A stretch of 64,000 bases of DNA from Ornithinimicrobium humiphilum (GTDB lineage: Bacteria > Actinomycetota > Actinomycetes > Actinomycetales > Dermatophilaceae), in the NCBI RefSeq assembly GCF_006716885.1, contig NZ_VFPU01000001.1, positions 2,232,001 to 2,296,000 of the forward strand. The letters run 5' to 3'. How positions within the stretch are numbered: the first letter of the stretch is position 1; each line of letters starts with the position of its first letter. Under the pieces are notes generated by a model. It was not told the DNA's origin and searched no databases. It saw only the letters and a program-made list of their open reading frames with translations. Both the position numbers and the translations under genes were made by a program. Shown one piece after another: positions 1-64,000 of this stretch.

Positions 1-738
1 GCGACCGAGCAGGTGCTGCGCGACGCGGGGCTGGGCTATGCCGGGCCGACGGCGCACGAGGACCGTGCCGGGAAGGCCGAGGTCTACGAGGTCCCGACGA
101 GCGAGGGCGCGACCGCGCGCGTCGCCCACCTGGCCTACACCTACACCTACCCCAACGCGGGCGGGCCGACGACCGACGTCCCGGGCGAGGCCCCGTGGCT
201 GGTCGAGAGCTCCTGGCCCAACCTCGGCGCCGAGGGCATCCTCGAGCAGGCGTCCCGGGCGCGCGACGAGGGCGCCGACTTCGTCGTCGTCTCGATGCAC
301 TGGGGCGGGGAGTACAACGCCCAGCCGCTCGACGAGCAGGTGCAGCTGGCCCACGCGCTGCTGGAGTCGGATGACGTCGACCTCATCCTGGGCACCCACG
401 TGCACGTCATCCAGCCGTGCGACCGCATCAACGGCAAGCACGTCGCCTACGGCCTGGGCAACTTCCTGTCCAACCAGTCGCCGGACACCAACGTCAACCT
501 CTCGGCCCCCACCCAGGAGGGCATGGTCGCCACCTTCACCCTGCGCCGCGACGAGGCGGGGACGGTGACGACGCAGATGCAGTACCAGCCGACCCGGGTC
601 GAGATCGTCCCGGGCGCCCAGCCCGGCCCCCACGTCGTGCGGCTGGTCTCGCCGGAGACCTATCCGGAGACGTGGGCGCGGACGACCGCCACCGTGGACG
701 CGCTGGGGACCTGCGAGGCCACCCCGGTCCACCCGTAG
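1..738 (+). CDS. CapA family protein, 3' part
   Basis: The frame is already open at the first base, so the N-terminus lies outside the window and 245 residues are visible. The segment matches the CapA/PgsA (poly-gamma-glutamate synthesis) metallophosphatase-like fold: VVVSMHWGGEY at about residues 95-105, LGTHVHVIQPC at about 130-140, then YGLGNFLSNQ. The His/Asp-containing motifs are those expected to bind metal in the calcineurin-like family. Many actinobacterial members are lipoproteins or secreted, which cannot be judged here. The true substrate is unknown. It is convergent with the next gene, with 9 bp between their stops. Confidence 0.8.
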   Translation, partial: ATEQVLRDAGLGYAGPTAHEDRAGKAEVYEVPTSEGATARVAHLAYTYTYPNAGGPTTDVPGEAPWLVESSWPNLGAEGILEQASRARDEGADFVVVSMHWGGEYNAQPLDEQVQLAHALLESDDVDLILGTHVHVIQPCDRINGKHVAYGLGNFLSNQSPDTNVNLSAPTQEGMVATFTLRRDEAGTVTTQMQYQPTRVEIVPGAQPGPHVVRLVSPETYPETWARTTATVDALGTCEATPVHP

Positions 739-747
739 GTCGGGCCG

Positions 748-1545
748 TCAGCCGGTCAGCTGGACCCAGGTGTCCCAGCCGATCTTGAGCACGAAGGCCG
801 AGAGCACCACGACGAAGAAGACGCGCACGAAGCCGCTGCCCCGCGCGACGGCGACCCGAGCGCCGAGGTAGCCGCCGATGACGTTGCAGCCGCCCATGAG
901 CAGCCCGACCTTCCACATCACGGCGCCCTGCGGCACGAAGACCACGAGGGCGGCCAGGTTGGTGGCGAAGTTGGCGATCTTGGCCTTGGCACTGGCCTCG
1001 AGGAAGCCGTAGCCGAGGACGCTGACGAGCGCGAAGACGAAGAACGAGCCCGTGCCGGGGCCGAGCACCCCGTCGTAGCTGCCCACCGCCGCGCCGATGG
1101 CCAGCGCGGCGGCCAGGTGGCGACGCGGCCGCCGGTGCCCGAAGCGCAGCTTCTGCATCTGCCCCATCGTCGGCTTGGCCAGGGTGTAGGCGCCGACGCC
1201 CACGAGCACGGCCAGGATCAGCGGGTTGAAGGCCGCCTTGCTGATGAGGAAGGCCAGGCTCGCGCCGGCCAGGCTGCCGCCGAAGGCCGCGAGCGCCAGC
1301 GGCACGGCGGTGCGCAGGTCGGGGCGGACCCGCCGGAAGTAGGTGATCGAGCTCGTCGTGGTGCCCATGATCGAGCCGATCTTGTTGGTGGCGAGCAGCT
1401 GCACGGGGCTGGCCCCGGGCAGACCGACGAGGAGGGCGGGCAGCTGGATCAGCCCGCCTCCCCCGACGACCGCGTCCACGAAGCCCGCCGCCAGACCAGC
1501 GAGGGCGATGAAGACGAGAAGGCTCGCGTCGAGGTGCTCGACCAC
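748..1545 (-). CDS. TSUP (TauE/SafE) family membrane exporter
   Basis: 265 residues and about eight hydrophobic segments. The two half-repeats carry the family's glycine motifs, DAVVGGGGLIQLP near residue 22 and GSYDGVLGPGTGSFF in the middle. TSUP proteins export sulfite, sulfonates or related organic anions across the cytoplasmic membrane; the substrate here is unknown. The GTG at 1545 was chosen because it immediately precedes the first membrane segment. No good ribosome binding site is visible. The gene starts 14 nt after the proS stop, so cotranscription with proS is likely. A copy of GGTATGCCGT spans the junction. Confidence 0.8.
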   Translation of the reverse strand: MVEHLDASLLVFIALAGLAAGFVDAVVGGGGLIQLPALLVGLPGASPVQLLATNKIGSIMGTTTSSITYFRRVRPDLRTAVPLALAAFGGSLAGASLAFLISKAAFNPLILAVLVGVGAYTLAKPTMGQMQKLRFGHRRPRRHLAAALAIGAAVGSYDGVLGPGTGSFFVFALVSVLGYGFLEASAKAKIANFATNLAALVVFVPQGAVMWKVGLLMGGCNVIGGYLGARVAVARGSGFVRVFFVVVLSAFVLKIGWDTWVQLTG

Positions 1546-1559
1546 CGACGGGTATGCCG

Positions 1560-3377
1560 TCAGGCCGGGTCGGCCGGAGCCGCCCCGTCGCCCTGCTCGA
1601 CGATCCCGCGCACCTCGGCGAGGACCTCGCCGGCCGCGCGCTCGACCGGGACGTCCCGGCGGGCGCCGCTGGCGCGGTCCTTGATCTCGATGGTGCCGTC
1701 GACGAGGCCCTTGCCGACCACGACGATCGTGGGCACGCCCAGCAGCTCGGCGTCCTTGAACTTCACGCCGGGGCTGACCTTGGGACGGTCGTCGTAGATC
1801 ACCGAGAGGCCGGCGGCCTCGAGGTCGGCGACGAGCAGCCCGGCGGAGTCGAAGACCGCCTGGTCCTTGCCGGTGGCCACCACGTGCACGTCGGCCGGGG
1901 CGAGCGCCCGCGGCCAGCACAGGCCGAGGTCGTCGTGGGTCGCCTCGGCGACCGCGGCGACGGCCCGGGAGACGCCGACGCCGTAGGAGCCCATGGTGAC
2001 CGTGACGAGCTTGCCGTTCTCGTCGAGCACCTTGAGGTCGAGGGCCTCGGCGTACTTGCGGCCGAGCTGGAAGATGTGGCCCATCTCGATGCCGCGGGCC
2101 AGCGTCAGCGGGCCACCGCCGTCGGGGCTGGGGTCGCCCTCGCGGATCTCGCCGGCCTGGATCGTGCCGTCGGCGGTGAAGTCGCGGCCGACCACCAGGT
2201 CGAAGACGTGCTTGCCGTGCTCGTCGGCGCCGGTGATCCACGCCGAGCCCTCGGCGACCGAGGGGTCGAGCAGGTAGCGGATCTTCGAGGGGCTGTCCTC
2301 GCCGAGGGCGCGCGGACCGATGTAGCCCTTGACGAGCATCGGGTAGGCCGCGAAGTCCTTCTCGTCGAAGGGCGCCCACTCGGCCGGAGACACCTGGGCC
2401 TCGAGGCGCTTGGCGTCGACCTCGCGGTCACCGGGCAGGCCGATGGCCAGCGGCTCCTTGGTGCCGTCGGGGTGCGTGAGCATGACGACGACGTTCTTGA
2501 GGGTGTCGGCGGCGGTCCACTCCCGGCCGTCGGCGCGCGGGTGCAGCGCGTTGGCCTGCGCGACCAGCGTCTCGATGGTGGGGCTGTCGGGGGTGTCCTC
2601 GACGTGCGCGGCGGGCGTCGCCGCGACCACGGCGGGGTCGACCGGCGGGGCCTGGGGCACGACGACGGCCTCGACGTTGGCGGCGTAACCGGTCGCCTCG
2701 CAGCGCACGAAGGTGTCCTCGCCGACGGGGCTGACGGCGAGGAACTCCTCGCTCGCCGAGCCGCCCATCGCGCCGGAGTCGGCGTGCACGATGACGTAGT
2801 CGAAGCCGAGCCGGTCGAAGATCCGCACGTAGGCGGCGCGGTGACGCTGGTAGGCCGCCTCGAGCCCGGCGTCGTCGACGTCGAAGGAGTAGGAGTCCTT
2901 CATGATGAACTCCCGGCCGCGCAGCAGCCCGGCGCGCGGACGCGCCTCGTCGCGGTACTTCGTCTGGATCTGGTAGAGCGTCAGCGGCAGCTCCTTGTAG
3001 GAGCTGAACATGTCCTTGACCGCGAGGGTGAACATCTCCTCGTGCGTCGGGCCGAGGAGCATGTCGACGCCCTTGCGGTCCTGCAGGCGGAAGAGGTTGT
3101 CGCCGTACTCGGTCCACCGGTTGGTGGCCTCGTAGGGCTCCCGCGGCAGCAGCGCGGGGAAGCTCAGCTCCTGGCCGCCGATGGCGTCCATCTCCTCGCG
3201 CACGATCGTCTCGACCTTGCGCAGCACCTTCAGGCCCAGCGGCAGCCAGGTGTAGACGCCGGGGGCGGCGCGGCGGATGTAGCCCGCGCGCACGAGCAGC
3301 TTGTGCCCCGGCAGCTCGGCGTCGGCCGGGTCCTCGCGCAGGGTCCGCAGGAACAGGGTCGACATGCGCATGGCCAC
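1560..3377 (-). CDS. proS: Prolyl-tRNA synthetase, bacterial type with editing insert
   Basis: Charges tRNA-Pro with proline. Class II core motifs are visible: [10 protein letters not shown], then [11 protein letters not shown] and [12 protein letters not shown] (motif 2 region), and [10 protein letters not shown] (motif 3). About 170 residues between motifs 2 and 3 form the INS editing domain of bacterial ProRS, and an anticodon-binding domain follows at the C-terminus. The start was set at GTG 3377 (605 residues) because GAGGAG lies 8 nt upstream. An upstream GTG at 3386 would sit almost on that site, and an ATG at 3371 is too far from it. The TSUP gene follows. Confidence 0.95.
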
Positions 3378-3464
3378 GTGGAGCACTCCTCGAGTCGGGC
3401 AGGTGGAGGCCGGGTATGCCGCGGCTGCGGCGTCCCCGGCCGGTGTCGGACGGACCGTCAGAGC

Positions 3465-4709
3465 CTACCGGGCGGCGGCGAGCTCCTCGACGCCTTTCAG
3501 GAGCCGGTCGACCTCCTCGGTCGTGGTGTAGGGCGCCATGCCGACGCGCACGCCGCCGGTGGCCCCGAGGCCGAGCCGGTGGCTGAGCTCCCAGGCGTAG
3601 AAGTGGCTGGCGGGGGCGTTGACCCGGAGCCCGGCGAGATGGCGGTGGACCGCGGAGGGCTCCACGCCCTCGAGCGTGAAGAGCAGGGTGGGGGTCCGGC
3701 GGGCGGCGCGGGAGTGCACGATCACGCCGTCGATCGCGCGCAGACCGGCCTCGGCGCGGTCGCGCAGGGCGTCCTCGTGGCGCTCGAGCGCGGCGAAGGA
3801 GGCCGCGAGCCGCTCGCGACGGGACAAGCTCCCGGGCTCGGGACGCCCCTCGGCGCCCTCGCCCAGCCAGGCCAGGCCGGCGAGGAAGTCGACTGCGGCC
3901 GTCGTGCCGGCCAGCAGCTCGTAGGGCAGGGTGCCCAGCTCGAAGCGCTCCGGCACCGCGTCGGTGGACGGCAGCAGCTTGTCGGGGCGCAGCTCCTCGA
4001 GCAGGTCCGCCCGGCCCGTGGTGACCCCGATGTGGGGGCCGAGAAACTTGTAGGGCGAGCACGACAGCAGGTCGGCGCCGAGCGCCTCCCGGTCGAGGGT
4101 CTCGTGCGCCGCGAGGTGGACGGCGTCGACGTGCACCAGGGCACCGGCGGCGTGCGCGGCACCGACGATGGCGGGCAGGTCCGGCCGGGTGCCGATGAGG
4201 TTGCTCGCGCCGGTCACGGCGACGAGGCGGGTGCGGTCGGAGAGCACCTCCTGGACCGCCTCGAGCGACAGCTCGCCGGTCGAGGGGTCCATCTCGGCCC
4301 AGCGCACCGTGGCGCCGACGGCCTCGGCCGCGATCACCCACGGCCGGATGTTGCCGTCGTGGTCGAGGGAGGTGACGACGACCTCGTCGCCGGGCCCCCA
4401 GCCGTGGCAGCGGGCCAGCGTGCGGGCGAGGTCCATGGTGTTGGCGGTCATGCTGCGCCCGAAGATGACGGTGCCCGGGTCGACGCCGAGGAGGTCGCCC
4501 ATGGCCGCCCGTGCCTCGAGCACGGTGCGCTCCGCCTGCAGCTCGGCCTCGGTCACCGTGCCGCGGTTGGCGATCGAGCTCGTCAGGGTCGAGGCCACGG
4601 CCTCGGCCACGACGTCCGGGGTCTGGGAGCCACCGGGGCCGTCGAAGTGGGCGGTGCCGGTGCGGAGCGCCGGGAAGTGCTCCCGGACGGCGGACACGTC
4701 ATACGTCAT
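3465..4709 (-). CDS. Cysteine-desulfurase-like class V aminotransferase (VC1184 subfamily)
   Basis: 414 residues; PLP-dependent fold type I. Visible signatures are TSLDHDGNIRPW, HVDAVHLAAH (Asp and His near the PLP ring) and the Schiff-base lysine in SCSPYKFLGPH. The sequence resembles the VC1184-type 'cysteine desulfurase family' more than IscS or SufS. No Suf/Isc partner gene is adjacent, so a role in Fe-S assembly is unproven. ATG 4709 has no Shine-Dalgarno sequence, but TACCTT lies 6 nt upstream, so it is probably leaderless. It is transcribed divergently from the micro-ORF/EamA unit. Confidence 0.8.
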   Translation of the reverse strand: MTYDVSAVREHFPALRTGTAHFDGPGGSQTPDVVAEAVASTLTSSIANRGTVTEAELQAERTVLEARAAMGDLLGVDPGTVIFGRSMTANTMDLARTLARCHGWGPGDEVVVTSLDHDGNIRPWVIAAEAVGATVRWAEMDPSTGELSLEAVQEVLSDRTRLVAVTGASNLIGTRPDLPAIVGAAHAAGALVHVDAVHLAAHETLDREALGADLLSCSPYKFLGPHIGVTTGRADLLEELRPDKLLPSTDAVPERFELGTLPYELLAGTTAAVDFLAGLAWLGEGAEGRPEPGSLSRRERLAASFAALERHEDALRDRAEAGLRAIDGVIVHSRAARRTPTLLFTLEGVEPSAVHRHLAGLRVNAPASHFYAWELSHRLGLGATGGVRVGMAPYTTTEEVDRLLKGVEELAAAR

Positions 4710-4715
4710 GGGCAC

Positions 4716-4721
4716 AAGGTA
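4716..4721 (-). promoter_or_regulatory. -10 hexamer TACCTT, leaderless start at 4709
   Basis: The spacer to the ATG is 6 nt, which places the transcription start on the A of the start codon. No SD sequence is present. Confidence 0.55.
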
Positions 4722-4761
4722 GCCACCGCCTCCCGGACGCATCGCGCGGGGTGGCCGGTCC

Positions 4762-4767
4762 TACCCT
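4762..4767 (+). promoter_or_regulatory. -10 hexamer TACCCT, leaderless start of micro-ORF at 4775
   Basis: A TANNNT hexamer lies 7 nt before ATG 4775. It drives the micro-ORF and the EamA transporter, divergently from the promoter at 4716-4721. Confidence 0.55.
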
Positions 4768-4774
4768 TGCCGTC

Positions 4775-4828
4775 ATGACCCCTCCCCCCGCCTCCCCGGC
4801 ACCGCACGGGACCGAGGGCCGCGCGTGA
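4775..4828 (+). CDS. Predicted leaderless 17-codon upstream ORF, coupled to EamA transporter
   Basis: The ORF runs from ATG 4775 to TGA 4826-4828 and encodes MTPPPASPAPHGTEGRA. The TGA overlaps the GTG start of the EamA gene as GTGA. With the -10 at 4762-4767, the transcript should begin at this ATG, so ribosomes would read the short ORF first and reinitiate on the transporter. The peptide is rich in Pro and Ala and matches no family I know. xerC (41265-41309) has the same arrangement. Expression is inferred from layout only. Confidence 0.45.
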   Translation: MTPPPASPAPHGTEGRA

Positions 4829-5808
4829 GCACCGGGACGGCGCCCACGGGCACCGTCGACCCGGCGCTGCGCACGCGCGCCAACCTCCTGCTCGTCCTCA
4901 CCTCCGCGATCTGGGGCTTCGGCTTCGTCGCCCAGCGCCTCGGTGCCGACCACATGGGGGCGATGAGCTTCAACGCCGCCCGTTTCGCGATCGGCTCGTT
5001 GTCGCTGCTGCCCCTCATCTGGTGGTTCGCGCGGCGACGGGCCGCGACGCCGCTCGTGGTGCCCGAGCCCCCGGCGGGCGAGATCTACGACGAGACGCCG
5101 CCCGCGGCCGGCCTGGGGCGCTCCCCCTTCCTGCCCGGGCTGGCCGCCGGTGGCGTGCTCTTCGCGGCCGCGGGGCTGCAGCAGGCGGGGCTGGCCACCA
5201 CGACGGCGGGCAAGGCCGGTTTCATTACCGGCCTCTACATCGTGCTCGTCCCCGTGCTGGGGCTGCTGGTCGGGCACCGGGCCTCGCGAGCGGTGTGGGT
5301 CGGCCTCGCCCTGGCCGTGCCCGGGCTCTACCTGCTGAGCATGACCGAGGACCTGACGATCGCCCCCGGCGACCTGCTCGTGCTGGCCGGGGCGGTCTTC
5401 TGGGCGGTGCACATCCTCGTCATCGACCACTTCGTGCGGACCGTCGACGCCCTGCGCCTCTCGGCCGCGCAGTTCGCGGCGTGCGCCCTGCTGTCGGGTG
5501 GCCTGGCCCTGGTCGTCGAGGAGCGCCCGTTCGCCGGCCTCGGGGCCGCGGTCGGGGCCGTGCTCTACGGCGGCCTCTTCGCCGTCGGCGTCGCCTACAC
5601 CCTGCAGGTCGTCGCCCAGCGCCACGCCAAGGCCTCCCACGCGGCCCTGCTCCTCAGCCTCGAGGCGGTCTTCGGCGCGCTCGGCGGGTGGCTGCTGCTC
5701 GACGAGGTCATGAGCCCGCGCATGCTCCTCGGCTGCGCCCTCGTCATGACCGGCATCGTCGTGTCGCTGCGTGGGTCGGAGCCGGCGGCCCCGGTCGGTC
5801 CGGACTGA
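4825..5808 (+). CDS. EamA/DMT superfamily transporter
   Basis: 327 residues and about ten membrane segments arranged as two EamA repeats. The first begins LLLVLTSAIWGFGFVAQRL (DMT signature); the second is around LLVLAGAVFWAVHILVIDH. DMT proteins move small metabolites or drugs across the cytoplasmic membrane; the substrate cannot be predicted. GTG 4825 overlaps the stop of the upstream micro-ORF, and GAGGG about 8 nt upstream could serve reinitiation. The C-terminus ends after an ALVMTGIVVSLRG helix. A strong hairpin follows at 5871-5902. Confidence 0.85.
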   Translation: MSTGTAPTGTVDPALRTRANLLLVLTSAIWGFGFVAQRLGADHMGAMSFNAARFAIGSLSLLPLIWWFARRRAATPLVVPEPPAGEIYDETPPAAGLGRSPFLPGLAAGGVLFAAAGLQQAGLATTTAGKAGFITGLYIVLVPVLGLLVGHRASRAVWVGLALAVPGLYLLSMTEDLTIAPGDLLVLAGAVFWAVHILVIDHFVRTVDALRLSAAQFAACALLSGGLALVVEERPFAGLGAAVGAVLYGGLFAVGVAYTLQVVAQRHAKASHAALLLSLEAVFGALGGWLLLDEVMSPRMLLGCALVMTGIVVSLRGSEPAAPVGPD

Positions 5809-5870
5809 CCAGGATCCTGGGCCGCCCAGGACGACGAGCCAGGCCGAGGAAACGCCCGGGAACGACGAGC

Positions 5871-5902
5871 GGGGCGGGTGGACCGTCCGGTCCACACGCC
5901 CC
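5871..5902. terminator. Bidirectional hairpin between convergent EamA and M28 genes
   Basis: A 14-bp stem with one mismatch (GGGGCGGGTGGACC / GGTCCACACGCCCC) and a 4-nt loop, placed between two convergent stops. There is no long T-tract, as is common in high-GC genomes. Confidence 0.6.
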
Positions 5903-5925
5903 GTCGTCATCGGGTCTGGTCCGTG

Positions 5926-7539
5926 TCAGCGGGCCTCGTGGTGGTCGTGGTCGTGGTCGTGACCACCGCCTGCACCTCCGGCCGCACCGGGCTTGAAGGT
6001 GCCGGCCTCGCCCGCCGGGGCGGGGATCCGGAAGTTGCCCGGGACCTTGACGCCCTTGACCCCGTTGACCTCCTCGGTGGACGCCGAGTAGCGCAGCACC
6101 GCGAAGGCGATGGCGTCGGCGTTCACGTCGAGGGCGTGGTGGTCGAGGTTGTCCATGGTGTCGCAGTCCGCGTGGTAGCACGGGTCGTACCAGTCGCCGG
6201 CGGTGCCGCCCCAGACGGTCGCCTGCAGCGGCGTCTTGACGCCCTCGGCACCGGTGAAGAGACCACCGGAGGCGATGCCGTTGGCGATGAACGCCTGGTA
6301 GTCGCTGCGACCGCTGAAGGCCGAGTCGTCGTAGGGCTCGCCCACCAGCGTGTAGAAGGACTCGAAGGTGTCCTCGACGTGAGTCGACCCCGCGGGGACC
6401 ACGACCGGCGCGTCGAACGTCGACTCGTCCGCGTCGTAGACGCCGAGGTAGTAGTTCGGCGACCCGATCATGTCGAAGTTGAGGTAGAGCGCGATCTCGT
6501 CGAGCTCCTCCTGGCTGCGCTGCTCGACCCACGCGGTCGAGCCGATCAGGCCGAGCTCCTCGGCGCCCCACCAGGCGAAGCGCACGGTGTTGTGCGGACG
6601 CGTCTTGCCCATCTGCTGGGCGACCTCGAGGAGGCCGGCGGAGCCGCTGCCGTTGTCGTTGATGCCCGGGCCGGCCGGGACCGAGTCGAGGTGAGCACCG
6701 GCCATGACGACGTTGTCGTCCCGCACGCCGGCGAGCTCGCCGATGACGTTGTAGGAGGTCACCTCGTCGAACTGGACCGTGACCGTCGCCGTGGCGCCGG
6801 GCTGGGCCAGGGCCTCACCGGCGGCGAACGTGGTGCCGACCACCGGGATGCTGGCCTCGAAGGGCAGCAGCGTCGGGTTGACCGGACCGAACCGGTCGTC
6901 GTTCTCGACGGTGTTGCCCTGGTTGAAGAGCACGACCGCCTCGGCACCGGCCGCCTGGGCGAGCTCGGCCTTGAGCCCGAACGCGCAGAAGCCGCGCTGC
7001 ATCAGGGCGATGTCGTTGGGCCCCGAGAAGTCGAGGCCGACGAAGTCGGAGGCCTCGCAGCCGCTGTCGTTCGCCCGGTCGGTCGCGGTGTCGAGGTTGA
7101 TGTCCACCGGGATGACGTTGCCGGTCACGTCGCCCTCACCGGTGCCCTCGGCGTCGTAGGCGATGTAGCTGGCGCTGACCGGACTGAGCTGCTCCAGGCG
7201 GACATCGGCGGCGTCGTAGGTGAAGGGGACGACCTCGGCAGTCCACCCGGCGCCCTCGAGCACGTCGACGACGTAGTCGACGCTGGCGAGGTAGCCCGGC
7301 GTCTGGTCGGCCCGCGTGCCGTCGTGGGCGTCCGCGATGGCCTGGAAGGCCTCCAGGTGCTCCAGGACGCCCTCGACCCGGACGCACTCCAGCAGCTTGT
7401 CGTAGGTGTTGTTGCTCCTCTTGTCACATCCCTGCTGCGACGGTGCCGCCCCCGACGGCGCCGCGACCAGGGTGGACCCGACCAGGGCCCCTGCTGCGGC
7501 CACTCCCAGGGTGCGCCTGCTCCACATGGATCTTGTCAT
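5926..7539 (-). CDS. Secreted M28 family aminopeptidase with PA domain
   Basis: 537 residues. The twin-arginine-like N-terminus (SRRTLGVAAAGALVG...AAPSGAA) is a clear signal sequence. A protease-associated insert holds FSGPNDIALMQRGFCAFGLK at about residues 175-195. The catalytic M28 domain shows AGAHLDSVPAGPGINDNGSG (zinc His/Asp), WWGAEELGLIGS (general-base Glu and zinc Glu) and YHADCDTMDN (last zinc His). Its likely role is extracellular peptide degradation feeding the adjacent liv transporter. The protein ends in a His/Asp tail. ATG 7539 has AAGGA 6 nt upstream. An array of 11-bp repeats lies at 7611-7654. Confidence 0.9.
   Translation of the reverse strand: MTRSMWSRRTLGVAAAGALVGSTLVAAPSGAAPSQQGCDKRSNNTYDKLLECVRVEGVLEHLEAFQAIADAHDGTRADQTPGYLASVDYVVDVLEGAGWTAEVVPFTYDAADVRLEQLSPVSASYIAYDAEGTGEGDVTGNVIPVDINLDTATDRANDSGCEASDFVGLDFSGPNDIALMQRGFCAFGLKAELAQAAGAEAVVLFNQGNTVENDDRFGPVNPTLLPFEASIPVVGTTFAAGEALAQPGATATVTVQFDEVTSYNVIGELAGVRDDNVVMAGAHLDSVPAGPGINDNGSGSAGLLEVAQQMGKTRPHNTVRFAWWGAEELGLIGSTAWVEQRSQEELDEIALYLNFDMIGSPNYYLGVYDADESTFDAPVVVPAGSTHVEDTFESFYTLVGEPYDDSAFSGRSDYQAFIANGIASGGLFTGAEGVKTPLQATVWGGTAGDWYDPCYHADCDTMDNLDHHALDVNADAIAFAVLRYSASTEEVNGVKGVKVPGNFRIPAPAGEAGTFKPGAAGGAGGGHDHDHDHHEAR
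5941..5964. repeat. Hexamer tandem repeat gtggtc, coding for a His-Asp tail
   Basis: Three and a half copies of gtggtc lie inside the 3' end of the M28 peptidase gene. On the coding strand they give alternating His-Asp codons (HDHDHDHHE). Confidence 0.7.
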
Positions 7540-7594
7540 CGAACTTCCTTGTCCTCAGGGGGGAGAACTCGGCCAGACGGCCGGTTCGCCCTGC

Positions 7595-7600
7595 AACCTA
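7595..7600 (-). promoter_or_regulatory. -10 TAGGTT of the M28 peptidase gene
   Basis: The hexamer reads TAGGTT on the minus strand, about 55 nt before the start codon. No -35 is recognisable at 17-18 bp. That position is occupied by the 11-bp repeat array, which suggests dependence on an activator. Confidence 0.35.
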
Positions 7601-7610
7601 ACCCTGCGAT

Positions 7611-7654
7611 GGTCAAGATGTGTTCAAGATCACACCAAGAAATGGTCAAGAAAG
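7611..7654. promoter_or_regulatory. Four 11-bp direct repeats (PHO-box-like operator)
   Basis: Units are at 7611, 7622, 7633 and 7644: ggtcaagatgt, gttcaagatca, caccaagaaat, ggtcaagaaag. CAAGA recurs at exact 11-bp spacing. Streptomyces PHO boxes are also 11-nt direct repeats beginning G(G/T)TCA; units 1, 2 and 4 match those five positions, but the rest of the unit differs. SARP-type regulators also bind repeats with this spacing. The array lies just upstream of the -10 of the M28 gene. Confidence 0.45.
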
Positions 7655-7661
7655 AACGCGC

Positions 7662-7699
7662 CGGACCGCCCGCCCGCGCGGGAGCGGGCGGGCGGTCCG
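7662..7699 (-). terminator. Rho-independent terminator of the liv operon
   Basis: A perfect 16-bp stem (CGGACCGCCCGCCCGC and its complement) with a 6-nt loop, 8 bp after the livF stop. On the minus strand it is followed by a T-rich stretch (TTCTTTCTTG). Confidence 0.8.
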
Positions 7700-7706
7700 A
7701 CGCGTC

Positions 7707-10110
<2,404 letters not shown>

Positions 10111-10111
<1 letters not shown>

Positions 10112-10986
10112 CACACCTCCCTCACGCGCTTGCTGCCGAACAGCCCCTGCGGGCGCACGATGAGCAGCAGGAAGAGCAGGCCGAAGGCGACCAGGTCGCG
10201 CCAGCTCGAGCCGACGTACTGCACCGCGAAGACCTCGGCCAGCCCCAGGAGGAGGCCGCCGACGAGCGCACCCGGCAGCGACCCCATACCCCCGACGATG
10301 ATGACCGCCAGGCCCTTGAGCTCGATGGCGCTGCCCATGCCCAGCTGGGCCGAGTTGACGTTCATCGCGAAGAGGGCGCCGGCGACCGCGCCGAGGGCGG
10401 AGGACAGGGCGAAGGTGGTCGCGGTGACGCGGTCGACGTTGAGCCCGAGGACCGTGGCGGCCCGCGGGTTCTCCGCGACCGCGCGCATGGCGCGGCCGAG
10501 CGGGCTGCGCCCGACCAGCCAGGTCAGCCCGGCCATGAGCACGATCGAGATCGCCAGGATCGCGACCTGGAGCAGCGTCACGCGGGCCGAGCCGATCTCG
10601 AAGGCCGTGCTCGGGAAGGCGTCGGCCGGGAAGCGGCGGGTGTCCGGGCCGTAGCGCCACAGCAGCAGCGCCACGACCATCCCGCCGAGCCCGATCGAGC
10701 CGATGAGCCCCGCGAAGTGGGCGTCGGGTCTGCCCTTGAGCGGGCGGAAGGCCACCCGCTCGATGACCAGGCCCAGGACGGCGCCGAAGAGGGCGACGAG
10801 CGGGAGCGCCACCCAGATCGACAGCCCGCCGACGGCGACCAGCTCGATCCCGACGAACGCCGCGGCCGCGAAGACGGCCGGGTGCGCCAGGTTGAGCCGG
10901 TCGAGGATGCCGAAGACGAGCGTGAACCCGATCGCGAAGAGCGCGTAGATCGACCCCAGGAAGAGGCCGTTCAGCAGCTGCTGCAT
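10111..10986 (-). CDS. livH: Branched-chain amino acid ABC transporter permease LivH
   Basis: 291 residues with about eight membrane segments. It begins QQLLNGLFLGSIYALFAIG and contains the EAA-like cytoplasmic loop SPLGRAMRAVAENPRAATVLG at about 155-175, followed by GGMGSLPGALVGG, as in LivH. It forms the membrane channel with the LivM half of the fusion. The gene lies 1 bp after livJ and overlaps the following fused gene by one base. Confidence 0.92.
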
Positions 10987-10987
10987 G

Positions 10988-12157
10988 TCAGTTCAGCGGC
11001 GTGAAGGTGCCGCCCTCGACGACCTGCACCACGGCGGGGTGCTCGGAGTCGCGGTCGGCGTTGATCGACAGGGTGCCCAGGACGGTCTCGAGGTCGGTCA
11101 GGCCGGCCAGGCCCTCCTTGATCGCGTCGCGCTCGCCCGAGCAGCCCGAGCGGACCGCCGCGTCGATCGCGGCCAGACCGACGTAGGCCTGCGCGGCGAA
11201 CTGGTCGGGCTTGGACCCGAACTTCTCCTCGAAGTCGGCCAGGAAGGCCGTGTTGAGCTCGCCCTCGGAGGCGGAGTTCCAGGCCGCGCCGACGACGACG
11301 CCCTCGGCCGCCTCGCCGGCGTCCGCCATGAGCTTGGGGTTGTTGAAGCCGTTGCCGCCGATGATCGGCACGTCGATGCCGAGCTCGCGGGCCTGGGTCA
11401 CCAGCGGGATGGCGGCCTCGATGAGACCGGACACCACGATCGCGTCGGGCTGGTCGCCCTTGGCCTCGGTGAGCAGCGCGCGGAAGTCGGTGTCGGCCTT
11501 GGAGAAGGTCAGGGTGTCGAGCACCTCGACGCCCTGCTCCTCGAGCGCGGAGGCGAACACCTTGTAGCCGGACTCGGTGAAGGCGTCGTCGTTGGAGTAC
11601 ATGACGACGACCTTCTCCAGGCCGTACTCGGCCTTGGCGACCTCGACGGTCTGCGGGATGACCTGGGCCTCGGTGAGGGACACGCGGAAGATGTAGTCGC
11701 CCTGGGCGGTGATGCCGTCGGCGGTGTTGGAGATGGCCACGACCGGCACGCCCGCCTCCTGGGCGATCGGCTGGGCCTGGAAGGCGCCGTTGGACAGGGT
11801 GGGGCCGATGATGGCGCTGCGGTCCTCGCTGAGCTGCTCGAAGACGGTGATGCCCTGGCGCGGGTCGGTGGCGTCGTCCTCGATCTTGAGGTCGTACTCC
11901 ACGCCGCCCTTCTCGGTCAGCTGCTCGAGGGCCAGCTCGAGGCCCTTCTTCTGGGACTCGCCGTAGGACGCCGCGGCGCCGGTGAGCGAGACGACGGCGC
12001 CGACGGGGACGGGGGTCTCGATGACGCAGGAGTCGCCGCTGCCGGACCCGACCAGCTCGCCCTCCCCCCCGGCGTCGCCGCTGCCGCTGTCGCCGCAGGC
12101 GGTGAGGATCAGGGCCAGGGTGCCCGTCAGGGCCAGGGTCTTGACGGAGGTCTTCAT
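10988..12157 (-). CDS. livJ: Branched-chain amino acid ABC transporter substrate-binding lipoprotein
   Basis: 389 residues. The lipoprotein signal ends LILTACGDS, with Cys21 as the lipidated residue. A type I periplasmic-binding fold follows: PVGAVVSLTGAAASYGES, IIGPTLSNGAFQAQPIAQEAGVPVV and GNGFNNPKLMADAG. The ligand is presumably Leu/Ile/Val or another amino acid or short amide; the family is broad. AGAGAAG-like purines precede ATG 12157. Two direct copies of CGGTCGGGTT lie just upstream in the leader. It is the first gene of the liv operon. Confidence 0.9.
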   Translation of the reverse strand: MKTSVKTLALTGTLALILTACGDSGSGDAGGEGELVGSGSGDSCVIETPVPVGAVVSLTGAAASYGESQKKGLELALEQLTEKGGVEYDLKIEDDATDPRQGITVFEQLSEDRSAIIGPTLSNGAFQAQPIAQEAGVPVVAISNTADGITAQGDYIFRVSLTEAQVIPQTVEVAKAEYGLEKVVVMYSNDDAFTESGYKVFASALEEQGVEVLDTLTFSKADTDFRALLTEAKGDQPDAIVVSGLIEAAIPLVTQARELGIDVPIIGGNGFNNPKLMADAGEAAEGVVVGAAWNSASEGELNTAFLADFEEKFGSKPDQFAAQAYVGLAAIDAAVRSGCSGERDAIKEGLAGLTDLETVLGTLSINADRDSEHPAVVQVVEGGTFTPLN

Positions 12158-12170
12158 GGTGCTTCTCTTT

Positions 12171-12194
12171 CGGTCGGGTTCGGTCGGGTTCGGT
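12171..12194. repeat. Tandem 10-bp repeat in the livJ leader
   Basis: Two exact copies of cggtcgggtt (12171-12180, 12181-12190) plus cggt, directly upstream of the livJ ribosome binding site. The function is unknown. Confidence 0.7.
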
Positions 12195-12204
12195 GGAGCT
12201 GGGG

Positions 12205-12232
12205 GTGCGTCCGGGGACGGTCCCGGGCGCAC
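12205..12232 (-). terminator. Hairpin between lldD-like gene and livJ
   Basis: An 11-bp stem (GTGCGTCCGGG / CCCGGGCGCAC, one wobble) with a 6-nt loop, 7 bp after the stop of the upstream oxidoreductase gene. It probably separates that transcript from the liv operon. Confidence 0.5.
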
Positions 12233-12238
12233 GGAAGG

Positions 12239-13498
12239 TCAGGAGGTGGGCAGCGCCCCCGGAGCGGGGGTATGCCGTGCTGCCGCCGGCGGCACGTGGT
12301 CGGGGCCGAGGTCGGCGATCCGGGAGACACCGAGCAGCCGCAGGGTGCGGTGGACCTGCGAGACGAGGATCTCCAGGGCGCGGGCGACGCCCGGCTCGCC
12401 ACCGGCCATGAGGCCGTAGAGGTAGGCACGGCCGACCATGACGGCGTCGGCGCCGCGGGCGCGGGCCGCGACGATGTCGCCGCCGTGCATGACGCCCCCG
12501 TCGATGAGCAGCGGCACGTCGGGGCCGACCGCGGCGCGGACCTCGGGCAGCAGGTCGAGCGGGGCGACGGCCCGGTCGAGCTGGCGCCCGCCGTGGTTGG
12601 AGAGGACGAGCCCGTCCATGCCGAGGGCGACGAGGTCGGCGGCGTCCTGCGGGTGCTGGACGCCCTTGACGACGATGCGGCCGGGCCACTCCTCGCGCAG
12701 CCACGCGAGGTCGTCCGTGGTCATGGACGGGTCGAACATCCGGTCCACGAGGTCGGCGACGGTGCCGCCGGAGGTGCGCAGCGAGGCGAACTCGATGGGC
12801 TCGCTGGTGAGCATGTCGACCCACCACCGGGGGTGGAGCGCCATACCTCCCAGGGTGCGGGCGGTGAGCGCCGGCGGGATGGTCAGGCCGTTGCGCACGT
12901 CGCGCAGCCGCTGGCCGGCGACGGCCGTGTCGACCGTGAGCACGAGGGTGCCGAAGCCCGCGGCGGCGGCCCGGCGGATCAGCGCGCGGGAGGCCTCGCG
13001 GTCCTGCCAGAGGTAGAGCTGGAACCAGCGCTGCACGTCGGGGACGTCGGCGGCCAGGTCCTCGACGGAGACGGTGCCCATCGTCGAGAGCGTGTAGGGC
13101 ACCCCGGCGGCCGCGGCGGCACGGGCCACCGCCCACTCCCCCTGGGTGTGCATCATCCGGGTGAAGCCGGTCGGGGCCAGGACGAGCGGGACCGGGCTGG
13201 AGACCCCGAGCAGCTCGACGCGGGCGTCGACGTGCTTGACGTCGCGCAGCACCCGGGGGCGGAACTCCACGTCGGCGAAGGCCTGGCGCGCTCGGGCCAG
13301 GGACCGCTCGCCCTCGGCGGCCCCGTCGACGTAGTCGAAGACCGCGCGGGGCGTGCGCCGGCGCGCGAGCACCCGCAGGTCCTCGACGGTCTGGGCGCGC
13401 CGCAGGGCGGCGGCCGTCCGCGCGAGGGACGGCGGCTCCACCCGGACGAGCGGACGGAGCTCGGACCATGTCGGGACCCGGCGACGCAAGGGAGACAC
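12239..13498 (-). CDS. FMN-dependent alpha-hydroxy acid oxidase/dehydrogenase (LldD-like)
   Basis: 419 residues; TIM-barrel flavoprotein that oxidises L-lactate or a similar 2-hydroxy acid to the 2-oxo acid. Visible: FDYVDGAAEGE near the N-terminus, PYTLSTMGTVSVEDL, the active-site His/Arg motif LSNHGGRQLD, and the FMN phosphate loop LLIDGGVMHGGDIV with DAVMVGRAYLYG. L-lactate dehydrogenase is the most likely role, but lactate oxidase or mandelate-type activity cannot be excluded. GTG 13498 was chosen because GAGGAG lies 7 nt upstream. One GGTATGCCGT copy lies near the 3' end. Confidence 0.85.
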   Translation of the reverse strand: MSPLRRRVPTWSELRPLVRVEPPSLARTAAALRRAQTVEDLRVLARRRTPRAVFDYVDGAAEGERSLARARQAFADVEFRPRVLRDVKHVDARVELLGVSSPVPLVLAPTGFTRMMHTQGEWAVARAAAAAGVPYTLSTMGTVSVEDLAADVPDVQRWFQLYLWQDREASRALIRRAAAAGFGTLVLTVDTAVAGQRLRDVRNGLTIPPALTARTLGGMALHPRWWVDMLTSEPIEFASLRTSGGTVADLVDRMFDPSMTTDDLAWLREEWPGRIVVKGVQHPQDAADLVALGMDGLVLSNHGGRQLDRAVAPLDLLPEVRAAVGPDVPLLIDGGVMHGGDIVAARARGADAVMVGRAYLYGLMAGGEPGVARALEILVSQVHRTLRLLGVSRIADLGPDHVPPAAARHTPAPGALPTS

Positions 13499-13635
13499 GA
13501 GAGCACTCCTCGGGAGGCGCTGGATGATTATGCGCGGGCGCGGATGGCCACACGTCCCTGGCAGGGTACCTCTCACAGATTCCCGCTCGGGTGTCGGCTC
13601 CGGGCGCGTCGCCAGGATGTGGTGGAGTGAGCCCC

Positions 13636-15705
13636 ATGACGACCTCCGCCCGACCTGCCGAGCCGGACCCCTACGCGTGGCTGGAGGAGGTCGACTCCCC
13701 GGCCGCGCTGGAGTGGGTCGGCACCCGGAGCTCGGCGTCCGAGAGCCGTCTGCGGGACGTGCCCGGCCACGCGCAGCGCCACGCGGCGATCCGCGAGGCG
13801 CTCGAGGCCCCCGACCGGATCCCGCTGGTCAGCCAGGCGGGCGAGCACCTCTACGGCTTCTGGACGGACGCCGAGCACCCGCGAGGGGTATGGCGTCGCA
13901 CCACCTGGGACTCCTACCGCGCCGAGGAGACGGAGTGGGAGGTGCTCGTCGACGTCGACGCCCTCGCCCGCGATGAGAACGTGCCGTGGGTGTGGCAGGG
14001 CGCCGCGCTGCTGCGGCCGACCTACGACCGGGCCCTGGTCCATCTCTCCCGCGGTGGTGCCGATGCCGGCACGACCCGCGAGCTCGACCTGACCACCGGC
14101 CGCTGGGTGGCCGCCCCCGAGGGGTTCGTCAAGGGCGAGGCCAAGGGCCGGCTGACCTGGCGCGACCGCGACCACGTCTACCTCGTCACGGCCGACGACC
14201 CGACCGGCGCCACCCGCTCCGGCTACCCCCGCACCGCGCGGCTGTGGCGGCGCGGCACGCCCGTGGCGGAGGCGCAGGCGATCCACACGATCGAGGAGAC
14301 CGACCTGGGCCTCTTCGTCGAGCACGACCAGCACACCGGGCGGACCGTGCTGCGACGTGCGATCACCTTCTGGACCGAGGAGACGCTCGTCCTGACCGAC
14401 GACGGTCTGCGACCGCTCCCGCTGCCGCCGAGCGCCGAGGCCTCGGTCCACGACACGCGCGTGGCCGTGCGGCTGCGCGACCCCTGGACCGCGCCCGGAC
14501 CGGACGGCGGGGACACGTCGTGGCCCGCGGGCAGCCTGCTCGTGACGTCCCTGGACGACCTGCTCGCCGGACGGGCCCGATGGACCTCCGTGTTCGTCCC
14601 CGACGAACGCTCGGCGCTGGTCGACCTCACCTGGACCGCCTCCCACCTGGTGACGACCGCGCTCGTGGACGTCCGGCACACCGTCCAGGTCCACTCCCCC
14701 GCACCCGACGGCGCGTGGCGCACCGACGACCTGACCGACCGCCTCGACGTCGGCCTGCGCACCGTGAGCGTGAGCGCCGTCGACCGCCACGACAGCGACG
14801 ACCTCTGGCTGGTCACGACCGGCTTCCTGGAGCCGATGGCGCTGTCGGTCGCCCACCTCGGCGGCGGGGTGACGCTGGAGCCGCTGCGCTCGGCGCCGCC
14901 GCGCTTCGACGCCTCGGGGCTGGAGGTCACCCAGCACTGGGCAACCTCCCAGGACGGCACCCGGGTGCCCTATTGGCAGGTCGGCCCGGCCGACCTCCCC
15001 CTGGACAGCACCACGCCCACCGTCCTCCACGGCTACGGCGGCTTCGAGCACGCGCTCACCCCGGCCTACGACCCGATCGTCGGGCGGGCCTGGCTCGCCG
15101 CGGGGCACGTGCACGTCGTCGCGGGGATCCGCGGCGGCGGGGAGTTCGGGCCGCGCTGGCACCAGGCGGCGCTGGGCCCGGAGCGGCACCGCGCCTACGA
15201 GGACTTCGTGGCGGTCGCGCGCGACCTGGTCGCCCGCGGGGTCACCTCCGTGCCGCGGCTCGGCTGCACCGGTCGCTCCAACGGCGGGCTGCTCGTGGGC
15301 AACATGCTGACCGGCTACCCAGAGGACTTCGGGGCGGTGGTCTGCCAGGTCCCGCTGCTCGACATGCAGCGCTACCACCTGCTGCTCGCCGGCGCGTCGT
15401 GGATGGCCGAGTACGGCGACCCGGACGACCCGGAGCAGTGGGAGTGGTTGCGCACCTACTCGCCCTACCACCGGTTCGACCCCGCCCGACCGACCCCGCC
15501 GGTCTACCTGGCGACGTCCACGCGCGACGACCGCGTCCATCCCGGTCACGCCCGCAAGATGGCGGCGCTGCTGGAGGAGCACGGCTGCGACGTCACCTAC
15601 TGGGAGAACACCGAGGGCGGCCACGGCGGCGCGAGCACGGCCGACCAGTGGGCGAGCTGGCACGCGCTGGCCTGGAGCTTCCTGCACGAGCGGCTGGCCG
15701 GCTGA
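13636..15705 (+). CDS. S9 prolyl oligopeptidase family serine peptidase
   Basis: 689 residues. The N-terminal two-thirds form the beta-propeller region. The C-terminal alpha/beta-hydrolase carries the triad: Ser in CTGRSNGGLLVGNM, Asp in STRDDRVHPGH and His in TEGGHGGAST. IRGGGEFGPRWHQA is the conserved loop before the nucleophile. It cleaves short, often proline-containing peptides. No signal peptide is seen, so it is probably cytoplasmic. ATG 13636 has a weak GGAG 8 nt upstream; GTG 13627 is an alternative. It is convergent with the next gene. Confidence 0.88.
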   Translation: MTTSARPAEPDPYAWLEEVDSPAALEWVGTRSSASESRLRDVPGHAQRHAAIREALEAPDRIPLVSQAGEHLYGFWTDAEHPRGVWRRTTWDSYRAEETEWEVLVDVDALARDENVPWVWQGAALLRPTYDRALVHLSRGGADAGTTRELDLTTGRWVAAPEGFVKGEAKGRLTWRDRDHVYLVTADDPTGATRSGYPRTARLWRRGTPVAEAQAIHTIEETDLGLFVEHDQHTGRTVLRRAITFWTEETLVLTDDGLRPLPLPPSAEASVHDTRVAVRLRDPWTAPGPDGGDTSWPAGSLLVTSLDDLLAGRARWTSVFVPDERSALVDLTWTASHLVTTALVDVRHTVQVHSPAPDGAWRTDDLTDRLDVGLRTVSVSAVDRHDSDDLWLVTTGFLEPMALSVAHLGGGVTLEPLRSAPPRFDASGLEVTQHWATSQDGTRVPYWQVGPADLPLDSTTPTVLHGYGGFEHALTPAYDPIVGRAWLAAGHVHVVAGIRGGGEFGPRWHQAALGPERHRAYEDFVAVARDLVARGVTSVPRLGCTGRSNGGLLVGNMLTGYPEDFGAVVCQVPLLDMQRYHLLLAGASWMAEYGDPDDPEQWEWLRTYSPYHRFDPARPTPPVYLATSTRDDRVHPGHARKMAALLEEHGCDVTYWENTEGGHGGASTADQWASWHALAWSFLHERLAG

Positions 15706-15715
15706 GCGCCCGGGC

Positions 15716-16561
15716 TCAGAGCAGGACGGTCGCGAACGTCCCCGTCTGCACGAAGCCCACGCGGCGGTAGGTCGCCACGGCGGGGGCGTTGAAGTCGTTG
15801 ACGTAGAGGGTGACCGTCGGGGCGACGTGCCGCAGCGTGTGCTCGACGACCGCCGCCATGGCCGGTGCCGCGATGCCGCGTCCGCGCCAGGCCGGGTGCA
15901 CCCAGACCCCCTGCACCTGCGCGACGCCGAGCGCGACGGAGCCCAGGTCGGCCTTGAAGACCACCTGGCCGTCCTCGACGCGCACCAGGCAGTGGCCCCG
16001 CTCGACGAGGGTCGCGACGCCCTGCCGGTAGGCCAGCCCGCTGCCCTGGTAGGGCGGGTAGCCGATCTCCTCGGTGAACATCGCGGCCGCGGCCGGCACG
16101 ACGAGGTCGAGCTCGTCGCGGCGGGCCACCCGCACGGCTGGGTCGACCGGCCGGCCGAGCGCGACCGGTGACGTGCTCATCGTCATGAGGTACTGGTTCT
16201 CGCGGATCTCCCGCGGCTCGCCCCAGTGCCGGGCCAGGCGGCCCCACAGGTCGAGGACCTGGTCGGCGGGGCCGAAGACCGAGCTCGCCCAGGCGCGGCG
16301 GCGCACCACCTTGGCAGCCAGTGCGCCGAGTGCCCGGCTGCTCGTGGCCTCCACCGGCACGACGTTGGCCGAGCACCAGCAGAGGGCACGCTCGCCGCCG
16401 CCGTCGTAGGAGAACAGCGGGCCGCGGGTGCCGGCCAGGCCGCTCTCGAGGATGCGCGCGGCGACGAAGACGTTGGTCACCGGGTCGCGCCCGCACACCT
16501 CCAGGGCGTCCTCGACGTCCTGCAGGCCGAGCGCCCGCACGGTCCCGAGGCTGCGCAGCAT
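15716..16561 (-). CDS. GNAT acetyltransferase with DUF4081-like N-terminal half
   Basis: 281 residues. The C-terminal GNAT domain shows VQGVWVHPAWRGRGIAAPAMAA (acetyl-CoA loop RGRGIA) and YVNDFNAPAVATYRRVGF. The N-terminal half, beginning LGTVRALGLQDVEDALEVC, resembles the DUF4081 half of actinobacterial proteins often encoded beside ispG; here it lies elsewhere. The acceptor substrate is unknown. ATG 16561 has no SD sequence, but CAGGCT lies 6 nt upstream, so it is probably leaderless. Confidence 0.8.
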   Translation of the reverse strand: MLRSLGTVRALGLQDVEDALEVCGRDPVTNVFVAARILESGLAGTRGPLFSYDGGGERALCWCSANVVPVEATSSRALGALAAKVVRRRAWASSVFGPADQVLDLWGRLARHWGEPREIRENQYLMTMSTSPVALGRPVDPAVRVARRDELDLVVPAAAAMFTEEIGYPPYQGSGLAYRQGVATLVERGHCLVRVEDGQVVFKADLGSVALGVAQVQGVWVHPAWRGRGIAAPAMAAVVEHTLRHVAPTVTLYVNDFNAPAVATYRRVGFVQTGTFATVLL

Positions 16562-16567
16562 GGGACC

Positions 16568-16573
16568 AGCCTG
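16568..16573 (-). promoter_or_regulatory. -10 hexamer CAGGCT, leaderless start at 16561
   Basis: A 6-nt spacer to the ATG; no SD sequence. Confidence 0.45.
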
Positions 16574-16695
16574 CCCCACGCCGCACGCCACGTCGACAGC
16601 ACCCCGCCGGGTCCGGGTCCGCGCCCCGCCGAGGAGCGGGGATGAGAGGCTTGCTGCAGACCACCACGTCGGTGCGAGAGAAGGTGCGAGCGAGC

Positions 16696-18423
16696 ATGCA
16701 GCCCAAGGCCCTCACGGGGCGCGACCGCGACGAGGCCCTGCGCACGCTGCGCGAGAGCGGCACGACCCGGCCGCCCCTGGACATCCTGGTCGTCGGCGGT
16801 GGCGTCACCGGCGCCGGAGCCGCCCTCGACGCCACCACGCGGGGCCTGGCGACCGCCCTCGTGGAGGCGTCCGACTGGGGCTCCGGGACGTCCCAGTGGT
16901 CGACCAAGCTGGTCCACGGCGGCCTGCGCTACCTGCAGATGCTCGACTTCGGCCTGGTCCACGAGGCGTTGACGGAGCGCGGCCTGCTGCTGCGCTCGCT
17001 GGCCCCGCACCTGGTCAAGCCGATGCCCTTCCTCATCCCCCTCGAGCACCGCGTCTGGCAGCGGGCCTACTACGGCGCCGGGGTGACGCTCTACGACCTG
17101 CTGGCCAACGCGCTGCCGGGCCAGCGCGCCCTGCCCATCCACCAGCACGCCGGGCGTCGGGGCCTCCACCGGGAGTTCCCCGACCTGCGCGAGGGACGGG
17201 CGATCGGTGCCGTGAAGTACTGGGACGCCACGGTCGACGACGCCCGCCTCGTCTCGACCCTCGTGCGCACCGCCCACACCTACGGCGCCTCGGTCGCGAG
17301 CCGGACCCGGGCGGTCGGGCTGCTGCGCGAGGGCGACCGCATCGTCGGCGCGCGGCTGCGTGACGAGGAGACCGGGGAGGTCTTCGAGGCCCGGGCCAAC
17401 CAGGTCGTCTCCTGTGCCGGCGTGTGGACCGAGGAGGTCGGTGGCCTCACCGGCGACCCGAGCTGCCTGCGGGTGATGGCCTCCAAGGGCATCCACCTCG
17501 TCGTCCCGCGCGACCGCATCCGCGGCACGAGCGGTCTCTTCCTGCAGACCGAGCGCTCGGTCCTCTTCTTCATCCCGTGGGCGCGCTACTGGATCATCGG
17601 CACCACCGACACCCCCTGGCGCCTCGACCGCGGGCACCCCGTCGCCACCGCCACCGACATCGACTACGTGCTGGAGCACGCCAACTCCGTGCTCACCACC
17701 CACCTCACCCGCGACGACGTCGTGGGCTGGTACGCCGGCCTGCGCCCGCTGCTCCAGCCGGGCGTCGAGGGCGACACCGACTCGGCCAAGGTCAGCCGCG
17801 AGCACACCGTGGTCTCCCCGCTCCCCGGCCTGACGGTGGTCGGGGGCGGCAAGCTGACGACATACCGGGTGATGGCCAAGGACGCCGTCGACCTGTCCCT
17901 GGGCGACCGGGCGTCGGAGCTGCCGTCGATCACCCACCAGATCCCGCTGCTCGGTGCCGTCGGGGAGGCCGCGATGCGGCGCCGGATGCCCGCCCTGCGC
18001 GACCGCTTCGGCTGGTCCGAGCAGATCACCGACCACCTGCTGCACCGCTACGGCTCGCTGGTCGAGCAGCTGCTCGACCTCATCGTCGAGGACCCCTCCT
18101 TGGCGCGCCCTCTCGAGCACGCACCGGCCTACCTGCGGGTCGAGATCGCCTACGCGTGCATCAGCGAGGGCGTGCTCCACCTCGAGGACGTCATGATGCG
18201 CCGCACCCGGCTCTACTACGAGGAGCCGCGCAAGGGTCTGGCCGCCGTGCCGGAGATCGCCGAGATCGCCGTGCAGTGGCTCGGCTGGAACGAGGCGCGA
18301 GAGGCCGGGGAGGTCGAGGCCTACGAGCGGCGCGTGCTCGCCGACGAGGCGGCCGCGCGGGAGACCACCGACGAGGCGGCGGTCGCGGCCCGCGACCGCG
18401 TGCTGCAGGGGGTGCGCCGGTGA
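16696..18423 (+). CDS. glpD: Glycerol-3-phosphate dehydrogenase, aerobic FAD type
   Basis: 575 residues. It oxidises sn-glycerol 3-phosphate to dihydroxyacetone phosphate and passes electrons to quinone at the membrane. The FAD-binding loop is [17 protein letters not shown] at about residues 32-48; the family signature [13 protein letters not shown] follows at about 72-84; a C-terminal DAO-C domain is present. ATG 16696 follows AGAAGGTG at a rather long spacing. Its stop overlaps the glpK start (GTGA), so the two enzymes of glycerol catabolism are translationally coupled. Confidence 0.93.
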
Positions 18424-19943
18424 GCGACCGCGACAGCTGCGTCCTGGCGATCGACCAGGGCACCACGAGCACCCGGGCCATCGTCTTCGACCGCGAGGGC
18501 GCGATCCTCTCGGTCGGGCAGAAGGAGCACCGTCAGCTGCTCCCCCGCGCAGGCTGGGTCGAGCACGACGCGAGCGAGATCTGGGCCAGCACCCGCGAGG
18601 TGATCGGCACGGCCCTCGGCAAGGCCGACCGCACCGGCGCGGACATCGCGGCCATCGGGATCACGAACCAGCGCGAGACCACCGTGGTGTGGGACCGCAG
18701 GACCGGGAAGCCTGTGCACGACGCGATCGTCTGGCAGGACACCCGCACCACCGGACTGGTCTCCGAGCTGGGCGGCGAAGAGGGGGCGGACCGGTTCAAG
18801 GACGTCTGCGGCCTGCCGCTGGCAACCTACTTCTCCGGGCCCAAGGTGCGCTGGATCCTCGACCACGTCGACGGGGCCCGCGAGCGGGCGGAGGCCGGTG
18901 AGCTGCTCTTCGGCACGATGGACAGCTGGCTGGTGTGGAACCTCACCGGCGGACCGCGCGGCGGCGTGCACGTCACCGACGTCACCAACGCCTCGCGCAC
19001 CATGCTCATGGACCTGCAGACCCTGGACTGGTCGTCCGAGGTGGCCGACGCCATGGGCGTGCCGCTGGCGATGCTGCCGGAGATCCGGTCCTCCTCGGAG
19101 GTCTACGGCACCAGCACCAAGCTCGGGGCCCCGATCGCCGGGATCCTCGGCGACCAGCAGGCGGCGATGGTCGGCCAGGCCTGCTTCGAGCCCGGGATGT
19201 CCAAGAACACCTACGGCACCGGCAACTTCCTGCTGCTCAACACCGGCACCGACATCGTGCGCAGCGAGCACGGCCTGCTCACGACCGTCTGCTACCAGCT
19301 CGGCGACCAGGACGCCGTCTACGCCCTCGAGGGATCGATCGCGGTGACCGGCTCGCTGGTCCAGTGGCTGCGCGACAACCTCGGGATCATCCGCGACGCG
19401 GCCGAGATCGAGAAGCTCGCCACGAAGGTGGACGACAACGGCGGCTGCTACATCGTCCCGGCCTTCTCGGGGCTCTTCGCCCCGCACTGGCGCGACGACG
19501 CCCGCGGCGCCATCGTCGGGCTCACCCGCTTCGTCGACCGCCACCACATCGCCCGCGCCGCGCTGGAAGCCACGGCCTACCAGACCCGCGAGGTCATGGA
19601 GGCGATGGACGCCGACGCCGAGGTGCCCGCGCGCGAGCTGAGGGTCGACGGCGGCATGGTCGCCAACGACACCCTCATGCAGTTCCAGGCCGACATCCTC
19701 GGCATCGACGTGGTGCGTCCGCAGATCGCCGAGACGACCGCGCTGGGCGCGGCCTACGCCGCCGGCCTCGCGGTCGGCTTCTGGAAGAACCAGGACGAGC
19801 TGGTCCGGCAGTGGAGCGAGGCCCACCGGTGGAGCCCGCGCATGGACGAGGCCGAGCGGGAGCGCCTCTTCCGGCAGTGGCGCAAGGCGGTGACCCGGAC
19901 GTTCGACTGGGTCGACGAGGACACCGAGACGGCCGAGCCCTAG
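18420..19943 (+). CDS. glpK: Glycerol kinase
   Basis: 507 residues. It phosphorylates glycerol to glycerol 3-phosphate, the substrate of the preceding glpD product. FGGY-family motifs are visible: [16 protein letters not shown] (phosphate 1), [23 protein letters not shown] (phosphate 2), [12 protein letters not shown] and [18 protein letters not shown] (adenosine). GTG 18420 overlaps the glpD stop. No glpF or regulator lies beside it. It ends 1 bp from the convergent kinase gene. Confidence 0.95.
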
Positions 19944-19944
19944 C

Positions 19945-20661
19945 TCAGTCCGGCTCGTCCCCGAACCACTGCGGGTCCTCGGGGTCGGGCACGACGAGCT
20001 CGGGGCGGGAGAGGTCGCTGTTGTCGACGATCCAGGTCGGCTGCCACAGGCGGGCCTGCTGCTGGTAGAGCCGCTGGGCGCCGACGTAGCGCTCGTTGGC
20101 CGGGTGCTCCGGGTCGTGGTCGCCAGGGACCCGCGAGCTCGGGAAGCGCGCGTTGCCACGCGGGACGGTGACGCGCAGCGGCGCGGTCACGAGGCAGGTG
20201 GCGTCCCACTCCCCACGCAGCTCGGGCCGCCGCAGGAAGACGCCCTCGACGACGAGCAGCGCGTCCTCGTCGGGCTCGAGCGGGTCGGGGTGCACGACCT
20301 GGTCGGTGCGGACGTCGTGGACCGCCGGGACGATCTCGAGGCCGGCGCGGAAGGGGTGGGTCACGGCCCGCCGCAGCGCGTCGTAGTCGAAGGCGTCCTC
20401 GTAGCAGGTCTGCGCGGTGCGCCCGCGGGCGTAGCGCCGCTCGCGGGGGTGGTGGAAGCCGTCCACCGAGACGCTGAGCACCTGACGGCCGGCCACGTGC
20501 GGCGCCAGCGCGACGAGCTCCCCCACCAGCCGGGTCTTGCCCACCCCGTCAGGGCCGTCGACCGCGACGATCGCCCGCTGGCCGGGGTTGGTGGCGCACA
20601 TCATCGCCAGCAGGTCGACGAGGACCAGCTGGCGGACGGGGAGGAACCCGGGCGACGTCAT
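19945..20661 (-). CDS. Uridine-kinase-like P-loop nucleoside kinase
   Basis: 238 residues. The P-loop GPDGVGKT is at about residues 30-37. SVSVDGFHHPRERRY and YEDAFDYDALRRAV are found in uridine/nucleoside kinase-like proteins, and LVVEGVFL is a Walker B-like strand. The substrate is unknown; the protein may be a nucleoside or small-metabolite kinase rather than Udk. ATG 20661 has TACCCT 6 nt upstream and no SD sequence, so it is probably leaderless. It is convergent with glpK. Confidence 0.75.
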   Translation of the reverse strand: MTSPGFLPVRQLVLVDLLAMMCATNPGQRAIVAVDGPDGVGKTRLVGELVALAPHVAGRQVLSVSVDGFHHPRERRYARGRTAQTCYEDAFDYDALRRAVTHPFRAGLEIVPAVHDVRTDQVVHPDPLEPDEDALLVVEGVFLRRPELRGEWDATCLVTAPLRVTVPRGNARFPSSRVPGDHDPEHPANERYVGAQRLYQQQARLWQPTWIVDNSDLSRPELVVPDPEDPQWFGDEPD

Positions 20662-20667
20662 ACGCCC

Positions 20668-20673
20668 AGGGTA
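20668..20673 (-). promoter_or_regulatory. -10 hexamer TACCCT, leaderless start at 20661
   Basis: The TANNNT hexamer lies 6 nt before the ATG; no SD sequence. Confidence 0.55.
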
Positions 20674-20707
20674 TGCAGTGGGGAGGACTGCTCCGAGCCA
20701 CGAGGGT

Positions 20708-22028
20708 TCAGTCGGTCCGCTCGGCCAGGACGACGACGGACTGCGCCTCGTCCTCGAGGTCGGCGTGCTCGGCCACCAGCTCACCACCGGCCTTGAGGTA
20801 CTCGAACACCACCAGCGCCTGGCCCGCGTACTCCGCGGCCTGCTCACCGGTGATCTCGAACGTCACCTCGACCGTGCCCGAGGCCGACTCCGGAACGAAC
20901 GTCGCCGACGCCACGATCCCGGTCGCCGAGCCATCAGCCACCACACGCACCTGACCATCCAGGGTGTACTCCACCCCCGGCGTCAGGTCCTCGTAGGCCA
21001 CCGTGTCCACCAGCGTCCCACCGGTGAACGGCACGACCTTGCCCTCCGAACCCGGCACCGACACCGTCGTGGCGATGCGCGGGTCCAGCTCCGGCTCCGG
21101 CTCGCTGACGGCGCAGGGCAGGTTGCCCATGAAGGTGTGGTGGTGCAGCTCGCCCGCACCGCGGCTGGTGAAGCTGCCGCCGGCGAAGATCTGCCCGTTG
21201 TGCGTGACGTTCGAGTCGAAGGTCACGTCGGAGTTGGGGACGTATCCCCCGAAGTTGTCCCGCTTGATGATCTTGCCCGCGACCTCGCTGTAGTCGAGGT
21301 AGTTCGGCTGGCTGGAGCTGAACCCGGAGGGGAACACCATCCCGCCGTCGCTCCGGACCTGGACGCGGGTCGCGAGCTCGGACCCGTACAGGCTGGAGAG
21401 GCAGGAGTTGGTCTGCTGCACCGGCTGGTCGAGGCAGCCGAAGTAGGCGGCGACCGGGCCGAGCTTGGTCTTCACGTTCCCCTCGGGCGTGGGGTTCGTG
21501 GACAGCTTCAAGGCCTCGAGGTCGAGGTTGCCCTGCTCGGAGCTGCCGTAGCTGTTGCTGACGCGGAGCCAGTCGCCGCGCGGGCCGCCCTTTCAGGCCA
21601 TCCACGCTCGCAAGCTTGGCGATCGCGCCGGACACGCCGGGGGCCCCCTCCATGGCCGGCATTCGTCACCGCGATGTTGCCGATCCCGACGAAGGACCGG
21701 CCAGGATGCGGACGGGGGTCGCCGTCGATCGTCGGGATGGCGCAGTCCCCCACCCCTGCCACCTTGTGGACCAGGGGGTAGTTCGACGAGGTCGCGGCGA
21801 TCGAGCCGAATGCGGCTATCGACCCCTCGATCTCGTTGTTGCCGAGCGTCGCATTTCCCTTGGCGACGATCGAGAACCCGTTGTTGGTGGCGAAGGGGTT
21901 GATGGTGGTGGTCTCCGCAGATGCAGAACCAGCTGCGGTCAGACCGCTCGCGACCAGCAACGCCGTCGTGGCGGAGGCCAGCATCTTCTTGATTCGTCCC
22001 GGTTTCGGGCGCGACAAATCGGGGGCAT
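20708..22028 (-). pseudogene. Choice-of-anchor A / VaFE surface protein, frameshifted
   Basis: Three reading frames together make one protein. Part 1 holds a signal peptide (MLASATTALLVASGLTAAGS) and a choice-of-anchor A domain (EIEGSIAAFGSIAATSSN). Part 2 is a short bridge (GVSGAIAKLASVDGLKG). Part 3 completes the domain and ends in a VaFE/T-Q-ester repeat (LVDTVAYEDLTPGVEY ... HADLEDEAQS), with the Thr and Gln expected for the ester bond. AGGAGAG sits 5 nt before ATG 22028, which is one base out of frame with part 1. Apparent indels are at C5 (22021-22025), G5 (21644-21648) and G3 (21588-21590). No LPXTG anchor is present. It may be decayed, misassembled or phase-variable. Confidence 0.6.
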
Positions 22029-22235
22029 GAATTCTCTCCTAGAAATTCAGAGGAGTCCGTCACGGGACTCGTTCTCCCACGCGCCGGTTGCGGCGCGCAG
22101 ACCTCTGCACGCAGACTCGTGCTCCACGACTCTACTGGAAGGTAACTCTCCACTTGCACGCCGGGTCGACGCGGCCTGCCGGGCAGGCGGCACGCATCAT
22201 CACGCGGGATGATGTCGATCAGGAACGGAGATGGA

Positions 22236-23084
22236 TCAGGCCCGGCGGGCCGACCACTCCATGTAGATACCGTTGTCCAGCAGCCGTGCCCAGGACGGTG
22301 CCGGCTTCTGCTGGAAGCCGAAGCTGCGGTAGAGGCTCTGCGCGCGCACGTTGTCCTCACCCACGTCGAGCCAGACGGTGGAGACCTGCGGCCGGGCCAG
22401 CGCCTGCTCGAGGAGCTGGCGCATGAGAAGGCGGCCCAGACCCTGACCACGACCCTCGCTCGCGACGACCATCCTCCGGACCTCCACCGCGGCCGTGGTG
22501 TCCTGCTGCTGCAGGCCGGCGAGGATGCCGAAGGCCAGCACGTGGTCGAGCCGGTCGACGAGCACCCAGTGCTCCATGTCAGGGTCCTCGAGCACGCGCC
22601 GGTGCCAGTCGGCACCGCCCTCCCCCAACCAGTGGCTGGTGTCGGCGGCCGTCTCGATGCGCACGACGGCGTCGAGGTCGCTTGGTCGCGTCGGCCGCAC
22701 GTAGGTGCCGACGACCACCCGGTCCCGGCGCGCGGGTCTCCGGCCGTGCGGGTTGCCGGAGACGCGCGGGCTCGAGACGACGAGCACCTCAAGCGTTTCG
22801 TCGCCGTCGTTGCGCAGCTGGTGGCGGGTGCGTGGCGCGACCTCCAGGCCGGACCCGGACGGGACCGGAACCGACGTCGACCCGAGCAGCATCGTGGCCT
22901 CGCCGGCGAGCACGAAGAAGAACTGCCGCACCCGGTCGTGGGCGTGCGCCCGGCTGCTCGTGCCGGGCGGGAGGACCTCCTGGGTCACCGAGAGGTCGTT
23001 GCGGTCCAGCAGGTGGAAGGCCTCGCACACGTCGTCCCAGGTGGTACGGCGCGCCGTCTCACGACTGATCGGCCCGTCTGCCAT
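22236..23084 (-). CDS. Cupin - GNAT fusion protein
   Basis: 282 residues. An N-terminal cupin spans about residues 35-105 (RAHAHDRVRQFFFVLAGEA holds the first metal motif; HQLRNDGDE lies in the second). A GNAT domain runs from about 128 to the end (RRMVVASEGRGQGLGRLLMRQLLE, then NVRAQSLYRSFGF). The pairing suggests a small-molecule sensor or binding domain attached to an N-acetyltransferase; the substrate is unknown. ATG 23084 has TAGCGT 6 nt upstream and no SD sequence, so it is probably leaderless. Confidence 0.8.
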   Translation of the reverse strand: MADGPISRETARRTTWDDVCEAFHLLDRNDLSVTQEVLPPGTSSRAHAHDRVRQFFFVLAGEATMLLGSTSVPVPSGSGLEVAPRTRHQLRNDGDETLEVLVVSSPRVSGNPHGRRPARRDRVVVGTYVRPTRPSDLDAVVRIETAADTSHWLGEGGADWHRRVLEDPDMEHWVLVDRLDHVLAFGILAGLQQQDTTAAVEVRRMVVASEGRGQGLGRLLMRQLLEQALARPQVSTVWLDVGEDNVRAQSLYRSFGFQQKPAPSWARLLDNGIYMEWSARRA

Positions 23085-23090
23085 GGGGTG

Positions 23091-23096
23091 ACGCTA
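23091..23096 (-). promoter_or_regulatory. -10 hexamer TAGCGT, leaderless start at 23084
   Basis: The TANNNT hexamer lies 6 nt before the ATG, in the gap after ispG. Confidence 0.5.
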
Positions 23097-23138
23097 CCGC
23101 AGCCCGGCCAGGGTGCGTCCGGCGGTCCCAGGAGGGGA

Positions 23139-24314
23139 TCAGCCGACGACGACGTCCGGCGTGCCGCCCGCCTCGGGCAGCTCGCCGCGCGACTCCATCT
23201 CCTCCGCGATGCGCATGGCCTCCTCGATGAGCGTCTCGACGATCTGCGACTCGGGGACGGTCTTGATGACCTCGCCCTTGACGAAGATCTGGCCCTTGCC
23301 GTTGCCGGAGGCGACGCCGAGGTCGGCCTCGCGAGCCTCGCCCGGACCGTTGACGACGCAGCCCATGACGGCGACGCGCAGCGGCACCTCCATGCCCTCC
23401 AGGCCGGCGGTCACCTCCTCGGCCAGGGTGTAGACGTCGACCTGGGCGCGGCCGCACGACGGGCAGGAGACGATCTCGAGCTTGCGCGGCTTGAGGTTGA
23501 GGCTCTGCAGGATCTGGTTGCCGACCTTGACCTCCTCCACCGGTGGGGCCGACAGGGAGACGCGGATGGTGTCGCCGATGCCCTTGGAGAGCAGTGCACC
23601 GAAGGCGACCGAGGACTTGATGGTGCCCTGGAAGGCCGGCCCGGCCTCGGTCACGCCGAGGTGCAGCGGCCAGTCGCCCCGCTCGGCGAGCATCTCGTAG
23701 GCGCGCACCATGACGACCGGGTCGTTGTGCTTGACCGAGATCTTGAAGTCGTGGAAGTCGTGCTCCTCGAAGAGGCTCGCCTCCCACACCGCCGACTCGA
23801 CGAGGGCCTCGGCGGTCGGCTTGCCGTACTTGTCGAGCAGCCGCTTGTCGAGGGAGCCGGCGTTGACGCCGATCCGGATCGAGACCCCGGCGTCCTTGGC
23901 TGCGCGGGCGATCTCCTTGACCTGGTCGTCGAACTTGCGGATGTTGCCGGGGTTGACGCGGACCGCCGCGCAGCCGGCGTCGATCGCGGCGAAGACGTAC
24001 TTGGGCTGGAAGTGGATGTCGGCGATGACCGGGATCTGCGACTTGCGGGCGATGGCCGGCAGCGCCTCCGCGTCGTCCTGGCTCGGGCAGGCCACGCGGA
24101 CGATGTCGCAGCCGGCGGCGGTGAGCTCGGCGATCTGCTGCAACGTCGCGTTGACGTCCGTGGTCGGGGTGGTCGTCATCGACTGCACCGAGATCGGGGC
24201 GTCTCCACCGACCTCGACCTTGCCTACCCGGATCTTCCGGCTCTGCCGTCGCGGGGCGAGGACCGGGGCCGGGGCGGACGGCATACCGAGGGAGATGGGG
24301 GTGCCAGCAGTCAT
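23139..24314 (-). CDS. ispG: (E)-4-hydroxy-3-methylbut-2-enyl-diphosphate synthase
   Basis: 391 residues. IspG carries out the penultimate step of the MEP isoprenoid pathway using a [4Fe-4S] cluster. The barrel shows [12 protein letters not shown] and [13 protein letters not shown]; the C-terminal domain carries the cluster motifs [10 protein letters not shown] and [11 protein letters not shown], with the Glu that ligates iron. It lies downstream of dxr and rip, but GATACT 7 nt before the ATG points to its own leaderless transcript as well. Confidence 0.95.
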
Positions 24315-24321
24315 GCCGTCC

Positions 24322-24327
24322 AGTATC
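24322..24327 (-). promoter_or_regulatory. -10 hexamer GATACT, leaderless start of ispG
   Basis: A 7-nt spacer to ATG 24314. It lies in the 31-bp gap after the rip stop. Confidence 0.45.
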
Positions 24328-24345
24328 GCAGGCCCAGCCTGGGTG

Positions 24346-25665
24346 TCAGCCGAGACTGATCGGCTTGACGATGTCGGCGTAGATGAGCAGCGCGGTCATG
24401 CCCAGCAGGCTGATCGCGACGGCATAGGCGACGGGCAGCGCCGCGGCGGTGTCGACGGGGCCGGGCGCGGGGCGGTTGCGCAGGCGGGCCCAGGTCTTCT
24501 TCACGCCCTCCCACAGCGCCCCGGCGATGTGGCCGCCGTCCAGCGGCAGCAGGGGTATGAGGTTGAACACGAAGAGCGCCATGTTGAGCGAGGCGATGAG
24601 CGAGAGCAGCACCCACAATCGGTCCCCCACGCCCTGGGTGAGGTCGCCGAGACCGCCGGAGGCCACGTCCCCGGCCACCCGACCGACGCCGACGACCGAC
24701 ATCGGTCCCTCGGGGTCGCGGTCCTCGGTGCCGAAGGCGGCCTGGGAGACGTCGACGAGCCGCTGGGGAAGCGTGATCACGATGCGCGCGGTCTGGACGA
24801 ACATGTCGCCGACGAAGGCGGGCACGTCGGTGATCGGCTGCGGCTGGTACTCGAAGGTGGGCGTGGCCCCGAGGAATCCGACCTCGCCCCACACGAGCTC
24901 GCCCTCGTCGTCGAGCTGGTACTCGCCCTCCGGGGTGACCAGCGGCCGCTCGCGCATGACGAGGTCGGCCACGAGCGTCTCCTCGCGGCCGTCGCGCTCG
25001 ACGGTGAAGGTGGCCTGCTCGCCGGCGTTCTGGATGGCGTACGTGGTCTCGGGCCAGGTGGAGACGGCGCGCCCGTCGACGGCGACGATCGTGTCGCCCT
25101 CCTGGAAGCCGGCCGCGAGCGCCGGCGAGGGGTCCTTGCCGGTGCAGTCGTCGTCGGCCACGTCGGTGTTGGCGCACTGCGCCACCGTGGCGACGGTGGG
25201 CGTGAGGACGCCGATGCCGTGGACCGTCAGCAGCAGGGTGACGAGCACGGTGGCGATGACCAGGTTCATCAGCGGCCCGCCGGCCATGATGACCAGCCGC
25301 TGCCACACCGGGAGGCGGTAGAAGACGCGGTGCTCGTCGCCCGGGGTCACCTCGTCGAGGCTGTCCTGCCTGGCCTGCTCGATCATCTGGTGGAACGGGT
25401 TGGAGGTGGCGCGTCGCAGCTTGCCGCCGTCGGAGGCCCGGGGCGGGAACATCCCGATCATCCGCACGTAGCCGCCCAGGGGGACGGCCTTGAGGCCGTA
25501 CTCGGTCTCGCCGCGCCGGGTCGACCACACGGTGGGGCCGAAGCCGACCATGTACTGGGTGGTCTTGACGCCGAACTTCTTGGCCGGCACCAGGTGCCCG
25601 ACCTCGTGCAGCGCGATCGACAGCGCGATGCCGACGACGATCACGAGGACGCCGAGCAGGTACAT
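24346..25665 (-). CDS. rip: Site-2 (M50) RIP metalloprotease, Rip1/RseP-like
   Basis: 439 residues; cleaves anti-sigma factors or other membrane proteins within the bilayer. HEVGH at about residues 20-24 binds zinc. A PDZ domain follows ([19 protein letters not shown] at about 165-185). The second zinc motif is [12 protein letters not shown] near residue 370. Four hydrophobic segments are visible. The start was set at ATG 25665, which overlaps the dxr stop by one base; GTG 25668 has a better SD spacing (GGAGG, 7 nt). The dxr-rip-ispG order is conserved in actinobacteria. Confidence 0.93.
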
Positions 25666-26906
25666 CACCGGAGGGCCTCCTGCCCGGTCTCGGAGGTCGC
25701 CCGGATCCGGGCGGCCGCGGTCGTGCGTGCCCACGCGTCGGCGGCGAGCACGTGCTCCACGGTGAGTTCAACCGACGAGCCCCGGACGGAGTTCCCGGCG
25801 CCGGAGGCGTGCTCGTCGACGACCTGCTCGACGACGCCGACGATGTCGAGGAAGCCGATGCGGCCGTCGTGGAAGGCCGCGACGGCCTCCTCGTTGGCGG
25901 CGTTGTAGACAGCCGGGAAGGTCCCGCCCTCACGGCCCACACGCTCGGCCAGCCGCACGGCCGGGAAGGTCTCGTGGTCGAGCGGGTGGAACTCCCAGGT
26001 GCTGGCCGTGCTCCAGTCGCACGGGACGTCGACGTCCTCGAGCCGGTCGGGCCAGGAGAGCCCCAGGCCGATCGGCACGAGCATCCGGGGCGGGCCCATC
26101 TGCGCCAGCGTCGACCCGTCGTGGAACTCCACCATGGAGTGGATCTGCTGCTGGGGGTGGACCACGACGTCGATGCGGTCGAACGGCACGTCGAAGAGCA
26201 GGTGGGCCTCGATGACCTCCAGGCCCTTGTTGACCAGGGTGGCGGAGTTGGTGGTGATGACCAGGCCCATGGCGAAGTTGGGGTGTCGCAGCGCGTCGGC
26301 GGGCGTGACGCGGGCGAGCTCTTCACGGGTGCGCCCGCGGAAGGGACCGCCGCTCGCGGTGAGCACCAGCCGGCGCACCTCCTCGGCGCGGCCCCCGCGC
26401 AGGCACTGGGCGATGGCGCTGTGCTCGGAGTCGACCGGGACGATCTGCCCGGGTTTCGCCGCGGCGTGCACGATCGGCCCGCCCACGATGAGCGACTCCT
26501 TGTTGGCCAGGGCCAGCGTGCTGCCGGCGGCGAGCGCGGTTAGGGTCGGGCGCAGGCCGATGCTGCCGGTGATGCCGTTGAGCACGACGTCGGCGCCGTT
26601 GCCCGCGAGCTGCTCGGCCGCCTCGGGCCCGACGACGACCTCCGGGCGGTATGCCGTGCGACCGGCGGCCCGGGCCGTCTCGACCAGGGCGTCGTGCAGC
26701 TGCCGGACCGTGTCCTCGTCGTCGCGCGCGACCGCGACCTGCTCGACCTCGAGCTCGACCGCCTGCCGGGCCAGCAGCCCGACGTCGCTGCCGCCGGCCG
26801 ACAGGGCACGCACCCGGAAACGCTCCGGGTGGGCCTGCACGACCTGGATGGCCTGGGTGCCGATGGACCCGGTCGACCCCAGGATGGTCACGCTGCGCTG
26901 GCTCAC
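25665..26906 (-). CDS. dxr: 1-deoxy-D-xylulose 5-phosphate reductoisomerase
   Basis: 413 residues. Dxr converts DXP to MEP with NADPH, the first committed step of the MEP pathway. The NADPH loop is ILGSTGSIGTQA at the N-terminus; NKESLIVGG, VDSEHSAIAQCL (metal and substrate) and SGGPFRG follow. GTG 26906 overlaps the stop of the upstream EspG-like gene (GTGA). In addition CACAAT lies 6 nt upstream, so both coupled translation and a leaderless transcript are possible. Confidence 0.95.
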   Translation of the reverse strand: MSQRSVTILGSTGSIGTQAIQVVQAHPERFRVRALSAGGSDVGLLARQAVELEVEQVAVARDDEDTVRQLHDALVETARAAGRTAYRPEVVVGPEAAEQLAGNGADVVLNGITGSIGLRPTLTALAAGSTLALANKESLIVGGPIVHAAAKPGQIVPVDSEHSAIAQCLRGGRAEEVRRLVLTASGGPFRGRTREELARVTPADALRHPNFAMGLVITTNSATLVNKGLEVIEAHLLFDVPFDRIDVVVHPQQQIHSMVEFHDGSTLAQMGPPRMLVPIGLGLSWPDRLEDVDVPCDWSTASTWEFHPLDHETFPAVRLAERVGREGGTFPAVYNAANEEAVAAFHDGRIGFLDIVGVVEQVVDEHASGAGNSVRGSSVELTVEHVLAADAWARTTAAARIRATSETGQEALR

Positions 26907-27784
26907 CCGGTCATTGTGCCCTGCCCTCCTGCTCCTTCCGTGCCTTCCGTGGTTTCGCTCCCGCGGACCGACCCGGCGATCGCGGAGCGTGCCCAGCGGC
27001 GGACCCACCCCGGGTCCACGGCGTCGAAGATCATCTGCCGCGGCAGCGGGCGTCCGGGGTGGACGAGCGCCACCCAGCACCCGCGTGGGCCGAGCGCGAC
27101 CAGGTGGTGGGGGGCGCCGGCGTCCTCGCCCTCGTCGTCGTGGTCGCCGTCGTGGTCGCCGTCGTGGTCGTCCTCGGGCCCGTGGCGCAGCTCGGCCAGC
27201 TCGGCCAGCACGGTGGGGTGCCCGAGAGCCGTGGGCAGGTCCTCCCCTGTCGCGCGGACGACCCGGTCGGGACCCGTCACCGGCGCGGCGTCGTCGGGCA
27301 CGACCCCGGCGGCCACCCAGGCGTCGACCTCGGCGCTGTCCAGGACCAGCGCGAGGTGGTGCGCGCCCCCGTCGCCGAGGTCCTCGACGCAGGCTGCGTC
27401 GCCCAGGACGTGCACGAGCCGGGTGCTGCGCCGCGCGGGAGGCGCCACCGTGGTGCACTCGACGACGAGCACGACGTCGGCACCGAGCCGGACGTCGAGC
27501 ACGGTGGTCATCAGGACCCCCACGTCGTCGTCCTCGCCGAGACGGCCGTCGGCGCCGAGAAGACCACGGGCGACGAGCGACCGGCGGGCCTGGTCCCGGG
27601 CGGCCTGCTCGGCGGGGTCGTCCGAGCCGGGCCCCTCCGGCCGCTCGCCCAGCGAGCGCAGGTGCTCCTCCTCGAGGACCGCCAGCTCGAGGTCGGTCAC
27701 CACGACAGGGCCGAGCGACACGGACTCCTGCTCGGTGCCGGGGATCGACCCGGGGTCGGAGGCGTCGCCGAGGGCCGCGCTCAT
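26903..27784 (-). CDS. EspG-like type VII secretion-associated protein (tentative)
   Basis: 293 residues. LGPVVVTDLELAVLEEEHL, ARRSLVARGLLGADGRL and VGVLMTTVLDVRLGADV recall the layout of EspG-like ESX chaperones, but the similarity is weak and judged by eye. An acidic-His stretch (DDHDGDHDGDHDDEGED) near residue 215 is coded by a 12-bp tandem repeat. No signal peptide or membrane segment. ATG 27784 overlaps the stop of the preceding gene (ATGA), and its own stop overlaps the dxr start (GTGA). It is the third member of a type-VII-like trio. Confidence 0.45.
   Translation of the reverse strand: MSAALGDASDPGSIPGTEQESVSLGPVVVTDLELAVLEEEHLRSLGERPEGPGSDDPAEQAARDQARRSLVARGLLGADGRLGEDDDVGVLMTTVLDVRLGADVVLVVECTTVAPPARRSTRLVHVLGDAACVEDLGDGGAHHLALVLDSAEVDAWVAAGVVPDDAAPVTGPDRVVRATGEDLPTALGHPTVLAELAELRHGPEDDHDGDHDGDHDDEGEDAGAPHHLVALGPRGCWVALVHPGRPLPRQMIFDAVDPGWVRRWARSAIAGSVRGSETTEGTEGAGGQGTMTG
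26913..26918 (-). promoter_or_regulatory. Possible -10 CACAAT, leaderless start of dxr
   Basis: The hexamer lies 6 nt before GTG 26906, inside the last codons of the upstream gene. Confidence 0.4.
27137..27172. repeat. 12-bp tandem repeat coding for Asp-His-Asp-Gly
   Basis: Three near-identical copies of gtcgtggtcgcc (27137, 27149, 27161) inside the EspG-like gene. They give a repeated DHDG on the coding strand. Confidence 0.75.
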
Positions 27785-29055
27785 GCGGTGCTCCCGACGG
27801 GCGGGGCGGTGCCCGGCGCGACCGGCGGGGTGACCGGCTGCTCCGGCTGCGTCGGCCGGCCCCGGTCCCTGCGGACGCGGTCGCGCAATCGAGACAGCCC
27901 GGAGCCGACCCGGTCCCGCGCCCGCCTCGCCAGATCGGTGCCACCGGTCCAGGCCCGACCGGCGGCGTCCCGGGTCCCGGTCCACGCCCGGCCGCCCACC
28001 CGACGTGCACCCGACCAGCCGCGCGAGGCGAGGCGTCCGAGCCGGTGGCGGTTGTCGTAGATCCAGTTGCCGGTCATCCACGCCCCGTAGACCGCCATCG
28101 CACCGGCGCCGACCACGGCGGCCGGAGCCGTGATCGGGAGGAAGACGACGAGGCCGACCCCCACCACCCCGGCGGCCGCCAGGCCACGCGTCACACCGCC
28201 CCGCCAACCGTCGTAGCCGCCGCCGGTCCACAGGGTGTATCCGGCGTCGGCGAGGGCCACCACGGGGACGAGCCTGCCGAAGTGTCGCACCGCGGCGCCG
28301 AACGGCATCTTCCCGACCGGGAGGGTCTCCGATGGTTTCGGGCTTCGGAAGCGCGCGACGTTCTTCTTGAGCCGCTCGTCCATCTGGTGCCGGGTCCGCG
28401 GCGCTTCCTGGTCGCCCACCCGGCGCAACCGGCGGCCGGCGTCGGCGATCGCTTCGACGGCCAGCACCTGGCCAGCGCTTCGGGTCACGCGGGAAACGGC
28501 ACCGACGACGACAGCGAGATTCAAGGCCAGCTCGGACAGGGAGGCGCGCAGCTCCTCCAGCAACCGCGTGACCCACCGCCGCACCTCCTGGAAGGCCTCC
28601 ACGGCTGCGGCCACGGCCCGCCGGTGCCAGCGCGACTCCTCCTCGAGCTCGCGCAGCCGGACCGTCCGGACCAGCGCGTCCGCGTCGGACAGCGCGCCGT
28701 AGGCAGCCAGGCGGGCCCGGGCGAGGTCGACCTCCTCCGCCAGCCGCTGGTGGCGGCGCACGACCACCGCCTGCTCGCGCGCCGTCCCCGCCAGCAGGTC
28801 CAGGCAGGCCGCGGCCCGGCCCACCGGCTCCCTCGTCCGGCCGACGGCAGCACCCGTGCTGGCGCGGCACCTGGCCTGCTCGATGGCCGCGAGACCGCTC
28901 CAGCCGGCCGGGCCCGGCTCGGCGACCGCCGTCGCGGTCGCGTCGAGCTCCGCCGCCAGCCGCCGCAGACCGGCGGCGACCTCCTCCAGCGCGTCGGGGT
29001 CGCAGGCCAGCACCGCGGCCGCGCCACCCTCGTCGTGGGCCGGCAGTGTGCTCAC
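27781..29055 (-). CDS. WXG-like coiled-coil protein with C-terminal membrane segments
   Basis: 424 residues, not a family I can name. Residues 1 to about 210 are alpha-helical and Ala/Leu/Glu/Arg-rich, like the helical bundle of large type VII (ESX/LXG) substrates; GPAGWSGLAAIEQ near residue 50 carries a W-x-G. Two adjacent hydrophobic helices follow (LAAAGVVGVGLVVFLPITA and VVGAGAMAVYGAW), then a basic, Pro-rich tail with repeated ARRAWTGTRDAAGR-like units. No enzyme motif is visible. GTG 29055 overlaps the upstream stop (GTGA). It could be a secreted or pore-forming effector. Confidence 0.5.
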   Translation of the reverse strand: MSTLPAHDEGGAAAVLACDPDALEEVAAGLRRLAAELDATATAVAEPGPAGWSGLAAIEQARCRASTGAAVGRTREPVGRAAACLDLLAGTAREQAVVVRRHQRLAEEVDLARARLAAYGALSDADALVRTVRLRELEEESRWHRRAVAAAVEAFQEVRRWVTRLLEELRASLSELALNLAVVVGAVSRVTRSAGQVLAVEAIADAGRRLRRVGDQEAPRTRHQMDERLKKNVARFRSPKPSETLPVGKMPFGAAVRHFGRLVPVVALADAGYTLWTGGGYDGWRGGVTRGLAAAGVVGVGLVVFLPITAPAAVVGAGAMAVYGAWMTGNWIYDNRHRLGRLASRGWSGARRVGGRAWTGTRDAAGRAWTGGTDLARRARDRVGSGLSRLRDRVRRDRGRPTQPEQPVTPPVAPGTAPPVGSTA

Positions 29056-29354
29056 GACGCCCACCGGCCGGCCAGCGTCTCCTCGAGCGTCCGGTAGGCG
29101 ACCACCGCCTGACGCGTCTGCTCCGCGACCTCGGCGACGACCGCACCTCCCGTCCCGACCGCCCGGGAGAAATCCGTGCCGAGACCGGCGAGCGCGCCCG
29201 CCAGCTCGGACGGGCCCACCGCCTCACCAGCGCGCGAGCAGAGCCCGGCCAGCGTCGAGGCCAGGCCCTCGAGCGTCCCCGCGGCGGACTCCAGCTGCCG
29301 CGCCCCCGCCGTCAGGGCACCGTCGTGGACCTCCACGTGCGCCGCTCCCCCCAT
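29052..29354 (-). CDS. Small ESX/WXG100-like protein
   Basis: 100 residues, predicted all-helical with a Gly/Pro turn near residue 47 (VGPSELAG), the size and hairpin layout of WXG100 proteins. No W-x-G is present at the turn. The C-terminus contains YRTLE, which fits the YxxxD/E type VII export motif. ATG 29354 has GGAGG 7 nt upstream. It is the first gene of a run of overlapping genes: this gene, the 424-residue protein, the EspG-like protein, dxr, rip. Confidence 0.55.
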   Translation of the reverse strand: MGGAAHVEVHDGALTAGARQLESAAGTLEGLASTLAGLCSRAGEAVGPSELAGALAGLGTDFSRAVGTGGAVVAEVAEQTRQAVVAYRTLEETLAGRWAS

Positions 29355-29405
29355 GGGGCCTCCTCCCCGGTGCGCCCCGGGACGGTCGCCCGGCGCGTGG
29401 GGACG

Positions 29406-29411
29406 ACCCTA
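29406..29411 (-). promoter_or_regulatory. -10 TAGGGT upstream of the type-VII-like trio
   Basis: The hexamer lies about 51 nt before ATG 29354. No convincing -35 is seen. It could drive the trio and dxr-rip. Confidence 0.35.
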
Positions 29412-29425
29412 GGAGAACGGGCGGA

Positions 29426-29455
29426 CGCCCGGCCGGAGTTGTCCACAGCCGGGCG
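29426..29455 (-). terminator. Hairpin after prpE
   Basis: An 8-bp perfect stem (CGCCCGGC / GCCGGGCG) with a 14-nt loop, about 50 bp after the prpE stop. Confidence 0.35.
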
Positions 29456-29503
29456 CCCGGTCTCGGGGACCCGCATCGCCCCGTGCCGCGTCGACCGCGT
29501 CGT

Positions 29504-31417
29504 TCAGGCCGACGGCGTGCGCAGCACCGGTCCGAGAGCCTCGAGCACCGACGGGTCCTCGATCGTGGAGGGGACTTGCGCCTCCTGCCCGTCGGCGATC
29601 TGGCGCATCGTCTTGCGCAGGATCTTGCCGGACCGGGTCTTGGGCAGCGCCTCTACGACGTCGACCTGCCGCAGCGCCGCCACGGCACCCACCTCGTCGC
29701 GGACCCGCTGGACGAGCTCGGCCTCGAGCTGCTCGGTGCCCTTCTCGTCGAGGTCGATCCCGGCCTTGAGCACCACGAGCGCCCGCGGCACCTGGCCCTT
29801 GAGGGAGTCCGCCACGCCGATGACCGCGCACTCGGCCACCGCGGGGTGCCCGGCGAGCGCCTCCTCGAGCGACCCGGTCGACAGGCGGTGGCCGGCGACG
29901 TTGAGCACGTCGTCGGTGCGGCCCATGACGTAGAGGTAGCCGTCCTCGTCGACGAAGCCGCCGTCACCGGTCAGGTAGTAGCCGTCGTAGGCGGACAGGT
30001 AGGAGGACACGTAGCGCTCGTCGTCGCGCCACAGCGTGGGCAGCGTGCCGGGCGGGAGCGGCAGCTTGATGCAGATCGCCCCCTCGGTGCCCGGGGGCAC
30101 CTCCTCGCCCCGCTCGTCGAGCACCCGCACGTCGTAGCCGACGGTGGGCAGCGCCGGACTGCCGGGACGGATCTCGAACTGCGCCGTCCCGACCGGGTTG
30201 ATGGCGATCGGCCAGCCGGTCTCGGTCTGCCACCAGTTGTCGATGACCGGCACGCCCAGCTGGTCGGTGGCCCACTGCCAGGTGTCCGGGTCCAGCCGCT
30301 CCCCCGCCAGGAAGAGGGTGCGCAGCGTCGACAGGTCGTAGGCCTTGACGAGCTCGCCGTCCGGGTCCTGCTTCTTGATCGCCCGGATCGCGGTGGGGGC
30401 CGTGAAGGCGGCCACCGCGCCGTGCTCCTGGATCAGGCGCCAGTAGGTGCCGGCGTCGGGCGTGCCCACCGGCTTGCCCTCGAAGAGGATCGTCGTCGCC
30501 CCGGTCAGCAGCGGCGCGTAGACGATGTAGGAGTGGCCGACGACCCAGCCGACGTCGGAGCCGCAGAGCCAGGTCTCCCCCGGCTGCACGCCGTAGAGGT
30601 TGGTCATCGACCACCGCAGCGCCACGGCATACCCACCGCTGTCCCGGACGATGCCCTTGGGCTTGCCGGTGGTGCCGGAGGTGTAGAGCACGTAGAGGGG
30701 GTCGGTCGCCTGCACGGGCACGCACTCGGCGGGTGCGACGGCATCCGGGTGCATGACCTGGGCCCAGTCCAGGTCCCGCTCGCCCAGGTCGCAGGTGAGC
30801 TGCTCGCGCTGGACGATCACGCAGTGGTCCGGCTTGTGCTCCGAGCGCCGGATCGCCTCGTCGAGGATCGGCTTGTAGGGGATGGTGCGGGAGGGCTCGA
30901 TGCCGCACGAGGCCGAGACCACGACGGTGGGCTCGGCGTCCTCGATGCGCGCCGCGAGCTCGGCGGGCGCGAAGCCGCCGAAGACCACCGAGTGCACCGC
31001 GCCGATGCGCGCGCAGGCCAGCATCGCGATCGCCGCCTCGGGGATCATCGGCATGTAGATGACGACCCGGTCGCCCTTCCTGACGCCCAGGTCGCGCAGC
31101 ACGCCACCGAAACGGGCCACGAGGTCGAGCAGCTGGGCGTAGGTGTACTCCTTCGTGGTGCCGGTCACCGGGCTGTCGTAGATCAGCGCGGTCTGGTCGG
31201 CGCGCCCGTGCACGACGTGCCGGTCGAGGGCGTTGAAGCACACGTTGAGACGCCCGTCGGGGAACCACCGGTAGAACGGGGGGTTGCTGTCGTCCAGGAC
31301 CTGCCTGGGAGGAGTGATCCAGTCGACGAGCCGGGCAGCCTCGCCCCAGAAGGACGCGGGGTCGGCCAGGCTCGCGGCGACGGTGTCGCGGTAGCTCTGC
31401 TGGGCGTCGGTGCTCAT
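29504..31417 (-). CDS. prpE: Propionyl-CoA synthetase (PrpE-type acyl-CoA synthetase)
   Basis: 637 residues; ANL superfamily. It activates propionate (or acetate) to the CoA thioester through an acyl-adenylate. YTSGTTGKPKG is the P-loop, WWQTETGWP the adenine motif, and PKTRSGKILRKTMR holds the catalytic Lys that is commonly acetylated. SCGIEPSRTIPYKPILDEAI resembles PrpE more than Acs. It has one GGTATGCCGT copy, using TAT for Tyr. It is divergent from the LOG gene; TTGACT 6 nt before the ATG may be its -10. Confidence 0.87.
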   Translation of the reverse strand: MSTDAQQSYRDTVAASLADPASFWGEAARLVDWITPPRQVLDDSNPPFYRWFPDGRLNVCFNALDRHVVHGRADQTALIYDSPVTGTTKEYTYAQLLDLVARFGGVLRDLGVRKGDRVVIYMPMIPEAAIAMLACARIGAVHSVVFGGFAPAELAARIEDAEPTVVVSASCGIEPSRTIPYKPILDEAIRRSEHKPDHCVIVQREQLTCDLGERDLDWAQVMHPDAVAPAECVPVQATDPLYVLYTSGTTGKPKGIVRDSGGYAVALRWSMTNLYGVQPGETWLCGSDVGWVVGHSYIVYAPLLTGATTILFEGKPVGTPDAGTYWRLIQEHGAVAAFTAPTAIRAIKKQDPDGELVKAYDLSTLRTLFLAGERLDPDTWQWATDQLGVPVIDNWWQTETGWPIAINPVGTAQFEIRPGSPALPTVGYDVRVLDERGEEVPPGTEGAICIKLPLPPGTLPTLWRDDERYVSSYLSAYDGYYLTGDGGFVDEDGYLYVMGRTDDVLNVAGHRLSTGSLEEALAGHPAVAECAVIGVADSLKGQVPRALVVLKAGIDLDEKGTEQLEAELVQRVRDEVGAVAALRQVDVVEALPKTRSGKILRKTMRQIADGQEAQVPSTIEDPSVLEALGPVLRTPSA

Positions 31418-31423
31418 GGTCCT

Positions 31424-31429
31424 AGTCAA
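31424..31429 (-). promoter_or_regulatory. Weak -10 TTGACT before prpE
   Basis: The spacing (6 nt) fits leaderless initiation, but the hexamer lacks the A at position 2. AGGA next to the ATG could instead be a short SD. Confidence 0.25.
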
Positions 31430-31530
31430 CACCCCTGGGGTCGGCCCGCGCCGGGATCCCGGCGGCAGGCGGCGACCAGCGGGTGGGATCGTGCGACCGA
31501 CGGCCGTGCGCGGGCGGCGGGAGGGCCTCC

Positions 31531-31536
31531 TAGGGT
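31531..31536 (+). promoter_or_regulatory. -10 hexamer TAGGGT, leaderless start at 31543
   Basis: The TANNNT hexamer lies 6 nt before the ATG; no SD sequence. Confidence 0.6.
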
Positions 31537-31542
31537 GCGGGT

Positions 31543-32709
31543 ATGCAGAGCAGCGAGCGTCCCCTGTCCGGCACCGAGGTGCGCTACCACCGCGTCGAGG
31601 GCCTGGCCCCGACCGCAGGGCGCGAGGTCGAGGACGATCGCACCTGGGCGCGGCTGCTCGCCTCCCCCGAGCCGCTGCACGCACTGCGGCTGCAGGGCCT
31701 GGACCTGACCCGCCACCGCGAGCAGCTGCTGGCCCGCGACGACCTGGAGGACATCGTCGTGCTGGGCGGCGAGCTGGACCGCGAGGTCGAGCGCCACCTG
31801 CGCCGTCACGGCGCCATCATCTTCCCGAGCGTCCCTCGGGCCCCGGTCGACCCCTACCGCGCCCGCCTCTACACCCCGCAGGAGCTCTACGCCGGCCTCG
31901 AGGAGGGTGGCTACGACTCGACGGTGGACGCCCGTGCCTACCGGTGGTTCGAGGACGCGACGGTGCGCCACGACGCCTACGTGACGGCACTGCGCGCCAT
32001 CCACGACGACGCGATGTCCGACGCCCTCACCGCCCTCCTCGAGGACCGCCGGGTGGTCGGGATCATGGGCGGGCACGCGCTGCGGCGCGGCACGCCGGAG
32101 TTCGCCGAGGCCGCGCTGCTCGGCCACCGCGTCGCACGGTCGGGCGCGCTCGTCCTCACCGGCGGCGGCCCCGGCGCGATGGAGGCGGCCAACCTGGGCG
32201 CCTGGGCGGTCGACGAGGAGGTCCTGGCAGCGGCGTTGGACGCCGTCGCGCAGGTGCCGGAGTTCGTCCCCGACATCGAGGCCTGGGTGCGCCCGGCCCT
32301 GGCGCTGCGCTCCGGGGCCGTGCCCTCCCCGAAGGGCCTGCGCAGCGTCGGCATCCCGACCTGGTACTACGGCCACGAGCCGCCCAACGCCTTCGCCCAG
32401 CTGGTCGCGAAGTTCTTCTCCAACGCCCTGCGGGAGGACCTGCTGCTCGCCCACTCCCGCGGCGGGCTGGTCGTGCTGCCCGGCGCCGCGGGCACCGTGC
32501 AGGAGGTCTTCCAGATGGCCACGCGGCTCTACTACGAGGTCGACGGACCGGACGTGCTCCCGCCGCTGGTGCTCGTCGGGCGCGAGCACTGGACCGAGCG
32601 GCTGCCGGTGGAGCCGCTGCTGCGGGCACTCGGCAGCGGCCGACCGATGGCCGGGGCGCTGCACCTGGTCGACTCGGTCGAGGAGGCGGCCGACGTCGTC
32701 ACGACCTGA
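31543..32709 (+). CDS. LOG-family Rossmann-fold protein
   Basis: 388 residues, longer than the usual 190 or so of LOG phosphoribohydrolases. The Rossmann core begins near residue 165 (VVGIMGGHALRRG), with TGGGPGAMEAANLG and LPGAAGTVQEVFQ. The latter is a degenerate form of the catalytic PGGxGTxxE, so cytokinin-type nucleotide hydrolysis is uncertain. The N-terminal 150 residues match nothing I recognise. It is predicted leaderless. Confidence 0.75.
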   Translation: MQSSERPLSGTEVRYHRVEGLAPTAGREVEDDRTWARLLASPEPLHALRLQGLDLTRHREQLLARDDLEDIVVLGGELDREVERHLRRHGAIIFPSVPRAPVDPYRARLYTPQELYAGLEEGGYDSTVDARAYRWFEDATVRHDAYVTALRAIHDDAMSDALTALLEDRRVVGIMGGHALRRGTPEFAEAALLGHRVARSGALVLTGGGPGAMEAANLGAWAVDEEVLAAALDAVAQVPEFVPDIEAWVRPALALRSGAVPSPKGLRSVGIPTWYYGHEPPNAFAQLVAKFFSNALREDLLLAHSRGGLVVLPGAAGTVQEVFQMATRLYYEVDGPDVLPPLVLVGREHWTERLPVEPLLRALGSGRPMAGALHLVDSVEEAADVVTT

Positions 32710-32783
32710 GGGCCTCGGCACCTCGCGGACACGACCTGTCCTGAGTGCTCGCGCGGACCGGTGACGGGTGGACGGCTCACGAC

Positions 32784-32789
32784 TAGCGT
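32784..32789 (+). promoter_or_regulatory. -10 TAGCGT of the DinB-family gene
   Basis: Paired with GTGACG at 32761-32766 across a 17-bp spacer. The start codon lies about 34 nt downstream and has an SD sequence. Confidence 0.4.
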
Positions 32790-32822
32790 CGGATCGGTCC
32801 GACCACGACACGAGGAGCCGCC

Positions 32823-33395
32823 ATGGACGACCCGCTCTGGGAACCCCCGCTCGCCGGGACCGACGTCGAGCACGCGCTCGGCACGCTCGAGCGCCTCCGC
32901 GCCACCTTCCGCTGGAAGGCCGACGGGCTGACGGTCGAGCAGCTGCGGGCCCGACCCATCCCGACCACCGCGCTGACCGTCGGCGGCCTGCTCAAGCACC
33001 TGGCCGTCTGCGAGGACGACGTCTTCTCCTGGCGGATGCGCGGGCGACCGCCGACCACCTGGCTGATGGTGCCCGAGGACGACGTCGCCCGTTGGCAGTT
33101 CACCGTCGACCCGGACGAGACCGCCGAGAGCGTCTACGGCCTCTGGGCCGCCGCCGTGGCCCGCTCCCGCGAGAGCATCCGCGAGCTGCTCGCCTCCGGC
33201 GGCCTCGACCAGCCCGGCCACCTCGAGTTCCAGGGCATCCACCCCACGGTGCGCCGGCACCTGCACGACCTCATCGAGGAGTACGGCCGCCACACCGGGC
33301 ACATGGACCTGCTGCGGGAGGCCCTCGACGGGCGCGTCGGCGAGGACCCGCCGCGCGACTGGCCGATGCTGCCGCCGCCGGAGGAGACCTCCTAG
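32823..33395 (+). CDS. DinB/DUF664 family protein
   Basis: 190 residues; a four-helix-bundle DinB-like protein of the type that includes bacillithiol/mycothiol-dependent S-transferases. Metal-binding His residues are likely in LLKHLAVCEDDVF and in EEYGRHTGHMDLLREAL (HxxxHxD). Mycothiol is the actinobacterial thiol, so a detoxifying transferase role is plausible but unproven. ATG 32823 has GAGGAG 5 nt upstream. It is convergent with rlmN, with 3 bp between stops. Confidence 0.8.
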   Translation: MDDPLWEPPLAGTDVEHALGTLERLRATFRWKADGLTVEQLRARPIPTTALTVGGLLKHLAVCEDDVFSWRMRGRPPTTWLMVPEDDVARWQFTVDPDETAESVYGLWAAAVARSRESIRELLASGGLDQPGHLEFQGIHPTVRRHLHDLIEEYGRHTGHMDLLREALDGRVGEDPPRDWPMLPPPEETS

Positions 33396-33398
33396 GCG

Positions 33399-34592
33399 TC
33401 AGGCGGTCACGGCGGCCAGCTGGCCGCAGGCGCCGTCGATCTCCGAGCCGCGGGTGTCGCGCACCGTGGTGGGTATGCCGTGCGCGCGCAGCCGTTCGAC
33501 GAACTGCTGCTCGACGCCGGGGCGCGAGGCCGTCCACTTGCTGCCGGGCGTGGGGTTGAGCGGGATCGGGTTGACGTGCACCCAGCCGCGCCCGCGGGCG
33601 TTGAGCTTCTCCCCCAGCAGGTCGGCGCGCCAGGCGTGGTCGTTGATGTCCTTGATGAGGGCGTACTCGATGCTCACCCGGCGGCCGGTGGCGTCGAAGT
33701 AGCGGCGGGCCGCGTCGAGCGCCTCGTCGACCTTCCAGCGGGTGTTGATCGGCACGAGCTCGTCGCGCAGCTCGTCGTCGGGGGCGTGCAGGCTCAGCGC
33801 CAGCGTGACCGGGATGCCCTCGCCGGCGAGCTTGTCGATGGCCGGCACCAGCCCGACGGTCGACATCGTGACGCCGCGGGCGGACATGCCCAGACCCTCG
33901 GGCGAGGGGTCGACCAGGCGCCGGATGGCGCCCAGCGCCGCCTTGTAGTTGGCCAGCGCCTCGCCCATGCCCATGAAGACGACGTTGCTCACGCGCAGCG
34001 CCTGCTCGACCGTGGTCGGACCGTCCGGGTCGCCGTGCTCGACGGCGGTGCCCCGGTGCAGGTCGCCGTGGCGCAGGGCGCGCGCCGCGGCCACCACCTG
34101 CTCGACGATCTCGGCGGTGGACAGGTTGCGGGTCAGGCCCTGCTGCCCCGTCGCGCAGAAGGGGCAGTTCATGCCGCAGCCGGCCTGGCTGGAGATGCAC
34201 ATGGTCACCCGGCCGGGGTAGCGCATGAGCACCGACTCGACCAGGGCGCCGTCGTGCAGGCGGTGCACCTGCTTGAGGGTGGCACCCTCGTCGGCCGAGA
34301 GCGTGCGCACGGGCGTGAGCAGCGGGGGCAGCAGCCCCGCGACGAGCTCGGCCCGGCCCGCCTTGGGCAGGTCGGTCATCTCCTCCGGGTCGGTCGTCAG
34401 GCGCTCGAAGTAGTGGCGCGAGACCTGGTCGGCGCGGAAGGCCGGGACGCCGAGCTCCTTGGCCCAGGCCTTGCGGCCGGCCAGGTCGAGGTCCGCCAGG
34501 TGGGTCGGCGGCTTGCCCCTGCGGGGCGCGCTGAAGGTCAGCCGTCCGGGCTCGGGACGGCGGGTGGTGGGTTCGGGCAGCTCGGTGGTCAT
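33399..34592 (-). CDS. rlmN: 23S rRNA (A2503-C2)/tRNA (A37-C2) methyltransferase
   Basis: 397 residues; radical-SAM enzyme. The cluster motif is CGMNCPFC in [16 protein letters not shown] at about residues 130-145; GMGEAL precedes the SAM-binding strands; the C-terminal Cys in EIDGACGQL is the methyl-carrying residue. The GGTATGCCGT copy near the 3' end makes an Ile ATA codon. ATG 34592 has GACACT 7 nt upstream, consistent with its own leaderless transcript although cdsA lies just upstream. Confidence 0.93.
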
Positions 34593-34599
34593 CCCCACC

Positions 34600-34605
34600 A
34601 GTGTC
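34600..34605 (-). promoter_or_regulatory. -10 hexamer GACACT, leaderless start of rlmN
   Basis: A 7-nt spacer to ATG 34592; no SD sequence in the 36-bp gap after cdsA. Confidence 0.4.
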
Positions 34606-34628
34606 CCATCCCTGGCGCGTCCTCGCGC

Positions 34629-35510
34629 CTAGACGAAGAGCCGCATCAGCGCCCAGCACACCGGGGCGGTCACGAGCAGCGAGTCGAGGCGGTCCATGAT
34701 GCCGCCGTGGCCGGGCAGCAGGTTGCCCATGTCCTTGATGCCGATGTCGCGCTTGAGCGAGGACTCGGCCAGGTCGCCGACGGTGGCGAAGACCGCCGCG
34801 ACCGCGCCGAGCAGCAGCCCGGCCCACCACGGCCCGTCGAGGAGGAGGACGACGGCCAGCAGACCGACGATCGTGCTGAGCCCGACCGAGCCGCCGAAGC
34901 CTTCCCACGACTTCTTGGGCGACAACGAGGGCGCCATCGGCGTGCGCCCCCGCAGCACGCCCACGACATACCCGCCGGTGTCGCTGGCCACCGTGACCAG
35001 CACGTAGGTGAGCACCCGGGCCGCGCCGTCGGGCTCGGCGACCATGAGGGCGGGCACGGCGGCGAGCAGCGGGACGTAGGCGACGACGAAGGTGCCGCCC
35101 GCGACGTCGCGCAGGGCGTCCTCGGGCGGCCCGACGGAGCGCCACAGCAGCACGAGGGCCGCCGCCCCGGCGAAGCCGGCGGCCAGCACCGTCGGCCCGC
35201 CCCAGTAGGCGAGCGGGACCAGGGCCGTCGAGAGCAGCAGCGGCGGCAGCGGGACGGAGTAGCGGGCCACGCGCAGCGCGTGGTCGAGCTCCCACACCCC
35301 GATGACCGCCACGACGGTCACGAGGGCGACGAAGATCGGCTGGTAGACGAGGAGGCTGGCGACGACCAGGCCGATGAGGAACAGGCCGACGCCGATGGCG
35401 GCGGGCAGGTTGCGACCGGCCTTGCCGGGCTTCTTGTGGGCAGCCTGCTGCTCCCGGCGGGATCGGTAGTCCCGCCGGGATGCCGGGCTCTCCCCCGTCG
35501 TCTCGGTCAT
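34629..35510 (-). CDS. cdsA: Phosphatidate cytidylyltransferase
   Basis: 293 residues with about seven membrane helices after a basic cytoplasmic N-terminus. It makes CDP-diacylglycerol for phospholipid synthesis. The family signature lies near the C-terminus, SSLKRDIGIKDMGNLLPGHG followed by GIMDRLDS, which carries the metal-binding Asp residues. SPKKSWEGFGGS is also conserved. It starts 26 bp after frr, in the conserved pyrH-frr-cdsA-rlmN order. Confidence 0.93.
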   Translation of the reverse strand: MTETTGESPASRRDYRSRREQQAAHKKPGKAGRNLPAAIGVGLFLIGLVVASLLVYQPIFVALVTVVAVIGVWELDHALRVARYSVPLPPLLLSTALVPLAYWGGPTVLAAGFAGAAALVLLWRSVGPPEDALRDVAGGTFVVAYVPLLAAVPALMVAEPDGAARVLTYVLVTVASDTGGYVVGVLRGRTPMAPSLSPKKSWEGFGGSVGLSTIVGLLAVVLLLDGPWWAGLLLGAVAAVFATVGDLAESSLKRDIGIKDMGNLLPGHGGIMDRLDSLLVTAPVCWALMRLFV

Positions 35511-35536
35511 CGTCCGACCCCGCTCGCCCTGTCCGC

Positions 35537-36103
35537 TCACACCTCGAGCAGCTCGGCCTCCTTGGCCTTCAGGACCTCGTCCACGAGTTCCACGTGACGC
35601 TTGGTCAGCGCCTCGAGCTCCTTCTCGGCGCGGGTGCCCTCGTCCTCGCCGACCTCGCCGTCCTTGACGGCCTTGTCGATCGTGTCCTTGGCGTGGCGCC
35701 GGACGTGGCGGACGGAGACCTTGGCCTCCTCGCCCTTGGTGTGGGCCAGCTTGACGTACTCGCGGCGACGTTCCTCGGTCAGCTGCGGGATGACGATGCG
35801 GATCGCGTTGCCGTCGTTGCTGGGGTTGGCGCCCATGTCGGAGTCGCGCAGCGCCTTCTCGATCGCGCCCATCGCGCCCTTGTCGTAGGGGGTGATGAGC
35901 AGGGTGCGGGCGTCCTGCACGGTGAACGAGGCCAGCTGCTGCAGCGGTGTCGGGGCACCGTAGTAGTCCACCTCGATCTTGGCGAACATGCCCGGGTGGG
36001 CCCGGCCGGTGCGGATCGAGGCCATGTCCTCGCGCGCCACCTCCAGGGCCTTCTCCATCTTCTCCTCGGCCTCCATGAGGGCCATCTCGATGACCTCGGA
36101 CAT
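35537..36103 (-). CDS. frr: Ribosome recycling factor
   Basis: 188 residues, the normal length. With EF-G it splits the post-termination ribosome. Typical segments are [41 protein letters not shown] and [29 protein letters not shown] lies 11 nt before ATG 36103. It follows pyrH by 47 bp. Confidence 0.96.
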
Positions 36104-36150
36104 CAGTGCATTCGCTCCTTCGTGGGGTCGTGCGTAGGGGTGGCGGGCAC

Positions 36151-36930
36151 TCAGCCGGCCGTGACCAGTGTCCCGATCTTCTCACCCCGGATGGCCCGGG
36201 TGATCGCGTCCTCGCCGTCCATGCCGAAGACCAGCATGGGCAGGTCGTTGTCCATGCACAGGCTGAAGGCCGCGGCGTCGACGACCCGCAGGTTGCCGGT
36301 GAGCGCCTCGGTGAAGGTCAGCTCGTCGAGCTTGACCGCGGTGTCGTCGACCCGGGGGTCGGCGGTGTAGACCCCGTCGACCCCGTGCTTGCTCATGAGC
36401 ACGGCGTCGCACTTGATCTCCAGCGCGCGCTGGGCGGAGACGGTGTCGGTGGAGAAGTACGGCATACCCGCGCCGGCGCCGAAGATGACGACGCGGCCCT
36501 TCTCCAGGTGGCGGATCGCCTTGCGCGGGATGTAGGGCTCGGCGACCTGGCCCATGGTGATGGCGGTCTGCACGCGGGTGTCGACGCCCTCCTTCTCCAG
36601 GAAGTCCTGGAGGGCCAGGCAGTTCATCACCGTGCCGAGCATGCCCATGTAGTCGGCGCGCGCACGCTCCATGCCCCGCTGCTGCAGCTGGGCACCGCGG
36701 AAGAAGTTGCCGCCGCCCATGACGACGGCGACCTGCACGCCGTCGCGCTGACCGGCCGCGATCTGGCGGGCGATACCGCGGACAACGTCGGGGTCGAGAC
36801 CGACCTTCCCGCCGCCGAAGGCCTCTCCGGAGAGCTTGAGCAGGACCCGGCGGCCGCTGTGCGGCTCGTCCGGCACCGCCGGCGAGGTCGGGGTGGGGAG
36901 GGTGGCGGGGCTGGTCGCGGACGTCGGCAT
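36151..36930 (-). CDS. pyrH: UMP kinase
   Basis: 259 residues; amino-acid-kinase fold converting UMP to [14 protein letters not shown] (ATP site), [14 protein letters not shown] and [19 protein letters not shown] (UMP site) are present. The first 25 residues are a Ser/Thr/Pro-rich extension. ATG 36930 has GGAGGA about 7 nt upstream. A GGTATGCCGT copy lies in the conserved GMPYF stretch. The tsf-pyrH link seen in many bacteria is broken here by a divergent regulator gene. Confidence 0.95.
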
Positions 36931-37015
36931 GCGCAGTTCCTCCGAGGGGTCGCGTGGGGCGGTCGGTCGATCCTGCCACACCGCACCGGTGGCGGGCACG
37001 CGCGGGCTGCCGGGG

Positions 37016-37021
37016 CAGAAT
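37016..37021 (+). promoter_or_regulatory. -10 hexamer CAGAAT, leaderless start at 37028
   Basis: A 6-nt spacer to GTG 37028; no SD sequence. Confidence 0.45.
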
Positions 37022-37027
37022 GGGGCG

Positions 37028-37942
37028 GTGACCAGTGAGCGTGTGGGGGCCGAGCTCGTGGCCGTGCTGACAGCCGTCTCCGACGGCACCCCGCTCGTGC
37101 TGACCGCGGACGACGGGCGCCGGCTGCCCTCCGGCCCGCTGCGCACCGAGCACCGGTCGATGCAGGCGGGCCTGCAGGCCTGGGTCGAGCAGCAGACCGG
37201 GCACTCGCTGGGCTACGTCGAGCAGCTCTACACCTTCGCCGACCCCGACCGCTCGCTCGCGGGCGGCCGCGTGGTCTCGGTCTCCTACCTCGGCCTCACC
37301 CGGGCCCCCGGCGGCGCCGACGACCGCTGGCGCGACTGGTACGCCTTCTTCCCCTGGGAGGACCGGCGCCCCTCCTCCCCCGGGGCCACGCTCGTCGAGG
37401 ACCTCGTCGCGCCCCGGCTGGCCGACTGGGCGGGTATGGCGTCCACCCGCGAGGAGCGCGAGCGCCGCGAGCTGCGCGCCGGGGTCTGCTTCGCCGTCGA
37501 CGGGCGTCCGTGGTCGCCCGAGCTGGTGCTGCAGCGCTACGAGCTGCTCTACGAGGCCGGGCTGATCCCCGAGGCCGACGGGGACGACGCCGGTCCGGGC
37601 CCCGCGCACGTGCCCGGCGAGCGGATGGCCGGCGACCACCGCCGGATCGTCTCGACCGGGCTGGCCCGGCTGCGGGCCAAGATCCAGTACCACCCCGTGG
37701 TCTTCGAGCTCATGCCCGACGCCTTCACGCTCGGCCAGCTGCAGGCCACCGTGGAGGCGATCGCCGGCCAGGCCGTGCACAAGCAGAACTTCCGCCGGCT
37801 GGTGACCCAGCAGGACCTCGTCGAGCCGACGGGCGCCACCCACAGCGACACCGGCGGTCGCCCGGCCCGCCTCTACCGCTTCCGGCGCGAGGTGCTCGAC
37901 GAGCGCGGCGTCGCCGGCACCAAGCTGCCCCGCACCCGCTGA
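37028..37942 (+). CDS. NUDIX-like NrtR family regulator
   Basis: 304 residues. The N-terminal part resembles the NUDIX-like domain of NrtR ([30 protein letters not shown]) but lacks a clear catalytic NUDIX box. The C-terminus is the winged-helix DNA-binding part: [25 protein letters not shown] and [14 protein letters not shown]. NrtR proteins repress NAD-cofactor or related genes and sense ADP-ribose; no target gene lies adjacent. It is predicted leaderless and interrupts the tsf-pyrH neighbourhood on the opposite strand. Confidence 0.75.
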
Positions 37943-38011
37943 CGAGGGGTCGGGTCGCCGGCGGCACGGCATACCCACCGGGTGCGGTGCATCCCGCCGG
38001 GGGCACGCGAA

Positions 38012-38043
38012 GGGCCCGCCGCAGCCGAGGCTGCGACGGGCCC
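38012..38043 (-). terminator. Terminator hairpin after tsf
   Basis: A stem of about 14 bp with one mismatch (GGGCCCGCCGCAGCC / GGCTGCGACGGGCCC), 28 bp after the tsf stop and also downstream of the NrtR-like gene. It probably works for both. Confidence 0.65.
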
Positions 38044-38070
38044 TGTCAGGTCCGCGGTGCGGTCAGGCGG

Positions 38071-38898
<828 letters not shown>

Positions 38899-38939
38899 GA
38901 GTGCTGTGTCGCTCCTTCAGGGATGCGTGCGGAAGATGA

Positions 38940-39839
38940 TCAGGACTGGACGGACTGGTCGTCCGCGGCCGGGGACTCCTCGGCGACGGTCGGCTCGGCC
39001 GAGGCCTCGGCGGCCGGGGCCTCCTCGGCCGGAGCCTCGACGGGGGACTCCGTCGCGGCCTGCTCGGCCTCGGAGCCGGCGAGGAGCTCGCGCTCCCACT
39101 CGGCCATCGGCTCGGCCGCGGCGGTGTCGCCCTCGGTGGAGCCGCCGCCGGAGCGCGCCATGAGACCGTCGGCGACCGCGTCGGCCACGACGCGGGTCAG
39201 CAGGGTGACGGAGCGGATGGCGTCGTCGTTGCCCGGGATCTTGTAGTCGACCTCGTCGGGGTCGCAGTTGGTGTCCAGGATCGCGATGACCGGCAGACCG
39301 AGCTTGCGGGCCTCGGTGACGGCGAGGTGCTCCTTCTTGGTGTCGACGACCCAGATGGCCGAGGGCACCTTCTGCATGTCGCGGATGCCGCCGAGCGTCT
39401 TGCTCAGCTTCTCGTACTCGCGACGCATCATGAGGAGCTCCTTCTTCGTGCGGCCGCTGCCGGCCACGTCGTCGAAGTCGATCTCCTCGAGCTCCTTCAT
39501 GCGCGTGAGGCGCTTGGAGACGGTCTGGAAGTTGGTGAGCATGCCGCCCAGCCAGCGGTGGTTCACGTAGGGCATGCCCACGCGGGTGGCCTGCTCGGCA
39601 ATGCTCTCCTGCGCCTGCTTCTTGGTGCCGACGAAGAGGATGGAGCCGCCGTGGGCGACGGTCTGCTTGACGAAGTCGTAGGCCTCGTTGATGAAGGTCA
39701 GCGACTGCTGCAGGTCGATGATGTAGATGCCGTTGCGCTCCGTCATGATGAAGCGCTTCATCTTGGGGTTCCAACGACGGGTCTGGTGCCCGAAGTGGAC
39801 GCCGCTCTCGAGGAGCTGGCGCATGGTGACGACGGCCAT
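38940..39839 (-). CDS. rpsB: Small ribosomal subunit protein uS2
   Basis: 299 residues. It starts [20 protein letters not shown] and contains the S2 signatures [23 protein letters not shown] and [20 protein letters not shown]. An Ala/Glu-rich C-terminal tail of about 70 residues is longer than in E. coli but common in actinobacteria. The leader is about 180 nt if the TAGGAT at 40027-40032 is its -10. Confidence 0.96.
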
Positions 39840-40026
39840 GCCGAGGTCTCGCTTTCTGGAGAAGGTGCAGTTTGTCCTGGCCCGGGGACGTCCCCCACCC
39901 GGCACCGGATGGTGTCGGGACCGCGGAGGACGCCGTCGAGCGGGTCGACCTCGCCCGGGCGCGAATTCGTGCGGGTCCTCGACTCCCGGACGGGCCGGAG
40001 GGCAGGGCACACCACACGTGCCGCTC

Positions 40027-40032
40027 ATCCTA
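40027..40032 (-). promoter_or_regulatory. -10 TAGGAT for rpsB
   Basis: The hexamer reads on the minus strand 188 nt before the rpsB ATG, with a weak -35 (TCGTTC) at 18 bp. The intervening leader contains GGGGACGTCCCC and other short palindromes, but no known riboswitch was recognised. Confidence 0.4.
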
Positions 40033-40071
40033 CGGCAGGGACGGGGTCGGGAACGAATCGCGCCGGGTCGC

Positions 40072-40077
40072 TACGGT
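40072..40077 (+). promoter_or_regulatory. -10 hexamer TACGGT, leaderless start at 40085
   Basis: The TANNNT hexamer lies 7 nt before the ATG; no SD sequence. Confidence 0.55.
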
Positions 40078-40084
40078 GGCCGTC

Positions 40085-41251
40085 ATGACCTCCCCGCTCG
40101 TGCGCCGTATGCAGCCGTTCGGCACCACCGTCTTCGCGGAGATGACGCAGCGGGCGCTGCGCTTCGACGCGGTCAACCTCGGCCAGGGCTTCCCGGACAC
40201 CGACGGGCCGGCCGAGATGCGGGAGCTGGCGGCCGAGGGGCTGCGCGACGGGCTCAACCAGTACGCGCCGGCCCGGGGGCTGCCCGTGCTGCGCCAGGCG
40301 GTGGCGGAGCACCAGGACCGGTTCTACGGCATACCCCTGGACCCGGAGACGCAGGTGCTGGTCACCGTCGGTGCGACCGAGGCGATCGCGGCCGCCCTGC
40401 TGGCGCTGGTCGAGCCGGGTGACGAGGTGGTGGTCGTCGAGCCGTCCTACGACTCCTACGACGCCTCCATCGCGATGGCCGGCGGGGTCCGCCGCGCCGT
40501 GCCGCTGCGCTTCCCCGACCTGCACCTCGACCTGGACGCGGTCCGCGACGCCGTCACGCCCCGCACCCGCGTGCTGATGATCAACAGCCCGCACAACCCG
40601 ACCGGCAAGGTCTTCGACCGCGCCGAGCTGGAGGGGCTCGCCGCGATCGTGGCCGAGCACGACGACCTGATCGTGGTCTCCGACGAGGTCTACGAGCACC
40701 TGGTCTTCGACGGGCTGCAGCACGTCCCCTTCGCGACGCTCCCGGGGATGGCCGAGCGGACGCTGACGATCTCGTCGGTGGGCAAGACCTTCTCGCTCAC
40801 CGGCTGGAAGACCGGGTGGGTCACCGGGCCGGCGCCGCTGGTGGACGCCGTGGCCGCGGTCAAGCAGTTCCTCTCCTTCGTCGGGGTCACGCACGTGCAG
40901 CCCGCCGTGGCGCACGGGCTGCGGATGCCGGAGGAGTTCTTCACCGGCTTCGCCCGCGAGCTGCAGGGCAAGCGCGACGTCCTCGTGGAGGCGCTGAGCG
41001 ACATCGGGGTGCCGGTCTCCCCCTGCCAGGGCACCTACTTCGTCATCGCCGACTTCGCCCCGCACGGGGTCACCGACGCGGTCGACCTGTGCCGGCGGAT
41101 GCCCGAGGAGATCGGCGTCGTGGGCGTGCCGGTCTCGGTCTTCGTCTCCGACCCCGCACCCGTCGCCTCCCTCGTGCGCTTCGCCTTCTGCAAGAAGGAG
41201 GAGGTGCTCCGCGAGGCGGCGCGCCGCCTCCAGCGTCTCGGGAGCGCGTGA
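40085..41251 (+). CDS. Class I PLP-dependent aminotransferase
   Basis: 388 residues. NLGQGFPDTDGP, MINSPHNPTGKVFD, VVSDEVYEHLVFD and the PLP lysine in SSVGKTFSLTGWKTGW identify the fold. It resembles the kynurenine/methionine and DapC-like N-succinyldiaminopimelate aminotransferases; which reaction it catalyses cannot be settled. No dap gene is nearby. The GGTATGCCGT copy (reverse orientation) makes a rare Ile ATA codon at about residue 83. It is predicted leaderless. Confidence 0.85.
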   Translation: MTSPLVRRMQPFGTTVFAEMTQRALRFDAVNLGQGFPDTDGPAEMRELAAEGLRDGLNQYAPARGLPVLRQAVAEHQDRFYGIPLDPETQVLVTVGATEAIAAALLALVEPGDEVVVVEPSYDSYDASIAMAGGVRRAVPLRFPDLHLDLDAVRDAVTPRTRVLMINSPHNPTGKVFDRAELEGLAAIVAEHDDLIVVSDEVYEHLVFDGLQHVPFATLPGMAERTLTISSVGKTFSLTGWKTGWVTGPAPLVDAVAAVKQFLSFVGVTHVQPAVAHGLRMPEEFFTGFARELQGKRDVLVEALSDIGVPVSPCQGTYFVIADFAPHGVTDAVDLCRRMPEEIGVVGVPVSVFVSDPAPVASLVRFAFCKKEEVLREAARRLQRLGSA

Positions 41252-41257
41252 CAGCCT
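41252..41257 (+). promoter_or_regulatory. Weak -10 CAGCCT before micro-ORF at 41265
   Basis: A 7-nt spacer to ATG 41265. The hexamer matches only A2 and T6 of TANNNT. Confidence 0.3.
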
Positions 41258-41264
41258 GAGAGGT

Positions 41265-41309
41265 ATGCCGTCCCCCTCGCCGTCCCCCTCCGCCGGAGCC
41301 GTCCGGTGA
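41265..41309 (+). CDS. Predicted 14-codon upstream ORF, coupled to xerC
   Basis: ATG 41265 begins [14 protein letters not shown] and ends with a TGA that overlaps the GTG start of xerC as GTGA. The ATG lies within a GGTATGCCGT copy (41262-41271). The arrangement mirrors the 17-codon ORF before the EamA transporter. Expression is inferred only from layout. Confidence 0.4.
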
Positions 41310-42214
41310 GGGACGCGGACGCCCTGCTCGCGGACTTCGAGCAGCACCTGCGGGACGAGAAGGGTCGGTCCGCCCACACGGTGCGGGCCTACCTCGGCGA
41401 CGTCGGCAGTCTCGTCGAGCACCTCGAGGAAGCGGGTGTCGAGCGGCTGTCGGAGGTGCGGCTGGCCGACCTGCGCGCCTGGCTCGGCGCCCAGGGCGCC
41501 GGCGGCGCCGCACGCTCGACGATCTCGCGCCGGGCCGCGGCGGTGCGCACCTTCTTCCGGTGGGCCGCCCGGACCGGCCGGGTCGAGACCGATCCTGCGG
41601 TGCGGCTCGCGGCTCCGGGCCGCGACAAGCACCTGCCCGGCGTGCTGCGCCAGGGCCAGGCCGAGGAGCTGATGGGCCTGGCCGCGGTCGCCTCCGACGA
41701 CGCCGACCCGGTCCACGTGCGCGACCGCGCCGTCCTCGAGCTCCTCTACGCCTCGGGGATGCGGGTCGGGGAGCTCACCGGCCTGGACGTCGACGACGTC
41801 GACCTCGGCGCGGGCACCGCGCGGGTGCTGGGCAAGGGCGCCAAGGAGCGGATCGTGCCCTTCGGCCGGCCCGCCGAGGAGGCGCTCAGGGCGTGGCTCG
41901 CGACCGGCCGCCCCCGGCTGGTCAACGAGGCCTCCGGACCGGCGCTCTTCCTCGGGCGACGTGGTCGGCGCCTGGACCAGCGCCAGGTGCGTTCGGCCCT
42001 GGAACGCCTGCTGCAGCACCTGCCCGACGCTCCGCACCTGGGCCCGCACGGGCTGCGCCACAGCGCCGCGACCCACCTGCTCGAGGGTGGCGCCGACCTG
42101 CGGACGGTGCAGGAGCTGCTGGGGCACAGCAGCCTGGCCACCACGCAGATCTACACCCACGTGTCGGTGGAACGGCTCCGCGCGGCCTACCAGCAGGCGC
42201 ACCCACGGGCCTGA
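41306..42214 (+). CDS. xerC: Tyrosine site-specific recombinase XerC
   Basis: 302 residues. An N-terminal SAM-like core-binding domain ([22 protein letters not shown]) is followed by the catalytic domain. The visible catalytic residues are Arg in [13 protein letters not shown], His-x-x-Arg in [10 protein letters not shown], His in [10 protein letters not shown] and the nucleophile Tyr in IYTHVS. XerC resolves chromosome dimers at dif with XerD. Its place near dprA and rpsB is common in actinobacteria. GTG 41306 overlaps the micro-ORF stop. Confidence 0.92.
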
Positions 42215-42285
42215 GGCCGCTCCCGGTGGTCCGGCCGCGCGAGGTGGTCCGGGGCCGCGAACCGACGCACCGGGCGGGCGGGCCG

Positions 42286-42291
42286 TAGGGT
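42286..42291 (+). promoter_or_regulatory. -10 hexamer TAGGGT, leaderless start at 42298
   Basis: The TANNNT hexamer lies 6 nt before the ATG. Confidence 0.6.
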
Positions 42292-42297
42292 CGAGGG

Positions 42298-43050
42298 ATG
42301 GCCTGGGTGCACGCCGTGATCGACCTGCCGCCCGAGCTGGCCGCCACCGGCGCCCGGTTCTGGTCGTCCGTGCTGGGCTGGGCCCCGGGGCCGCCCTGGG
42401 AGGGTCACCCCGAGCTGCGCAGCCTCGAGCCCGCGGACGGGGACCCCTACGTGCACCTGCAGCAGATCGGCGGTCCGCCCCGCGTCCACCTCGACCTGGA
42501 CTCCCCGGACCCGGACCGCACCGTCGCCGCGGCCGTCGACGCGGGTGCGACGGTGGTCGGCCGCGCCCGGCGGTGGGTGGCGCTCCGCTCCCCCGGCGGG
42601 CTGCCGTTCTGCGTCGTGCACGGTCGGGATCGCGTCGCACCCGGCCCGGTGACCTGGCCCGACGGTCACCGCTCCCGGCTCGTGCAGGTGTGCGTCGACG
42701 CCCCTGCGGACCGCCACGAGGCGGAGAAGGCGTTCTGGCAGGACCTGCTGCCCGAGGGCCGGTGGGTCTCGTCGCCACCGTCGTCGGAGTTCGACGGGAA
42801 GTGGCACGACGACGCCGGGGCACCGGTGCAGCTGCTGTTCCAGCGCCTGGACGAGATCGGCGGGCCCGTGCGGGCCCACCTCGACCTGGGCACCGACGAC
42901 CGCGCGGCCGAGGTCGACCGGTTGGTGGCCCTCGGCGCCGAGGACGTCCGTCCCGGGCGCGGGTGGCACGTGCTGCGCGACCCGGCCGGTTCGGAGTTCT
43001 GCGTCACCGACAACTCGCCCGAGCAGGTGGCGCGCCGGCTCCTCGACTGA
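42298..43050 (+). CDS. Double-domain VOC (glyoxalase-like) protein
   Basis: 250 residues with two VOC half-domains. The first runs to about residue 110 (AVIDLPPELAATGARFWSSVLGW ... RVHLDL ... FCVVHG). The second follows from about 122 (VQVCVDAPADRHEAEKAFWQDLLP ... RAHLDLGTDD ... EFCVTDN). Such proteins bind or convert small molecules; the ligand is unknown. It is predicted leaderless and is convergent with a DinB-like gene. Confidence 0.8.
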   Translation: MAWVHAVIDLPPELAATGARFWSSVLGWAPGPPWEGHPELRSLEPADGDPYVHLQQIGGPPRVHLDLDSPDPDRTVAAAVDAGATVVGRARRWVALRSPGGLPFCVVHGRDRVAPGPVTWPDGHRSRLVQVCVDAPADRHEAEKAFWQDLLPEGRWVSSPPSSEFDGKWHDDAGAPVQLLFQRLDEIGGPVRAHLDLGTDDRAAEVDRLVALGAEDVRPGRGWHVLRDPAGSEFCVTDNSPEQVARRLLD

Positions 43051-43079
43051 CGGACCGACGCCGAGGAGCCGGTTCGCCG

Positions 43080-43655
43080 TCAGCGACCGAGCCCGTGGGC
43101 CCAGAGGTCGCGCAACAGCGCCACCTCGGCCAGGTGGTGGATGGTCTCGCGGTTGATATGGAGGACCAGCTCGATCATGGGGTGCTCGGCCCACGGCCCC
43201 TCGGCCGGTCCCACCGGGCGGTCGAGCGCCTCGGGGGTCAGGGCCACCACCCCGGCCGACCACGCCGCGTAGGCCTCGTCGAGCTGGGCCAGGGCCTCGG
43301 CCGCGGTCCCCGCGTAGGCCCAGGTCTGCGGATCGGTGGGCGGGCCGCCGAAGTGCGAGTGCGCCCGGGCACCGAGCACGCCCCCGATGACGTGACCGAG
43401 CCGCCAGGCGATCGTCGTGACGGGCACCGGCTCCGGCTCCGGGTCGGAGAAGTCCAGAAGCCACTCCCCCGACCCCAGCCGGTCGGTCACGCCGGCGGGC
43501 GCTGGCTCGTCACGACGTCGAAGGCTCCACGAGCGGGGGGCGGGCTCCCAGAGGTACTCCTCGTCGGTGAGGCCGTCGAGGCGTGGCCGTGCGGCGACCT
43601 TCCAGTGCCAGTCGAGCTGCTCGTGCAGGTGGTGGATCAGGTCATGGGGGCCCAT
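43080..43655 (-). CDS. DinB-like protein, possibly the C-terminal half of a fusion
   Basis: 191 residues from ATG 43655 (MGPHDLIHHLHEQLDWHW). DinB-type four-helix bundle with possible metal His residues in the first helix, RLGHVIGGVLGARAH and LHINRETIHHLAEVALLRDL (HxxxHxxE-like). The frame stays open upstream and contains the missing end of the adjacent SRPBCC domain. If one base were restored near 43835, a single SRPBCC-DinB protein would result. Function unknown. Confidence 0.65.
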   Translation of the reverse strand: MGPHDLIHHLHEQLDWHWKVAARPRLDGLTDEEYLWEPAPRSWSLRRRDEPAPAGVTDRLGSGEWLLDFSDPEPEPVPVTTIAWRLGHVIGGVLGARAHSHFGGPPTDPQTWAYAGTAAEALAQLDEAYAAWSAGVVALTPEALDRPVGPAEGPWAEHPMIELVLHINRETIHHLAEVALLRDLWAHGLGR

Positions 43656-43675
43656 GGGCCCCGCGCCGCCGGTGC

Positions 43676-44212
43676 TCACCCCGCCACCGGCCCCTCTGCA
43701 CCCCCTGGAGGTGGCGGCGTCCGTGCCGGCGCCCGTCCCGCCCTGTCCAGCCGCCAGCTCCTCCGCCAGCACCGCCAGCCGGTCGACGGAGGCGAGCAGG
43801 CGTTCGTGCGTCGTCGCCCGAGCACGCGCGAACCGGTGGGGTCGTGCAGCTCGCTCCAGTCGTAGGTGTGCGTGACCCGCGTGAGCCCGTCGCCCAGCTG
43901 CTCCAGCTCCCAGCGCCAGAGGTGCCCGGCCGGCTCCTGGCCGGGCTCCGCCGGGCGCCAGGCGATCAGCCGCCCCTCGGCGAACTCCACGACGTGGTTC
44001 TCCCGCACCATCGCCTGGTTGGTGATCACCATCGTGAAGACGTCCCCGACGGCTGTGACGCGCTGGCCCGTCTCGGCCTCGGCGAGGTTGTCGTTGCCGT
44101 CCCAGCGCGGCTGCTGCGACGGGTCGGCGATCAGCTCGAAGATCGTCCCCGGCGGTGCCGCCACCGCCCGTGACGCGCTGACCACCTGCTGCTCCCGACC
44201 GTCCTCGCTCAT
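43676..44212 (-). CDS. SRPBCC (polyketide cyclase-like) protein, apparent frameshift near the 3' end
   Basis: The frame from ATG 44212 gives FELIADPSQQPRWDGNDN, VVEFAEGRLIAWRP and RWELEQLGDGLTRVTHTYDW, a typical SRPBCC lipid/aromatic-binding domain. After DWSELHDPT (near 43840) the frame turns into Arg/Pro-rich sequence. The neighbouring frame instead reads RFARARATTHERLLASVDRLA, the expected C-terminal helix. One base appears to be missing around 43833-43842. TTGCAT lies 6 nt upstream of the ATG. Confidence 0.6.
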   Translation of the reverse strand: MSEDGREQQVVSASRAVAAPPGTIFELIADPSQQPRWDGNDNLAEAETGQRVTAVGDVFTMVITNQAMVRENHVVEFAEGRLIAWRPAEPGQEPAGHLWRWELEQLGDGLTRVTHTYDWSELHDPTGSRVLGRRRTNACSPPSTGWRCWRRSWRLDRAGRAPARTPPPPGGAEGPVAG

Positions 44213-44218
44213 GCCTCC

Positions 44219-44224
44219 ATGCAA
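44219..44224 (-). promoter_or_regulatory. Possible -10 TTGCAT, leaderless start at 44212
   Basis: A 6-nt spacer to the ATG. GGAGG also occurs but only 1 nt from the start codon, too close to act as an SD. Confidence 0.35.
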
Positions 44225-44229
44225 GCACG

Positions 44230-44928
44230 TCAGCCCCCTCCCTGTCCGGCGATCGGCAGGAGCGAGAGCTCGACCGGCTCGAGGAGGAGCAGCGGGTCGA
44301 CGTAGCTGTCCCGCCCGGTCCGGGCCCCCAGGTGCAGGCAGTCGGCCAGCAGGCAGTGACCACCCGTGCCGAGATGACCGAGCCGCTCGCCCCTGCCGAC
44401 GCGCGATCCCGCGGGGGCCCCGTCGGTGACGGGCTGGTAGGTGCTGCGGAGCCCGCTTGCGTGGTCGACCGAGACGACGCCGACGCCTGCGACGGTCCCG
44501 CTGAAGGCGACGACCCCGGCGTCGACGGCCCGGACCGGCTCGCCCGCCACCCCGGCCAGGTCGATGCCCCGGTGGCCGGCCCCCCAGCGATGCTCCGGCG
44601 GGTCGAAGGTGCGCGCGACGGGTGGGCGCCCGAAGAGGGGCCAGTCCCAGACGGTGGTGCGTCGTGAGTCGGACGAGAAGGCGTGCCGGGGCGACTCCAC
44701 CCGCAGGCCGAGGACGGCGGAGGTCGCGCCGGCCTGGCGTGCCACCTCGGACGTCCCTCCGCCATCCTCCGCCACCGGAGGTCGTGCGCCGTGGTTCGTC
44801 GCCACCGCCGGCGGCGGCGTCCCGGGGACCGTCACCGCATCCCCGACCGTCTGGAGGGCGAGCGCCGCCACCAGGGCCAGTGCCCGGCCCACGCTTCTGG
44901 TCCCGGCAGGGGTCGTTGCCCGTCTCAT
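44230..44928 (-). CDS. Secreted M23 family peptidoglycan peptidase
   Basis: 232 residues with an N-terminal signal sequence (GRALALVAALALQTVGDAV). The LytM/M23 domain runs from about residue 90: RFDPPEHRWGAGHRGIDLAG with zinc His/Asp, VVAFSGTVAGVGVVSVDHASGL and LADCLHLGART. It probably trims or binds the cell wall. ATG 44928 overlaps the dprA stop (ATGA), ending the chain yraN-comM-dprA-M23. Confidence 0.85.
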   Translation of the reverse strand: MRRATTPAGTRSVGRALALVAALALQTVGDAVTVPGTPPPAVATNHGARPPVAEDGGGTSEVARQAGATSAVLGLRVESPRHAFSSDSRRTTVWDWPLFGRPPVARTFDPPEHRWGAGHRGIDLAGVAGEPVRAVDAGVVAFSGTVAGVGVVSVDHASGLRSTYQPVTDGAPAGSRVGRGERLGHLGTGGHCLLADCLHLGARTGRDSYVDPLLLLEPVELSLLPIAGQGGG

Positions 44929-46052
44929 CGCCCACCCGCCCGTCGCCAGCCGTCGAGCAGCTGCTCGGCCAGTCCGCGCTCCTCGAGCTCGCAGAGGGCG
45001 ACGAGCACGTCGGACACCCCCAGACCGGCCCGCACCATCAGCTCGTCGACGCTGACCGAGGCTCGGGGCCGCAGCCACTGCCACACCCGCTTGGTCTCCT
45101 CGGGCAGACCGTCCTCGGGACGCACCTCGCCCCGGCGGACGGGCGCCAGGTCGTCGCCGATCCGGCCGACGAGCTCGGCGACCTCGGCCGCGTCGGTGAC
45201 GAGCGTGGCACCGAGACGCACCTCCTCGTGGCAGCCCGAGGACATGACGCTCGTGACCGGTCCCGGCACGGCCATGTGGTGGCGACCCAGCTCGCGGGCG
45301 ATCTTGGCGGTGGTGCGGGCGCCGGACCGCACGTTGGCCTCCACCACGACCGTGCCGGGGGTGACGGCGGCGATGATCCGGTTGCGGGCCAGGAAGCGCA
45401 TCCTGGCCGGTGCTCCGCCCGGCGGTGTCTCGCTCAGGACGCAGCCGGTGTCGGCGATGCCGGACAGCAGCCCGGCGTTGGCCCGGGGGTAGGGCACGTC
45501 CACGCCGCCGGCGAGGACGGCGACCGTGGTGCCGCCCGCCCGCAGCGCGCCCCGGTGCGCGGCAGCGTCGATGCCGTAGGCGGCGCCCGAGACCACGGCG
45601 AATCCCCGCTCCGCCAGCTCGAAGGCCATCCGGGTCGCGACCTCGTCGCCGTAGGCGGTGCTCGCCCTGGCCCCGACGAGGGCGACGCTCCTGCCGGCCC
45701 AGTCCGCGGGTGCGGCCGGCCCACGGACCCAGAGGCACCACGGCGGGTCCTCGAGGTCGTCCAGACCGGTTGGCCAGTCGGCGTCCTCGGGGGTGAGCAC
45801 CCGCAGCCCCAGCGCCCGGCAGATCTGGTCGTCGTCCACGGCCTGTGCCCTGGGCAGCCGGGTCCGGAGCCGCTCCAGCCCGACCCCGTCGGGGGTGCGG
45901 CCGTCGTGGATGGCGTAGCCGACCAGGTCGAGGACGCCGTAGGTGGCCACCAGCCGCCGGACCACGTCGTCGTAGGGCTCGGCGATGCGGGCCAGCAGCA
46001 TGCGGGCCTTGCGCTCCCCCAGCCGGGCTCCGGCCCCGTCCGTCCCGGTCAT
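44925..46052 (-). CDS. dprA: DNA processing protein DprA
   Basis: 375 residues. It protects incoming single-stranded DNA and loads RecA during natural transformation; it is also kept in many non-competent bacteria. The Rossmann-like core shows VALVGARASTAYGDEVA, VSGAAYGIDAAAHRGAL, AGGVDVPYPRAN and VVEANVRSGARTTAKIA. A C-terminal winged-helix of about 60 residues follows. ATG 46052 overlaps the comM stop (ATGA). Confidence 0.93.
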   Translation of the reverse strand: MTGTDGAGARLGERKARMLLARIAEPYDDVVRRLVATYGVLDLVGYAIHDGRTPDGVGLERLRTRLPRAQAVDDDQICRALGLRVLTPEDADWPTGLDDLEDPPWCLWVRGPAAPADWAGRSVALVGARASTAYGDEVATRMAFELAERGFAVVSGAAYGIDAAAHRGALRAGGTTVAVLAGGVDVPYPRANAGLLSGIADTGCVLSETPPGGAPARMRFLARNRIIAAVTPGTVVVEANVRSGARTTAKIARELGRHHMAVPGPVTSVMSSGCHEEVRLGATLVTDAAEVAELVGRIGDDLAPVRRGEVRPEDGLPEETKRVWQWLRPRASVSVDELMVRAGLGVSDVLVALCELEERGLAEQLLDGWRRAGGR

Positions 46053-47578
46053 GCCGCCTTCACCCCCTCGGCCTCGCGCATGTGCAGGGCGTGCCGCACG
46101 TGCGGGTAGCGCGGGCGCTCGACGCCCTCCAGATCCGCGAGGGTCCAGGCCACGCGCAGGCAGCGGTCCAGCCCGCGCAGCGTGAGCGTCCCTCGGTCGA
46201 GCGCGTCGTCCAGCGGCCTGCGGTCGGCCGCTGCCAGCTGCCACGGTCCCTGCCGCAGCGCCGACCCGGGCGCCTGGGCGTTGACGCCCCACGGCTGGCC
46301 GCGCCACCGGCGCGCCTGGCGTTCGCGTGCCCTGCGCACCCGGGCGGCGACCACCTCGGTGTGCTCGCCGGGGCCGCCGGCGAGGTCGGCCCGCGCGACC
46401 GGCTGCACGGCGACCTTGATGTCCACCCGGTCCAGCAGGGGGCCGGACAGGCGCGAGAGGTAGCCGGCCCTCCGGGCGGGCGGGCAGATGCACCGGCCGT
46501 TGCCGCCGCCGCACGGGCAGGGGTTGGCGGCGAGGACGAGCTGGAAGCGGGCCGGCAGGCGGACGTGCCGGTCGGCGCGGGCGATGACGACCTCACCGGA
46601 CTCCAGCGGCTGACGCAGCCCGTCCAGCACGTCGCGACGGAACTCGGGCGCCTCGTCAAGGAAGAGGACTCCCCGATGGGCCCGCGAGACCGCTCCGGGC
46701 CGGACCGCGCCCGACCCGCCGCCGATGACTGCCGCCATCGAGGCGCTGTGGTGCGGCGCCACGAACTGCGGGGTGGTGACCAGCGCGTCCCCGCCGGGCA
46801 GCAGCCCCAGCACCGAGTGGACCGAGGTGACCGCGAGCGCGTCGTCCTGGGCCAGGCTCGGCAGCAGGCCGGGAAGCCGCTCGGCGAGCATCGTCTTGCC
46901 CGCGCCGGGCGGACCGACCAGCAGCAGGTTGTGACCCCCGGCGGCCGCCACCTCCAGGGCGGAACGGGCGACCGCCTGCCCGACGACGTCGCGCAGGTCG
47001 GGAAGACGGGCAGGCTCGACCGGTGCGGGCTCGGGCAGCTGCCCGCCGGGGTCGAGCCCGGCCGCGCGCGCCTCGTAGGTGCGCTGCACGTCGCGCAGGG
47101 TGCGCACCGGATGGACCCGTACCCCGGTGACCAGCGCCGCCTCCCGCGCAGCCTGGACCGGGACCACGACCTCCTCGAAACCGGCCTGCGCGGCCGCCGC
47201 CACCATCGGCAGCACCCCCGTGACCGGGCGCACCTCGCCCTCGAGGCCGACCTCGCCGATGTGGACCGTGCGAGACACGAGGTCGGGGTCGAGGTGGTCC
47301 TCGGACGCCAGCAGCGCGGCGGCGACCGCGAGGTCGAGGCCGCTGCCCACCTTGGGCAGGCCGGCGGGGCTGAGGTTCACGGTCCAGCGGCCCTGCGGGA
47401 GCGTCACCCCCAGGTTGCGGATGGCGGGTCGCACGCGGTCGGGGGCCTGGCGGCAGGCGCTGTCAGCCAGGCCGCTGACGACGAAGACCGGCAGACCCGA
47501 GCTGCACTGGGCCTCGACGGTCACCACCCGCCCCTCGACGCCGGAGAGCGTCACCCCGCGCGCCTGCGCGAAGCCCAT
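46049..47578 (-). CDS. comM: ComM/YifB AAA+ helicase (Mg-chelatase-like)
   Basis: 509 residues. An N-terminal Lon-like domain (SGLPVFVVSGLADSA, NLSPAGLPKVGSGLDLA) precedes the AAA+ core: Walker A GPPGAGKTMLAE, Walker B GVLFLDEAPEF. A cysteine cluster (PCPCGGGNGRCICPP) and a C-terminal helical domain follow. ComM is a branch-migration helicase for integrating transforming DNA in Vibrio. ATG 47578 overlaps the yraN stop (ATGA). Confidence 0.93.
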   Translation of the reverse strand: MGFAQARGVTLSGVEGRVVTVEAQCSSGLPVFVVSGLADSACRQAPDRVRPAIRNLGVTLPQGRWTVNLSPAGLPKVGSGLDLAVAAALLASEDHLDPDLVSRTVHIGEVGLEGEVRPVTGVLPMVAAAAQAGFEEVVVPVQAAREAALVTGVRVHPVRTLRDVQRTYEARAAGLDPGGQLPEPAPVEPARLPDLRDVVGQAVARSALEVAAAGGHNLLLVGPPGAGKTMLAERLPGLLPSLAQDDALAVTSVHSVLGLLPGGDALVTTPQFVAPHHSASMAAVIGGGSGAVRPGAVSRAHRGVLFLDEAPEFRRDVLDGLRQPLESGEVVIARADRHVRLPARFQLVLAANPCPCGGGNGRCICPPARRAGYLSRLSGPLLDRVDIKVAVQPVARADLAGGPGEHTEVVAARVRRARERQARRWRGQPWGVNAQAPGSALRQGPWQLAAADRRPLDDALDRGTLTLRGLDRCLRVAWTLADLEGVERPRYPHVRHALHMREAEGVKAA

Positions 47579-47955
47579 CAGGCCACCGCCTCGAGGTGCT
47601 CCAGCCGCGGCTCGCCGTCCGGTGGCGCCAGGACGGCCACGAGGTCGATGCGGAACCGTCCGGGGCGCACCTCGTGCGCGGCCTGCCAGGCCCACGCGAG
47701 CACGCGCAGCCTCCGGGCCTTGGCGTGGCCCACCGCCTCCAGCGGGCCGCCCAGTCGGGTCGAGCGCCGCGTCTTGACCTCGACGAAGACCAGCTCCCCG
47801 TCGGGGTCGCGCGCCACGACGTCGATCTCCCCCTCGCGGCACCGCCAGTTGCGGTCCACCACCTGCCAGCCCAGCGCCTCCAGGTGCGCGCAGGCGAGCT
47901 CCTCGCCCCGGTCGCCCACCGCGCGCGCCTGGCGCCACGGCATACCTGTGCCCAT
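47578..47955 (-). CDS. yraN: UPF0102 family endonuclease-like protein YraN
   Basis: 125 residues; PD-(D/E)xK nuclease-like fold with Glu in REGEIDVVARD and the EVK of LVFVEVKTRR. The family has been linked to DNA processing and recombination. ATG 47955 was chosen over an upstream ATG because GAGGAGGGG ends 4 nt before it. A GGTATGCCGT copy lies in the fourth to sixth codons. It is the first gene of the yraN-comM-dprA-M23 unit. Confidence 0.88.
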   Translation of the reverse strand: MGTGMPWRQARAVGDRGEELACAHLEALGWQVVDRNWRCREGEIDVVARDPDGELVFVEVKTRRSTRLGGPLEAVGHAKARRLRVLAWAWQAAHEVRPGRFRIDLVAVLAPPDGEPRLEHLEAVA

Positions 47956-48019
47956 GTGTCCCCTCCTCGACGACGAATGTCCTCGAGCCAACCGGGCACG
48001 GGAGGGCCGGACAACGCAC

Positions 48020-48052
48020 GACCCCCGGTCCTGTGGACGCAGGCCGGGGGTC
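48020..48052 (-). terminator. Terminator after the lepB-rnhB-DUF2469 unit
   Basis: A stem of 13 bp with one bulge (GACCCCCGGTCCTG / CAGGCCGGGGGTC) and a 6-nt loop, 22 bp after the DUF2469 stop. Confidence 0.65.
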
Positions 48053-48073
48053 GGGGTGGGATGTGTGCGGCTC

Positions 48074-48394
48074 TCAGCCGCCGAAGGACCCCTTGGGGAT
48101 CTCGAGGTCCGACTTCGCCAGCTCCTCGACGTTGACGTCCTTGAAGGTGATGACGCGGACCTTCTTGACGAAGCGGGCCGGGCGGTAGACGTCCCACACC
48201 CAGGCGTCCGCCATCGTCACCTCGAACCACGTCTCGCCCCCGCCGGTGCGCACCTGGACGTCGACCTCGTTGCACAGGTAGAACCTGCGCTCGGTCTCCA
48301 CCACGTGCGAGAACAGACCGACCACGTCGCGGTACTCGCGGTAGAGCGCGAGCTCCATGTCGGTCTCGTACCGCTCCAGGTCCTCGGCGCTCAC
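48074..48394 (-). CDS. DUF2469 family protein
   Basis: 106 residues, strongly conserved in actinobacteria downstream of rnh[35 protein letters not shown] and [20 protein letters not shown] are characteristic. The function is unknown. GTG 48394 overlaps the rnhB stop (GTGA) and has GGAAGGAG 7 nt upstream. Confidence 0.9.
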
Positions 48395-49119
48395 TGGACC
48401 GCTCCTTCCGTGCAGGTGCCCGTCAGCCGCCAGCTGCGCCGGTGGTAGGGGCTGGGGCCGTGGGTGCGCAGCGCCTCCTGGTGCTCCGGCGCGGCGTAAC
48501 CCTTGTTGTGCTCCCAACCGTAGACCGGATGCTCGCCCGCCATCTCCACCATCAGCGCGTCGCGGGTGACCTTCGCCAGCACCGAGGCCGCCGCCACCGA
48601 GGAGCAGCGCATGTCGGCCTTGATCATCGTGCGCACCGGCGGGCAGGGGGGCAGGTCGCCGACCAGGCCCAGCAGCCCGTCGCGGACCGGGTCGGTCAGC
48701 CAGTCGTGGTTGCCGTCGAGCAGGACGAGGTCCGGGACCAGGTCGAGCTGGGCCAGCGCCCGCTCCCCCGCCAGCCGGAGGGCGGCCATGATGCCGACCT
48801 CGTCGATCTCGGCCGGGGACGCGTGCCCGACGGCCGAGGCGAGGCTCCAGCGCCGGATGGGCGCGACCAGACGCTCGCGCGCGCCGGCGGTCAGCAGCTT
48901 GCTGTCGCGGACGCCCTGCGGGGCGCTGCGGCAGGTCGGGTCGATGGCGCAGACGCCGACGGTCACCGGGCCGGCCAGCGCACCGCGACCCACCTCGTCC
49001 ATGCCGACGAGCACCGCGTGCCCCTCGCGCTGGAGCGCCCGCTCCACGCGCAGGCTGGGGCTGGCCGGTCCGGACCGCGCTGCGCGGCGGGTCCTGCGGG
49101 CGGCGGTGGTCGCCGTCAC
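48391..49119 (-). CDS. rnhB: Ribonuclease HII
   Basis: 242 residues; removes RNA from RNA-DNA hybrids, including single ribonucleotides. The acidic active site is visible in [25 protein letters not shown] and [22 protein letters not shown] 49119 overlaps the lepB stop (GTGA). The N-terminal 30 residues are a basic extension. Confidence 0.94.
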
Positions 49120-49883
49120 GGCGCCACCTCGGGCACGGCCGCGAAGGTCTCCGGCACCGAGAACCACGTGATGCGGTCCAGGGGGAAGAGCAGCACGAAC
49201 GCCTGGCCAACGACATGGTCGCGGGGCACCGAGCCGGTCTCCCCGCTGCCGTCGTCGTTGGCGCGGGAGTCGCGCGAGTTGGAGCGGTGGTCGCCCATGA
49301 CCCAGATGCGGTCCTCGGGCACCTGGACCTCGAACTCGACCGAGCTCGGCTCGTCGCCGGGGTAGATGTAGGGCTCGTCGAGCGGCTCGCCGTTGACCGT
49401 GAGGCGGCCCTCGTCGTCGCAGCAGGCGACGGTGTCGCCGCCGAGGCCGATGACCCGCTTGATCAGGTGGTTGCCCTCGGAGACCGGGGCGACGCCGATG
49501 AACTCCAGCACCGAGAACACGCGGTCCATGAACGGACCCCGGTCCGCGGGCGGGCTCGTCGCGAGCCAGCCGCCCGGGTCCTCGAAGACGACGATGTCGC
49601 CGCGGTCCACGTCGAAGGCGCCGGCCTGGATCTTGCTCACCATCACCCGGTCGCCGTAGACGAGGGTGTTCTCCATCGAGCCCGACGGGATCCAGAAGGC
49701 CTGGGCGATGAAGGTCTTGATGACGAAGGAGATGACCAGCGCGGTCGCCGCGATCATCACCAGTTCGCGGAAGCCGTGCCACAGCCGTGAGCCGGCGCTG
49801 CGCCGACGCCCGGCGCGGGCCTGCCCCTCGCTCCCGTCCCCGGGTTGCTCGGGAAGGACCTGGTCGTTGCTCCGGTCGCTCAA
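49116..49883 (-). CDS. lepB: Type I signal peptidase
   Basis: 255 residues; one membrane helix ([19 protein letters not shown]) then the periplasmic catalytic domain. The nucleophile Ser is in [12 protein letters not shown], the general-base Lys in [10 protein letters not shown], and box E is [13 protein letters not shown]. The start is TTG 49883, with AAGGA 9 nt upstream. It follows rplS after a terminator. Confidence 0.93.
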
Positions 49884-49950
49884 GCTGTGCCGTCCTTCTC
49901 GTTCTCGTGGTCGCCGTCAGACACTATCCCGCGCCCCTGGGGAGAGCACC

Positions 49951-49982
49951 GATCCCCCGCCGGACGGTGCCGACGGGGGATC
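49951..49982 (-). terminator. Terminator after rplS
   Basis: A 13-bp stem with one mismatch (GATCCCCCGCCGG / CCGACGGGGGATC) and a 6-nt loop, 24 bp after the rplS stop. Confidence 0.7.
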
Positions 49983-50006
49983 GAGAGGTGCTGCTGGGCC
50001 GGAGCC

Positions 50007-50369
50007 TCAGGCCTTGGCGGCCGGGGTGTCGCGGCGCTCGCGGATCTTGGCGGCCTTGCCCTTGAGCTCGCGCAGGTAGTAGAGCTTGGCGCGACGGACG
50101 TCACCGCGGGTGACGACCTCGACCTTCTCCACGTTCGGGGAGTGCACCGGGAAGGTGCGCTCCACGCCGACGCCGAAGGAGACCTTGCGGACGGTGTAGG
50201 TCTCGCCGATGCCACCGCCGTGACGGCGGATGACGACGCCCTTGAAGATCTGGACACGGGAGCGGTTGCCCTCGATGACCTTCACGTGGACGTTGACGGT
50301 GTCGCCGGCGCGGAACTCCGGGATGTCGGTCCGCAGGCTGGCGGCATCGATGTCGTCGAGCTTGTGCAT
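50007..50369 (-). CDS. rplS: Large ribosomal subunit protein bL19
   Basis: 120 residues. [45 protein letters not shown] and [17 protein letters not shown] are diagnostic. ATG 50369 has GAGGAG 7 nt upstream. It is separate from trmD, which lies beyond the oppositely oriented serB, so the usual rimM-trmD-rplS order is split here. Confidence 0.96.
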
Positions 50370-50480
50370 GTTCGTTCTCCTCACCACGGCTGCCACAGGT
50401 CACCCACGGCGGTCTGGTGCCCGCCTCGCGCACGCGGCGCGGGAGGGCACGGTCTCGGTCGACGCCCTCGGGGCCGGTCT

Positions 50481-50513
50481 CCCACGCAGCTCCCCCTGTG
50501 GCAGGGGCGTGGG
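50481..50513 (-). promoter_or_regulatory. Bulged hairpin in the rplS leader
   Basis: CCCACG and CCCCTG pair with CAGGGG and CGTGGG across a 3-nt loop, with a 6-nt bulge on one side. It lies about 110 nt before the rplS start. TTGACC at 50533-50538 is a possible upstream -35. An L19-type autoregulatory leader is possible but unproven. Confidence 0.35.
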
Positions 50514-50609
50514 GCATCGGTCCGGCTCGGGACGCAAGGGTCAAGTCTGCCAGAACGGTGCGGTGGTGACCAAGTCGGCGCCGGCCCGTCCCGGGCGAGG
50601 TCTGCCGCA

Positions 50610-50615
50610 TACCAT
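50610..50615 (+). promoter_or_regulatory. -10 hexamer TACCAT, leaderless start of serB
   Basis: The TANNNT hexamer lies 6 nt before GTG 50622. Confidence 0.55.
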
Positions 50616-50621
50616 CGCGGC

Positions 50622-51500
50622 GTGCCCATCCTCACCCTGCTGGCCTCCCCCGAGCGCGCCGACCTGACCGAGGCGGCGGTCGCCGAGCTGGCGGCCGCGT
50701 GGCCGCTGGGGCGGCACCGCTGGCTCTCCCCCGGCGTCGCCGTCGAGGCGGAGCTGGCGCTCGTGCCCGACGACCGCGAGGAGGTCTGGCAGCGCTGGCA
50801 GGAGCGCGGGGTCGACCTCGCGGTGCAGCCCGACGAGGCCCGGCGCAAGCGGGTCCTGCTGGCCGACATGGACTCCACCATGGTCCAGCAGGAGTGCATC
50901 GACGAGCTCGCCGCGCACGCCGGCGTGGGTGAGCGGGTCGCCGCCATCACGGCCCGCGCCATGAACGGCGAGCTCGACTTCGTCGAGGCCCTCACCGAGC
51001 GGGTGGCGCTGCTGCGCGACCTGCCCACGTCGGTGGTGGACACCGTCCTCGCCGAGCGGATCACCTACACCCCCGGCGGGCTCGAGCTGGTCGCGACCAT
51101 GCGCGCGCATGGCGGCTACGCGGCCCTGGTCTCCGGCGGCTTCACGCCCTTCACCGAAGCGGTGGCGACCACCCTCGGCTTCGACGAGCACCGCGCCAAC
51201 ACCCTCGGGGTCGAGGGCGACCGGTTCGCCGGCACGGTCGTGGGGCCCGTGGTGGGCCGCGACGCGAAGGTCGCGGCCCTGCGCGAGATCACGGGCCGCC
51301 TCGGGCTCACCCCGGACGACGCGATCGCCGTGGGCGACGGCGCCAACGACCTCGGGATGCTGCAGCTGGCCGGCACCGGGGTCGCGCTGCACGCCAAGCC
51401 GGCGGTCGCCGCGCAGGTGGACGTCCGGGTCAACCACGGCGACCTCACCGCGCTCCTCTACCTCCAGGGGTATGCCGTGGAGGAGTTCGTCCGCCCCTGA
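50622..51500 (+). CDS. serB: Phosphoserine phosphatase
   Basis: 292 residues; last step of serine synthesis. HAD motifs: LLADMDSTMVQQECIDELA (nucleophile Asp and DxDST) at about residues 79-97, ALVSGGFTPFTEAVA (motif 2), and AVGDGANDLGMLQLAGTGVA (motif 4). The N-terminal 70 residues are a short regulatory-type domain. The GGTATGCCGT copy near the C-terminus encodes GYAV with TAT, although other Tyr codons in the gene are TAC. It is predicted leaderless and convergent with trmD. Confidence 0.92.
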   Translation: MPILTLLASPERADLTEAAVAELAAAWPLGRHRWLSPGVAVEAELALVPDDREEVWQRWQERGVDLAVQPDEARRKRVLLADMDSTMVQQECIDELAAHAGVGERVAAITARAMNGELDFVEALTERVALLRDLPTSVVDTVLAERITYTPGGLELVATMRAHGGYAALVSGGFTPFTEAVATTLGFDEHRANTLGVEGDRFAGTVVGPVVGRDAKVAALREITGRLGLTPDDAIAVGDGANDLGMLQLAGTGVALHAKPAVAAQVDVRVNHGDLTALLYLQGYAVEEFVRP

Positions 51501-51531
51501 CGGTCGGTCCGACCGGAGGAGGACGGGCCGA

Positions 51532-52269
51532 TCAGGCGTCCCAGCCCTGCCCGTCCTGCTGCTGCTGGTAGTCGCGCATGAGGTCCGGCCGGCGACGGGC
51601 GGTGCGCTCGAGCCGCTGCTCGTGACGCCACCGGGCGATGCGGCCGTGGTCGCCGGAGAGCAGGATCTCGGGCACCGCGTGCTCGCGCCAGACGGGCGGC
51701 TTGGTGTAGACGGGGTACTCGAGCAGCCCGCCGGTGTGCGACTCCTCCACGAGCGACTCGCGGTTGCCGATGACGCCGGGCACGAGCCGCGCCACCGCCT
51801 CGGTCATCGCCAGCACGGCGACCTCGCCGCCGTTGAGGACGTAGTCGCCCAGGCTCAGGACCGACAGCGGGTAGCGGGCGGCGTACTCCTCGTAGACGCG
51901 CTCGTCGATGCCCTCGTAGCGCCCGCAGAGGAAGACCAGCCAGTCCTCCTCGGTGGCGAGCCGCTCGGCGACCGCCTGCGTGAAGCGGTCACCGCCGGGC
52001 CCCGGCACGATCAGGTGGGGGGTGCGGCCGGGCTCGGACGCGCAGATCTCGTCGAGCGCCTCGCCCCACGGCTCGGGACGCATGACCATGCCCGCTCCCC
52101 CGCCGTAGGGGGTGTCGTCGACGGTGCGGTGCCGGTCGTGGGTCCAGTCGCGCAGGTCGTGGACGTGCACGTCGAGCAGGCCGTCGCGACGCGCCTTGCC
52201 GATGAGCGAGAGGTCGAGCGGCGCGAGGTAGTCGGGGAAGATCGTGACGACGTCGATGCGCAGCGTCAC
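51532..52269 (-). CDS. trmD: tRNA (guanine-N1)-methyltransferase
   Basis: 245 residues; makes m1G37 in tRNA. The SPOUT trefoil knot is marked by [25 protein letters not shown] and [29 protein letters not shown] is also conserved. GTG 52269 overlaps the rimM stop (GTGA). Confidence 0.95.
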
Positions 52270-52790
52270 GCGTCCTCCCCCAGCTCGAGCAGGCCGGGCG
52301 GCGGGTCGACGACCACGCGCCGCTGCTCCTCGTCGACCTCGGGGACGAGCTCGTCGACGAAGGGCACGAGCACCTCGCCGCGGTCGGTGCGGACCGCGAG
52401 CAGGTCCTGCACCGGACGGACGTGCAGCCCGGAGACGGTGCCGATCGGGCTGCCGTCGGGCAGGACGACCTCGAAGCCGAGCAGGTCCTCCTCGCGCCAC
52501 GCGTCGTCGTCGGACTCGTCCTCCTCGGCGACGAGCAGCCGGGTGCCGCGCAGCGCCTCGGCCGCGTTGCGGTCGGCGTGCCCCTCGAAGCCGAGCAGGT
52601 AGACGCCCTGGTGGACCCGCACGCTGCGCAGCGTGAGCGGGCCACGCTCGGTCGGCTCGGTCTCGAAGACCGCACCGACGACGAACCGCCCCTCGGGGTC
52701 GTCGGTGTGCACCTGGACGGTCACCTCGCCGCGCAGGCCGTGGGGCTTGCCGATGCGGGCGGCGACGAAGGCCTCGGGCTCCGGGCTCAT
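52266..52790 (-). CDS. rimM: Ribosome maturation factor RimM
   Basis: 174 residues; 16S rRNA processing factor that binds uS19. The N-terminal barrel shows [17 protein letters not shown], and the C-terminal PRC-barrel ends [20 protein letters not shown] with [13 protein letters not shown] 52790 has GGAGG 5 nt upstream. It lies after a long hairpin that separates it from khpA. Confidence 0.94.
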
Positions 52791-52833
52791 GCCTACCTCC
52801 GGGGGTCGTGGGTCGAACGGGTATGCCGTGACG

Positions 52834-52878
52834 CAGCACGGCCCGCCGGGCGCGGGTTGCGCCGGGCGGGCCGTGCTG
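52834..52878 (-). terminator. Long hairpin between khpA and rimM
   Basis: A 20-bp stem with one mismatch and a 5-nt loop, 18 bp after the khpA stop. It has no T-tract, so partial termination or an mRNA-stability role is possible within the rpsP-khpA-rimM-trmD unit. A GGTATGCCGT copy abuts it (52820-52829). Confidence 0.65.
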
Positions 52879-52895
52879 TGCCGATGTTGCTGGTC

Positions 52896-53138
52896 CTAGC
52901 GGACGCGGTCGGTGTCGACGATGTCGACGCGGACCTTCTGCCCGCCGGCCAGGGCGCCGACCACCGTGCGCAGCGCGCTGGCGGTGCGGCCGCGACGGCC
53001 GATCACCCGGCCCAGGTCGTCCGGGTGGACGCGGACCTCGAGGATGTCGCCGTGGCGCGCGCTCTTGGTGCGCACGGCCACGTCACCGTCGTGGTCGACG
53101 ATGCCCTTGACCAGGTGCTCCAGCGCCTCCTCGAGCAC
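52896..53138 (-). CDS. khpA: KH-domain RNA-binding protein KhpA
   Basis: 80 residues; a single KH domain with the GxxG loop in [19 protein letters not shown]. It is conserved between rpsP and rimM in actinobacteria and Firmicutes and binds RNA with partner KhpB. GTG 53138 starts 2 nt after the rpsP stop. Confidence 0.93.
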
Positions 53139-53140
53139 GA

Positions 53141-53599
53141 TCAGGCCTCGTCGGACTGCTCGGTCGGGGCGGACTCCTCAGCGGCCGGGGCCTCCTCGGC
53201 CTTGGCCTTCTTGGGCGACTTCTTGCGGGTCTCCGGGGCGGAGGTGTCCTCGGCGCCGTCGGCGGCGGCGAGAGCGGCCTCGTAGAGGGCCTTCTTGTCC
53301 GGCTTCGGGGCCTTGACCTTCAGGGTGCCCTCGGCGCCCGGCTCGCCCTTGAACTTCTGCCAGTCACCGGTGATCTTCAGGAGCGCGGCGACCTGCTCGG
53401 TCGGCTGCGCGCCGACGCCGAGCCAGTACTGCGCACGCTCGGAGTCGATGTCGATGAGCGAGGGCTCCTCGGTCGGGTGGTACTTGCCGATCTCCTCGAT
53501 CGCACGGCCGTCGCGCTTGGTGCGCGAGTCCATGACGACGACGCGGTAGTACGGTGCACGGATCTTGCCCATGCGCTTCAGGCGAATCTTGACAGCCAC
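53141..53599 (-). CDS. rpsP: Small ribosomal subunit protein bS16
   Basis: 152 residues. [38 protein letters not shown] and [17 protein letters not shown] are diagnostic. A Lys/Glu/Ala-rich tail of about 65 residues extends the usual length of about 85-90, as in other actinobacteria. GTG 53599 was chosen; AGGAG lies about 11 nt upstream. Confidence 0.95.
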
Positions 53600-53723
53600 G
53601 AGTGGGTGTCTCCTGTCTGGGGTTGTGGGCACGGCAAGACCGCAGGCGATTCACTGCGGGGAGTCGTTGCCCGGTGTGTAGGCGTCCGGTCCAGCCGAGG
53701 CGGCCGGACGGGTACAGCCGTCC

Positions 53724-53753
53724 ATTGTGCCAGATCCTCGGCACCGCTCCCAA
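53724..53753 (-). promoter_or_regulatory. Promoter of the rpsP operon
   Basis: TTGGGA (53753-53748) and CACAAT (53729-53724) on the minus strand with an 18-bp spacer, about 120 nt before rpsP. Confidence 0.45.
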
Positions 53754-53774
53754 CGTGTGCGGCAGCCCTGCCGA

Positions 53775-55268
53775 TCACTCCGGTGCGTGCTCGGCGACGA
53801 ACTGCAGCACCTCGGTGTCGTCGACGCCGGGGAAGACGCCGGGCGGCATGACCGCGAGCAGGTGGGAGTGCGCCCGGGCGCTGGGCCAGACCTTCCCCTC
53901 CCAGCGGCGCGCGAGCACCGGAGGCGGTTCGGTGCAGCAGCGCGGGTCCGGGCAGCGCGAGACCCGCCGCTCGGTGGTGTCGCGACCGCGCATCCACCGG
54001 ACCTGGTCGAAGGGCACGCCCATGCTGACCGAGAAGCGCCCGTTGGGGGTCTGCTCCGCGACCGCGGTGCACCAGAACGTGCCGCGACCGGTGTCGGTGT
54101 ACTGGTGGTAGACCTCCCCGGCCGGGCGCTCGAAGACGACGCGGGCCGTCCAGGAACGGCATACCCGCGCTCCCTCGATAGCACCGGTGGCGTCCATCGG
54201 GAAGCGCACGCCGTCGTTCTCGTAGGCCTTGTAGATGACCCCGTCGGCGCTGGTGCGCATGAAGTGCACGCGCAGGTCGAGGTGGCGGGTGGCCAGGTTG
54301 CAGAACCGGTGCGCGGCGGTCTCGTAGGAGACGCCGTAGGCGTCGCGCAGGTCCTCCAGGGCGATGTCGCGGGCTGCCTTCGCCCGCTGCAGGAAGGGCA
54401 CGACGCTGGCCTCGGGCAGCAGCACGGCGGCGGCGAAGTAGTTGATCTCGACGCGTTGGGCGAGGAACTCGGCGTAGTCGCGCGGGGCCTCGTGCCCGAG
54501 CACGACGTGCCCGAGCGCCTGCAGCGCGGTCGCGCGCAGGTCGTGCCCGCCGCGCACGGGCACGTAGATCCGCCTGTTCTCCAGGTCGGTGACGGTGCGG
54601 GTCGAGGCCGGCAGGTCGGGCACCGGCTCGATCTCGAAGCCGATGTGCCGCGCGATGCGGTTGACCGCCTCGCGGGTCATCGGACCGGCGCCGTGGTCGA
54701 CCGCCCGGACCAGATCGGCCGCCTGCCGCTCGATGGCCGGGAAGTAGTTGTCGGCCTCGCGCATGAGCCGGCGCAGCTGGGCGTTGGCGGCGCGGGCGAA
54801 CTCGGGCGTCGCGGCCCGCTGCTGCTGCAGCCCGACCACGGACTCGTAGAGGCCGACGAGCGCCTCCAGTGCGTCGTCGGGCAGACCGGGACCGACGCGG
54901 ACCTCGGGGATGCCGAGGCTCTCGAAGCCGGGCGAGCGCTGGGCGCGCTCCCACTTCACCTCGAGCGCGGCCCTGCGGGTCGGGGGGCCGCCCTCCAGCA
55001 GCCGGCCCAGGTCGACCCCGAGGGCGGACGCGATGGCGGTCAGCGTCGTGACCCGCGGCTCGCGGCGGCCGTTCTCCAGCAGCGACAGCGCGGAGGTCGA
55101 CATCCCCACCCTCCCGGCGAGCTGCGCGAGGGTCAGGTCGGCCGCGCGGCGGTGGTGACGGACGCGGCGCCCGATGGACACGGGGTCGGCCCCGCCACCC
55201 GGGGCCTCGGTCGCCTCCAGGGCCGGGGTGGGCGAGAACGGCAGCACCCGTTCGTGAACGATCGACAT
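53775..55268 (-). CDS. ramB: RamB/ScfR-type XRE regulator of acetate/short-chain acyl metabolism
   Basis: 497 residues. An XRE helix-turn-helix spans about 28-90 ([20 protein letters not shown]). A large sensor region includes the IrrE-like [14 protein letters not shown] and a C-terminal DUF2083-type domain with Cys residues ([13 protein letters not shown]). In Corynebacterium RamB represses glyoxylate and acetate genes including aceA/aceB. It is divergent from aceA. ATG 55268 has TATCGT 6 nt upstream, so it is probably leaderless. Confidence 0.87.
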
Positions 55269-55274
55269 GGGTGC

Positions 55275-55280
55275 ACGATA
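55275..55280 (-). promoter_or_regulatory. -10 hexamer TATCGT, leaderless start of ramB
   Basis: A 6-nt spacer to ATG 55268. The inverted-repeat arm at 55297-55305 covers its -35 region, which fits autoregulation. Confidence 0.55.
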
Positions 55281-55296
55281 GCGAAACTTCGACGTT

Positions 55297-55352
55297 TGTT
55301 GACAAGCCTGAGGGGGTTGTCGAGGCCAGAACATGCCCCACAGTTGTCAACA
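55297..55352. promoter_or_regulatory. Inverted 9-mers TGTTGACAA in the ramB-aceA control region
   Basis: TGTTGACAA at 55297-55305 and its exact complement TTGTCAACA at 55344-55352, centres 47 bp apart, with GTTGTC (55316-55321) as a possible third site. They are candidate RamB operators for both divergent genes. The sequence differs from the published Corynebacterium motif as I recall it. Confidence 0.45.
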
Positions 55353-55388
55353 CAGCCCGATCGTTCCGCCGAGGGAAGGACCGCCCCG

Positions 55389-56696
55389 ATGACTGCCACC
55401 ACCACCACCCAGACCCCGCTCACCCCCGCCGAGCTCGCCGTCGAGCTGGAGCACCAGTGGGCGACCGACCCCCGCTGGGCCGGCGTGCAGCGCCGCTACT
55501 CCGCCGAGGACGTCATCAGGCTGCGCGGCTCCGTCGTCGAGGAGCACACCCTCGCCCGGCGCGGTGCGGAGAAGCTCTGGGAGGCCATCGAGACCAAGCC
55601 GTTCACCCGCGCGCTGGGTGCGCTGACCGGCAACCAGGCCGTCCAGATGGTCAAGGCCGGCCTCGAGGCGATCTACCTGTCCGGCTGGCAGGTCGCCGCC
55701 GACGCCAACCTGGCCGGCGAGACCTACCCCGACCAGAGCCTCTACCCGGCCAACTCGGTCCCGGCCGTCGTCCGCCGCATCAACAACGCGCTCAAGCGCG
55801 CCGACCAGATCGCGTGGATGAACGGCGACACCTCGACCGACTACTTCGCGCCGATCGTCGCCGACGCGGAAGCCGGCTTCGGCGGCCCGCTCAACGTCTT
55901 CGAGCTGATGAAGTCGATGATCGCCGCCGGCGCCGCGGGCGTGCACTGGGAGGACCAGCTGGCGTCGGAGAAGAAGTGCGGACACCTGGGCGGCAAGGTC
56001 CTGGTCCCCACCTCCCAGCACGTCCGCACCCTCAACTCGGCCCGCCTGGCGGCCGACGTCCTGGGCGTCCCGACGCTCGTCATCGCCCGCACCGACGCCC
56101 TCGCGGCGGACCTGCTGACGAGCGACGTCGACGAGATCGACCAGGAGTTCACCACCGGCGAGCGCACCTCCGAGGGCTTCTACCGGGTCCGCAACGGCAT
56201 CGAGCCGGTGCTGGCCCGCGCCAAGGCCTACGCGCCCTACGCGGACCTCATCTGGGTCGAGACCGGCACGCCGGACCTGGGCCTGGCCCGCGAGTTCGCG
56301 CAGGAGCTGCACAAGGAGTTCCCCGGGCAGAAGCTGGCCTACAACTGCTCCCCCTCGTTCAACTGGAAGGCGGCGCTCTCCGACACCGAGATCGCCGAGT
56401 TCCAGGACAAGCTGGGCGAGCTGGGCTACGCCTTCCAATTCATCACCCTGGCCGGCTTCCACGCCCTCAACCACGGGATGTTCTCCCTGGCCCACGGCTA
56501 CGCCCGCACCGGCATGTCGGCCTACGTCGAGCTGCAGGAGGCGGAGTTCGCCGACGCCGAGCGCGGCTACACCGCGGTCCGCCACCAGGCCGAGGTCGGC
56601 ACCGGCTACTTCGACGCGGTCAGCACCGCGGTGAACCCCGACTCCTCCACCACGGCGCTGTCCGGCTCGACCGAGTCCGAGCAGTTCTCCCACTGA
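55389..56696 (+). CDS. aceA: Isocitrate lyase
   Basis: 435 residues; cleaves isocitrate to glyoxylate and succinate, the first glyoxylate-shunt enzyme. The catalytic loop is [15 protein letters not shown] with the active-site Cys; [21 protein letters not shown] and [10 protein letters not shown] are also conserved. ATG 55389 has GAGGGAAGGA about 10 nt upstream. A strong hairpin separates it from aceB. Confidence 0.96.
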
Positions 56697-56710
56697 CCCG
56701 CACCGCTGCG

Positions 56711-56749
56711 GGCCCCGCCCGGCACCGGACCCCGGTGCCGGGCGGGGCC
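56711..56749 (+). terminator. Rho-independent terminator between aceA and aceB
   Basis: A perfect 18-bp stem (GGCCCCGCCCGGCACCGG and its complement) with a 3-nt loop, followed by cttttc. It is the strongest terminator in the window and implies separate or reduced transcription of aceB. Confidence 0.85.
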
Positions 56750-56806
56750 CCAGGCTTTTCCCGCACCCCACTGGCCGACCGCTGGCCCAACCAGGAGGAT
56801 GGACCC

Positions 56807-58399
56807 GTGAACACCCCGCGCAGCCGCAGCTTCGTCGCCGACCTGCTCGACGAGGGTGGTCTCGCCGCCCTCGAGACGCTCGAGCGTGCCACCCGAGAGG
56901 AGCGCGCCGCGCTCCTGCAGGCGCGCAAGGATCTCGCCCGCCGCGTGCACGCCGGCGAGGACCTGGGCCTCCTCCCGGAAACGGCCGACATCCGCACGGA
57001 CCCGGACTGGCGGGTGGCCCCGCCCCCGGCCGACCTGACCTACCGGCTCGTCGAGCTCGCGACCCCCGCCACCGCCGAGGCGGCCAAGGCGGCGCTCGCG
57101 GTCGGCGCGGACGTCTGGGTGGCCGACCTGGAGGACATGCTCGTCCCCACCCCCGACCGGCTGCTCGCGGCCCAGCAGGTCATCGAGGAGACCGCGGCGA
57201 CGCGGACCGGTGATCCCGCACCCGGGGTGACGACGCTCATGGTCCGCCCACGCGGGCTGCACCTGCCCGAGGCCCACGTCCTCGTCGACGGCACGCCCGC
57301 CAGCGCCTCGGTCGTCGACGTCCTGTGCTTCCTCGCGCGCAGCGGCCGGCGTCTGGTCGAGAACGGCTCGGGCCCCTACCTCTACCTCCCCAAGCTCGAG
57401 TCCTGGCAGGAGGCCCGCTGGTGGGGCGACCTGCTCACCCGGGCCGAGGAGCTGCTGGGCCTGCCCGCCGGGTGCACCCGCGTGAGCATCCTCGTCGAGA
57501 CGGTGCAGGCCGCCTACCAGCTGGAGGAGATCCTCCACACGCTGCGCGACCGGGTCACCGGCCTGACCGCGGGCCGTTGGGACTACGTCTTCTCCCATCT
57601 GCGCACCTACGGCCACCGCCCGGAGCACGCGCTGCCCGACGTCGCGTCCTTCACGATGAACACCCGCTTCCTGCGGACCTACACCGAGCTGATCGTCCGC
57701 ACCTGCCACCGCCGGGGCGTCCAGGCGATCGGCGGCCCCATCTCGTTGTCGGCGAGCGGGCCGTTCGACGAGTCGGTCGCGATGACCCACGCGCGGGTCC
57801 ACCGCGACAAGGCGCGCGAGGCGGCGCAGGGCTTCGACGGCGCGTGGGCGCTGCACCCCGCCCTGGTGCCGGTCGTCCGGGCCCCCTTCGAGGTGCGCGA
57901 CGAGCGCGCGGGCAGCGGGGCCCAGGAGCGGCTGCGCCACCGCGACGAGTCCCAGCCCGAGGTCGTCGTCGACGCGCACGCGCTGCGCGACGTCAGCACG
58001 CTCCCCGGCTCGGCCACCTTGACCGGCATGCGCACCGCCCTCCGCTCCTCCCTGACCTACCTCACCGGCTGGCTGGCCGGCGAGGGGACGCTGACGATCT
58101 CCGGGCACATCGAGGACTTCGGCACCGTCGAGCTGGCGCGCATGCAGCTGTGGCAGTGGATGCTGCACGGCGAGCGTTTCGCCGAGGGCCCCACCATGTC
58201 GGTCCGGCTCTTCGACCGGATGCTCGAGGACGAGATCGCGCTGCTGCGCCGCCGCGGTGCGCGCGAGGACCTGCTGCAGCACGCCGTCCGGCTGCTGCGC
58301 GACTCGGTCCTGGCCGAGGAGCCGCCGCCCTTCCTCTGCACCCTCGCCTACGAGGCGCTGGTCTCGCTCGAGGGCACGGCGGGCACCTCGGCCGCCTGA
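56807..58399 (+). CDS. aceB: Malate synthase, A-type
   Basis: 530 residues; condenses glyoxylate with acetyl-CoA to malate. The barrel carries WVADLEDMLVPTPDRLLAAQ (acidic metal region), GPYLYLPKLESWQEARWW, VSILVETVQAAYQLEEIL, GRWDYVFSHLRTY and QLWQWMLHGERF. The length fits isoform A rather than G. GTG 56807 has AGGAGG 8 nt upstream. Confidence 0.92.
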   Translation: MNTPRSRSFVADLLDEGGLAALETLERATREERAALLQARKDLARRVHAGEDLGLLPETADIRTDPDWRVAPPPADLTYRLVELATPATAEAAKAALAVGADVWVADLEDMLVPTPDRLLAAQQVIEETAATRTGDPAPGVTTLMVRPRGLHLPEAHVLVDGTPASASVVDVLCFLARSGRRLVENGSGPYLYLPKLESWQEARWWGDLLTRAEELLGLPAGCTRVSILVETVQAAYQLEEILHTLRDRVTGLTAGRWDYVFSHLRTYGHRPEHALPDVASFTMNTRFLRTYTELIVRTCHRRGVQAIGGPISLSASGPFDESVAMTHARVHRDKAREAAQGFDGAWALHPALVPVVRAPFEVRDERAGSGAQERLRHRDESQPEVVVDAHALRDVSTLPGSATLTGMRTALRSSLTYLTGWLAGEGTLTISGHIEDFGTVELARMQLWQWMLHGERFAEGPTMSVRLFDRMLEDEIALLRRRGAREDLLQHAVRLLRDSVLAEEPPPFLCTLAYEALVSLEGTAGTSAA

Positions 58400-58404
58400 C
58401 CCGC

Positions 58405-58436
58405 TCCGGTCGCCGTCCTGCGGGTCGGCGACCGGA
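58405..58436. terminator. Bidirectional terminator between aceB and the amidohydrolase
   Basis: A perfect 11-bp stem (TCCGGTCGCCG / CGGCGACCGGA) with a 10-nt loop between convergent stops. Confidence 0.65.
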
Positions 58437-58453
58437 CGTGGCGTCCGAGGTCG

Positions 58454-59557
58454 CTAGCCGCGCGCGCCGGAGTGCTCGTGGCCGACCCCGCGCAGGATGA
58501 CGCGGTGCGGGGTGGCCATCGTGCGGATGTCCTGGCGCGGGTCGTCGCGGTAGACGACGATGTCGGCCGACTCGCCCTCCGCGATGCCCGGGCGGCCGAG
58601 CCACTCCCGCGCCCCCCAGGTCGCGGCGCCGATCGCCTCGAGGTTGGACATGCCGGTGCGCGTCAGCGCCTCGACCTCGCGGGCGACGAGCCCGTGCGGC
58701 AGCTGCCCGCCGGCGTCGGTGCCGACGTAGACGGGCACACCGGCCTCGCGCGCCTTGGCCACCGTCTCGTAGCGCCGCTCGTAGAGGTCCATCATGTGGT
58801 CGGCGTAGGTCGGGAACTTGCCCCGCCCGGCCTCGGCGAACTTGGGGAAGTTGTCGATGTTGACCAACGTCGGCACGATCGCGATCTGCTGCCGGGCGAA
58901 GGTGTCGATCGTGTCGTCGGTCAGCCCGGTCGCGTGCTCGATGCAGTCCGTGCCGGCGGCCGCGAAGTCGACCAACGACTGCTCGCCGAAGCAGTGCGCT
59001 GTCACCCGGGCACCCTCCTCGTGCGCGGCGGCGATGGCGTCGGTGAGGATGTCCACCGGCCAGCAGATGCCCAGGTCGCCGGTCTCGCGGTCGATCCAGT
59101 CGCCGACCAGCTTGACCCATCCGTCGCCGTTGCGGGCCTCCTGGCGGACGTACTCGACCAGGTCCTCGGGCTCGATCTCCCAGGCGAAGTTGCGCAGGTA
59201 GCGCTTGGTCCGGGCGATGTGGCGACCGGCGCGGATGAGCCGCGGCAGGTCGTCCCGCTCCTGGACCCAGCGGGTGTCGAGCGGGCTGCCGGCATCGCGC
59301 AGCAGCAGCGCCCCGGCGTCGCGGTCGGCGAGCGCGTGCTCCTCGGCCCGCTCGGGCTCGACGGCACCGTGGGACTCCAGGCCGACGTGGCAGTGCGCGT
59401 CGACCAGGCCCGGCACGGCATACCCCTCGACGGTCTCGACCTCTCCCCCCGCCGGCGGGGTGAGGCTGACCCGGCCGTCGATGACCCACAGCTCGTCGAG
59501 CACCTCCTCGGGGCCGACCAGGATCGTGCCGCGGACGTGCAGGACCGGTGCGCTCAT
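58454..59557 (-). CDS. Imidazolonepropionase-like amidohydrolase
   Basis: 367 residues. Metal ligands are visible: HxH in VDAHCHVGLE, His in VTAHCFGEQS, His in CIEHATGL and Asp in YVGTDAGGQLPHG. GWVKLVGDW may hold a bridging Lys. A similar amidohydrolase often lies between ffh and rpsP in actinobacteria. The substrate is unknown. ATG 59557 has GAGGAG 7 nt upstream. A GGTATGCCGT copy near residue 45 encodes GYAV with a TAT codon. Confidence 0.83.
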   Translation of the reverse strand: MSAPVLHVRGTILVGPEEVLDELWVIDGRVSLTPPAGGEVETVEGYAVPGLVDAHCHVGLESHGAVEPERAEEHALADRDAGALLLRDAGSPLDTRWVQERDDLPRLIRAGRHIARTKRYLRNFAWEIEPEDLVEYVRQEARNGDGWVKLVGDWIDRETGDLGICWPVDILTDAIAAAHEEGARVTAHCFGEQSLVDFAAAGTDCIEHATGLTDDTIDTFARQQIAIVPTLVNIDNFPKFAEAGRGKFPTYADHMMDLYERRYETVAKAREAGVPVYVGTDAGGQLPHGLVAREVEALTRTGMSNLEAIGAATWGAREWLGRPGIAEGESADIVVYRDDPRQDIRTMATPHRVILRGVGHEHSGARG

Positions 59558-59631
59558 CGTCGTGCTCCTCGTCGTCGGGGGACTCTCGCGGTCAGGCTAT
59601 CGGGCGCGGCCCCGGCGCCGTCGCCGGCTCG

Positions 59632-59637
59632 TAGACT
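59632..59637 (+). promoter_or_regulatory. -10 hexamer TAGACT, leaderless start at 59644
   Basis: The TANNNT hexamer lies 6 nt before GTG 59644. Confidence 0.55.
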
Positions 59638-59643
59638 CCGGGC

Positions 59644-60306
59644 GTGGCTGACGACGGACACCTCCCGGGGCCCCGGGTCGACCTGGCCCGGGTGCTGCGC
59701 GACGCCGCCGACGGACGCTTCCCCGAGCCCGACGGTGGCTTCTCCCGGGCGGCCCCGTGGCGGCCGGGCGTGGAGGCCGCGGTGGCCCTCACCGGCCACG
59801 CGGTGATGGTCGTGGGCGAGGACGTCACCGACGCCGAGCTGGCCCGGCTCGGGGTGCACGGCTACGGCGGCGCGCACGACCCGCGCGCCACCGTCGCGCT
59901 CGCGGGGGACGGCGAGATCGGCGTGCTCGACGTGCTCATGGTCGGTCGTGGCCGGCCCGGGCCGTCTGCGCTGGTGCCGCGCCCCGACCTCGGCACCACC
60001 GAGCGGGCGCTCCACGCGCGGGACTGGAGGGACGACGTCACGGTGCACGGCCTGCCCGACCCGGGCAGCGACGCCCTGGTGACACTCTCCCGGGGCATCG
60101 CCGGCCTGCCCGAGCTCGGCGTGCACGCGCTCGGCGCCCCGGCCGACGAGCTGCTCGCCGGCGCGCTGGCGCTGGTGCCCGAGGGCGAGGTCGTGCTGGC
60201 CTCGGTCACGCCGGGCAACGCCCGCTCGCTGCGCTTCTTCCTCCGCTCCGGCTTCGTGCCGGTCGGCTCGGTGCAGCAGTGGCGCCCGCGCCGGATCAGG
60301 GGATGA
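59644..60306 (+). CDS. Divergent GNAT-like protein
   Basis: 220 residues. Only the C-terminal motif is clearly GNAT-like: VVLASVTPGNARSLRFFLRSGFVPVGSVQ. The central DVLMVGRGRPGPSALVPRP could be a remnant of the acetyl-CoA region. Function unknown. It is predicted leaderless. The last 11 bases overlap the convergent glycosylase gene. Confidence 0.65.
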   Translation: MADDGHLPGPRVDLARVLRDAADGRFPEPDGGFSRAAPWRPGVEAAVALTGHAVMVVGEDVTDAELARLGVHGYGGAHDPRATVALAGDGEIGVLDVLMVGRGRPGPSALVPRPDLGTTERALHARDWRDDVTVHGLPDPGSDALVTLSRGIAGLPELGVHALGAPADELLAGALALVPEGEVVLASVTPGNARSLRFFLRSGFVPVGSVQQWRPRRIRG

Positions 60307-60898
60307 CGCCGGCCGCCCGCGCGGGCTCGGCGTAGGCGGCCGCGAGCGAGGCGACGGTCTCGTGGGCGTTGAGACCGCTGGGGTTGGGCACGACCCAGAG
60401 GCGGGCCCCCTCGAGCGGCTCGGGCTGCTCCCCCGCCCGCGCGGTGCGCACCCCGAAGGCGCTCCGGTATGCCGTGATGCCGGCCACCGCGACCACGGCG
60501 GGACGCACGCGGGCGACGGTCGCGCGCAGCCGCCGGCCCCCGTCGCGCAGCTCCTGCGCGGTGAGCTCGTCGGCGCGTGCGGTGGCGCGCGGCGCCAGGT
60601 TGGTGATGCCGATGCCGCGGGCCAGCAGGTGGGCCCGGTCGTCGTCGGTCATCCCGGCGGAAGGGTCGATGCGCCTCGCGATGATGCCGGCCTCGAGCAG
60701 CGCCGGGTAGAAGCGGTTGACCGGGTGGGCGAAGTGCGTGCTGGTCGCCGCGGTCCACAGCCCGGGGTTGATGCCGACGACGAGCAGCCGCACCGGCGTC
60801 GCCGAGCCCTCCACCGGCAGCAGGTCGGGCACCTCCGCGTCGCGGAAGGCCTCGAGCTCCTCGCGGGTGAAGCGACGCCGCGGCGCGGCCTCAGCCAT
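60296..60898 (-). CDS. mug: G/U mismatch-specific DNA glycosylase
   Basis: 200 residues; removes uracil or thymine opposite G. LLVVGINPGLWTAATSTHFAHP carries the GINPG motif with the catalytic Asn, and WVVPNPSGLNAH is the second conserved loop. ATG 60898 overlaps the protease stop by 8 nt (ATGGCTGA). A GGTATGCCGT copy encodes TAYR. Confidence 0.88.
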   Translation of the reverse strand: MAEAAPRRRFTREELEAFRDAEVPDLLPVEGSATPVRLLVVGINPGLWTAATSTHFAHPVNRFYPALLEAGIIARRIDPSAGMTDDDRAHLLARGIGITNLAPRATARADELTAQELRDGGRRLRATVARVRPAVVAVAGITAYRSAFGVRTARAGEQPEPLEGARLWVVPNPSGLNAHETVASLAAAYAEPARAAGVIP

Positions 60899-62129
60899 CG
60901 CTGTCGTCGGCCCGCAGCGCGGCCTCGCCGAGGTCGAGGTGGGCCGCGACCGACCCGTCGACGTCGGGTGCCGCGTCGGAGATGTCCTCCGGGACGTCCA
61001 GCCCGACCCCGGACCAGGCCGCCCGCAGCGCCTGCTCCTCCTCCGAGCCCGGGCCGTAGCGGGCGACGGTCCGGTCGACCGTCGCCGCCGCGAACCGGGC
61101 GAAGGTGGCGTCCCGCGGCAGCAGCCCGCGGGTGGTCATGGTGTCGAACCAGACCTGGCCCGCCCGCTCCCAGACGTTGCCACCGAGGGCGGTCGCGAAG
61201 AGGTGGAACGCCTTGTTGGGGATGCCGGAGTTGATGTGCACCCCGCCGTTGTCGTGGTCGGCGTCGTGCGGCAGGACGACGTAGCCGTCCATGTGGCCGG
61301 GCTGCGGGTCTCGCCCGAGGACCGGGTCGTCGTAGGCCGTGCCCGGCGCCGCCATCGACCGCAGCGCCACACCCTGCACCGCGTCGGTGAAGAGCTCGGC
61401 GCCGATGAGCCAGTCGGCCGTGTCGACGGTCTCGCCACGGACCCACTGGCGCACGATCGCGCCCCAGACGTCGGAGGCCGACTCGTTGAGCGCCCCGGAC
61501 TGCCCGACGTAGGTCAGGCCCGAGGTGTACTGCGTCAGGCCGTGGGCGAGCTCGTGGGCGATGACGTCGACGCTGCGGGTGAAGCCGGCGAAGTAGACGC
61601 CGTCGCCGTCGCCGAAGACCATCTGGCGACCGTCCCAGAAGGCGTTGTCGTAGTCGCGCGCGTAGTGGACGGTGGCGACCAGCCCGAGCCCGCGGCCGTC
61701 GAGGGAGTCGCGGCCGTAGGCCCGCGCCAGCACCTCCCAGGTCGCGCCGAGACCGTCGTAGGCCTCGTCGGCGGCCGCGTCACCCGTCGCCCCGTCACCC
61801 TCGTCGCGCACCAGCACTCCGGGCAGCGACGTGCCGTGCTGCGCGTCGTGGACCGACCGCTGGGGCCCCGCACCCGGGGGCACGTCCGCCAGCAGCCCGC
61901 GCTCGGCGCGCTCCGGGGTCTCGACCCGCTGGAGCATCGGCCAGGCGATGATCCCCTGGCCCGCCGGCGGCTCGCCCTGCGGCCAGCGCGTCGCCGTCAC
62001 CTCGCGCCGGTGACGCAGCTCGGCGCCGTCGTGCAGCGCGAACTCGATCGCCGGCGCCAGGTCGGGCTCGGCGGTCGCGATCTGCCGCAGCACGTAGGGC
62101 GGGACGATCGAGCAGTGCGAGGAGGTCAT
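60891..62129 (-). CDS. Protealysin-like M4 metalloprotease without signal peptide
   Basis: 412 residues. Zinc motif HELAH in DVIAHELAHGLTQYTSGL, third ligand Glu in LNESASDVWGAI, and NGGVHINSGIPNKAFHL complete the thermolysin active site. The N-terminus lacks a signal peptide and has the short precursor with IVPPYVLRQIA, the PPL-type motif of protealysin. No emfourin-like inhibitor gene is beside it. ATG 62129 has CAGGGT 6 nt upstream, so it is probably leaderless. Confidence 0.88.
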   Translation of the reverse strand: MTSSHCSIVPPYVLRQIATAEPDLAPAIEFALHDGAELRHRREVTATRWPQGEPPAGQGIIAWPMLQRVETPERAERGLLADVPPGAGPQRSVHDAQHGTSLPGVLVRDEGDGATGDAAADEAYDGLGATWEVLARAYGRDSLDGRGLGLVATVHYARDYDNAFWDGRQMVFGDGDGVYFAGFTRSVDVIAHELAHGLTQYTSGLTYVGQSGALNESASDVWGAIVRQWVRGETVDTADWLIGAELFTDAVQGVALRSMAAPGTAYDDPVLGRDPQPGHMDGYVVLPHDADHDNGGVHINSGIPNKAFHLFATALGGNVWERAGQVWFDTMTTRGLLPRDATFARFAAATVDRTVARYGPGSEEEQALRAAWSGVGLDVPEDISDAAPDVDGSVAAHLDLGEAALRADDSDG

Positions 62130-62135
62130 GCCAGC

Positions 62136-62141
62136 ACCCTG
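62136..62141 (-). promoter_or_regulatory. -10 hexamer CAGGGT, leaderless start at 62129
   Basis: A 6-nt spacer to the ATG; no SD sequence. Confidence 0.45.
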
Positions 62142-62195
62142 CCACGCACCGCCGACAGGTCGCCTCGCGAGCAGGCCCGTCCCCTCGCCGGGACG

Positions 62196-63227
62196 TCAGC
62201 CCTCGGCGAGCAGCTCGCGGACGCGGGGGACGACCTGCGTGCCGTAGAGCTCGATCGAGCGCATCAGCTGGCTGTGCGGCATCGGCCCGTTGGCGTACTT
62301 GAGGTCGAAGCGCGACAGTCCCAGGGCCTGCACGGTCGAGGCGATCTTGCGCGCCACCGTCTCCGGCGAGCCCACGTAGAGCGCCCCGGAGCGGACCTCG
62401 GAGACGAACTCGTCCGTGGTCATGGGCGGCCAGCCGCGCTCGGCGCCGATCCGGTCGCGATTGGCCTTGAAGTGGCCGAAGAGCTGCTCCAGCGCGAGGT
62501 CGTCGGTCTCGGCGACGTGGCCGGGCGAGTGCACCGCGACGGGCAGGTGCGGGGAGCCGGCCTCGTCCAGGGCACGACGGTAGAGGTCGGCGAAGGGCGC
62601 GAAGCGCTGCGCCGGGCCGCCGATGATCGCCAGCATGAGCGGCAGCCGGTAGGAGGCCGCGCGCACGACGCTCTGCGGCGAACCGCCGACCGCGATCCAG
62701 GTGGTCAGGCGCCCGGACTCGGTCCTGGGCCAGACCTCCTGGTCGACGAGCGGCGGGCGGGTCGAGCCCTGCCAGCTGACCGGACCCTCGTCCAGGAGCT
62801 TCGTGAAGAGGTCGAGCTTCTCGGCGAAGAGGACCTCGTAGTCGCGCAGGTCGAAGCCGAAGAGCGGGAAGGACTCCGTGAACGACCCGCGGCCGAGCAC
62901 CACCTCGGCGCGCCCGTTGGACAGGGCGTCGATGGTCGAGAAGCGCTCGAAGACGCGGATCGGGTCGTCGGAGCTGAGCACCGTGACCGCGGAGCCGAGC
63001 CGGATGCGCTTGGTGCGCGTCGCCATACCCGCGAGGACGACGTCCGGGGCGCTCACCGCGAAGTCGGGGCGGTGGTGCTCCCCCACCCCGATGAAGTCGA
63101 CGCCGACCGAGTCGGCCAGCACCGCCTGGTCGACGAGGTGGCGGATCACGCGGGCGGCGGGCTCGGGAGCCCCGTCGTCGTCCAGCGTCAGGTCGCCGAA
63201 GGTGTCCAGGCCCAGCTCTACCGTCAC
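62196..63227 (-). CDS. LLM-class flavin-dependent oxidoreductase
   Basis: 343 residues; bacterial luciferase-like TIM barrel using FMN or F420. VELGLDTFGD starts the barrel; FIGVGEHHRPDFAVSAPDVVLAG, VSVGGSPQSVVRAA-like (AVGGSPQSV) and LYVGSPETVARKI are typical of the LLM group with a flavin phosphate site. The substrate is unknown. GTG 63227 was chosen because AGAGGA lies 6 nt upstream. A palindrome lies in its promoter region. Confidence 0.82.
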   Translation of the reverse strand: MTVELGLDTFGDLTLDDDGAPEPAARVIRHLVDQAVLADSVGVDFIGVGEHHRPDFAVSAPDVVLAGMATRTKRIRLGSAVTVLSSDDPIRVFERFSTIDALSNGRAEVVLGRGSFTESFPLFGFDLRDYEVLFAEKLDLFTKLLDEGPVSWQGSTRPPLVDQEVWPRTESGRLTTWIAVGGSPQSVVRAASYRLPLMLAIIGGPAQRFAPFADLYRRALDEAGSPHLPVAVHSPGHVAETDDLALEQLFGHFKANRDRIGAERGWPPMTTDEFVSEVRSGALYVGSPETVARKIASTVQALGLSRFDLKYANGPMPHSQLMRSIELYGTQVVPRVRELLAEG

Positions 63228-63260
63228 GGTCGTTCCTCTCGACATCGACACGTCGTGTTC

Positions 63261-63274
63261 GTTGACGTGTCAAC
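63261..63274. promoter_or_regulatory. Palindrome GTTGAC-gt-GTCAAC upstream of the LLM gene
   Basis: A 14-bp inverted repeat overlaps a minus-strand TTGACA that could be a -35 paired with GTCGAT at 18 bp. A repressor operator is plausible. Confidence 0.4.
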
Positions 63275-63338
63275 CAACTCTACGGTATGCCGTATTCCGC
63301 CGGACCCTCCCCCGGCGGCAGCCCGCTGGGGTCCGGGC

Positions 63339-64000
63339 CTACTTCTTGCCCTGGTCCAGGAACTTCTCGAAGCCCGGGGGCAGCTTGAGCCCGGCGAGCG
63401 CGTCGTCACCGGCGCCGGCGCCCTGGTCGGCACCTGCACCCAGGGCCGCGCCGCCGAAGGCGTTCTCCAGCGAGGCGGTGCGCGCGGCCTGCGCCTTCTG
63501 CGCGGCCTCCCGCTCCTGCTGCGCACGCTTGGCCGGGTTGCCCGACTTGCCCTTCTTCTTGGGCGCCTGCTTTCCACGCTTGCCGCCACCGGCGCCGCCC
63601 ATGCCGGGCATGCCCGGCATACCGGGGATGCCGCCGCCCTTCTTGAGCTGGCGCATCATCTTCTGCGCGTCGGCGAAGCGCTCGAGCAGCTGGTTGACCT
63701 CGGAGACCGAGACGCCCGAACCGCGGGCGATGCGCGCGCGGCGCGAGCCGTTGATCTGCTTGGGGTGGTTGCGCTCGAAGGGGGTCATCGAGCGGACCAT
63801 CGCCTCGACGCGGTCGAACTCCCGCTCGTCGAGGGCGTCGAGCTGGGCGCGCATGCCCTGCATGCCCGGCATCATGCCGAGCATCTGCTTGAGGCTGCCC
63901 ATCCGCTTGATGGCGGCCATCTGCTCGAGGAAGTCGTCGAAGGTGAAGTCCTCGTCGGCGAGGAACTTGCGGGTCATCTCCGCGGCCTGGGCCCGGTCGA
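63339..64000 (-). CDS. ffh: Signal recognition particle protein Ffh, C-terminal part
   Basis: About 220 residues of the C-terminus are in the window; the 5' part continues beyond base 64000. It shows the M domain that binds SRP RNA and signal sequences: MGSLKQMLGMMPGMQGMRAQ, PKQINGSRRARIARGSG, EVNQLLERFADAQKMMRQL. A Met/Gly/Pro-rich stretch and a Lys/Ala-rich tail follow. Actinobacterial ffh normally lies just upstream of rpsP; here about 9.7 kb separates them. Confidence 0.94.
   Translation of the reverse strand, partial: DRAQAAEMTRKFLADEDFTFDDFLEQMAAIKRMGSLKQMLGMMPGMQGMRAQLDALDEREFDRVEAMVRSMTPFERNHPKQINGSRRARIARGSGVSVSEVNQLLERFADAQKMMRQLKKGGGIPGMPGMPGMGGAGGGKRGKQAPKKKGKSGNPAKRAQQEREAAQKAQAARTASLENAFGGAALGAGADQGAGAGDDALAGLKLPPGFEKFLDQGKK

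Follow-up and report, generated by a model that had tools for sequence, protein, structure and literature searches.

The asymmetric 10-mer GGTATGCCGT is dispersed over both strands of the Ornithinimicrobium humiphilum genome, and its core, GTATGCCG, recurs across the host family. Judging from this distribution and from the variation between genera, the word is probably a self-recognition tag of the DUS or USS kind, with genus-specific dialects. Uptake words have been described for the Neisseriaceae and Pasteurellaceae, both Gram-negative families (available text of PMC3630211 and PMC1939737). If the reading is correct, this would be a third case, independent of the other two and in a Gram-positive family, in which several dialects exist and a sister species seems to have lost the word. 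It would then be possible to test by comparison how uptake words originate, whether DNA sequence can be read by Tad minor pilins and whether species become isolated as their words diverge. In practical terms, it would suggest adding one 10–12-base word to DNA when transforming these actinobacteria.

Occurrence in the 64-kb window

The window, meaning the whole stretch of 64,000 nucleotides that was analysed, contains 17 exact copies of GGTATGCCGT, nine on the plus strand and eight on the minus strand, the first starting at 1551 and the last ending at 63293. An earlier note had reported the same number in the same orientations, and all copies were recovered; the observation is real and extends further than was first noted. 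The chance estimate given there (about 0.1 copies) also agrees with 100 dinucleotide shuffles of the window, which yielded a mean of 0.06 and a maximum of 1. For the 8-mer GGTATGCC, the 19 occurrences stand, but the expectation of about 2 was too high, as an order-2 model gives 0.67. The density of GGTATGCCGT, correctly put at 1 per 3.8 kb, is about twice that of the genome (1 per 7.7 kb).

By crude gene calls, intergenic copies lie at 1551..1560 (+), 37966..37975 (-), 52820..52829 (+) and 63284..63293 (+), and another intergenic copy at 41262..41271 (+) directly follows a CDS ending at 41251. Two copies overlap predicted start codons: 24278..24287 (-) in CDS 23139-24284 (-), ispG-like by eye, and 47937..47946 (-) in CDS 47578-47943 (-), which adjoins the genes named comM and dprA in the earlier note. 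Other copies fall within coding sequences, namely 12269..12278 (+) in 12239-13441 (-), 26648..26657 (+) in 25665-26906 (-, dxr-like by eye), 30624..30633 (-) in 29504-31417 (-), 33472..33481 (+) in 33399-34598 (-, previously named rlmN), 36459..36468 (-) in 36151-36930 (-, pyrH-like by eye), 40326..40335 (-) in 40076-41251 (+, previously named an aminotransferase), 51469..51478 (+) in 50622-51500 (+), 54156..54165 (-) in 53775-55247 (-), 59415..59424 (-) in 58454-59557 (-, previously named an amidohydrolase) and 60466..60475 (+) in 60296-60898 (-). An Rfam scan of the window gave 0 hits.

Genome-wide abundance and sequence properties

The 3.44-Mb genome holds 446 copies of GGTATGCCGT, 209 on the plus and 237 on the minus strand, compared with none on either strand for the reversed word used as a control. 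In a 1.164-Mb sample, 162 copies were observed against 0.9 and 8.9 expected under order-3 and order-4 models. Orders 5 to 8, which already include most of the word itself, converge on the observed count, giving 24, 63, 152 and 161. At k = 8, 9 and 10, the most over-represented word in the sample was GGTATGCCGT or part of it. The word belongs to no single region or repeat family: copies are found genome-wide and their flanks, apart from a weak preference for G before and G after, are unrelated. One-base variants also exceed expectation; the excess is greatest for changes at positions 1, 7, 8 and 10 and very small at 3, 4, 6 and 9. The core GTATGCCG occurs once per 4 kb in the host genome, a lower density than that of the uptake word in Neisseria.

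Orientation does not follow the replichores, as the best bipartition along the contig sampled (1.16 Mb) was no better than shuffles (p = 0.80). Of the 162 copies in the sample, 105 are in coding sequences, 49 are intergenic and 8 are at an edge, with 14.5% of the sample non-coding according to a crude gene caller; intergenic enrichment is about two-fold. Core words are scarce in AT-richer DNA, with 2 copies in 75 kb of windows below 69% G+C, where 18.6 would be expected at the mean rate. The proposal that copies occupy different reading frames and introduce rare codons was borne out: all six frames occur, and 95 of 334 TAT and 21 of 59 ATA codons fall inside core words by crude gene calls. Together with the intergenic enrichment and a family-wide persistence of the word despite turnover of its sites, this supports the view that the DNA word is what is selected, rather than the encoded protein.

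Strand-dependent spacing

Copies per 20 kb are scattered in a random-like manner (mean 2.76, variance 3.11). At shorter range, neighbours on the same strand are strongly depleted, with 4 pairs less than 1 kb apart against 35.3 expected, whereas opposite-strand pairs show no exclusion (42 against the same expectation). The direction is the same in other genera (43 same-strand and 88 opposite-strand pairs, 60.6 expected) and in the pooled dialects (9 and 28, 23.8 expected). In small samples taken singly, the effect was not significant, either in other Ornithinimicrobium (11 same-strand and 16 opposite-strand pairs, p = 0.44) or in G056 (3 and 11), G067 (4 and 9) and G045 (1 and 5). Four frequent control words showed no same-strand exclusion, three being significantly richer in same-strand neighbours and one too rare to judge, although these are frequent coding words, probably strand-biased and hence not ideal controls.

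The word appears to work on each strand separately: over distances of up to about 1 kb, a further copy is redundant on the same strand only. Since redundancy does not extend to the other strand, orientation probably decides which strand or flank would be imported. This strand-specific spacing is a quantitative signature that could be sought in any genome and among established uptake words.

Dialects and loss among relatives

Of 71 genomes of the host family, 51 hold at least 394 copies of the core GTATGCCG, 3 hold 196–293 and 17 hold 7–111. None of the 46 genomes examined outside the family but within its order has more than 167 copies. Carriers include O. tianjinense, O. cavernae, Humibacillus xanthopallidus, Intrasporangium oryzae, Terrabacter sp. 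Root85, Knoellia remsis and Phycicoccus elongatus.

Four core-poor genera have GGATGCCGG or CGAAGGGGG in place of the core. Over whole genomes, GGATGCCGG occurs 2027 times in G056 and 1068 times in G046 (controls 63 and 71), with a weaker excess in G031 (351, control 72), where its status as a dialect is undecided, and CGAAGGGGG occurs 1939 times in G067 and 1666 times in G068 (controls 20 and 22). The set of dialects comprises GGTATGCCGT, GCCGTATGCCGCTG, GGATGCCGG and CGAAGGGGG. The dialects of GTATGCCG and GGATGCCGG have ATGCCG in common, whereas CGAAGGGGG lacks it and shares no core. In G045, the word is about 20 bases long, with a long conserved flank. G022, a member of the host genus, is word-less, its core count being at background level; 48.5 kb of its sequence contained no clear word of its own, nor did 60 kb of G031, G038, G040, G043 or G044.

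Uptake genes and the search for a reader

The host genome contains comEA-comEC and a Tad-type cluster, in which only the T2SSF domain was profiled and the gene names are putative, following the layout. In the window, a dprA-like gene lies at 44925..46052 (-); the name, also given in the earlier note, is by eye, and the gene would encode the DNA-processing protein of transformation. Across relatives, ComEC was found in 62 of 64 genomes tested and a dprA relative in all 50 family genomes tested, so dprA is non-discriminating. The conserved Tad cluster is also present in word-less G022, G031, G038 and G040. The earlier caution that dprA and comM are widespread was well placed: dprA, comEA and comEC also occur in word-less relatives, and the presence of uptake genes therefore says little.

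Two word-rich genomes tell against the uptake reading. G047 has three T2SSF matches, and the locus covering two of them has only a distant TadA (38%). The ComEC of G014 lacks about 140 residues in frame, yet 1520 core copies are kept; if the word serves uptake, this deletion must be recent. Of 51 family genomes tested, only 3 scored above the cut-off for the type IV pilus marker PilM. By gene-content correlation, none of ComEC, T2SSF/Tad, dprA, PilM and RecC follows the word, and no reader was found among them. An alignment of Tad minor-pilin-like proteins from 16 genomes revealed no feature separating carriers from non-carriers.

Comparison with known uptake words

The likeness to DUS suggested earlier holds for the distribution, in that the word is asymmetric, occurs in both orientations without replichore bias, is in excess between genes, has near-miss copies and genus dialects, and is scarce in AT-richer DNA. 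The ATGCCGT shared with the Neisseria word is probably a coincidence, because the essential neisserial core CTG is missing from GGTATGCCGT (passages of PMC3630211). As in the Neisseriaceae DUS/ComP system outlined in those passages, an asymmetric, abundant word of 10–12 bases lies both inside genes and outside them. The DUS also has dialects that track phylogeny around a conserved inner part, a pattern that the dialects of GTATGCCG and GGATGCCGG share and CGAAGGGGG does not. The host word differs in lacking CTG, in being actinobacterial, in its strand-specific exclusion and in the scarcity of PilM.

Known uptake words are described in excerpts of PMC1939737 as non-palindromic, without orientation bias round the chromosome, often within open reading frames and in excess in non-coding DNA. 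The Pasteurellaceae USS resembles the host word in its asymmetric core, lack of chromosomal orientation bias and non-coding excess, but is unrelated in sequence and belongs to Gram-negative hosts. The same excerpts cite reports that uptake words are evenly spaced, unlike the random-like scatter per 20 kb seen here, although same-strand copies do avoid each other within 1 kb, and state that word orientation has no effect on uptake in H. influenzae, so that dependence on strand is not an established feature of DUS. Certain USS pairs overlap within 14 bases and act as terminators (available text of PMC7811141), whereas the closest host pair is 49 bases apart.

Among actinobacteria, Micrococcus luteus transforms by means of a Flp/tad pilus with ComEA and ComEC, and it shares with the host these proteins and a cluster of Tad genes that includes TadE-like minor pilins; the available part of the review (PMC6370729) mentions no uptake sequence, in which M. 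luteus would differ. Literature searches found no transformation in the host family, and one pairing natural transformation with Ornithinimicrobium found nothing. Searches on uptake words in actinobacteria gave no such element among the matches listed, and a literal text search for GGTATGCC and ACGGCATACC gave none on the subject by title among the matches listed.

Under an uptake model, competent relatives would take up and recombine fragments with the word in preference to others, so that the word accumulates on the chromosome. A surface DNA receptor, perhaps a Flp/Tad minor pilin, would bind the word on double-stranded DNA; ComEA and ComEC would then pass one strand, which DprA and RecA would recombine. 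Biased import would spread and preserve the word, receptor drift between genera would generate dialects, and loss of specificity would let the word decay, as may have happened in G022. A more specific form of this model, which we put forward tentatively, is that a Gram-positive family has an uptake code resolved by strand. Each orientation would, independently of the other, license import of one strand or flank via a Flp/Tad-type apparatus, and genera, perhaps also other actinobacterial families, would have mutually unreadable dialects, at least one of them a re-invented word, acting as sexual barriers.

Alternative explanations

The word could instead be a dispersed site for a nucleoid-associated, condensin-loading or similar protein that folds or marks native DNA. 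Its genome-wide presence in both orientations, intergenic enrichment and scarcity in AT-richer DNA would suit such a role, but this is unlikely given a long, asymmetric word, a same-strand-only exclusion with no obvious structural reason, the background level in G022 and the unrelated word in G067 and G068. Known Chi sites are likewise directional, dispersed, abundant and asymmetric. An orientation-dependent signal of this type, at which a nuclease-helicase acting on double-strand breaks (of the RecBCD or AdnAB/AddAB type) leaves the DNA intact and loads RecA, would account for the redundancy of same-strand copies up to about 1 kb apart no less simply than uptake. This too we consider rather unlikely: Chi words of RecBCD/AddAB are 5–8 bases long, against at least 10 here and about 20 in G045; the host word lacks the replichore polarity of Chi or KOPS-type words; and its loss in a sister species and replacement by an unrelated word would be unexpected if it served a central repair pathway. 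Furthermore, against the RecBCD type, no RecC was detected in 10 core-rich genomes (G033, G034, G037, G045, G047, G051, G052, G062, G065 and G069) and RecC was found in core-poor G022, G036, G039, G040, G043, G054 and G066. As RecC is also present in the host genome and the core-rich Ornithinimicrobium-group genomes searched, RecC and the word show no association either way.

A modification or restriction-linked site enriched in the host (type III, BREX or a similar asymmetric target) would account for the asymmetry, and type III enzymes are sensitive to the relative orientation of two sites. Such sites are usually 5–7 bases long and avoided or neutral in the host; an enrichment of some 20- to 180-fold (Markov order 4 or 3) and the tolerance at positions 7 and 8 make this very improbable. 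Scarcely credible is an origin in codon or peptide usage, in transcription terminators or in a family of mobile elements, for which some close pairs that are inverted and intergenic might speak. The six frames, rare codons and unrelated flanks oppose it, as do the control words, which tended towards same-strand neighbours except for the one that was too rare. Moreover, inverted neighbours lie 49–1000 bases from each other and occur in both arm orders, which does not resemble the stems of terminators or terminal repeats. Pairs forming Rho-independent terminators were rejected on the closest spacing and because 7 of 12 core pairs less than 200 bases apart have both members in coding sequence.

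Further candidate words

The top words of G071, G074 and G081 were rejected as dialects, being tandem or local repeats. GTACGCCG was found in G053, G054, G070 and G049; its status as a dialect is undecided, since its counts are elevated at Kribbella and Nocardioides loci as well. In G110, counted over 40 kb only, CGCCGAGGTG is a candidate word.

Abundance and anatomy of the word

The 17 copies of an asymmetric 10-mer that the earlier note had counted in the window are borne out, with nine on one strand and eight on the other against 0.06 expected from shuffling. The over-representation extends to the whole genome of Ornithinimicrobium humiphilum (3.44 Mb, five contigs), where 209 copies lie forward and 237 in reverse, and a reversed control, the same letters read backwards, is absent. 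A 1.164-Mb sample of contig C1, made up of the window, at C1:2232001-2296000, and 55 stretches of 20 kb each, contains 162 copies, compared with 0.9 and 8.9 expected under Markov models of order 3 and 4, respectively. The most over-represented word at lengths of 8, 9 and 10 in this sample is the 10-mer or a part of it. Its flanks are unrelated, with only a weak preference for G before and G after, and it is therefore a word and not a repeat element. Among the matches listed in the openly licensed literature, no such word is described for actinobacteria, which is weak evidence of absence.

The shorter core of the 10-mer, GTATGCCG, occurs 290 times in the sample, followed by T in 201 copies and preceded by G in 232. 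Single-base variants of the 10-mer exceed expectation mainly at positions 1, 7, 8 and 10, and are hardly in excess at positions 3, 4, 6 and 9. The 162 exact copies comprise 105 in predicted genes, 49 in intergenic DNA and eight over gene edges, the non-coding share of the sample being 14.5% by a crude gene caller. The claims that genic copies fall in differing frames and introduce rare codons also hold: all six frames are seen among the 105, and core words contain 95 of the 334 TAT and 21 of the 59 ATA codons of the sample. In two genes, a predicted ATG start lies inside the word (window 24278-24287 and 47937-47946). Two core words lie in the 15 windows of 5 kb with less than 69% G+C, where the mean rate (287 in 232 windows overall) would give 18.6, a scarcity expected if this is recently acquired DNA that has not gained the word.

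Distribution and dialects

Across 71 genomes of the family Dermatophilaceae (G000-G070), core counts are 394 to 4724 in 51, 196-293 in three and 7-111 in 17. None of the 46 genomes from elsewhere in the order exceeds 167 core copies, and their ratios to the reversed control run from 0.5 to 3.6 (one has 3 vs 0). Of 296 genomes drawn across the class, 290 belong to other families; the highest count among these, 386, comes from a genome of 7.5 Mb whose control count is 176. Carriers among 28 named genomes include O. tianjinense, O. cavernae, Intrasporangium oryzae, Terrabacter sp. Root85, Knoellia remsis and Phycicoccus elongatus; those at or near background include Janibacter indicus, Dermacoccus abyssi, Intrasporangium flavum, Kribbella, Nocardioides and Streptomyces. 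Arsenicicoccus bolidensis is also a carrier (core 1660, control 578). The core read backwards, GCCGTATG, which serves as its control, forms part of the dialect, or alternative word, of genome G045 and is elevated in certain carriers. This makes core-to-control ratios look smaller there; G045 has 1142 core words and 453 copies of GCCGTATG.

Within the genus, 30 of 31 genomes are core-rich, the exception being G022 with 50 copies. Core words aligned from its sisters are kept there in 0 of 28 cases, compared with 673 of 3295 control 8-mers. The corresponding figures for the other congeners are 84 of 215 word comparisons and 5112 of 23561 controls (these comparisons are not independent); core sites thus turn over yet are favoured.

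Dialects were sought by de novo k-mer scanning and subsequent site listing; the scans covered 60 kb in 12 genera poor in the 10-mer and 40-60 kb in seven genomes from outside the family but within the order. Two are confirmed by whole-genome counts in 42 genomes. GGATGCCGG, from the scan of G056, occurs 2027 times there, 1068 times in G046 (whose core count of 235 is intermediate) and 57-351 times in the other 40; CGAAGGGGG, from G067, occurs 1939 times there, 1666 times in G068 and 13-74 times in the other 40. In G045, scan and site listing gave GCCGTATGCCGCTG plus further conserved flank. The consensus by eye of 18 sites in this genome (loci L095-L097) is unusually long, approximately GCCGTATGCCGCTGRGCTSGSTYC. 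Outside Dermatophilaceae, family f7 is perhaps another with its own word: in its member G110 (L140, L141), 40 kb contains 25 copies of CGCCGAGGTG where 0.6 would be expected, and these are dispersed and point either way. Three candidate words in other families were rejected on site listing as tandem or local repeats. Tandem arrays of 15-base and 18-base units, unrelated to the word, lie at L122:9979-10273 (G071) and L127:13470-13950 (G074). GTACGCCG is 6-7-fold above expectation in G053 (L103-L105, L152) and G070 (L115-L117, L155), and 3-5-fold in Kribbella and Nocardioides loci.

Orientation and spacing

The word has no chromosomal polarity, the best two-arc split of C1 being no better than shuffles (p = 0.80), and copies per 20 kb are random-like (mean 2.76, variance 3.11). 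Adjacent core words less than 1 kb apart in O. humiphilum are oppositely oriented in 40 of 44 cases (p = 1.7e-8); farther apart, orientations are mixed (98 same, 95 opposite). Close neighbours are also opposite in 64 of 92 cases in 15 loci of other genera (p = 2e-4). Smaller samples, none significant singly, gave 16 of 27 in other Ornithinimicrobium (p = 0.44), 11 of 14 in G056, 9 of 13 in G067, 5 of 6 in G045 and 8 of 13 in G110. Of four other frequent words in O. humiphilum, three significantly reverse the trend and the fourth offers just three close pairs, although these are imperfect controls, probably strand-biased by coding.

Counting all pairs under 1 kb, four same-strand and 42 opposite-strand pairs were found where uniform density predicts 35.3 of each; both counts are normal past 1.5 kb. 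The word is therefore apparently recognised on each strand separately and over some 1 kb, within which a second same-strand copy would be redundant. In other genera the effect is equally an opposite-strand excess (43 same, 88 opposite, 60.6 expected), and pooled dialects gave nine same-strand and 28 opposite-strand pairs (23.8 expected).

What the word may do

We consider it fairly likely that the word is a DNA-uptake tag. Biased uptake with molecular drive would let it accumulate and persist, and would explain why the word has the length it has, differs between dialects, was lost in one sister, is scarce in AT-richer DNA and in excess between genes, and shows no polarity. On this analogy it resembles the uptake words of Neisseriaceae (DUS) and Pasteurellaceae (USS) in how it would work, and is a putative member of that kind. 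Strand-specific exclusion is not among the DUS/USS traits described in the literature passages considered here, and those of PMC1939737 report that USS orientation has no effect on uptake in Haemophilus influenzae. It would fit uptake if word orientation set which strand or flank is imported.

The strand effect is well matched by a Chi-like recombination signal, which the word may be instead, but the lack of replichore polarity argues against this. Gene content argues against a signal of the RecBCD type: among 51 genomes searched for RecC it was found in 32, O. humiphilum included, but was not found in ten core-rich genomes and was found in seven core-poor ones. Less probably than an uptake tag, the word may be a chromosome-organising or modification site.

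Putative uptake machinery

The O. humiphilum genome encodes comEA and comEC, adjoining degV- and leuS-like genes, and the window contains a dprA-like gene. A Tad-type cluster lies at C1:2393357-2398019, where T2SSF is the one domain identified by profile; judged by gene layout, its members are probably TadA, TadB, TadC, Flp and three proteins resembling minor pilins. The type IV pilus marker PilM was not above the cut-off in O. humiphilum; it was in 7 of 55 genomes (4 of 4 from other families, 3 of 51 from the family). The uptake genes examined (comEC, the Tad cluster and dprA) do not distinguish carriers from non-carriers. For comparison, passages of PMC6370729 describe transformation of Micrococcus luteus through a Flp/tad pilus with ComEA and ComEC.

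In the second TadE-like protein (C1:2393854-2394258), a cysteine pair is conserved in all 16 aligned sequences, including those from word-less genomes. It may recall, as a lead only, the disulphide-anchored loop that passages of PMC12616744 describe as common to ComP and a proposed Pasteurellaceae receptor.

Genome G000 of the family has four separate pairs of T2SSF matches (C1:399362, 708481, 1402819 and 2395037), and therefore probably four Tad-type clusters. In the one-contig genome G014, comEC (L099:9134-11035) lacks about 140 membrane-domain residues, in frame. In two genomes of the genus, comEC matches lie about 40 kb apart (G002:C1:1161102-1202035 and G017:C46:68443-109701), as if a prophage-size element sat inside the gene; both retain high word counts.
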